Source: Deltaproteobacteria bacterium
GTDB lineage: Bacteria; Myxococcota; Myxococcia; Myxococcales; 40CM-4-68-19
Direction: 5' to 3'
Assembly (NCBI GenBank): GCA_025350525.1
Contig: JANXXR010000628.1
Coordinates: 1 to 35,238, forward strand
Length of the DNA: 35,238 bases
Shown: piece by piece, positions 1-35,238 of the stretch
How positions within the stretch are numbered: the first letter of the stretch is position 1
Layout: every line of letters starts with the position of its first letter
Program-made: the position numbers and the translations under genes
The notes under the pieces: model-generated
Database searches by the model: none
What the model saw: only the letters and a program-made list of their open reading frames with translations
What the model was told of the DNA's origin: nothing

Positions 1-75
1 ATCCCCGGCATCTGGTCCGCCATCGACTACGTTCGCGAGTTCTACACGCTTGACACGGGAGAGCAGCGAAGCTAA
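1..75 (+). CDS. C-terminal fragment of an unidentified CDS (...IPGIWSAIDYVREFYTLDTGEQRS*)
   Basis: Open frame from window edge to TAA at 73-75, just upstream of the tRNA. Confidence 0.4.
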   Translation: MPGIWSAIDYVREFYTLDTGEQRS

Positions 76-90
76 TCAGGGCGCCGTTTC

Positions 91-166
91 GCGGAACTAG
101 CTCAGTTGGTAGAGCGTCGCCTTGCCAAGGCGAAGGTCGCCGGTTCGAATCCGGTGTTCCGCTCCA
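91..166 (+). tRNA. tRNA-Gly (anticodon GCC), CCA encoded
   Basis: Cloverleaf: gcggaac acceptor pairs with gttccgc; D-loop CTCAGTTGGTAGAG; anticodon arm cgcctTGCCaaggcg; T-arm GGTTCGAATCC; 3' CCA. Confidence 0.95.
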
Positions 167-170
167 TTCT

Positions 171-207
171 GCCCGGACTCCGCATGGTTAGCGGGTCCGG
201 GCTTTTT
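171..207 (+). terminator. Rho-independent terminator after tRNA-Gly
   Basis: gcccggac ... gtccgggc 8-bp stem followed by TTTTT. Confidence 0.75.
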
Positions 208-419
208 CATGTGCGTCGCCTTTCATGGCGACGCCTCCGGTTCACAGCGCTCCCAGCGGGGATGTCGCAAACCCCTGTTTTTTGCAGGCGGTCGCGCGCG
301 TCGTAGGTGCGCGAGCGAGCACGACGTTTCGCTCTCCTGGGACAAGGATGGAACATGGCGCCACCTGGAACGCGGCGCTGCGGAACTCGAGAGAGCAAAT
401 CCCCTCGCTCGATTCCCCT

Positions 420-1055
420 CTAGGGCTGGAGCACCAGGAAGTATTGATACGGGAGAAATTCGTGCTCCCCGACTGGCTTCAGACCTGCGGCCCGCGCATC
501 CTTGAGGAAGGCCTCGCGCGACACCTTGTGTTCGAGCGGTGGGCCAACGGGAAGCTCACGTTTGTGGAAGTCGATGTTCACCATCTTTCCGCCGGGCCGT
601 AGCGACCGTGAGAGGCGGTGCAGGTACGCGGCGCCGTCCGGGAAGTGATGATAGGTGTCGACGATCAGGATCAGATCGCAGGCGTTCTGCGGCAAGAGCG
701 GGTCATCGGCCAGCGCCAGGACCGGCGAGATGTTCTTCGCCTGCGAGGATTCGATGCGCTTGCGCAGCGCCTTGAGGATGCGCGGCTCGACATCGACTGC
801 GAAGACGTGCCCCGACTCTCCGACCGCGCGGGCCAGCCTGAGCGAGAAGTACCCCGGCCCGGAGCCGATGTCGCAGGCGACCTGCCCGGGTTTCAGCTGC
901 AGGGCCGCGACCACCTCATCCGGCTTCTGCCACCGCGCACGCTCCGGCTCCTCCATCCGCGCGATGTACGCGTCGAGGTCCGCCGGATTGCCGTGCTGCC
1001 CGTGGGCGCCTGCTCCATGAGCTGCCATCAACACCGCCGCGAGAAGAAAATTCAT
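420..1055 (-). CDS. Class I SAM-dependent methyltransferase with N-terminal signal-like segment
   Basis: ACDIGSGPGYFSLRLARAVG motif I, LRPGGKMVNIDFH post-motif. Confidence 0.75.
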   Translation of the reverse strand: MNFLLAAVLMAAHGAGAHGQHGNPADLDAYIARMEEPERARWQKPDEVVAALQLKPGQVACDIGSGPGYFSLRLARAVGESGHVFAVDVEPRILKALRKRIESSQAKNISPVLALADDPLLPQNACDLILIVDTYHHFPDGAAYLHRLSRSLRPGGKMVNIDFHKRELPVGPPLEHKVSREAFLKDARAAGLKPVGEHEFLPYQYFLVLQP

Positions 1056-1130
1056 CGGGGGGGCATCATGACACGGCCGCGTCGCCGTTCAAGTTGACGC
1101 TGCGCAAGCCCTGACGTAGTCCCCTCGGTC

Positions 1131-2624
1131 GTGCTCAACCTCGTCTTCGCCCTCGCGCTGGCCGCGGTTCCGCAGCAACTCGTTGTCGCCGCAGGTCCTG
1201 ACTCGAGCCCGTCTGGCGCCTTCCAGGCGCGCCTCGGCGTCTATCCGCTCAACGTCAACGTGGCCGAGCCGTTGGTGCGGATGACGCCGGACTTCCGCGT
1301 CGAGCCGCAGCTGGCCACCAGTTGGGAGTACCTGGGGAAGAACACCTGGCGCTTCCACCTGCGCAAGGGCGTACGCTTTCATGACGGGCAGCCCCTCACG
1401 GCCGAAGCGGTGCGCTACTCGATCGCGCAACAGGTGAAGGGCGGCTTCACCAGCTTCCCCGTGAAGGAGGACGCGGTCCGCGCCGTCGACCCGCTTACGG
1501 TCGACTTCACCACTACCGAGCCGGACCTCCGCTTGCCCGAGCAGCTGGTCCACCCGAACTACAGCATCTTCGCGCCGGGTTCCGATCCACGGACGAAGCC
1601 GGTGGGCACGGGTCCATTCAAATTCATTGAATATCGCCCCTACGACCATATCAAGGTGGAGCGGAACAACGATTACTGGGGCGAAAAGCCCCGCCTCGAC
1701 AAGATCCTCTTCCGCTTCGTGCCGGATGCGACCACCCGCGTGCTGGCCCTGCTCGCGGGCGAAGTGGATCTGATCATGGATCTGCCGCGCGAGCAGATCG
1801 CAGCGGTGCAGGCCCGGCCCGACCTTCACGTCGTGCGCGCGTCCGTGGGGCAGATGCTGTCGCTGCAGCTCAATGCGCACGGCAAACTTCCGCACGACCT
1901 CCTCTCGGACCGCGCCGTCCGCCGGGCCGTCGCGCTGTCCCTCGACCGGCGGCAGCTCGTCCACGACATCTGGCGCGACGAGGCCGAGGTGCTGCGCACG
2001 ATGACGGTGGCGGCCATTCTCGGGAAGTTCGCCGGACAATTGCATGGCTTCGATCACCAGCCGGCTGAAGCCGACCGGCTGCTCAACGAAGCCGGCTGGA
2101 AGCGCACCGCGGGCGGAATCCGCAGCAAGGCGGGGCGCCCGCTGCAGCTCGCGCTCATCGCCAACCCGGAGATGGACGCCGCCGCCGTCGAGCTGATCCA
2201 GGCGCAGCTGCGTCTGGCCGGCATCGGGACGCGCTGGGACCGACTGCCGGACATCGCCAGCTTCGCGGCGCGCGGCAACGCCGGCGACTGCGATCTGAAC
2301 CTGGCGGCGGCCAACCAGAACGACGCCAATCCATTGTTCTTGCCTGCCCTCATTTATTACTCGAAGTCGCCGCGGCCGTTCGTCCGCTTCTACGCAGTCG
2401 GGACAGCGTTCGACAAGATCGTCGACGCCGGTCTCGCCGCAGCCCCACCCGACGAGGCGCGCCGCCTGGCCGCCGACGCCATGCGCCTCGCCACAGACGA
2501 GGAAGCGATCCAGGTGCCGATCGCCGGCCTGTTCCGCATCTATGCGGCCAGCAGCTCGGTGGCCGGCTTCGTTCCGCACCCGTCGCAGACGAACCAGTCG
2601 TGGACAGCCGTCTACCGGAAGTGA
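1131..2624 (+). CDS. ABC transporter substrate-binding protein, family 5 (peptide/nickel type)
   Basis: SBP_bac_5-like: LATSWEYLGKNTWRFHLRKGVRFHDGQPLTAEAVRYSI, VGTGPFKFIEYRPYDHIKVERNNDYWGEKP; GTG start. Confidence 0.85.
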   Translation: MLNLVFALALAAVPQQLVVAAGPDSSPSGAFQARLGVYPLNVNVAEPLVRMTPDFRVEPQLATSWEYLGKNTWRFHLRKGVRFHDGQPLTAEAVRYSIAQQVKGGFTSFPVKEDAVRAVDPLTVDFTTTEPDLRLPEQLVHPNYSIFAPGSDPRTKPVGTGPFKFIEYRPYDHIKVERNNDYWGEKPRLDKILFRFVPDATTRVLALLAGEVDLIMDLPREQIAAVQARPDLHVVRASVGQMLSLQLNAHGKLPHDLLSDRAVRRAVALSLDRRQLVHDIWRDEAEVLRTMTVAAILGKFAGQLHGFDHQPAEADRLLNEAGWKRTAGGIRSKAGRPLQLALIANPEMDAAAVELIQAQLRLAGIGTRWDRLPDIASFAARGNAGDCDLNLAAANQNDANPLFLPALIYYSKSPRPFVRFYAVGTAFDKIVDAGLAAAPPDEARRLAADAMRLATDEEAIQVPIAGLFRIYAASSSVAGFVPHPSQTNQSWTAVYRK

Positions 2625-2649
2625 CAGATTGATCGCAAAGGAGCTGCTT

Positions 2650-3024
2650 ATGGCGTCCCTGCGCACGCTCGTCTTTTTCGCCGCGAAAGATTCGCTGGAA
2701 GATCCCGACCCGGTCCGCAATGCCTTTTCCTTCGCGCTCACGGCGGCGAAGTCGGGTTTGCCCGCAGAAGTCCGCCTCGCCGGCGGGGCGCTCCAGGCCC
2801 TCCATCAGGAAAAAGTTCCCGCTGGCGTGAAGGGCGACCGGCTGCGCAAAGCGCTGCTCGATGCAACGGCCGCGGGCCTGCGCGTCACGCTTTGACCGGG
2901 CAGCATCGGGAAGGCGGAGGTCTCCGCCGAAGAGATGAAAGCGGTGAACGCAGAGCCGCTCGAGCTGGGCAAGATCCTGACCCGCGTCTCCGAAGGCACC
3001 GCCGAGCTGATCTACCTCGGGTGA
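2650..3024 (+). CDS. DsrE-like protein with in-frame TGA at 2893-2895, candidate selenoprotein
   Basis: ATG preceded by aaaggag; MASLRTLVFFAAKDSLEDPDPVRNAFSFALTAAKSGLPAEVRLAGGALQALHQEKVPAGVKGDRLRKALLDATAAGLRVTL[TGA]PGSIGKAEVSAEEMKAVNAEPLELGKILTRVSEGTAELIYLG*; frame continuous on both sides; DsrE/F-like layout with a Cys expected at the TGA position. Confidence 0.75.
2913..2928 (+). promoter_or_regulatory. Candidate bacterial SECIS hairpin (DsrE-like gene)
   Basis: GGCGG-AGGTCT-CCGCC (or GGCGGA-GGTC-TCCGCC); loop G 24-25 nt after TGA; AGGUCU loop as recalled for E. coli fdhF SECIS. Confidence 0.65.
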
Positions 3025-3031
3025 TGCGGAC

Positions 3032-3985
3032 GTGACGGCGGGCGGCATCCTGCGCCGGTTCGCGAGTCTGATTCCCGTCTGGCTGGGCGTCTCCGCGCTC
3101 GCCTTTGCGCTGGGCACGCTCGCGCCAGGGGATGCGGCAGAGATGCTGCTGCAGCGGCGCACCGGCGAGCCGCCCACGCAACAGGCTGTCTTGCAGATGC
3201 GCCACCAGCTCGGCCTCGATGCGCCGGTGCCGGTGCGCTACCTGCGCTGGCTGGGCGCGGCGCTGCGGGGCGATCTCGGGACCTCACTGCGCAGCGGCTC
3301 GCCCGTGATCGAAGATCTCTCCGGCAGGTTCCCCGCGACGCTGGAGCTTTCCCTCGCGGCGCTGCTGCTGGGATTGTGTGTCGCGCTGCCCTTGGGAATC
3401 GGCGCCGCCCGGCGTCGCGGCTCGATCGTCGATCACGGCGCGCGCACGTTCGCCATCGTGGGCGCATCGATGCCGAGCTTTCTCTCCGGATACCTCCTCA
3501 TCCTCATCTTCGCGGTGGGCCTGCACGCTTTGCCGGTCGCGGGCCGCGGCGGCCTTGCGCACCTGATCCTTCCCTCGATCACGCTGGCGCTGGGCTTTGC
3601 CGCGGCGTTGACGCGCCTGACCCGCGCGGCCCTGCTCGAAGAGCTCGGCCAGGACTACGTGCGCACCGCCCGCGCCAAAGGTCTCTCGGAGCGCGTGGTC
3701 GTGCTGCGGCACGCGCTGCGCATCGCGCTGGTGCCGGTCTTGACCTTCGCCGCGACGCGGTTCGGGCACCTGCTCGCTGGCGCCGCAATCGTCGAGGCCG
3801 TCTTCGCGTGGCCCGGAATCGGAAAGCATATCGTCGACTCCATCTATGATCGCGACTATCCCGCCATCCAGGGCTTCGTCCTCTTCATGGGCACCGTCTT
3901 CGTGCTCCTCAACCTCGCCGTGGATCTCGCCTATCGCGCGATCGATCCGCGCGTCGGGCAGCGGGAGGACAGATGGGCGAGCTGA
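3032..3985 (+). CDS. ABC transporter permease, DppB/NikB type
   Basis: BPD_transp_1: LGQDYVRTARAKGLSERVVVLRHALRIALVPVLTF; multiple TMs. Confidence 0.88.
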   Translation: MTAGGILRRFASLIPVWLGVSALAFALGTLAPGDAAEMLLQRRTGEPPTQQAVLQMRHQLGLDAPVPVRYLRWLGAALRGDLGTSLRSGSPVIEDLSGRFPATLELSLAALLLGLCVALPLGIGAARRRGSIVDHGARTFAIVGASMPSFLSGYLLILIFAVGLHALPVAGRGGLAHLILPSITLALGFAAALTRLTRAALLEELGQDYVRTARAKGLSERVVVLRHALRIALVPVLTFAATRFGHLLAGAAIVEAVFAWPGIGKHIVDSIYDRDYPAIQGFVLFMGTVFVLLNLAVDLAYRAIDPRVGQREDRWAS

Positions 3986-4833
3986 CCGCCGCAGTGCTGG
4001 CGCCGCGCGATCACCTGGCGCGACGCCTGTCGCGCGATCCGGTCGTCCTCGGCGGCGCCTGTATCGTCGCGCTCTTCGTCCTGCTGGCTCTTGGGGCTCC
4101 ACTGCTCGCGCCGCACGATCCATCCGCAATCGATCCCGTCCACCGGCTGCAGGGGCCTTCGCTGCAGGCGCTGCTGGGCACGGACGCGCTCGGGCGCGAC
4201 CTCTTCAGCCGCGTCATCTTCGGTGCCCGCTGGTCCCTGGGGGCGTCGGCGCTCACCACGGGGCTGGTCCTTCTTCTCGGCATCGCCGTCGGCGTTGCTG
4301 CTGGGTACCGCGGTGGCCCGGTCGACGCAGTGCTGATGCGCATCGTCGACGCGTTCCTTGCCTTTCCTTCCCTGCTGCTTGCGCTCGCCATCGTCGGAAC
4401 CCTGGGGCCGGGCGTCTTCAATGCGGTCCTGGCCTTGACCGTCTCGGGCTGGGCGACCTACGCCCGCCTGGTGCGGGGCCTCGTGCTCACCCTGCGCGAG
4501 CGCCCGTTCATCGAAGCCGCCCGCGCCGTAGGCGGGACGGAAGCGCACATTGTCCTGCGCCATGTGCTTCCCAACATCCTCGCGCCAGTGGCCGTACTGG
4601 CGACGCTGGAGCTGGGCGAAGTGCTTCTCGCGCTCTCTGCGCTCAGCTTCCTGGGCCTCGGTGCGCAGCCGCCCGCGTCAGAGTGGGGCGCCATGCTCAA
4701 CGACGCCCGCTCGTATTTTTTCATTGCGCCGCGCCTGCTGTTCGCTCCGGGCGCAGCCATTACCCTTGCAGTCGTCGGGCTCAACCTGCTCGGCGACGGG
4801 CTGCGCGATGCCTTCGACCCGCGGCTTCAATGA
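3973..4833 (+). CDS. ABC transporter permease, DppC/NikC type
   Basis: LLGTDALGRDLFSRVIFGARWSL, ERPFIEAARAVGGTEAHIVLRHVLPNILAP. Confidence 0.9.
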   Translation: MGELTAAVLAPRDHLARRLSRDPVVLGGACIVALFVLLALGAPLLAPHDPSAIDPVHRLQGPSLQALLGTDALGRDLFSRVIFGARWSLGASALTTGLVLLLGIAVGVAAGYRGGPVDAVLMRIVDAFLAFPSLLLALAIVGTLGPGVFNAVLALTVSGWATYARLVRGLVLTLRERPFIEAARAVGGTEAHIVLRHVLPNILAPVAVLATLELGEVLLALSALSFLGLGAQPPASEWGAMLNDARSYFFIAPRLLFAPGAAITLAVVGLNLLGDGLRDAFDPRLQ

Positions 4834-6438
4834 TCAGCCACTCCGGGGCTTCCAGCTGAGCAGCGCGGCAGAGAGCAGCGAACGGGTATATGGGTGCTGC
4901 GGGTTTCGATAGATCTGGTCTGCCGAAGCGAGCTCAACGATCTGCCCGGCGCGCATCACTGCGACCCGCGTCGCCAGCCGGCGCACGATGCGCAGGTCGT
5001 GTGCGATGAGGAGGAGGGACATCCCGGTCGCCGCCTGCAGCCTCCCGAGCAGCTCGATGATCTCGGCCTGGGTGGTCACGTCGAGCGCGGTGAGCGGTTC
5101 GTCCGCGATCACGAGCCTCGGCCTGGTCGCGAGCGCGCGCGCAATGGCGACGCGCTGCCGCTGGCCGCCCGACAATTGGTGCGGATAGCTGAGCGCGTGC
5201 AGGGCCTCGAGGCCGACCTGCTCGAGAAGCTCGACGACCCGCGCCATCCTCTGCTCCTCGGTCGCGACCATTCGATGCACCCGCAACGGTTCGCCGATGA
5301 TGGCGCCGACGCGCTGCCTCGGATCGAGCGCGGCGGCCGGATCCGGGAAAATGATCTGCAGCTCGCGGCGCACCCGCCGCAGCGCCGCGGGTTCCAGCGA
5401 GGCCAGGTCCGCCCCCCCAAAGCGCACCGATCCCGCGGAGGGAGCGAGAAGTCTCACCGCCATACGGCCGAGGGTCGTCTTCCCGGATCCGGACTCCCCG
5501 ACCAGCGCCAGCGTCTCTCCGGCGTCCACGTGCAGCGAAACGTCCTCCACCGCGTGCCGCTGCGCTCCCTCGAAGCGTCTCGAGATGCGATCGAACTCGA
5601 GGAGGCGGGAGGACACCGCGCGGGGACCAGGGGAGGGCGTCTCCAGCACCCGCGTCGAGGTTACCAGCCGCGCGGTGGCAGCGTGGCGGGGAGAGCCCAG
5701 GAGCTCGCCCGGGCTGCCCCTCTCGACGATCTGTCCGTGCTCCATCACCAGCACCTGGTCCGCAAGCGAATTGGCGATGGCGAGGTCGTGCGTGATCAGC
5801 AGCAGCGAGAGTCCGCGCGCGCGGCGCAGCCTGGAAAACAGCTCGAGCAGTTCCCGCTGCAGGATGGCGTCGAGCGAGGTGGTCGGTTCATCCGCGATGA
5901 GGATCTCCGGATCGGCGGCGAGTGCCATGGCGATGGTGGCCCGCTGCCGCAGGCCGCTGGACAGCTGGTGCGGAAAGGCGCGTGCGCGCTCGCCGGGCAG
6001 AGGCGTGCCGGTCAACGCCAGCAAGCCGACTGCACGGGCGACGGCCTCCTGCGCGCCCACCGGCAGGTGCGCGCGAATGGCCTCGGCGATCTGGTCGCCG
6101 ATCCGCATCGAGGGATGAAGGGCGCCGAGTGGATCCTGAAACACGGTGGCGATGCGCCCGCCGCGCACTGCGCGAAGCTCGGGCTCGCCGAGGCGCAGGA
6201 GATCGCGGCCGCCATACCAGACGCTGCCGGCGACGACACGGCCCGGCTCGCGCACCAGACGCAGCAGGCTGAGCGCCGTCACCGTCTTGCCGCTTCCGGA
6301 GGAGCCGACGAGCGCGACGATACTTCCCCGCTCCACGGAAAAGGACACGCCGTCCACCGCGCGATGTCCGGGGAAATCCGTCGTCAGTCCTTCGATGCGG
6401 AGGAGAGGATCGGCGCCCACGCATGAGCGCATGCGCAC
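4834..6438 (-). CDS. Fused double ATPase of peptide/nickel ABC transporter (DppD-DppF / NikD-NikE type)
   Basis: Two Walker A (GSSGSGKT, GESGSGKT), two signature regions (LSSGLRQRATIA, LSGGQRQRVAIA), two Walker B (ILIADEPTT, LVIADEPLT); exact start uncertain. Confidence 0.9.
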   Translation of the reverse strand: MRMRSCVGADPLLRIEGLTTDFPGHRAVDGVSFSVERGSIVALVGSSGSGKTVTALSLLRLVREPGRVVAGSVWYGGRDLLRLGEPELRAVRGGRIATVFQDPLGALHPSMRIGDQIAEAIRAHLPVGAQEAVARAVGLLALTGTPLPGERARAFPHQLSSGLRQRATIAMALAADPEILIADEPTTSLDAILQRELLELFSRLRRARGLSLLLITHDLAIANSLADQVLVMEHGQIVERGSPGELLGSPRHAATARLVTSTRVLETPSPGPRAVSSRLLEFDRISRRFEGAQRHAVEDVSLHVDAGETLALVGESGSGKTTLGRMAVRLLAPSAGSVRFGGADLASLEPAALRRVRRELQIIFPDPAAALDPRQRVGAIIGEPLRVHRMVATEEQRMARVVELLEQVGLEALHALSYPHQLSGGQRQRVAIARALATRPRLVIADEPLTALDVTTQAEIIELLGRLQAATGMSLLLIAHDLRIVRRLATRVAVMRAGQIVELASADQIYRNPQHPYTRSLLSAALLSWKPRSG

Positions 6439-6522
6439 AGCCGCGGCCGGTCTGCAACGGCGCGAGTGGACAACTTCACCCGCCCGGCCTAGCGTGCGGC
6501 CCCCTCGACAAGGTGGTTACCG

Positions 6523-8823
6523 ATGACTGGCTTGCGGTGCGCTGCGACCTTTCTGGTGGTTTCCCTTGGCTTTTCGACCGTTGCTGCCGGGCCGGCCCAG
6601 GCGCAACCGGCCTCCTCCATTTCTGGATCGGTGACCGACAGCGGCGGAGCTCCCATCCCCGGCGCCCGGGTCGAGTTGCTCGACGCGGCCGGCAACTCTG
6701 CCGCGATGCAGACGACGAGCGAGGCGGGGAGCTACCAGCTGACTGCGTCGCCTCCGGGCCACTACCAGCTGTCGGCAACCTTGCAGGGGTACAGGCCGGT
6801 CAAGGCCCCGATCGACCTGCAGGACCGCCCGGTGGTCCGGAATCTAATCTTGAAGACCACCGAGCTGACGGAGACCATCGTGGTCTCCGGATCGCGGTCG
6901 GCCACCAAGGTCAAGGACGTGCCTGCCGCCATCACGGTGGTCTCCGGCGAGGAGGTGCAGCTCGACCGCAGGGCTCTCAGCCTGGAGGAGTCGCTCAAGT
7001 TCGTTCCCGGCGTCCGCGTGGAGGACGAGCTCGGCTCCGCGGGCCGCACCCGCATCATCATCCGCGGCACGGGCACGCGCGCGAACAGCCCCGCCGGCTC
7101 GGGCATCCGCGGCATCAAGATCCTGGTCGATGGCATCCCGAAGAACAATGCCGGCGGCTCGGCGCAGGATCTCACCAACATCGATCTCGAGGCCGTCGAT
7201 CACATCGAGGTCCTGCGCGGCCCCTCCTCGGCGCTCTATGGGAACCAGTCCGGCGGCGTGGTGAACATCATCACCCAGGAGGGCCAGCCTGCGACCTTCG
7301 CCGAGTACCGCGAGACGGTGGGCGCCTACGGCCTCTTCCGCGAGCACGCCAAGGTCGGCGGCGAGACCGGCAACCTGAACTACTTCTTCAGCGCCTTCCG
7401 CACCGACCAGAGCGGATACCGGCAGAACTCCACCTTCAGCAACACCGGCTTTCACAGCAAGTTCCGGTTGACGGTGGACGATCGGTCGACATTGACGACG
7501 GTGGTGGGCTTTGACCGCAACGATGAGCGGTCGCCGGGTCCGCTCACGCAGGCCCGCTTCGACGCGGACCCGTCGCAGGCAGACCCGACCTTTCTTGCCA
7601 ACGGCGTCCGCGCGGTCACCGACGAACTGCGGCTCGGCGCCATCTACCAGCGGCAGATCCTGGATCACAGCTCGCTGGAGTTCACCGGCTATTACCTCCC
7701 GCGGCACCTCGGACCTTTCCAGCAGATCGGCGTGCGCATCCCGCAGGACTTCATGAACCGCGGCGCGGGCGTGCGCGTGCTCGTCGGCGAGCCGATCGGC
7801 ACCTTCGGCAACCGCCTCACGGTCGGCACCGAGTTCCAGGACACGCCCATCACCACCGGCACCTTCAACAGCGTCACCGGCGCCGCGCTGGCGGAGACGG
7901 AAGAGCACGCCACCACCTTCGGCGCGTACCTTCTCGAGGAGCTCAGCCTGCTTCCCGATCTGACGTTGAGCGGCGCCGGTCGCGTGGACTGGGTGCACTA
8001 CACCTCGGAGAACCTCACCAAGGCCGCCGGACAGGCGGGCCGGCTCTACAAGAAGTTCACCCCCCGGGTTGCGCTCACCTTCTCCCCGCTGCGCTCGCTC
8101 GCGATGTACGCGAGCTTCAGCCAGGGCTTCGAGGCGCCCATCATCGGCGAGCTGCGCACGCTGCCCGGCGGCGCCTTCGGTTTTAACAGCGCGCTCAATC
8201 CGCAGACCTCCAACAACTACGAAGTCGGCGCCCGCGGGTCGGTCAACGATGGCCGGCTGGACTTCGAGGTCGCGGCGTTCCGGCAGGATGTCCACGACTT
8301 GATCAGCCCGATCGGTCTCTCTCCCAACAACTCCTTCCAGAACGTTGGGCAGGTGCAAGAGTACGGGCTCGAGGTGGGAGCGCACCTGCACCTTTTGCGC
8401 GGGCTGACCACGGGGCTCGCGTACACCTACTCCGATTTCAAGTTCCAGGACTTCGTCAGCGGCACCACCGTCTACTCGGGAAAAAAGCTTCCGGGCGTTC
8501 CCGATCACATGTGGGCCGGAGAGCTGCGCTACCGACACGAGTCCGGCCTGCATGCAGCCGCCGAAGTGCAGGCGGCGAGCCCGATCTACGCGGACAACGC
8601 CAACAGCTTCTCGACGCCGCGGTATACCGTCTTCAACGCCAGCGCGGGCTACGACTACGACCGGGGCAACCTGCGCCTCGAGCCCTTCGTCCTGGTGAAG
8701 AACCTGACCAACCAGAAGTACTCGGAGTTCGCGCTCATCAACGACACCGCCAAGCGGTTCTACAACCCGCTGCCTGGCACCAGCGTCTATGGCGGCCTGA
8801 AGGTCGCCTACCAGGGACTCTAG
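6523..8823 (+). CDS. TonB-dependent outer-membrane receptor with N-terminal carboxypeptidase-regulatory-like domain
   Basis: Signal peptide; SGSVTDSGGAPIPGARVELL; plug GIKILVDGIPKNNAGGSAQDLTNIDLEAVDHIEVLRGPSSALYGNQSGGVVNIIT; C-terminal beta-barrel. Confidence 0.92.
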   Translation: MTGLRCAATFLVVSLGFSTVAAGPAQAQPASSISGSVTDSGGAPIPGARVELLDAAGNSAAMQTTSEAGSYQLTASPPGHYQLSATLQGYRPVKAPIDLQDRPVVRNLILKTTELTETIVVSGSRSATKVKDVPAAITVVSGEEVQLDRRALSLEESLKFVPGVRVEDELGSAGRTRIIIRGTGTRANSPAGSGIRGIKILVDGIPKNNAGGSAQDLTNIDLEAVDHIEVLRGPSSALYGNQSGGVVNIITQEGQPATFAEYRETVGAYGLFREHAKVGGETGNLNYFFSAFRTDQSGYRQNSTFSNTGFHSKFRLTVDDRSTLTTVVGFDRNDERSPGPLTQARFDADPSQADPTFLANGVRAVTDELRLGAIYQRQILDHSSLEFTGYYLPRHLGPFQQIGVRIPQDFMNRGAGVRVLVGEPIGTFGNRLTVGTEFQDTPITTGTFNSVTGAALAETEEHATTFGAYLLEELSLLPDLTLSGAGRVDWVHYTSENLTKAAGQAGRLYKKFTPRVALTFSPLRSLAMYASFSQGFEAPIIGELRTLPGGAFGFNSALNPQTSNNYEVGARGSVNDGRLDFEVAAFRQDVHDLISPIGLSPNNSFQNVGQVQEYGLEVGAHLHLLRGLTTGLAYTYSDFKFQDFVSGTTVYSGKKLPGVPDHMWAGELRYRHESGLHAAAEVQAASPIYADNANSFSTPRYTVFNASAGYDYDRGNLRLEPFVLVKNLTNQKYSEFALINDTAKRFYNPLPGTSVYGGLKVAYQGL

Positions 8824-9536
8824 GCGAGCGAGCTCGCCAGGTTGGACAGGGCGATCACCGCCGGTGCCGCCGGAGAGGCGTCAAAAGGCGCTGCTCCGGC
8901 AGCATCGGCGGCGCGCAAGACCGGATCGTCAGGGACGACGGTTGGAGCAAGGCTTTCAAAGGCGGTTAGGAGCGCGTCGTCTGCCTGGAAGCGGTTGGCG
9001 ACCAGCACGATTCGTCCGAGCTTCTTGCTCTCGATCATCTCGACCGCGCGGCGCGCGACCTCCAAGGCCTTGACGCTGGGCTCGGCGATCACCAGCAGCA
9101 CGTCGACGTCGCCCGGCTCCATCCGCGTGAGCGTCCCGAGGCCCGCCTCGAAATCGGCCACCACGAATCGTCCTCCGCTTTCCAGCTGCCCGAGCAACTG
9201 CTCAGGTGAGACGCCGCATCAGCCTCAGCCGGGGTTCGGCTTCTCGATCTTGCTGACCACGGCCAGCCGGATCCCGTCCGGACCATCGGCCCCGAAGCGC
9301 GCGAGCAGCTCCGGCGCGGACGGCGCGTGTTCGGCCCCCTCCGCGTCCAGTGCCTGACGCATGCCCGCGAGGCGCTCGGTCGCCTCGGCGCCGAAGCCGA
9401 GCGCGAGGCCAAGGTTTGGATTGGCGTCGCAGTCGAGCGCGATCACCTCATGACCCAGGCGCGCGAGCGTCCTCGCCACGATCGCGGCGGTGGTGGTCTT
9501 GCCCGCACCCCCCTTTCCGACGACACCGATCTTCAT
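8820..9536 (-). CDS. CooC/MinD-type P-loop ATPase with two in-frame TGA codons (U-G-U-C motif), candidate selenoprotein
   Basis: MKIGVVGKGGAGKTTTAAIVARTLARLGHEVIALDCDANPNLGLALGF...KIEKPNPG[TGA]G[TGA]CGVSPEQLLGQLESGGRFVVADFEAGLGTLTR...; one frame from 9536 to 8820 apart from TGA at 9227-9225 and 9221-9219. Confidence 0.8.
9189..9206 (-). promoter_or_regulatory. Candidate SECIS hairpin (CooC-like gene 1)
   Basis: CCTGAGC-AGTT-GCTCGGG, 7-bp stem (one T-G), loop G 21 nt after second TGA and 27 after first. Confidence 0.6.
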
Positions 9537-10273
9537 CTCGACGCTTCCTCTCGCAGGCGTGCGACCAGGTTCACGATGGCGGCCACCGCGGCCGACGAAG
9601 GCGCCGCGTCCAGTGGGGCGACTCCCTTCCGATCAGCGGATGCAACGGCCTCATCGTAGGGCACCTCCGCCCAGAGCGGCAGCTGCAGCTCCGCGGCGAT
9701 GCGGTCTGGCGCGAGCGCCTGCCGGCCTGCGGCCTTGTTGACCACCAGGCCCATGTTGGTCTCGGGCGCGAGCGAACGCAGGCGCCTTGCCGAGATCAGC
9801 GCGGCCCGGGTCGGCTCGACGACCACGGCAATGGTCTGGGCGAACGCCGACCAACCGGCCGAGCTCTGGCGGGTGCCGGCTGCGAAGTCGCCGACCAGTG
9901 TCCATCCGGGTTCGCGGAACTCGTCGAGCACATGGCGAAAGGCGACCGAAGACCCCGGCTTCACGTGACCTGGCAGCTTTCCCAGCTGCAGGAAGCGGAT
10001 GCCGTCGGGACCTCGCAGCGCATGCCGTTCCACCAGCTCTTCGGCGCTGACCGGGTCTCGCATCACCCAGCCCACCTTCTCGCGTCGCTCCGCCAGATCG
10101 GCGGGCAGACCTGCCTCCGCGACGCGGCCGAGCCCGAGCGAGTACGAGAGACCCGGCAAGGTGTCCACGTCGAGAGCAAGCACCCGCTCGCCGGCGCGGG
10201 CGAGAAGGCGCGCCACCGTTCCCGCGATGCTGGATTTCCCGCTGCCGCCCTTTCCGACGAAGGCCACTCGCAT
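9533..10273 (-). CDS. CooC/MinD-type P-loop ATPase, no CxC motif
   Basis: MRVAFVGKGGSGKSSIAGTVARLLARAGERVLALDVDTLPGLSYSLGL; ATGA overlaps with neighbours. Confidence 0.8.
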   Translation of the reverse strand: MRVAFVGKGGSGKSSIAGTVARLLARAGERVLALDVDTLPGLSYSLGLGRVAEAGLPADLAERREKVGWVMRDPVSAEELVERHALRGPDGIRFLQLGKLPGHVKPGSSVAFRHVLDEFREPGWTLVGDFAAGTRQSSAGWSAFAQTIAVVVEPTRAALISARRLRSLAPETNMGLVVNKAAGRQALAPDRIAAELQLPLWAEVPYDEAVASADRKGVAPLDAAPSSAAVAAIVNLVARLREEASR

Positions 10274-11325
10274 CAGCAGATCCGCGGAAGCAGTTCGCCG
10301 TGGGGGGGATCCAGCACGCGGGTGCCGCCGATGACGGTGCGCAGGACGACCAGGTTCGGATGCTCCGCCGTGACGGTCCCGATGCGGACGGCGTCGCGGC
10401 CGAGCGGATGCGCGCGCATGGCGTCGAGCACCGCCGCGGCGTGGCTCGCGCCTACGAACGCGACCAGCTTGCCCTCGTTGGCGACGGTGAGCGGGTCGAG
10501 CCCAAGGATCTCGCAGGCGCCCTTGACCTCGTCGCGCAACGGAATGGAGCCCTCGTCGATCTCCACGCCGACCTTGGAGGCGCGCGCGATCTCGTTCAAG
10601 GTGCTGGCGAGGCCGCCGCGGGTCGGATCCCGCAGGGCGTGGATCTCGCGGCCGGCGACAAGCATCCGCGCGACCAGGCCATTCAGCGGCGCGGTGTCGC
10701 TGACCAGGGTTCCCTGCAGGCCCAGGTCCTGCCGCGCGGCGAGGATGGCCATGCCGTGATCGCCAACGGTTCCCGAGACGATGACCGCATCTCCAGGCCG
10801 GGCCGAGTCCGCCGAGAGGTTGACGCCCGCCGGCACGACGCCGATGCCGGTGGTGGTGACGTATACCTTGTCGCCGCTCCCCTTGCCGACGACCTTGGTG
10901 TCGCCGGTCACCACCGAGACTCCCGCTTCCCTGGCGGCGTCGCGCATCGACTCCACCACGCGGCGGAGATCGTCGATGGCGAGACCCTCTTCGAGGATGA
11001 ACGCCGCGGCGATGTAGAGCGGGCGGGCGCCGCCGACGGCGAGGTCGTTGACCGTTCCGCAGATGGAGAGCCGCCCGATGTCCCCGCCCGGGAAGAACAT
11101 CGGCGTCACCACGTAAGAGTCGGTAGTGAAGGCGACGCGGCCCGGCGGCAATTCCAGCATCGCCTGGTCGCCCAGCCGATTGAGAATGGGGTTTCCAAAG
11201 GCGGGAAGAAACACCGACTCGAGCAGCTGCGAAGACAACTGTCCTCCGCCCCCGTGGCCAAGCAGGACGCGGTCGTTCTTCGTGAACGGCACCGGGCAGG
11301 CCCCGAAGGGCGTCTCAGAGGACAT
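10273..11325 (-). CDS. hypE: Hydrogenase maturation factor HypE
   Basis: LLGHGGGGQLSSQLL, TTDSYVVTPMFFPGGDIGRLSICGTVNDLAVGGARP, C-terminal LPRIC. Confidence 0.95.
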   Translation of the reverse strand: MSSETPFGACPVPFTKNDRVLLGHGGGGQLSSQLLESVFLPAFGNPILNRLGDQAMLELPPGRVAFTTDSYVVTPMFFPGGDIGRLSICGTVNDLAVGGARPLYIAAAFILEEGLAIDDLRRVVESMRDAAREAGVSVVTGDTKVVGKGSGDKVYVTTTGIGVVPAGVNLSADSARPGDAVIVSGTVGDHGMAILAARQDLGLQGTLVSDTAPLNGLVARMLVAGREIHALRDPTRGGLASTLNEIARASKVGVEIDEGSIPLRDEVKGACEILGLDPLTVANEGKLVAFVGASHAAAVLDAMRAHPLGRDAVRIGTVTAEHPNLVVLRTVIGGTRVLDPPHGELLPRIC

Positions 11326-11892
11326 CTTCCTCCCCCAGCGCCACCTGGACCTGATCCCAGAGCAGGTGCAGGAGCAGCGTATGCGCTTCCTGGATCCGGT
11401 GAATGCTGAACGAAGGCACGACGAAGCAGTGCTCGGCAATGTCGACCAGGCGGCCACCGTCGCGCCCAGACAGGGCGATGGTGAGCATATCCATGTCCCG
11501 CGCCTGCTTGAGGCCGCGGGCGACGTTCGCCGCCTGCCCCGAAGTGGAGATGCCCAAGGCGACGTCGCCGGGCCTGCCGAGCAGGCGGACCTGTTCGGAG
11601 AAGATGAGCGTGAAGTCGGCGTCGTTTCCGATGGCGGTTAGAATGGCGACGTCGGCGGCGAGCGAGATGGCGGGAAGAGCGCGCCGCTTTTCCAGGATGG
11701 GGTGCTGAAACTCAACCGCGAGGTGGAGCGCGTCGCAGGCGGAGCCGCCGTTTCCCATCGTCAGGAGCTTGCCGCCGTGGCTGAAGGAGTAAGCCATCTT
11801 CCGCACGCAGGTCTCGAAATTGACCGCATCGCGCGCGATCAGCTCCAACGCGACGCGCGACGACTCGGTGGCCTTGCGCAGGAGGCTCTCCT

Positions 11893-11896
<4 letters not shown>
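11315..11896 (-). CDS. SIS-domain phosphosugar isomerase-like (GmhA-like) protein in hyp operon
   Basis: [40 protein letters not shown]. Confidence 0.85.
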
Positions 11897-12992
<1,096 letters not shown>

Positions 12993-12996
<4 letters not shown>

Positions 12997-13253
12997 CGCT
13001 CGGTTTCCTGTGGACTGTCCAGCTCGTCGAGCTGGCCCATCTCGCGGAACAGCTCGAGAGTCCGCGCGGCCTCTTCCTCATCGACCACGCTGAGCGCCAT
13101 GCCGACGTGCACCAGCACGTAGCTGCCCACCTTCGCTTCGGGGACGTATTCGAGACAGGTGTCGCGCTGGATGCCGCCGAACGCCACCCGCGCCATGCGC
13201 AGGCCCTTGCGGTCGAAGAGCTCGACGACCTTACCGGGAATGGCCAGACACAT
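12993..13253 (-). CDS. hypC: Hydrogenase maturation chaperone HypC
   Basis: [12 protein letters not shown] ... [22 protein letters not shown]. Confidence 0.96.
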
Positions 13254-15432
13254 CGCGCAACCTCCATGCGGCCATCGCCGCCTGTCCGAGCGCGATTCCG
13301 CCGTCGCCTGCGGGTACGCGAAAATGGACCAGAACTTCGAAGCCGCGCTGGACCAGCGCCTCTTTCGTCGAGCGGCTCAGCCGCCGATTCTGAAAGCATC
13401 CGCCTGAAAGAGCCACCACCGACAGTTGCGTGCTGCTGCGGAGTCGCTCGCACAGCTCGCCGATGCCGAGCGCAAGCGCAGCGTGGAACCGCGACGTGAT
13501 CAGAGGCGCCGGGACTCCGCGATCGAGATCGTCGAGAAGGGCGCGCAAGAGCGGCCGGGGATCCAGCTCCAGCAAATCACCATCGATGACGGGCATGGGG
13601 TAGGGGGGCGCATCGCCCTCGCAGATTGCTTCCAGCTCCATGGCTGCCTGGCCCTCGTAGGTGGCGAAGTGACAGACTCCGGCGAGGCTCGCGACAGCAT
13701 CGAACAGCCGCCCAGCGCTGGAGGTCGGAACGCCGCCGAACCCGCTGCGAATCATCGCTTCGACGCTGGCTCGCTCGGTGTGAACCACGCGCGTCGCCGG
13801 CAACTCGGCGGCGAGAAGATGCGAGAGTGCCATGCGCCACGGCGCGCGAACCGCGGAATCGCCACCGGGGAGCGGCACCGGCCGCAGACGTCCCTTGCGC
13901 TCGAAGCCGGCCAGATCCGCGATGAGGAACTCGCCTCCCCAGATGGTCCCGTCGGCGCCGTACCCGGTGCCGTCCCAGGCCACGCCGATGACGCGGTCGC
14001 GGCGGCCATTCTCGGCCAGGCACGATGCGATGTGCGCGTGATGATGTTGCACCGCGATGGCGGGCAGGCCGGTGGCTCGGGCCATTCGGGTGCTGTGGTA
14101 CCCCGGGTGCAGATCGTGCGCGACATACTGGGGCGTCACGCGGAAAAGGCGTTCCAGGTTTCGGCGGGCTTCGGCAAAGAATTGCTGCGCCTCCCACGAC
14201 TCGAGGTCGCCGATGTGCTGGCTGAGGATGGCCGCGCCGCCCGCAGTCAGGCACAGCGTGTTTTTGAGATCTGCGCCGACGGCGAGAATGGGGGGCGAGT
14301 CGAATCCCAGGTTGATGGACTCCGGCACGAAACCGCGCGCCCGGCGAAGCACCTTGCCTCCGCGCATGACGGAATCGTCCATGCGCATGTGGATGTCCCG
14401 GTCGTGCAGGATGAACAGATCGGCGATGTCACCGAGCCGTTCGAGCGCTTCGTCGTTGCGGATGGCGATAGGCTCGTCGGAACGGTTGCCGCTGGTCATC
14501 ACCAGCGGCTGGCGCACCACCAGATGATGCAGCGGAGTGTAGGGCAAAAAGGCGCCCACTTCGTCGAGGCCGGGCGCGATGCCGGACGCAAGCGTGGACC
14601 CGGCCTTCTTCTTGAGCAGCGCAATCGGAGCAGTTGGATGCAGCGATTCGGGGACCAACTCGCGCTCGAGCGAGGGGAGATCCGGGAACATCACCGCGAA
14701 GGGCTTACCGCTGCGGTGCTTCCGCTCCCGCAGCTTGCGCACCGCACTCTCCGACCGCGCGTCGCAGGCGAGGTGGAAGCCCCCGATTCCCTTCAACGCA
14801 ACGATTTTGCCCTCGCGCAGCGCTTCGATGGTCGCGGCAATCGGCTCGCGGTCGCTGCCATGGAGCCATAGGCGCGGTCCGCAGGCCGGGCAGGCGTTGG
14901 GTTGCGCGTGGAAGCGCCGCGAGAGCGGATCTGCATATTCGCTCGCGCAGGCTGGGCACATGCGGAACGAACGCATCGTCGTCTGGCTGCGGTCATAGGG
15001 AACGTCCTCGACGATAGAGTAACGCGGCCCGCAGTCGGTGCAGTTGATGAAGGGATAGCGGAAGCGGCGGTCTTTGGGATTGAGGAACTCCGCAAGATAG
15101 GCGGCGCAGGTGGGTAGATCGGCGGACACGCGCGCGTGAGAAGCGCCCAGCGTCGCGCTGGGGATGATGGAGAAGGTGGCCGCGCCGGCCGGAACCGCGT
15201 CGAGCGTCCGCATCGACTCGATGCTCGCCCGGGAGGGCGGCGAGCTCTTGATCTCGTAAGCGAGGACATCGAGGGAGGCAGCATCGCCCTCGGCGTCCAC
15301 CACCACGCCTTCCGGATCATTCCACACGGCCCCGCGCAGTCCCAGCCTCAGCGCCGTTCGATAAACGAACGGTCGGAAGCCGACGCCCTGCACGACGCCG
15401 CGGATACGAAATATGCGCCGGGCAGGTTCCAT
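13231..15432 (-). CDS. hypF: Carbamoyltransferase HypF
   Basis: Acylphosphatase domain RIRGVVQGVGFRPFVYR; Zn fingers CTDCGPRYS / CPACGPR; VQHHHAHIASCLAENG; start at internal MEPARR. Confidence 0.96.
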   Translation of the reverse strand: MEPARRIFRIRGVVQGVGFRPFVYRTALRLGLRGAVWNDPEGVVVDAEGDAASLDVLAYEIKSSPPSRASIESMRTLDAVPAGAATFSIIPSATLGASHARVSADLPTCAAYLAEFLNPKDRRFRYPFINCTDCGPRYSIVEDVPYDRSQTTMRSFRMCPACASEYADPLSRRFHAQPNACPACGPRLWLHGSDREPIAATIEALREGKIVALKGIGGFHLACDARSESAVRKLRERKHRSGKPFAVMFPDLPSLERELVPESLHPTAPIALLKKKAGSTLASGIAPGLDEVGAFLPYTPLHHLVVRQPLVMTSGNRSDEPIAIRNDEALERLGDIADLFILHDRDIHMRMDDSVMRGGKVLRRARGFVPESINLGFDSPPILAVGADLKNTLCLTAGGAAILSQHIGDLESWEAQQFFAEARRNLERLFRVTPQYVAHDLHPGYHSTRMARATGLPAIAVQHHHAHIASCLAENGRRDRVIGVAWDGTGYGADGTIWGGEFLIADLAGFERKGRLRPVPLPGGDSAVRAPWRMALSHLLAAELPATRVVHTERASVEAMIRSGFGGVPTSSAGRLFDAVASLAGVCHFATYEGQAAMELEAICEGDAPPYPMPVIDGDLLELDPRPLLRALLDDLDRGVPAPLITSRFHAALALGIGELCERLRSSTQLSVVALSGGCFQNRRLSRSTKEALVQRGFEVLVHFRVPAGDGGIALGQAAMAAWRLRDVSGHSR

Positions 15433-15439
15433 GTGCTCC

Positions 15440-16201
15440 TCAAACGAGCAGGCGGTCCGCGATCTCCTGGATGGCACGCACCGCGGGCGACGATGGCGCG
15501 CGGTCCAGTAGCGCCTTTCCTTCGCGATCGGCATCGAGGATCGCGTCGTCGTGCGGCACGGTGCCGAGCAGTTCCAGTCCGCGGCTCTTGCAAAAGGACT
15601 CGATCGCTGCAGCGTCAGCAGCGCTGCGCACCTTGTTCGCGACCGCGTGCACGCGCTTCACTCCGAGCTCACGCGCCAACTCCGCCACGCGTGCGCCGGT
15701 CTCGAGCGATCGGTAATAGGGTTCCAGCACCGTCACCACGGCATCCGCGTACCGCGGCGTTCCCCGGGAAAGATTCTCGAGGCCAGCCTCCATATCGGCG
15801 AGGGCCACGTCCTGCGCGCCGCTGACGATCTCTCCCAGAAGGCCACGCACGGTGGCATGAGCACGGCACATTCAACCCGCCCCGGCGTGCGCGACCTTGC
15901 CCATCACCAGGAGCCGCACGCCGTCCGGAGCGATGGCGCCATACCTTGCCGCGACCTCGGCGGCGGGCATCGACAAGACGGTGATCCGCTTGCCGTCGTC
16001 CGTCGTCCGATCCACCAGCAGATCCCGCGGGACAGGCGAGGGAGTTGCGGCGGCCGAGAGACCAAGGCTCGCGGCAAGGTTCGGATTCGAGTCGGCATCG
16101 ACCGCGAGCACCTGCCGCCCGCGCCGGGCGAAGAGCCGCGCCAAGGTCGCCGTCAGCGTCGTCTTACCGGAACCGCCCTTGCCCGCGATCGCGATCTTCA
16201 T
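15440..16201 (-). CDS. CooC/MinD-type P-loop ATPase with in-frame TGA (U-M-C motif), candidate selenoprotein
   Basis: MKIAIAGKGGSGKTTLTATLARLFARRGRQVLAVDADSNPNLAASLGL...VMGKVAHAGAG[TGA]MCRAHATVRGLLGEIVSGAQDVALADMEAGLENLSRG...; TGA at 15874-15872 at first Cys of the CxC. Confidence 0.82.
15842..15856 (-). promoter_or_regulatory. Candidate SECIS hairpin (CooC-like gene 2)
   Basis: GCCAC-CGTGC-GTGGC, loop G 22 nt after TGA. Confidence 0.55.
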
Positions 16202-16240
16202 GCCTTGGGCGTAGCCCCATGCCAGCAAACGATCAAGCTG

Positions 16241-16284
16241 CGCTTCGACTTCTCGAAGCGCACCTTGACTTGAATAGGTCAAGG
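16241..16284. promoter_or_regulatory. Two adjacent perfect inverted repeats in the divergent hyp/hydrogenase intergenic region
   Basis: CGCTTCGA-CTTC-TCGAAGCG (16241-16260) and CCTTGAC-TTGAATAG-GTCAAGG (16263-16284). Confidence 0.6.
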
Positions 16285-16316
16285 CGTACGGTCGCAATCA
16301 CCAGCGGGGAGGCCAG

Positions 16317-17630
16317 ATGCCTGCTCTTGAAGACGAAGTTCCCAAAGTCGTCGTGGAGACCATCGCTGAGGTCAAACGGCGCCGGCAGACGGCGCCCGCA
16401 GAGCTGAAGAAGCGCCTGCCGCTCGGCCCCCTGAAGACCGTGCACGTCTACTGGCTCGCGGGGATGAGCTGCGACGGCTGCAGCATTGCAGTGACGGGCG
16501 CCACCAATCCGGGCATCGAAGGCTTGCTCGCTGGCGTAGTTCCCGCAATGCCCAAGGTTGTGCTCCAGCACCCCGTCCTCGCCGTGGACGCCGGAGCTGC
16601 GTTCGTGGAGACCTACCGCACTGCCTGGCGCGGCGAGCTTGGCGCCCCCTACGTCGTCGTCTACGAGGGCTCGATCGCCGACGAGCGCATTGCCGCTCGC
16701 ACGGGCGGCTACTTCTCGGCGATGGGGGTGGAGCCGCGCGAAGGCTTCGCGCAGGAGCAGCCCGTTCCGACCGCGGAATGGTTGAGGCGCATGGCTCCGG
16801 GCGCTGCGGCGGTGATCGCGATCGGGACCTGCGCGACCTGGGGCGGGATCCCCGCCGCTGAAGGAAATCCGACCGCCGCGATGAGCGTGATGGATTTCCT
16901 CGGAAAGGACTTCCGCAGCGCCTTCGGGCTGCCGGTGATCAACATCCCCGGCTGCGCGCCGGTGGGCGACAACTTCACCGAGACTGTCTTCGCGGTGCTG
17001 CTCTTCCTGCAAGGTCTGGGTCCGCTGCCTGCCTTCGACGAATTGGGCCGGCCCGCATGGCTCTTCACCGAGACGGTCCACCAAGGCTGTACGCGCGCGG
17101 GATACTACGAGGAAGGAACCTTCGCCAAGCACTATGGTGACGCTGAGTGCCTGGTGGACGTGGGGTGCTGGGGACCGGTGGTCAACTGCAACATCGTCAA
17201 GCGGGGCGCCATCAACCACATGGGCGGCTGCATGAAAGCGGGTGGCATCTGCATCGGCTGCACCATGCCCGGCTTTCCCGACAAGTTTGCTCCCTTCTAC
17301 AAGACGCCCCCGGGTGCGCTCGTCTCCACCACCGCATCGAAGAGCATGGGATTTTTCATCCGGCGCCTGCGGCGCTTGTCGAATCGGGAGACGAACCGTG
17401 AGCGGCGCTGGGATGTCAATGCGGCGGTTCCGAGCGGCTGGGCCAACGTCCAGGCGCAGACCTTGATGGACAAGGCTATTCACTACTTCTACGAGAAGTG
17501 GCAGCAGTTCGGAGCGCGCAAGCAGGGGCGCCGGCCCAGCGAGCAGAAGTGGCTCTGGGGCGGCGATCGTCCCGGAGTGCGCAGCGACTATCACGACGAC
17601 AGCGCGACCAAGGAGGATCGGAATGGTTGA
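16317..17630 (+). CDS. [NiFe]-hydrogenase small subunit, no Tat signal
   Basis: GMSCDGCSIAVTGATNPGIEGLL, GTCATWGGIPAAEGNPT, GCAPVGDN, VHQGCTRAGYYEEGTFA, CIGCTMPGFPDKFAPF. Confidence 0.95.
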   Translation: MPALEDEVPKVVVETIAEVKRRRQTAPAELKKRLPLGPLKTVHVYWLAGMSCDGCSIAVTGATNPGIEGLLAGVVPAMPKVVLQHPVLAVDAGAAFVETYRTAWRGELGAPYVVVYEGSIADERIAARTGGYFSAMGVEPREGFAQEQPVPTAEWLRRMAPGAAAVIAIGTCATWGGIPAAEGNPTAAMSVMDFLGKDFRSAFGLPVINIPGCAPVGDNFTETVFAVLLFLQGLGPLPAFDELGRPAWLFTETVHQGCTRAGYYEEGTFAKHYGDAECLVDVGCWGPVVNCNIVKRGAINHMGGCMKAGGICIGCTMPGFPDKFAPFYKTPPGALVSTTASKSMGFFIRRLRRLSNRETNRERRWDVNAAVPSGWANVQAQTLMDKAIHYFYEKWQQFGARKQGRRPSEQKWLWGGDRPGVRSDYHDDSATKEDRNG

Positions 17631-17916
17631 CCTCGGCGCCTGGGGATTGTGGATGGCGGTGGCCGCGGTCGTGGTCGTCATCGCGGCCGCACTGTTGATC
17701 GCCATCTGGCTGACTGCGCGCGCCATCTACGGGCACGCCGTGCGCGCGCTGAAGGCCGCCGAAGCGATTCGCGTCAACACGCTTCCCATCTGGGATCTGC
17801 AGACGACCAACGAAGTGGCCGAAGAGATCCTCACCGCGGTGCAGGCCATCGAGAGCAAAGGCGGCAAGCTCGCCCACGCCCTGCAGCAGCGGGAGAAGCC
17901 GGAGGCGCGGCCATGA
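17623..17916 (+). CDS. Single-TM mini-protein 1 between hydrogenase subunits
   Basis: N-terminal TM (WGLWMAVAAVVVVIAAALLIAIWLTARAIY) plus amphipathic C-terminus; overlaps small-subunit stop. Confidence 0.8.
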   Translation: MVDLGAWGLWMAVAAVVVVIAAALLIAIWLTARAIYGHAVRALKAAEAIRVNTLPIWDLQTTNEVAEEILTAVQAIESKGGKLAHALQQREKPEARP

Positions 17917-18221
17917 CCGTCGAGAACGTCTGGTGGCTGACGCTGGGGATCTACCTCGTGGTGGTGGCGGTGGTGGCGGTGCTGCTGACGCTCATCCTGC
18001 TCGAAGCGAAGAAGATCCATGCCGGCGTCAGCGAGATCTGGAACGTGGGCCAGAAGGTCGCCAACAACACCATCCATATCTCGATGCTCGAAAGAACCAA
18101 CCAGCTCGCAGGTCAGATCCTCTCGTCCGCGAAAGGGATCGTCGGCGCTACCGCGCAGATCGGCGGGCACGCGTCGTCCTGCCCGAGTTGCCCGCAGTGC
18201 GTGCTGGGGAGGCGGCGATGA
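17913..18221 (+). CDS. Single-TM mini-protein 2, Cys-rich tail (SSCPSCPQC)
   Basis: MTVENVWWLTLGIYLVVVAVVAVLLTLILLEAKKIHAGVSEIWNVGQKVANN...; ATGA overlap. Confidence 0.8.
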   Translation: MTVENVWWLTLGIYLVVVAVVAVLLTLILLEAKKIHAGVSEIWNVGQKVANNTIHISMLERTNQLAGQILSSAKGIVGATAQIGGHASSCPSCPQCVLGRRR

Positions 18222-18523
18222 CGCTCCTGATGGTGCTCTCGGTGGTGGGCGTCGCCGCGCTGTTCATCGCGCTCGCGCTCTTCCTGGTGGCCATCACCAA
18301 CGAGTTGGAGGCCATCGGCGGTCCGGCCTCGCGGTTCAAGAAGCCGGTCAACTACCTCTCGAAGATCCGTCTCGGCGTCCGCGCCATCGAGGTGCAGACC
18401 GGACACCTGGTGCCGCAAATCACCAAGCTCAACGCCGGCCTGGGCGCAGTGCGGGACGGCCTTGCCGTCATCGATACGAATCTGGCCGGCGCGATCGCCT
18501 CGGTCTCGAGGCAGAAGCCATGA
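18218..18523 (+). CDS. Single-TM mini-protein 3
   Basis: MTLLMVLSVVGVAALFIALALFLVAITNELEAIGG...; overlap with neighbours. Confidence 0.8.
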   Translation: MTLLMVLSVVGVAALFIALALFLVAITNELEAIGGPASRFKKPVNYLSKIRLGVRAIEVQTGHLVPQITKLNAGLGAVRDGLAVIDTNLAGAIASVSRQKP

Positions 18524-18798
18524 TCGCCATCTGGTGGACTGGGCTGATCGTCACCTTGGTCGTCTTCGTGCCGCTGGCGGTGTACCTCCTGCACACCACC
18601 TTCCGCGCCGCGCGTTCAATCCAGATGTATGCGCGCGAAACCTTGACTGCCGCGGCCGGCGTCGCCGGCAATACCCAGCACATCCCTGCGCTGGACGCGA
18701 CGCTCTCCACGGCAGGGCAGATGCTGGCGACCGCCGTCGAGGTGGACAAGAAGCTGGCGACCGTCGCGAACGTGCTCGCGCAGCGGGCGGGGAGCTAA
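18520..18798 (+). CDS. Single-TM mini-protein 4
   Basis: MIAIWWTGLIVTLVVFVPLAVYLLHTTFRAARSIQMYARETLTAAAGVAGNTQHIPALDATLSTAGQM...; ATGA overlap. Confidence 0.8.
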   Translation: MIAIWWTGLIVTLVVFVPLAVYLLHTTFRAARSIQMYARETLTAAAGVAGNTQHIPALDATLSTAGQMLATAVEVDKKLATVANVLAQRAGS

Positions 18799-18801
18799 CC
18801 C

Positions 18802-19065
18802 ATGCTGCTCGTCTTGACGCTGATCACCGTGGCGCTGGTGGTGGTGGCCCTCGCCGGCTTCCTCATCGCCATCGTCTGGGCGCTCAATGACGCGCGCAAA
18901 AGCGTCAAGGCCATCGCCGATGGCCTCGAGGCTGTGCAGGGCCACACCGCGCCGTTGGGCGACAAGCTGACCGCCATCAATGGCGGCCTCGTCGCCCTCC
19001 TGGGCGGGCTCAAGTCTGCCGACGGCCATCTCGGCCGCGCGGCCAAAGTTTTCCGGCTGGGGTAA
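18802..19065 (+). CDS. Single-TM mini-protein 5
   Basis: MLLVLTLITVALVVVALAGFLIAIVWALNDARKSVKAIADGLEAVQ... Confidence 0.8.
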   Translation: MLLVLTLITVALVVVALAGFLIAIVWALNDARKSVKAIADGLEAVQGHTAPLGDKLTAINGGLVALLGGLKSADGHLGRAAKVFRLG

Positions 19066-19070
19066 TCCAC

Positions 19071-20963
19071 ATGTGCTTCAAGAATCTGCCGGTCGAGTTC
19101 GACTCCGCCGGCAAAGCTTTTCTCAAGGCCGGCGTCGCCAATCCGTACGAGTGGAAAGGCGCCGTCGGCGCGCCCACCCAATTGACGCACGACAAGATCG
19201 AGACCCTGCTCCGCAAGAACGGGCACATCAAGTCGGTGGACTTCGACCCGGTCACGCGCGTCGCCGGCGCGCTGGCCTTCCACTCGGTGGTCGACTTCAA
19301 GGAGCGCAAGGTCATCGAAGCGCGCTCGATGGCCACGCTCTTCCGCGGCTACGAGGTCATCATGGTGGGCCGCGATCCGCGCGACGCCATCTTCATTACC
19401 AGCCGCGCCTGCGGCGTCTGCGGCGGCGTACACTCGGCGACGGCCGCGATGGCCATCGAGATGGCCATCGGATGCAAGCCGCCGCCGCTCGGCATCCTCG
19501 TCCGCAATCTCTCGCTCGCCTTCGAGTTCCTCTACGATCACCCGCTCCACCTGCACCTGCTCGCAGGCCCCGACTACTCGGCCGCCATCGTCGGCGCCAC
19601 CAATCCGTCGCTGCTCGCACGCGCGAAGAAGACCGAGGCGCGCCACACCGAGTTCCACGGCTACCGCACCATGGGCGATCTGATGGAGGACCTGAACCCG
19701 CTCACCGGCAAGCTGTACCTCGAGGCGCTGCACATGACCCGCGTCGCACGCGAGGCGTACGTGCTCCTCTGCGGCAAGTACCCGCATCCGCAGACGATGG
19801 TTCCGGGAGGAATGAGCACCACCGTCACCCTCACGGTGATGAGCGAAATGGCCACGCGCCTGGTCCAGTTCTTCGACTATGGCAAGAAGGTGGCGCTGAT
19901 CTGGGACGACATCACCGAGTTCTTCTACGAGGCGGATCCCGGCTACAAGAAAGTGGGCACCCGGCGGGCCAGCATGATCGACACCGGCATCTTCGATCAC
20001 CCGGACGGTTACGACGCCACCTATGCCAACGCGGGCCAGACCGGCGAGATGCGCTGGCTGACGCCGGGGGCCATCGTCGACGGCAAGCTGGTCACCACCG
20101 ACATGCACCGGCTCAACATGGGCATCGAAGAGTTCGTCGAGCACTCGTATTACGAGGAATGGGCGGGCAACGGCTCGACCCCGAAGTTCCCCAAGGACGA
20201 GATGGGCAACCCGCTCTCGCCGTGGCACCCGTGGAACAAGATCACCAAGCCGAGGCCGTCCGGACAGAACTGGAAAGAAAAGTATACCTGGGACACCGCA
20301 CCTCGCTGGGACCGCAATTCCATGGAGGCCGGCGCCTATGCGCGGCTGTGGAACACGGCGCTCGCGCAAAAGGCGCCCAAGAGCGACTTCTTCGAGTCCA
20401 CTGGGCATTCGCTGAAAGTGCGCCTGCCCAAAGGCGCGCTGCCCGAGGTGGAGATCGAGTGGAAGGTGCCCACCGATTGGAACGCCTTCGAGCGCAACCG
20501 TGGCCGCGCCTACTGCCTCGCCTACACCACCATGGTCGCCTGGGAGAACTGGCGGCTGGCGATGGAGCGACTCAAGATCGGCGACACCAAGGTCTCGACG
20601 CCATTCGAGATCCCCAAGAAAGGTGAGCACCTCGGCTGCGGATACTGGGGAGCGGGGCGCGGCTATCTCACGCATCACCTGGTCCTCGACCGCGGCGCCG
20701 TGTCGAATTACCAGATCATCACGCCCTCGACCTGGAACGCGTCGCCGACGGATCAATCGGGGCAACCCGGGCCCTACGAAGAGGCGGTGTTGAATACGCC
20801 GCTGCTCGAGGAGACGGACGATCCCAAGCAGTTCAAGGGCATCGACATCCTCCGTGCCCTGCGCAGCTTCGATCCCTGCATGCCCTGCACGACGCACATC
20901 CACTCGGAGGGCGGAGTGATCACGCGTGAGATCAACACCTGCGCGTGCGGCGCGGACGATTGA
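19071..20963 (+). CDS. [NiFe]-hydrogenase large (catalytic) subunit
   Basis: L1 SRACGVCGGVHSATA; L2 SFDPCMPCTTH followed by 21-aa C-terminal peptide IHSEGGVITREINTCACGADD. Confidence 0.96.
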   Translation: MCFKNLPVEFDSAGKAFLKAGVANPYEWKGAVGAPTQLTHDKIETLLRKNGHIKSVDFDPVTRVAGALAFHSVVDFKERKVIEARSMATLFRGYEVIMVGRDPRDAIFITSRACGVCGGVHSATAAMAIEMAIGCKPPPLGILVRNLSLAFEFLYDHPLHLHLLAGPDYSAAIVGATNPSLLARAKKTEARHTEFHGYRTMGDLMEDLNPLTGKLYLEALHMTRVAREAYVLLCGKYPHPQTMVPGGMSTTVTLTVMSEMATRLVQFFDYGKKVALIWDDITEFFYEADPGYKKVGTRRASMIDTGIFDHPDGYDATYANAGQTGEMRWLTPGAIVDGKLVTTDMHRLNMGIEEFVEHSYYEEWAGNGSTPKFPKDEMGNPLSPWHPWNKITKPRPSGQNWKEKYTWDTAPRWDRNSMEAGAYARLWNTALAQKAPKSDFFESTGHSLKVRLPKGALPEVEIEWKVPTDWNAFERNRGRAYCLAYTTMVAWENWRLAMERLKIGDTKVSTPFEIPKKGEHLGCGYWGAGRGYLTHHLVLDRGAVSNYQIITPSTWNASPTDQSGQPGPYEEAVLNTPLLEETDDPKQFKGIDILRALRSFDPCMPCTTHIHSEGGVITREINTCACGADD

Positions 20964-21501
20964 GGTGGGCGTCCTCGTCGGCGGACTCGGATACCGGAAC
21001 CTGAGGGATCACTCCATCGGCATCGCGGTGTCCGACACGCTGATGGAGCGCGGTTGGCCCCAGGGCATTTGTGTCGAGGATGTGAGCTACAACCCGGTCG
21101 CGCTCGTCGAGCACTTGAAGGAGGAGAAATTCGAGCGCGCGGTGATCGTCGCGGCGGTGCAGCGGCCAGGGCGCGTGCCAGGCGAGGTGACCGCCTATCG
21201 CTGGGACGGGAAGCTGCCCTCGGACGAGCTGATCCAGGCGGCGGTGGTGGACGCCGTGACGGGCGTGATCTTCCTCGACAACACCTTGATCGTAACCCGC
21301 CACTTCGGCGGCTTGCCGGAGACGACGGCGGTGGTCGAGATCGAACCCGAGGTGCATGAGTTCGGCGAAAGTTTCAGCGCGGCAGTGGCGGCAACCTTCG
21401 AGACCGTCTGCGAGCTGGTCACCACCCTTGCCGTCGATCCGCAGGCGTTGCTCGCACTGCCGCGGGCGCCGCTGGGAGGGGTTTCGCGTGAGCGAGCCTG
21501 A
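20926..21501 (+). CDS. Hydrogenase maturation protease-like (A31-fold) protein lacking typical catalytic/Ni-binding residues
   Basis: GVLVGGLGYRNLRDHSIGIAVSDTL compared with GFGNELRGDDGFGIAVCQRL in the 22288 protein; real start may be GTG 20965. Confidence 0.6.
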   Translation: MRSTPARAARTIEVGVLVGGLGYRNLRDHSIGIAVSDTLMERGWPQGICVEDVSYNPVALVEHLKEEKFERAVIVAAVQRPGRVPGEVTAYRWDGKLPSDELIQAAVVDAVTGVIFLDNTLIVTRHFGGLPETTAVVEIEPEVHEFGESFSAAVAATFETVCELVTTLAVDPQALLALPRAPLGGVSRERA

Positions 21502-22288
21502 CGTCCTCGAGGAGATCGAACGGCTCATCGCCACGCTGGAGGCGCACCCGGACTCAGGCGTGCGCGACAACCTCAAGGCTCTGCTGCAAGGGATCGACTC
21601 CGTGCACCGGACGGCGCTCGAGAAGTTCGTCGCCGCCATCCAGTCCATGGCCGGCGAGGCTTTCCTGCGGCGCTTGTACGGTGATCCCGCCATCCGCCTG
21701 CTGCTCATGTCGTACGACCTGGTGCCCGTCGATCGCCGGCTCCAGGCCGAGGAGGCGCTGGACCCGGTGCGCGGGCACCTGCATGCTCATGGCATCGATG
21801 TCGAGATCACCGAGGTGGTGGGTGGCGTAGTCTACCTCCGCTTGCACGGCGCAGCCGATCGCGCGGCGGCGAAACGCGACCTCGAAGAGGCGCTGCACGC
21901 CAACTTCATCGGTTTCCAGGAGCTGGTGCTGCGCGACCGCCACGAGGAGAAGAAGGCTCTGGTATCGCTCCGCCGCCCCATTTACAAGCGCGCCCTCTCG
22001 GAGGCTGAGCTGCCGCCTGGTTCCTTCAAGGCCGTGGACCTGGACGATCTGCCGCTCCTCCTCGCGAACGTGTCCGGCGATGTCTATGCGGTGTCCAACC
22101 GCTGCGGATCGTCGCCGCTGCCGTTGCAGTTCGGCGCACTCTCCGGCGCGGAGCTGCGCTGTTCTTTCCATGGATGCGTGTACGACGTCCGCTCCGGCAA
22201 GCGGCTCGACATGGCGGCCGAGGGCATCCGCGTCTTCCCGGTGCGCATCGAGGATGGCGCCGTTCTCGTTGCGCTGGGAGTCTCCTGA
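21488..22288 (+). CDS. NifU-like / Rieske-like two-domain protein (HucE/HhyE-like)
   Basis: VRGHLHAHGIDVEITEVVGGVVYLRLHGAADRAAAKRDLEEAL (NifU-like without CxxC) plus DVYAVSNRCGSSPLPL...ELRCSFHGCVYDVRSGKRL (Rieske-like); GTG start. Confidence 0.75.
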   Translation: MSEPDVLEEIERLIATLEAHPDSGVRDNLKALLQGIDSVHRTALEKFVAAIQSMAGEAFLRRLYGDPAIRLLLMSYDLVPVDRRLQAEEALDPVRGHLHAHGIDVEITEVVGGVVYLRLHGAADRAAAKRDLEEALHANFIGFQELVLRDRHEEKKALVSLRRPIYKRALSEAELPPGSFKAVDLDDLPLLLANVSGDVYAVSNRCGSSPLPLQFGALSGAELRCSFHGCVYDVRSGKRLDMAAEGIRVFPVRIEDGAVLVALGVS

Positions 22289-22737
22289 TGCGCACGCTGG
22301 TTGCCGGCTTCGGAAACGAGCTCCGGGGCGACGATGGCTTCGGCATCGCCGTCTGCCAGCGGCTCAAGGAAAAACCCTGCGAGGGAGTGGAGATCCTCGA
22401 GGTGGGCACCGGCGGCTTGCAGATGGCGCAGGTCCTGATTGCCGGGTACGATCGGCTGATCGTGGTGGACGCCATTGCTCGGGGCGGCGCGGCGGGGCAG
22501 CTTTATGTGCTGGAGGTCGAGGGAGTGGAGCGGGCGACGGAGATTGATCTGCACCTCGCCGTCCCCAAGGCTGCACTGTCCGTCGCGCAAGCGCTGGGCG
22601 TGCTGCCGCGGCAGGTGTTCATGGTGGGTTGTGAGCCCCATGAAGTGGACGAGTTGTGCCTGACCCTGTCGCCAGCCGTCAGCGCCGCGCTGGACCGCGC
22701 GGTGACGCAGGTGATCGAGCTTGCGAGGCGCCCATGA
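22288..22737 (+). CDS. Hydrogenase maturation protease (HupD/HyaD family, A31)
   Basis: MRTLVAGFGNELRGDDGFGIAVCQRL, DRLIVVDAIARGGAAGQLYVLE; start overlaps upstream stop (TGATG). Confidence 0.9.
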   Translation: MRTLVAGFGNELRGDDGFGIAVCQRLKEKPCEGVEILEVGTGGLQMAQVLIAGYDRLIVVDAIARGGAAGQLYVLEVEGVERATEIDLHLAVPKAALSVAQALGVLPRQVFMVGCEPHEVDELCLTLSPAVSAALDRAVTQVIELARRP

Positions 22738-23087
22738 GCAACGACATCGCACAACTCGACGAGATGCTGGAGCTGCTCTTCTGGATGGAAGGCGAGGGGC
22801 TGGAAGCCAGCGCGACGCTCTCGGGCATCGCGCGGTTCCTCGCGCGTCAGGAGGCGGAGGCGGAGGTCATCCTGTCCCGGCTCGTCCAGCGAGGCGACGT
22901 CGGCGATGCCGGAGGCCGGTTCAGCTTGACGGACGTGGGACGCGGTGAGGCCGCGCGACGTTTCGTCGAGGATTTTTCAGGGCTGGTCGGCCAGGCGCAC
23001 GGCGAGTGCAATGATCCGAACTGCGACTGCCGCACGAGCCCGAACGGGGCTGCCGACTGCCATGCCCACGCGCCGGAGACGCCTTGA
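22734..23087 (+). CDS. Winged-helix-like protein with Cys/His-rich C-terminus
   Basis: LSGIARFLARQEAEAEVILSRLVQRGDVGDAGGRFSLTDVGRGEAARRF plus HGECNDPNCDCRTSPNGAADCHAH. Confidence 0.7.
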   Translation: MSNDIAQLDEMLELLFWMEGEGLEASATLSGIARFLARQEAEAEVILSRLVQRGDVGDAGGRFSLTDVGRGEAARRFVEDFSGLVGQAHGECNDPNCDCRTSPNGAADCHAHAPETP

Positions 23088-23119
23088 CTTCCTTGATTGC
23101 GCGCGTCTACGGTCCGCCC

Positions 23120-23422
23120 ATGCGACGCAACATTTTCATCGGCATGGGAGCGCTCGCGGCTCTGGGAAGCGCCTTCGTGGCCACCACTCACTGCTGCGAG
23201 AGGCTGAACTTCCTCGCCGCGATGGGGCTGCTCCAGCCCGGTTGAATCGGGCTCGCCCCGTATAAGCCGCAGTTCGCGGCTGCGAGTTTGCTTTCGCTAG
23301 GGGCGACGCTGTATCTGGCGCTCTTCGCTCCCGGCACAGGAGCCACCGCCACCGGCGCGCGGACCGCCGCGCTCACCATGCTGGCCGTGGCGTGCGGCAT
23401 GCTGATCTTCGTGATTCCCTAG
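23120..23422 (+). CDS. Small MerT-like membrane protein with in-frame TGA at 23243-23245, candidate selenoprotein
   Basis: MRRNIFIGMGALAALGSAFVATTHCCERLNFLAAMGLLQPG[TGA]IGLAPYKPQFAAASLLSLGATLYLALFAPGTGATATGARTAALTMLAVACGMLIFVIP*. Confidence 0.6.
23265..23281 (+). promoter_or_regulatory. Candidate SECIS hairpin (MerT-like gene)
   Basis: AGCCGC-AGTTC-GCGGCT, loop G 27 nt after TGA. Confidence 0.5.
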
Positions 23423-23434
23423 AGGGAGATTCGA

Positions 23435-23875
23435 ATGGATCGCAGAGTCACGATGCTCGTCGTCCTCTCCTCGGCAATGCTGGTGGTGGGCGGCGGCGCG
23501 CTGGTGATGTCGCGCCGGACCCAGTCCGCCAGTACGGCGTCCTCCCCCACTGCTTCGAAATTGCCCAAGGGCACGGTGCCGCTGCCGGCCGCCGTGGAGG
23601 CTGACTTCACCGGCAAGGCCATTTGCGGCGCCTGCAGCTGGGGCATTGGCCAGGAATGCAACACCATGCTCTACGACAAGGAAAATCATCACGTCGCGGC
23701 TGTGCTCCCCAACGACAAGCTCGCCGAGCTGCAGAAGCTGACAGGCACTTGAGCGAGCGGGCGCGCGACGGTCGTCGCGCACGGGTCGCTGACAGAGTTC
23801 AAGGGCATGAACTACATCCTGCTCGCGTCCTTCACGACGGACGCGAAGCCCAAGGACACGAGCAGCATGAGGTGA
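23435..23875 (+). CDS. Membrane-anchored small protein with in-frame TGA at 23750-23752, candidate selenoprotein
   Basis: ...GKAICGACSWGIGQECNTMLYDKENHHVAAVLPNDKLAELQKLTGT[TGA]ASGRATVVAHGSLTEFKGMNYILLASFTTDAKPKDTSSMR*; post-TGA part resembles a beta-rich domain end. Confidence 0.65.
23763..23780 (+). promoter_or_regulatory. Candidate SECIS hairpin (23435 gene)
   Basis: GCGCGAC-GGTC-GTCGCGC perfect 7-bp stem, loop G 18-19 nt after TGA. Confidence 0.6.
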
Positions 23876-23881
23876 CCGCCC

Positions 23882-24226
23882 TCAGCGCGGCCTTGGGAAC
23901 AGGGCTGTCAGCGACTGCTGCAGCGCGCGGCCGCGCGGAGTCAGACGGTACTCGACCTTGTTTTGCTCCTCGAAGGGGCTGCGCGCGATGAGCCCGCTCT
24001 CCAGGAGCTCCTGCAGCCGCGCGGCCAACGTCGAGGACGAGAGACCCGCAAAGCGCTCCTGAATCTCGCTGAAGCGCACTCTCTCGTGGCCGCCGAGAAA
24101 GGAGATGACCGATAGAGCGTGCCGCTTGCCGAGCGCATGGATGAGAGGCGAGACGGCGCAGTAACAATCGGCGCCGTGCTCGACCGGGCTCACACATCCA
24201 CAGCCGCTGGGATCCGTCGTCGCCAT
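23882..24226 (-). CDS. HxlR-family winged-helix regulator with N-terminal CGC/CYC motifs
   Basis: VSPLIHALGKRHALSVISFLGGHERVRFSEIQERFAGLSSSTLAARLQELLESGLIAR...EYRLTPRGRAL; N-term SGCGCVSPVEHGADCYC. Confidence 0.85.
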   Translation of the reverse strand: MATTDPSGCGCVSPVEHGADCYCAVSPLIHALGKRHALSVISFLGGHERVRFSEIQERFAGLSSSTLAARLQELLESGLIARSPFEEQNKVEYRLTPRGRALQQSLTALFPRPR

Positions 24227-24330
24227 CGGCTGTCGAGACTATCAGGGACCAGAGAACTTCAGTATCGTGCCTTCACCCGAATCCGGAAGAGGAGATCGAG
24301 GTCATCAAATGGTTCAAGGCGGCCCTGGCG

Positions 24331-24768
24331 GTGCTTACGATTGCGACGGCGGGTACGCTCTATGCCCAGGAACATCCCAAGGGGGACGAGGAGAAGAGCG
24401 GCGAGAGCGGGGCAAAGAAGCTCTCGATCGACGAACTCGAGCTTGCCATCTCGCGGGACGTTGCGGTCAAGGAAAAGGCCGGCGGCGGCTACCTCGCGCT
24501 CAACGACAAGGTTACCCACAAGACCTGGCTCTTGAAGCTCGACCACGTCCATCGCGAACGGCTTTCCCAACTCGACCCGCACACGTATTTCGCGTGCAGC
24601 GACTTCAAACCGAAGGATGGTCATCTCGTCGACGTCGACTTCTTCGAAAAGGAGAAGGACGGAAAACTCGAAATGTCCGACATGACAATTCACAAGGTGG
24701 ACGGGAAGCCGCGGTACGGATGGGAAGAAAAGAACGGCTTCTGGGAACGCGTACCTGCGTCGCAGTAG
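24331..24768 (+). CDS. Small exported protein of unknown function
   Basis: Signal-like ...IKWFKAALAVLTIATAGTLYAQEH then FACSDFKPKDGHLVDVDFFEKEKDGK...IHKVDGKPRYGWEEKNGFWERVP; true start probably slightly upstream. Confidence 0.6.
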   Translation: MLTIATAGTLYAQEHPKGDEEKSGESGAKKLSIDELELAISRDVAVKEKAGGGYLALNDKVTHKTWLLKLDHVHRERLSQLDPHTYFACSDFKPKDGHLVDVDFFEKEKDGKLEMSDMTIHKVDGKPRYGWEEKNGFWERVPASQ

Positions 24769-24870
24769 ACTTTCCAGAATGATCCGTTCGAGAACGCGCT
24801 ATGCTTCCTCACCCGCCAGCTTGCAGAACTCGAGGGCCGTTGCAGTGTTGTTTCTCGGGCTGGACTGCCC

Positions 24871-25083
24871 TCATTTGCCACTGGCATTTCCGGCTAACGC
24901 TCGTTTCTGTCTCGAGATGCCGGCCGCCGCAACGGCCGAACAAGGGATGCGGTAGGCGTTGAGGTGGTCACGCACATGCTCGAGATCTCCGCGCTGGCAG
25001 GCCGCGCGAACGGCATCCTTCGTCCAGCCCAGAAGCACCGCGACCTGAGCGACGTCGAGCGGCCTCGCGCCGCCTTGGAACAC
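24871..25083 (-). CDS. Short excisionase/MerR-like HTH protein
   Basis: LDVAQVAVLLGWTKDAVRAACQRGDLEHVRDHLNAYRIPCSAVAA; GTG start proposed; longer ORF call reads through a tRNA fragment. Confidence 0.5.
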   Translation of the reverse strand: MFQGGARPLDVAQVAVLLGWTKDAVRAACQRGDLEHVRDHLNAYRIPCSAVAAAGISRQKRALAGNASGK

Positions 25084-25110
25084 CTGTGGAACACAACGGT
25101 TGTGCACCGA

Positions 25111-25210
25111 TGGTGATGGTTGGTGAGGAAGCTCCTCCGCAGGCGGCCGGGGACTCGAATGGTTTGGCTCGGTTGGTGACGGTTGGTGAGGATCGGAGAC
25201 GGATGGTGAC
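25111..25210 (+). repeat. Short direct repeats TGGTGAYGGTTGGTGAGGA next to the att-like tRNA fragment
   Basis: TGGTGATGGTTGGTGAGGAA (25111-25130), TGGTGACGGTTGGTGAGGAT (25174-25193), ATGGTGAC (25203-25210). Confidence 0.7.
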
Positions 25211-25219
25211 GTGCTCTGT

Positions 25220-25269
25220 TCGCCTTGCCAAGGCGAAGGTCGCCGGTTCGAATCCGGTGTTCCGCTCCA
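25220..25269 (+). repeat. 50-nt exact direct repeat of tRNA-Gly 3' half (copy of 117-166): att-like site
   Basis: tcgccttgccaaggcgaaggtcgccggttcgaatccggtgttccgctcca identical at both loci; no 5' half here. Confidence 0.9.
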
Positions 25270-25271
25270 AT

Positions 25272-25322
25272 AAGGCCCGGATCTCAAGCACTTTGCTTGG
25301 AGCCGGGCCTTTCTCTTTAACG
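25272..25322 (+). terminator. Rho-independent terminator after tRNA fragment
   Basis: AAGGCCCGG ... CCGGGCCTT 9-bp stem with inner CAAGCA/TGCTTG, then TTCTCTTT. Confidence 0.75.
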
Positions 25323-25329
25323 AGTCGCG

Positions 25330-25360
25330 CAAGGCGAAGGTCGTCGGTTCGCTCGCTCCA
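25330..25360 (+). repeat. Degenerate second remnant of tRNA-Gly 3' end
   Basis: caaggcgaaggtcgtcggttcg...ctcgctcca with internal deletion relative to 25229-25269. Confidence 0.55.
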
Positions 25361-25529
25361 AGAAACGCTCCGGATTCAGAGAGGTTTCTAGCGTGGTCGC
25401 GCGGGTCCACGCTAAATGCTGCGAAAAGCGTCAGTCCGGCGTCAGTAGAGCGAGCAAGATCCGCTCGAAAACAAGATATTTACAATACTGCTACTTGACA
25501 CTAATTTCACTTTCATGTTGTCTTGACTC

Positions 25530-26288
25530 GTGCTCTCGGACCGGCAGATCGTCGAGCTTTTCCACCTTCAATTCGTCCGGCTGCTCTGCTCGGGGCCGGA
25601 CAAGGACCGCTTCGCCATCAAGGGTGGATGCAATCTGCGCTTCTTTTTCGACAGCGTCCGCTACTCAGGGGACATCGATCTCGATGTCGCAAGGCTGCCG
25701 GTTCACGTCCTCAAGGAGAAGGTCACCAGAATCCTGGGCGGGCCGGCGCTCGCGCTTCCACTCAGGAGCCGCGGCATCGCGGTGGTCGAGACCAGCGCCC
25801 CCAAGCAAACTGAGACCACCCAGCGTTGGAAGGTCGCGCTCTCCGCAGAGGAGCGCTCGCTGCCGCTTCATACCAAGATCGAGTTTTCCCGCCTGGGAAC
25901 GAAGGAGGACTCCAAGGTCGAGTCCGTCGCCGCGAGCGTGCTCGCCGAATACGGGCTGATGCCGGTGCTCGCTCCGCACTATCCGCTCGCGGTGGCGATA
26001 CGACAGAAGGTCGCCGCTCTCATCCACCGCAGTACGGTTCAGGCGCGGGACGTGTTCGACTTGAGCGTGCTCGTCGCGAAAGCAGGGGGAAACGCCGAAG
26101 TGCTTCGGTCCGCGCGCGCGCAGGCGCCGAAGGCGATCGCGCGCTGCATGGAAGTCTCCTATGACGACTACAAGGCCCAAGTCGTCTCCTACTTGAAGCC
26201 AGACCAAATCGAAGCACTCGGCTCTCGCGAGGCCTGGGATGCGCTCCAGTCGATAGTTGTCGAATTTCTCGAGAAGGCGCCGCGATGA
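25530..26288 (+). CDS. AbiEii-like nucleotidyltransferase toxin
   Basis: DRFAIKGGCNLRFFFDSVRYSGDIDLDVA; RQKVAALIHRSTVQARDVFDLSVL. Confidence 0.8.
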   Translation: MLSDRQIVELFHLQFVRLLCSGPDKDRFAIKGGCNLRFFFDSVRYSGDIDLDVARLPVHVLKEKVTRILGGPALALPLRSRGIAVVETSAPKQTETTQRWKVALSAEERSLPLHTKIEFSRLGTKEDSKVESVAASVLAEYGLMPVLAPHYPLAVAIRQKVAALIHRSTVQARDVFDLSVLVAKAGGNAEVLRSARAQAPKAIARCMEVSYDDYKAQVVSYLKPDQIEALGSREAWDALQSIVVEFLEKAPR

Positions 26289-26902
26289 ACGCGAGCGAGG
26301 CACTTGGCCGACTGAAGAGCCTGCGCGTTCCTGGGGCGACAACTGCCGACGTCGCAGCGGTGCTTGGGCTCTCCAGCACCGCGACCAGCCACATGCTGAA
26401 ACGACTTGGCCACGCCGGCCTGGTGACTCCCTTACGAAAGGGAGTATGGGCCCTGGCCGAGCGACCGGATCGGCTCGCGCTGGCGGAGTACGTGACCGCT
26501 CCTTACCCCGCCTACCTGTCGCTCCAGACTGCGCTCTATCAACACGGGATGATCGAGCAGATACCTTCGATGATCTACCTGGTCTCGCTGGCCCGGAGCG
26601 CGCGTGTCGAGACCGCGCTCGGCACCTACAGCATTCACCACGTCCAGCCTTCGTTCTTCGACGGATTCGAAGTGCTCGACTCGGGCACCAAGCTTGCCGT
26701 ACCCGAGAAGGCGCTGGTCGACTTCCTCTATCTTTCGCCGACGCGAGGCCGGCTCTTCGCGGCGCTGCCCGAGCTCGAGTTGCCGCGAGGATTCCAGCGG
26801 AGTGCCGCTCGGGAATGGGTGCGGTGCATTCCCTCGAAGCGCCTTCGCACCATAGTGGCGCGCGGGCTCGACGAGGTCCTCGCGAAAGCATCCGGCGCGT
26901 AG
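26285..26902 (+). CDS. AbiEi-like antitoxin/transcriptional regulator
   Basis: N-term HTH, GVWALAERPDRLALAEYVTAPYPAYLSLQTALYQHGMIEQIP; ATGA overlap with toxin. Confidence 0.78.
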   Translation: MNASEALGRLKSLRVPGATTADVAAVLGLSSTATSHMLKRLGHAGLVTPLRKGVWALAERPDRLALAEYVTAPYPAYLSLQTALYQHGMIEQIPSMIYLVSLARSARVETALGTYSIHHVQPSFFDGFEVLDSGTKLAVPEKALVDFLYLSPTRGRLFAALPELELPRGFQRSAAREWVRCIPSKRLRTIVARGLDEVLAKASGA

Positions 26903-27011
26903 CGCACGAGGCGGGTCAGTCCGGATCTCCAATTCGTGAAGGCATTTCTCGAAGGCAAGCGCGTCCTGGCTACAAATTCCATCCGCGCGAAGACGATGTA
27001 AGACTCGACAC

Positions 27012-27978
27012 ATGATCGACCTTCTTCGGTTCGTTTCCGGGCTGGCCGCGGATCTCGTTCGCCGTCGCGTAGAACTGGTTGCAGAGAACGCGCTTCTTCG
27101 ACAGCAGCTCATCGCCGCCGAGCGGAAGGTTGCCGGTCGCGTCCGGTGGACGCCCTGGCAGCGTTTCACGATTGTTCTCGCCGCGCGAGTCGCGCCAGCT
27201 TGGCGTGGAGCAACCCTGCTCGTTCAGCCCGCGACCATTCTTCGCTGGCATCGCGCAGGATTCCGCGCGTTCTGGCGGCGTCGCTCTCGGCGGTCCGGTC
27301 GACCGCCGACGACGCGTGCCGCGCTCATCCGCGAGATGGCGGGGTGTAACCCACGCTGGGGATGCCGAGCGCATCCGTGGCGAGCTGCTCAAGCTAGGCA
27401 TCCGCGTCTGTAAGCGAACGATTCAGCGGTACATGTTCGTGCTCTTCTTCCTGGACCTGCGTCGGCGAACGATCCTCCACGTTGCGGTGACGTATGCGCC
27501 GACCGACGAGTGGTGCGCGCAGCAGGCCAGGAACGCCACCATGGACCGCGCGCCGCAGGTTGTCGTCTGCGACCACGACACGAAGCTCGGCGCTCGGTTC
27601 GCAGGCGTATTCAGATCGTCTGGGACGCGCGTGGTGCGCACGGCGATACACGCGCCGGACATGAACGCCTTCGCTGAACGCTTCGCCGGTACGCTCCGCA
27701 GAGAGGTGCTCGACCACGTTCTCATCCTCAGTGAGAATCACCTCCGGCGCGTCGTCACCGAGTACGTCCGCTTCTACAACGAAGCGCGTCCGCACCAAGC
27801 TCTCGGGCACCGGCAGCCGACTCCACGGCCTCTCGAGACGAAGGGCCGCGTCCACGCGGTTCCGGTACTCGGGTGGGCTTCATCACGACTACCGGCGTGT
27901 CGCTTGACGTGTGGTGCTCCAGATCTCATCGTGCGGACGGGATTTGTAGCCAACACGGGAGGGTCTTGGAGGAGCTGA
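27012..27978 (+). pseudogene. Broken integrase-core transposase
   Basis: N-term [16 protein letters not shown]... then frameshift near 27350; RTIQRYM fused to [26 protein letters not shown] suggests internal deletion; C-term [47 protein letters not shown]. Confidence 0.85.
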
Positions 27979-27990
27979 AGTGACTTCAGG

Positions 27991-29883
27991 TCATTTCTTC
28001 TCTTTCTCGCGTTCGTCGTCCCTGTCGTGGTCCTGATCGCGGCGGCCCGAAACCGCATCCCCGACGCGCTTCGGGGGCCGAAGGCCCACATACACCTTCG
28101 CCGCCGATTCGTTGCCGATGACCGCGACGTCGAGCGTGCAGGCGTCGAGGAAAGGCTTCACTTTCACGCCGGCAGCTTTGCAAATGGCCAGCGCGCTCTT
28201 GAACGCCTTGGGAGGGAGATCCTTCGCGAAGAAAGGCTTCTGCGGAAGCCCGGGTTCGGGTTTCCCCTCGCCGCAGGGAGAGAGGAGCGACTCGGCCTGC
28301 GTCGCCCGCCAGCTGTCGGCGTAGTGGTGATAGAGTTCGACGAAGGGGAACGGCGCGGTCAGCTTGACGCCGTCGCGCGCCGCGATCTTGTTGACGTTCC
28401 CATCCGCATTGGCGAGCACACCGTGCACCGTGTTCGGCCAACGGCCGAGTCCCACCGCGACGTTGATGTACGGATCGTTGATTTCGGCGCGGACCATGTC
28501 GCCGGCCGCGTCCCTGAACAGATACACATTGCCGTGGCGAGCGACGGCCGCGCCATCGGGCAGATCGAGCGCCTTGCCGTCCTCGACCTGGGTGGGCTTG
28601 CCGTCGATGGCGAGGCCCAGCGGCGGCAGGCAGAGCGCGGCGCGGGTCTTGCCCAGCTTCATCCCCACCGCCTTGTTGACGGTCGCGTTCGGCCAATTCG
28701 GCGCACCCGAGACCTGCCGGGTTTGAACGACGAACTCGGGGCTCTGTGTTTTGGCCAGGATCACGTCGCCCGACGCCTGGAAGTCGTAGAGCGTGCCGCC
28801 GAACGTCGTCAGGTGCGTGTCGCCGATGCTCGTCGCGGCGGCGCAGCCGACCAGGCCGCCCGCGATGCTCTGCGTGAAGAAGAGCGCCGGCCCGGGGCCC
28901 GAGACCGCGGGAGCGTTCGGTCCGAAGTTGAGGTTGTTCGTTTCACCCGTGAACCCCCCCACCTGGCAGCCGGGGGCGGTACGGGAAGCGTCCGTCACGA
29001 CCATCCTCGGGACGATAGTCGTCGGGGCGGGCGCGAAGTTGGCCTGCGTCAGACAGCAGTCGCCGAAGATGTTCCACTCGGCCTGGTTCCACTGCTGCGA
29101 CAGAGTGAGCACGTTGTCGTTTGCGATCGCATTCGCGTTGCCGCCCGGCGAGGTCAAGACGACGGTGTCATTTGCGGCTCCGGCCGTGGCGGTCAGCGTC
29201 GTGCCCTGCAGTTGTGCGGCAGTGACGGCGGCAGCGGGGGAGTTGGCGCTGTTGAACCAGCAGCTGTTGCCCGACTGGATCCAATTGCCCGCGGGGCACT
29301 GCGGCCCGAAGTTGAGCAGCCAGTACTCCATGAACACGCAGGGACCCCCGCATTGGTTCTGCGAGTAGATGAATTGCTGCCAGCCCTGACAACCGGGGAC
29401 GTTGTTGCAGGCGGGCGTGGTGAAGAACTGGGTATTGATCTGCAGCGTGAAAGCGTTGGCGGTGTTGACCCCGTTCCACGTCCCCGACTCGGTCACGTTC
29501 GCCGGCGTGACGCTGTCGAAACTCCCCACCACCGAGGAGATGAGCAAGCCGGGCGGCGCTGCGGGAACCAGCATCAAGATGTCATTGCCATTCCCCACGA
29601 TATCGGGTCTGGGCGTGCCGCTCGCCGGGTTCGGATACTTCGACGGCGCGCCGCAAGGAACCTCCTGCCACTCCATCTTCGGGTACTCCGCCTTGAAGCA
29701 GCCCTTCTTCTTCGACAGCGGCACCTTCGCAATGTCCGCTTGCCATTTCGCGCGCCGCTTCGCCTCGACGGCGGACTCCTTGCCGCCGGGTTTCGGCGCC
29801 TTCGGTTCGGCGGCCGTTGCGCCGGGCGCCAGCGACGACGACAGGACGATCGATGCGGCCGCTGCGAATAGCCCTCGATTCAT
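27991..29883 (-). CDS. Secreted protein with VWD-like C-terminal module
   Basis: Signal peptide; IGDTHLTTFGGTLYDFQASGDVILAKTQSPEFVVQTRQVSGAPNWPNATVN...LDACTLDVAVIGNESAA. Confidence 0.75.
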   Translation of the reverse strand: MNRGLFAAAASIVLSSSLAPGATAAEPKAPKPGGKESAVEAKRRAKWQADIAKVPLSKKKGCFKAEYPKMEWQEVPCGAPSKYPNPASGTPRPDIVGNGNDILMLVPAAPPGLLISSVVGSFDSVTPANVTESGTWNGVNTANAFTLQINTQFFTTPACNNVPGCQGWQQFIYSQNQCGGPCVFMEYWLLNFGPQCPAGNWIQSGNSCWFNSANSPAAAVTAAQLQGTTLTATAGAANDTVVLTSPGGNANAIANDNVLTLSQQWNQAEWNIFGDCCLTQANFAPAPTTIVPRMVVTDASRTAPGCQVGGFTGETNNLNFGPNAPAVSGPGPALFFTQSIAGGLVGCAAATSIGDTHLTTFGGTLYDFQASGDVILAKTQSPEFVVQTRQVSGAPNWPNATVNKAVGMKLGKTRAALCLPPLGLAIDGKPTQVEDGKALDLPDGAAVARHGNVYLFRDAAGDMVRAEINDPYINVAVGLGRWPNTVHGVLANADGNVNKIAARDGVKLTAPFPFVELYHHYADSWRATQAESLLSPCGEGKPEPGLPQKPFFAKDLPPKAFKSALAICKAAGVKVKPFLDACTLDVAVIGNESAAKVYVGLRPPKRVGDAVSGRRDQDHDRDDEREKEKK

Positions 29884-30058
29884 GGCTTCCCCTCCTGCCG
29901 GTATTGCAGCACACGCGATGGACGAAAACTCAATCAGGCCGGATCCGGAGGGGTCAGCCATCGAGCCTGGTCGGCCAGGTCGCTGGCCGTGCACGATTGC
30001 ACGCCATTGGCGAGCGTTGCCCGAAATGACAGCGTCGGCCTCGTTCCAAGGGGGGCAC

Positions 30059-32023
30059 ATGAAACGCTCAGGAACGGTGAGGCGCGCGGCCTTCGCGTTG
30101 ATCGTGGCGGCCTGCGTTCACAACGCGCCCGTCACGTCTCCGCCCAACCAGCAGGATGCGACGCGCAAGTTGCCGCAGGCGGAGACATCGCTCTTGCGCA
30201 TCGATCACACGGAGAACGGATCGCCCGTCAGCCGCTTCATGGTAACGTTCAACGACGACACCAACACGGCGATCCCCGACGGGATCAGTTGGCAATACGA
30301 CCCGAACGGTCTCAAGTCCACGAGCGGCTGGGCGACCTCGCCCAACGGAAAGACCTGGACGCGCCAGACGCAGATCGTCGCGAGCCAGGCGCTCAAGAAT
30401 GCGGGGTTGAACGCGCTGCACGGCGATCCGTGGATCGCCGGGTGGAACAGCAAGGATCCCAATTCGCCCAGCGTCGCGCTCTACGTCAGCATCGGCCAGA
30501 CCGGGCTGAAGCGGTTCGGCCCGCCATGGTATCTCGCCGTCGCGCGCTCGATGGACAGCGGGGTGACGTTCCAGGATCCGGTGATCGCCTACGGCCCGCA
30601 GCAGTCGCTGCCCGACGGGCCGAAGGTCGCCGTCACCGGCGACGGCAATGTCGCGCTGGTCGCATGGCACGGGGCCGGCATTCAATACAAGGTATTATCC
30701 AATGTGCGGAATAATGGAGGAATGACGATTCCGCCCGACAACGGCGGGATCCACGACGTCTTGCCGGCCACGATCGCGACGCCGCCGAACAATTGCGGCG
30801 CATCCCCCATCCTGCATCCGCAGGTGGCCGCGACGCTCCATACCTTCTATCTCACGTTGCGCGTCGCATACTGCCAGGTCGTCCACTTCGAGGTGTATCG
30901 CGCCGACGCTGCGGCGCTGGCCGCGGGCGGCTCGTTCGTGCGCGTCCTGTCGGTGACGGATCCGATCGGCGAGTCGGATCTCGCCGCGCAGAATCTGCAG
31001 GCGGGGACGTTCGCGCAGGATTTCGATCGCGGCGGCCTGGGCATGTCGCTCGCCGCCGGCGCCGATCAGTTCGGCGACTACGTCTTGCTGGTGGCGCAGC
31101 GCACCGCCACCGTCCAGGGTGAGAACAGCCACAACGAGATCGTCCAATTCCGACTGGGCAGCGCCGACACGTGCGACGCGGCCAATCACAAAGGCGATCT
31201 CGATAGCTGCGGTACGGTCGACATGCAGCCCCAGCCGATCGAAGGACAGCCGCGGCTGGGGATGTACGAGTTGAAGCCGCAGGCCTTCGTCGGCAAGGTC
31301 CCCGACGGCGCGTTCATCGATCAGCGGGTGGGGATCGTCTGGTACACGCAGCCCTATCGCGGCCAGCAGGGGATGAACATCACCGACGAGATGCGCACGC
31401 GCACCGGCATCGAAGGGGTGGTCAGCACCGACGCGGGAATAACCTGGAGCGCCCCGCTGCGCCTGGTTTCGAAGGACAACGGGCCCGGGCCGGCGACCGA
31501 CCCGAATATCGGCGATTATTTCAATCCATGCCAGTTCAAGGGCGATCCCAACGGCTATTTCGGCGAATATATCGGCGGCGCGTTTCTCGATTATTATTCC
31601 AATGCGGTGGTGGCCACGTGGGCCGACTCGCGCGAGAGCTGCTTCAGCCAGAGCTCGCCGGGGACGTTTCACATGCACGTGTGGGCCGGCTGGAGCGACG
31701 CGGAGAAACCGAAGAACGGGTGCGGCGGGAATGGACAGCTCCCGCACCCGCCGGGTCTGCCGTGCGTCGAGAACGGACAGTGCGGCAAGTGGAGCTGCGT
31801 CGGCGACAGTGCCGTCATCTGCGACACGAACAAGGGCGTGAAGAACGAGTGCGGCGGGTGCAACCCGCTGCCGATCGGCGGGACCGGCCACGGCAAGGGC
31901 GACTTCTGCATCTGCAACAACCCCGCGCTGGAAGAGGGTCACCTGGTCTGCGGGCCGACCAAGAACAAACTGATCTGCTGCCCATGCAGCTCCGCGCCGG
32001 GCTGCGGCCCGGGCTCGCCGTGA
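30059..32023 (+). CDS. Lipoprotein with BNR/sialidase-like repeats and Cys-rich C-terminus
   Basis: Lipobox-like ALIVAAC; SMDSGVTFQDPV, STDAGITWSAPLRLV Asp-box-like motifs; many C-terminal Cys. Confidence 0.65.
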   Translation: MKRSGTVRRAAFALIVAACVHNAPVTSPPNQQDATRKLPQAETSLLRIDHTENGSPVSRFMVTFNDDTNTAIPDGISWQYDPNGLKSTSGWATSPNGKTWTRQTQIVASQALKNAGLNALHGDPWIAGWNSKDPNSPSVALYVSIGQTGLKRFGPPWYLAVARSMDSGVTFQDPVIAYGPQQSLPDGPKVAVTGDGNVALVAWHGAGIQYKVLSNVRNNGGMTIPPDNGGIHDVLPATIATPPNNCGASPILHPQVAATLHTFYLTLRVAYCQVVHFEVYRADAAALAAGGSFVRVLSVTDPIGESDLAAQNLQAGTFAQDFDRGGLGMSLAAGADQFGDYVLLVAQRTATVQGENSHNEIVQFRLGSADTCDAANHKGDLDSCGTVDMQPQPIEGQPRLGMYELKPQAFVGKVPDGAFIDQRVGIVWYTQPYRGQQGMNITDEMRTRTGIEGVVSTDAGITWSAPLRLVSKDNGPGPATDPNIGDYFNPCQFKGDPNGYFGEYIGGAFLDYYSNAVVATWADSRESCFSQSSPGTFHMHVWAGWSDAEKPKNGCGGNGQLPHPPGLPCVENGQCGKWSCVGDSAVICDTNKGVKNECGGCNPLPIGGTGHGKGDFCICNNPALEEGHLVCGPTKNKLICCPCSSAPGCGPGSP

Positions 32024-32030
32024 GGTCGAT

Positions 32031-32378
32031 ATGAGATTTCTGATTATCGCTGCATTGATCATGGCCTGCGCGGAGACCCGGGCGCCTGCGTCCGCCGGGG
32101 CGAGCGAGAACGTGACGGTCGGCAAGTGTTTTGCGCGGGTCGGCGCGGGTTGCCAGGCGGACTCGGGATGCCGGCCGCCCTTTTCGACATGTCAGCAGGG
32201 GACGTGCTGTTCGGGCGAGCTCGACCCGGAGACCTGCCGCTGCCATTGCGCCGGCGGCCCCGGGTGCCAACCGGGCTACTGGTGCTGCCCCGGCCACCCG
32301 AATCACGTGCCGCCCGTCGAGAAACTCGGCACCGTGATGTGCCGCCCGCGCACGGACTGCATCGACAACGCCCCGTGA
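32031..32378 (+). CDS. Small Cys-rich putative lipoprotein
   Basis: MRFLIIAALIMAC lipobox; about 14 Cys in 115 aa. Confidence 0.7.
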   Translation: MRFLIIAALIMACAETRAPASAGASENVTVGKCFARVGAGCQADSGCRPPFSTCQQGTCCSGELDPETCRCHCAGGPGCQPGYWCCPGHPNHVPPVEKLGTVMCRPRTDCIDNAP

Positions 32379-32472
32379 GTCACGCGCTCGCTATTGCTTC
32401 GACGCGATGGTCGCCGCCGACACCGGCGGCCAGGTCTGGGTCTTCAGCATGTTCGATCCGGCACAAGACCGA

Positions 32473-35226
32473 TCACGACTTCGATGATCGTGCTCGCGGA
32501 CATCGGGTCCCCCTCGCAAGAGCAGCCAGCAGCGTCGCGAACGCTAGCGCAAGGAACCCGCTCTCACCCGCCGACGAGCAGCCCTTGCAACCCGTTCGCC
32601 TCGGGTGCTGGCCGGGCTGCATCACCACTGCGGGCGCGGGCGCGGCGACGAACGAACCGGCCGCCTCGGGGTTGCCGATCACCGCGACGTCGAGCGTGCA
32701 GGCGTCGAGCAGCGCGTCCACCTTGATCCCGGCGGCGACGCAGGCCGCGTGCGCTTTCTCGTAGTCCGCGTTGTCGAGATCGCTCGCGTAGAACGGCCTC
32801 GCCGGCGGCGCGGACTCGACTCCCTTCTCTTCGCCGAAGAGAGAGTCCTTCGCATCGACGCGCACGCTCTCGCCGTAGACGCCGTAGAGATCGGCGAACG
32901 AGACGGGCAGCGCCAGCGGTTTCCCGTCGCGCGCGAGGAGGTCGTCGTCGGGCCGCCCGTTGCCGTTGCCCAACAGTCCGCGCGCCGCGCCGCCCGGCGA
33001 GTACCCGAGCCCGACGATCACGTTCATGTATCCGGGATGCATCCCGACCCGAACCGTCTCGCCGGCGAGGCTCGACACCGTGTAGAGCGTGCCGGCGCGG
33101 GAGATCGTGACGCCTCCGGGGAGCGCGAGCGACTTTCCGTCGTCGATCGCGGCGGGTTTTCCCTCGACGACGACGCGATCCGGATCGCGGAAGAACCCGA
33201 TCCGGTCGGGCCCTACCCTCATCGCGACCGCGCGGTTGATCGAAGCGTTGGGCCAGGTGGGCGCGCCCGACACCTGGCGCGTCTGGACGACGAACGCGGG
33301 GCTCGTGGCGATGAGGAGGAAATCGCCCGACGCCTGGAAGTCGTAGTAGAGCCCATCGAGCGTGGTGATGTGCGTGTCGCCGACGGTCCCCGGTGGAAGG
33401 CATTGGCCCGCGGTGCAGATGAGGTTGCCCGGGCAGATGTTGCCGCAGCTTCCGCAGTTGTTGGAGTCCGCCTCGAAGTTGATGCAGTTCGCCGAGGGCG
33501 GCGTTCCCGGCGACGGAGTCACGCCGTTGCATGTCGTGCAGGCGAACTGCGCCACCAGGCCGCACATGGGCGAGCCCCAGCCGGTCGCATGATCGTAGCC
33601 CGTTCCCGCCGCGAGCGACTGGCCGGGAAAGGGGCAGGTCGCATCGCTCGAGTTGGTGGCGATGTCGTGGAAGCTCGTCGAAACCACCGCGCTTCGCCCG
33701 ATGTCGTAGAGGAGCGGAGCGATGAACCCGGCGCCGGTCGCGCAGTTCGCCGCATTGTTGTGGCAGCGCTGCTCGTTGATCAGCGCCATGAACCCGGCCC
33801 ACAGAGGGGCCGAGATGCTGGTTCCGCAACATGCCGTCGGGCCCGACGCCAGCTTGCAATAGACGTTGAGCGCGGGCATCGCCACGTCCGGGTCGTTGCG
33901 AAACTGCGTCGAGGCATTGGGGCCGATGTTGTTCTGCCAGGGCGGGATGCACCAAGGTGAGCAGCCGGCGTTTCCCGGCGTGCAGCCCATCGGACACGTC
34001 GCCGGCGTCATGGTGTACGTCTCAACGCCGCCGCCGCTGTTCTTCCAGGCGTCCTCGGCGGACCAGCTGATGCCGAGGCCGTTCATCGTCAGGACGCTCC
34101 CGCCGACGTCGATCTGCTTCTTGGCCCAGACTGCGTAGAAGGTGCCGTTGTCGAGATTGTTCGCGCCGCCCGCGTCGCCCGAGGAGGCGAAGAACGTCTC
34201 GCCCATCGCCGCCATCATGTCGAGGTTGCTCTTGATGCTCGAGTCGTAACAGACGCCGTTCGAGGTGGAGAACTGCTTGATGCCGGTCGCGCTCGCCATT
34301 GCGGCGACGAGCGCATCGCCGCACGCGTCGGTCGCTGGATTGGACTCGAAGACGGTCACCTGGTGCATCCAGGGCGCCATCGCGACCGCCATCTCGACGT
34401 CCATGGTGGCCTCGTCGGAAAACGTGTTGATCGTGCCGTTGAAGCCCGCGACCATGACGTCGTTGAGGCACGGACCGGAGCTCGCGTTCCCGGCGCCGCA
34501 GCCGGGCGACACGCTGCTGGGGATAGTGTTGAACGACTGGTACGCCAAGATGTCGGCGTGGTTGTACCCGCCGAAGGCGGTGAGACCGACCGACTCGTTG
34601 ACGCCGTGGAGCCCCCAGCAGTTGGAGGCGTAAGCGCGGCGCAGATCGTGCGCGCCGTAGGCGTTCCAGTTGGGCAGCGATCCGCCGTGGTGTCTGGGGA
34701 GGTAGAGGTTGTCGACTCCGGAGACGTGGGAGACCTTGACGTCGAGGTCGAGCGACGGTGCGCGATCGGGTTTGTAGAACTCGCTCCCGTCGGCGCGCCT
34801 GGCCAGGCTGAGCGTCACGGCGAGCGCGTTCTGAACGTCGGAAGCTTTTCCGCTCACGCTGAGCAAGAGGCGATTGCCGAATTCTCCCTCGACCGTGAGG
34901 TGACTCGCTTTCGCCCAGTCGATCACCTTCTTGTAGTCGGCTTCGGTCGGAGAGAAGCGCGCTTTCACTTGCTCGAGCGTGAGGAATTTCTGGAACTGAT
35001 CGCTCTTGGGATCGCTGACGTCGTTGGCGAGCTTCGCCAGCGCCGCGCTCTCGCGCGGCTCGACGCCGATGTTGAGATGGATGATGCGATCCGCAGGGAC
35101 CGGCCCGGCCGTGTTTTCCTTCGGCACGGCGTAGCCGCTCACCACCTGCTTGTGGCGAGCCGCCGCCTCGCCGGCTCCGGCGACAAGAAGCGCGACGATC
35201 GCGAACCCGCGACGGCAAGAAGTCAT
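32473..35226 (-). CDS. Sedolisin-family (S53) protease with VWD-like module and MYXO-CTERM-like tail
   Basis: Pro-domain; DEATMDVEMAVAMAP, SSGDAGG, CCGTSISAPLWAGF; C-term GCKGCSSAGESGFLALAFATLLAALARGTR. Confidence 0.88.
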   Translation of the reverse strand: MTSCRRGFAIVALLVAGAGEAAARHKQVVSGYAVPKENTAGPVPADRIIHLNIGVEPRESAALAKLANDVSDPKSDQFQKFLTLEQVKARFSPTEADYKKVIDWAKASHLTVEGEFGNRLLLSVSGKASDVQNALAVTLSLARRADGSEFYKPDRAPSLDLDVKVSHVSGVDNLYLPRHHGGSLPNWNAYGAHDLRRAYASNCWGLHGVNESVGLTAFGGYNHADILAYQSFNTIPSSVSPGCGAGNASSGPCLNDVMVAGFNGTINTFSDEATMDVEMAVAMAPWMHQVTVFESNPATDACGDALVAAMASATGIKQFSTSNGVCYDSSIKSNLDMMAAMGETFFASSGDAGGANNLDNGTFYAVWAKKQIDVGGSVLTMNGLGISWSAEDAWKNSGGGVETYTMTPATCPMGCTPGNAGCSPWCIPPWQNNIGPNASTQFRNDPDVAMPALNVYCKLASGPTACCGTSISAPLWAGFMALINEQRCHNNAANCATGAGFIAPLLYDIGRSAVVSTSFHDIATNSSDATCPFPGQSLAAGTGYDHATGWGSPMCGLVAQFACTTCNGVTPSPGTPPSANCINFEADSNNCGSCGNICPGNLICTAGQCLPPGTVGDTHITTLDGLYYDFQASGDFLLIATSPAFVVQTRQVSGAPTWPNASINRAVAMRVGPDRIGFFRDPDRVVVEGKPAAIDDGKSLALPGGVTISRAGTLYTVSSLAGETVRVGMHPGYMNVIVGLGYSPGGAARGLLGNGNGRPDDDLLARDGKPLALPVSFADLYGVYGESVRVDAKDSLFGEEKGVESAPPARPFYASDLDNADYEKAHAACVAAGIKVDALLDACTLDVAVIGNPEAAGSFVAAPAPAVVMQPGQHPRRTGCKGCSSAGESGFLALAFATLLAALARGTRCPRARSSKS

Positions 35227-35238
35227 GATGGTCCCCTC

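What the first reader, a model, noticed from the sequence alone, without database searches (positions are those of the whole stretch)
2650..23875. Cluster of five candidate selenoproteins within a [NiFe]-hydrogenase/nickel island
Five genes (2650-3024 +, 8820-9536 -, 15440-16201 -, 23120-23422 +, 23435-23875 +) carry six in-frame codons that are all TGA, never TAA or TAG. The frame after each continues as plausible protein. Each TGA region is followed by a perfect short hairpin whose apical loop contains G 18-27 nt after the TGA, within the usual bacterial SECIS spacing as I recall it: loops AGGUCU/GGUC, AGUU, CGUGC, AGUUC, GGUC. In at least three genes a Cys is expected at that position from family knowledge. 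Five independent nonsense decays, all to TGA and all at such positions, would be improbable. Automated annotation would break these into short ORFs, as the supplied ORF track does.
Basis: partly seen in the sequence, partly recalled or inferred. Interest (0 to 1): 0.96.

Follow-up and report, generated by a model that had tools for sequence, protein, structure and literature searches.

The report
Selenocysteine nickel chaperones for hydrogenase
A soil bacterium's 25-kb imported hydrogenase island carries several genes whose internal stop codon almost certainly codes for selenocysteine, including two copies of a CooC-type nickel-inserting ATPase in which selenocysteine replaces a nickel-binding cysteine, a family of selenoproteins that appears in no published catalogue I could find and recurs in several phyla.

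Summary
In detail: five genes with six in-frame TGA codons, each followed by a bacterial-SECIS-like hairpin. The host genome has selA, selB, tRNA-Sec(UCA) and a selD that itself reads a TGA. Two of the genes are CooC-type SIMIBI ATPases. Their TGAs fall exactly on Cys112 and Cys114, the Ni/Zn ligands of CooC1 (PDB 3kje). Orthologues beside group 1h [NiFe]-hydrogenases in Acidobacteriota, Gemmatimonadota, Thermomicrobiota and Actinomycetota carry TGA or Cys there. I found TGA in the CooC-B gene of 23 genomes, and the tree needs at least 6-8 Sec/Cys switches. The hairpin is kept with compensatory changes in TGA orthologues and is lost or weakened in Cys ones. The DsrE-like gene beside the nickel transporter has two TGA-bearing orthologues, also next to nikABCDE. 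The small secreted gene aligns remotely with a conserved Cys of DUF6370. The membrane gene (23120-23422) has no detectable relative. Seleno-CooC is absent from a 119-family catalogue of May 2026. Best reading: selenolate-bearing CooC ATPases handle nickel for hydrogenase maturation, probably in place of HypA/HypB, which this operon lacks (HypB is missing from 18 of 23 such genomes). Sec incorporation is well supported; the nickel role is inferred.

The parts
2650..3024 (+). DsrE-like selenoprotein gene (Sec82), between nikA-type and nikB-type genes of a nickel ABC transporter
   Evidence: Pfam DsrE E 1.4e-4; TGA-bearing orthologues (39-41% id, same codon) beside nikABCDE in L125 and L126; Cys at this column in remote homologues L083, L089
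2913..2928 (+). SECIS-like hairpin GGCGGA-GGUC-UCCGCC after Sec82
   Evidence: z -2.46
8820..9536 (-). CooC-A: CooC-type ATPase with Sec104-Gly-Sec106, both metal-ligand positions
   Evidence: relatives CPU/UPU
9189..9206 (-). SECIS-like hairpin, invariant AGUU loop
   Evidence: kept in 8/8 Sec CooC-A genes, lost in both Cys copies of L137
9533..10273 (-). CooC3: paralogue without the CxC motif, ATGA overlap with CooC-A
   Evidence: next to CooC-A in relatives
10273..11277 (-). hypE
   Evidence: TIGR02124 460 bits
11315..11896 (-). GmhA-like phosphoheptose isomerase in the hyp operon
   Evidence: also in related loci
11893..12996 (-). hypD
   Evidence: TIGR00075 488 bits
12993..13253 (-). hypC
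13231..15440 (-). hypF
   Evidence: TIGR00143 728 bits
15440..16201 (-). CooC-B: CooC-type ATPase with Sec110-Met-Cys112
   Evidence: PDB 3kje CooC1 E 3e-34, Sec110 on Cys112 and Cys112 on Cys114; TGA/Cys orthologues
15842..15856 (-). SECIS-like hairpin GCCAC-CGUGC-GUGGC
   Evidence: compensatory changes in 3 of 6 pairs over 8 Sec orthologues
16317..17630 (+). [NiFe]-hydrogenase small subunit
17913..18221 (+). small membrane protein with CPSCPQC; Cys here, TGA in L124-L126
19071..20963 (+). [NiFe]-hydrogenase large subunit, group 1h type, no in-frame TGA
   Evidence: best solved relative HofG 5aa5 E 7e-155
20926..22737 (+). maturation-protease-like, NifU/Rieske and HyaD-type protease genes
22734..23087 (+). 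HypX: small protein with conserved C-terminal HGECxxDxxCxC...CH tail, linked to CooC-B in relatives
23120..23422 (+). small membrane protein, candidate selenoprotein (Sec42); MerT-like only by eye
   Evidence: z -2.34; no homologue
23265..23281 (+). SECIS-like hairpin AGCCGC-AGUUC-GCGGCU
23435..23875 (+). secreted DUF6370-like protein, candidate selenoprotein (Sec106)
   Evidence: remote match to DUF6370 protein L078, conserved Cys aligns with Sec106
23763..23780 (+). SECIS-like hairpin GCGCGAC-GGUC-GUCGCGC
23882..24226 (-). HxlR-type regulator with Cys-rich N-terminus
   Evidence: Pfam HxlR E 8.6e-14
117..166 (+). left 50-bp repeat, 3' end of tRNA-Gly
25220..25269 (+). right 50-bp repeat, identical to 117-166

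Best explanation
The window holds a horizontally acquired group 1h [NiFe]-hydrogenase and nickel-uptake island whose nickel-handling proteins contain selenocysteine inserted at UGA. The core is a pair of CooC-type ATPases, CooC-A and CooC-B, in which Sec replaces one or both of the two cysteines that in CooC1 bind one Ni (or Zn) between two subunits. Inferred mechanism: ATP-driven opening and closing of the dimer loads Ni on the selenolate/thiolate site and releases it to the hydrogenase large-subunit precursor, doing the job of HypB (and perhaps, with HypX, of HypA), which the operon lacks. The DsrE-like and DUF6370-like proteins would be further Sec variants of thiol proteins tied to nickel uptake or metal sensing. 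Shown: Sec machinery, conserved TGA/Cys column, retained and covarying hairpins, homology to CooC1, operon linkage. Inferred: actual Sec insertion, Ni binding, and the HypB-substitute role (the last about 0.5).
For: Sec machinery (seleno-SelD). CooC-B column is TGA or Cys only: TGA in 23 genomes, Cys in about a dozen. CooC-A: TGA at the second position in 8 copies, Cys in 2; TGA also at the first in two. Alignment to CooC1 ligands (PMC6006190). Hairpin kept with compensation, lost or weakened in Cys orthologues. SelB over cut-off in 24 of 30 Sec-CooC genomes, and in none of four hydrogenase genomes whose CooC copies found are all Cys, though in a fifth, G816. At least 6-8 Sec/Cys switches on the tree. 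Sec-DsrE next to nikABCDE elsewhere. HypB over cut-off in only 5 of 23 hydrogenase genomes.
Against: No protein-level evidence. The large conserved Sec clade L094-L101/L103 has a hairpin whose loop starts 15 nt after UGA, just outside the model. Six Sec-CooC genomes lack a full-scoring SelB; all are draft assemblies and one has a fragment. SelB is also common in genomes with only CODH-type Cys CooC, so it is needed but not diagnostic. G816 has Cys CooC and SelB. G000 does have a hypB elsewhere (C242), so HypB could serve this hydrogenase too. The Ni role is by homology. No homologue supports the gene at 23120-23422.
Confidence: 0.85

Rival explanations
1. The TGAs are nonsense mutations or assembly errors in decaying, horizontally acquired genes.
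For: The island is an import and the assembly is fragmented (728 contigs).
Against: The same codon is TGA in 23 separately assembled genomes; only TGA or Cys occurs there; downstream identity is about equal to upstream identity (for example 59/49, 52/54, 56/56); hairpins covary; no TAA/TAG in any of the five frames.
Confidence: 0.03
2. UGA is read as Sec, but the Sec in CooC serves redox protection of the metal site (reversible oxidation in aerobic soil bacteria), not better Ni binding, and Ni delivery is otherwise the ordinary CooC job.
For: Group 1h enzymes are known as O2-tolerant (own knowledge); Sec in [NiFeSe] hydrogenase is proposed to protect Ni from over-oxidation (PMC13188914); Cys versions work in relatives.
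Against: Not distinguishable by sequence; the Sec replaces the ligand itself.
Confidence: 0.4
3. The CooC-like ATPases mature another metal site (an Fe-S cluster) or a CODH, and their place beside the hydrogenase is incidental.
For: CooC is known from CODH, and R. rubrum CooC does not mature its hydrogenase (PMC6006190).
Against: CooC-B sits in the hyp/hydrogenase locus in most relatives where both could be seen; no CODH gene recognised in the window; separate clade from CODH-type CooC.
Confidence: 0.15

Closest known systems
CooC1 of Carboxydothermus hydrogenoformans (PDB 3kje-3kji), MinD/SIMIBI Ni-insertion ATPase
   Same: full-length homology (E 3e-34 for CooC-B, 1.5e-8 for CooC-A), deviant Walker A GKGGxGKT, CxC positions aligned
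   Different: Sec instead of Cys at one or both ligands; linked to hypCDEF and a [NiFe]-hydrogenase, not to CODH
HypB, the Ni GTPase of [NiFe]-hydrogenase maturation
   Same: inferred role: NTP-driven Ni handling for the same enzyme class
   Different: different GTPase family; no hypB in this operon
CobW-related selenoprotein (NF041053)
   Same: another P-loop NTPase metallochaperone type with Sec, in the 2026 catalogue
   Different: G3E GTPase type with UxxC motif, not CooC/MinD with UxC/CxU
DsrE-like selenoprotein (PF02635)
   Same: same domain; known Sec family
   Different: catalogue motif UxxC; here UPGS, linked to a nickel transporter (relatives L125/L126 have UPRC)
[NiFeSe] hydrogenases
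   Same: Sec at a Ni site in hydrogenase biology
   Different: there Sec is in the catalytic subunit; here the catalytic subunit has no Sec and the maturation proteins carry it

Membership tests
bacterial selenoprotein gene | host has SelA, SelB, SelD and tRNA-Sec | tested here: met
bacterial selenoprotein gene | Cys or Sec at the UGA position in homologues | tested here: met
   CooC-A, CooC-B, DsrE (67, 76), DUF6370-like remote (69); not testable for 23120-23422, which has no homologue
bacterial selenoprotein gene | bSECIS: 3-9 nt loop with G in first two positions, 4-16 bp stem, 16-37 nt from UGA, MFE -7.5 or below | tested here: met
   met by four genes; CooC-B meets all but energy (-6.4) and shows covariation across Sec orthologues; the L094-type clade fits less well
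bacterial selenoprotein gene | Se in the protein | not testable with these tools
   needs 75Se labelling or mass spectrometry
CooC family | deviant Walker A and full-length CooC homology | tested here: met
CooC family | CxC metal motif at 112/114 | tested here: met
   positions met, with Sec for Cys: UMC and UGU; CooC3 lacks it
CODH-type CooC (subgroup) | linked to a CODH for C-cluster Ni insertion | tested here: not met
   locus is hyp/hydrogenase, no CODH gene recognised in the window; separate clade. Filed as CooC-type, not as CODH CooC
group 1h [NiFe]-hydrogenase | closest to the actinobacterial-type enzyme (HofG) | tested here: met
   5aa5 E 7e-155, next solved enzyme 1e-53
MerT mercuric transporter | PF02411 match | tested here: not met
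   no match at E 5
DsrE family | PF02635 match | tested here: inconclusive
   22.5 bits against a cut-off of 22.7

The most novel reading that the evidence does not exclude
A selenium-dependent, HypA/HypB-independent route of nickel insertion for group 1h [NiFe]-hydrogenases: CooC-B with HypX, and the CooC-A/CooC3 pair, form Sec-ligated nickel-transfer ATPases, and the accessory genes around the enzyme repeatedly swap Cys and Sec, so that H2 oxidation by these soil bacteria depends on selenium.
Probability: 0.45. Interest if true: 0.9.

Novelty: new variant of a known kind. Interest (0 to 1): 0.8.

Why it matters
It adds a selenoprotein family, a Sec metal-ligand site in a nickel-insertion-type ATPase, that a 119-family catalogue of May 2026 and NCBIfam release 20 do not contain. 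Annotation pipelines split these genes, so nickel maturation of group 1h hydrogenases looks incomplete in many soil genomes. It links selenium supply to soil H2 oxidation and makes a clear question testable: what does Sec do at a transient Ni site that Cys does not?

Tried and rejected
Plasmid searches with three of the small proteins and a viral-contig scan with the membrane protein found nothing. A chimera of the three small proteins against 396 genomes of the Acidobacteria phylum of L054 found nothing, but scored few candidates per genome. Apparent extra in-frame TGAs in an all-against-all scan are mostly antisense or out-of-frame noise over the hydrogenase genes; only CooC, DsrE and the CPGUPRC protein stood up. 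Hits L087, L088, L091 and L093 for DsrE look like spurious frames. The name MerT-like was considered for 23120-23422 and not accepted, for want of a profile match. Literature searches for a seleno-CooC or a Sec link to group 1h enzymes found none. The library is open-access only, so absence there is not proof. No structure was predicted: sequence homology to CooC1 was already clear, and the small proteins have too few relatives for a good model.

Full report
WHAT IS THERE. The window is contig C450 of a 5.27-Mb, 728-contig genome. I take it to be a myxobacterium of class Myxococcia from the make-up of its relatives (inference). Reading TGA as a residue gives five frames at the stated coordinates with six internal TGAs. 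They lie in a 25-kb stretch bounded by a 50-bp perfect direct repeat of the 3' end of tRNA-Gly at 117-166 and 25220-25269. The stretch carries a nickel-type ABC transporter, a TonB receptor, a hyp operon and a [NiFe]-hydrogenase. The large subunit is closest to HofG of the actinobacterial-type group 1h enzyme (5aa5, E 7e-155). None of the 146 other genomes of the class searched has a comparable CooC relative, so the island is probably imported.

THE HOST CAN MAKE SELENOPROTEINS. The genome has tRNA-Sec with anticodon UCA (73 bits), SelB (309 bits), SelA (476 bits) and SelD (352 bits), all over the curated cut-offs. SelD has its own in-frame TGA (SHGSGUACK) followed by a hairpin, which serves as a positive control.

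THE TWO ATPASES ARE CooC-TYPE. CooC-B (15440-16201) matches CooC1 of Carboxydothermus over its whole length (E 3e-34). Sec110 falls on Cys112 and Cys112 on Cys114 of CooC1. In CooC-A (8820-9536) Sec104 and Sec106 fall on both (E 1.5e-8). Those two cysteines hold Zn or Ni between the two subunits of CooC1 (PMC6006190). A third paralogue, CooC3 (9533-10273), has no such motif and overlaps CooC-A by ATGA. Read on the minus strand the order is CooC-B, HypF, HypC, HypD, GmhA-like, HypE, CooC3, CooC-A. No HypA or HypB gene was recognised in the window.

ORTHOLOGUES. A scan of 84,980 species genomes with the large subunit gave 24 loci. CooC-B next to it has TGA at the same codon in L053, L055, L057, L062, L065, L067, L071, L072 and L073 (Acidobacteriota, Gemmatimonadota, Thermomicrobiota, Actinomycetota) and Cys in L060, L061, L069 and L074. 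A survey of 397 genomes of the phylum of G207 added 13 more genomes with TGA at that codon, one of them a partial gene, and several with Cys. With the window that makes 23 genomes. The column is TGA or Cys in all true CooC-B and CooC-A genes seen. CooC-A relatives read CPU (usual; CLU once), UPU (L067) or CQC/CYC (L137); this island is UGU. Two divergent copies read UTG (L133, L136). Identity before and after the TGA is similar, so the far side is under constraint. The tree of 68 CooC proteins needs 8 changes between Sec and non-Sec, at least 6 forced by well-supported branches.

SECIS. All six TGAs are followed by a hairpin of the published bSECIS type (model in PMC13188914). The background rate is high here, so this alone gives p about 0.001. 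In eight CooC-B orthologues three of six pairs show changes on both sides, and sliding the partner destroys the pairing. L053 and L073 keep a hairpin in a different register at the same place. In CooC-A the loop AGUU is invariant in 8 of 8 Sec genes. In Cys orthologues the hairpin is lost or weakened (L060, L069, L074, L061, L137). One Sec clade (L094-L101, L103) has its loop one base closer than the model allows (my reading of the sequence).

SelB CONCORDANCE. SelB passes its cut-off in 24 of 30 genomes with a Sec-CooC. Of the six failures, G212 has a fragment and three (G997, G928, G955) have no hit at E 1e-50, where most complete genomes show at least an elongation factor, which points to incomplete assemblies; G1003 and G879 remain unexplained. 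Among hydrogenase genomes whose CooC copies found are all Cys, G201, G202, G214 and G991 lack SelB; G816 has it. Genomes with only CODH-type Cys CooC often have SelB too, so SelB is necessary, not diagnostic.

OTHER GENES. DsrE-like (2650-3024): two orthologues with TGA at the same codon and a hairpin, again beside nikABCDE (L125, L126), and Cys in remote homologues. Secreted protein (23435-23875): remote match to DUF6370 proteins, whose conserved Cys aligns with Sec106. Membrane protein (23120-23422): no homologue by any search, so its Sec rests on frame, hairpin and neighbourhood. A further candidate turned up: a small membrane protein of the same locus (window 17913-18221, CPSCPQC) reads CPGUPxC in L124, L125 and L126.

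MECHANISM. Inferred: CooC-type ATPases with selenolate ligands load and release Ni for the hydrogenase precursor. HypB passes its cut-off in only 5 of 23 of these hydrogenase genomes, and the hyp operon here has none, so CooC-B probably stands in for HypB. HypX (22734-23087), a small protein with a conserved HGECxxDxxCxC..CH tail next to CooC-B in many relatives, is a candidate partner. G000 has a hypB on another contig, so exclusivity is not shown. Whether Sec gives tighter or faster Ni exchange or protects the site from oxidation is open.

NOVELTY. The May 2026 catalogue of 119 prokaryotic selenoprotein families lists DsrE-like, MerT and a CobW-related P-loop selenoprotein, but no CooC/MinD type. 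NCBIfam 20 gave no specific model for it. Text searches found no report. I rate it a new variant of a known kind.

Noticed in passing
window 117-166 and 25220-25269: Perfect 50-bp direct repeat of the 3' end of tRNA-Gly, 25.1 kb apart, framing the whole hydrogenase/nickel stretch like attL/attR of an integrated island; no integrase recognised inside.
   Followed up: partly
L124, L125, L126 (e.g. L126:7587 -): Small membrane protein of the hydrogenase locus carries TGA in place of the second Cys of CPxCPxC (CPGUPRC); the window's copy at 17913-18221 has Cys.
   Followed up: partly
window 22734-23087 (+): HypX: conserved small protein without a family, with a conserved C-terminal Cys/His tail (HGECxxDxxCxC..CHA), adjacent to CooC-B in many relatives; possible nickel-binding partner.
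   Followed up: partly
window 9533-10273 (-): CooC3 lacks the metal motif in every relative and sits next to CooC-A; possibly its heterodimer partner.
   Followed up: partly
L133:9659 (+), L136:10438 (-): Divergent CooC copies with Sec at the first ligand and the second Cys replaced (UTG).
   Followed up: no
window 25530-26902: AbiEii/AbiEi type IV toxin-antitoxin pair just outside the island.
   Followed up: no
window 27012-27978: ORFs that look like an IS-type transposase/integrase remnant, from reading only.
   Followed up: no
window 23882-24226 (-): HxlR-type regulator with a Cys-rich N-terminus (CGC...CYC), divergent from the two small candidate selenoproteins; may sense metal or redox.
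   Followed up: no
G000:C449:3303-3397 (L001): tRNA-Sec gene lies beside urease accessory genes (ureF/ureG-like ORFs, from reading and a weak HypB-model hit).
   Followed up: no
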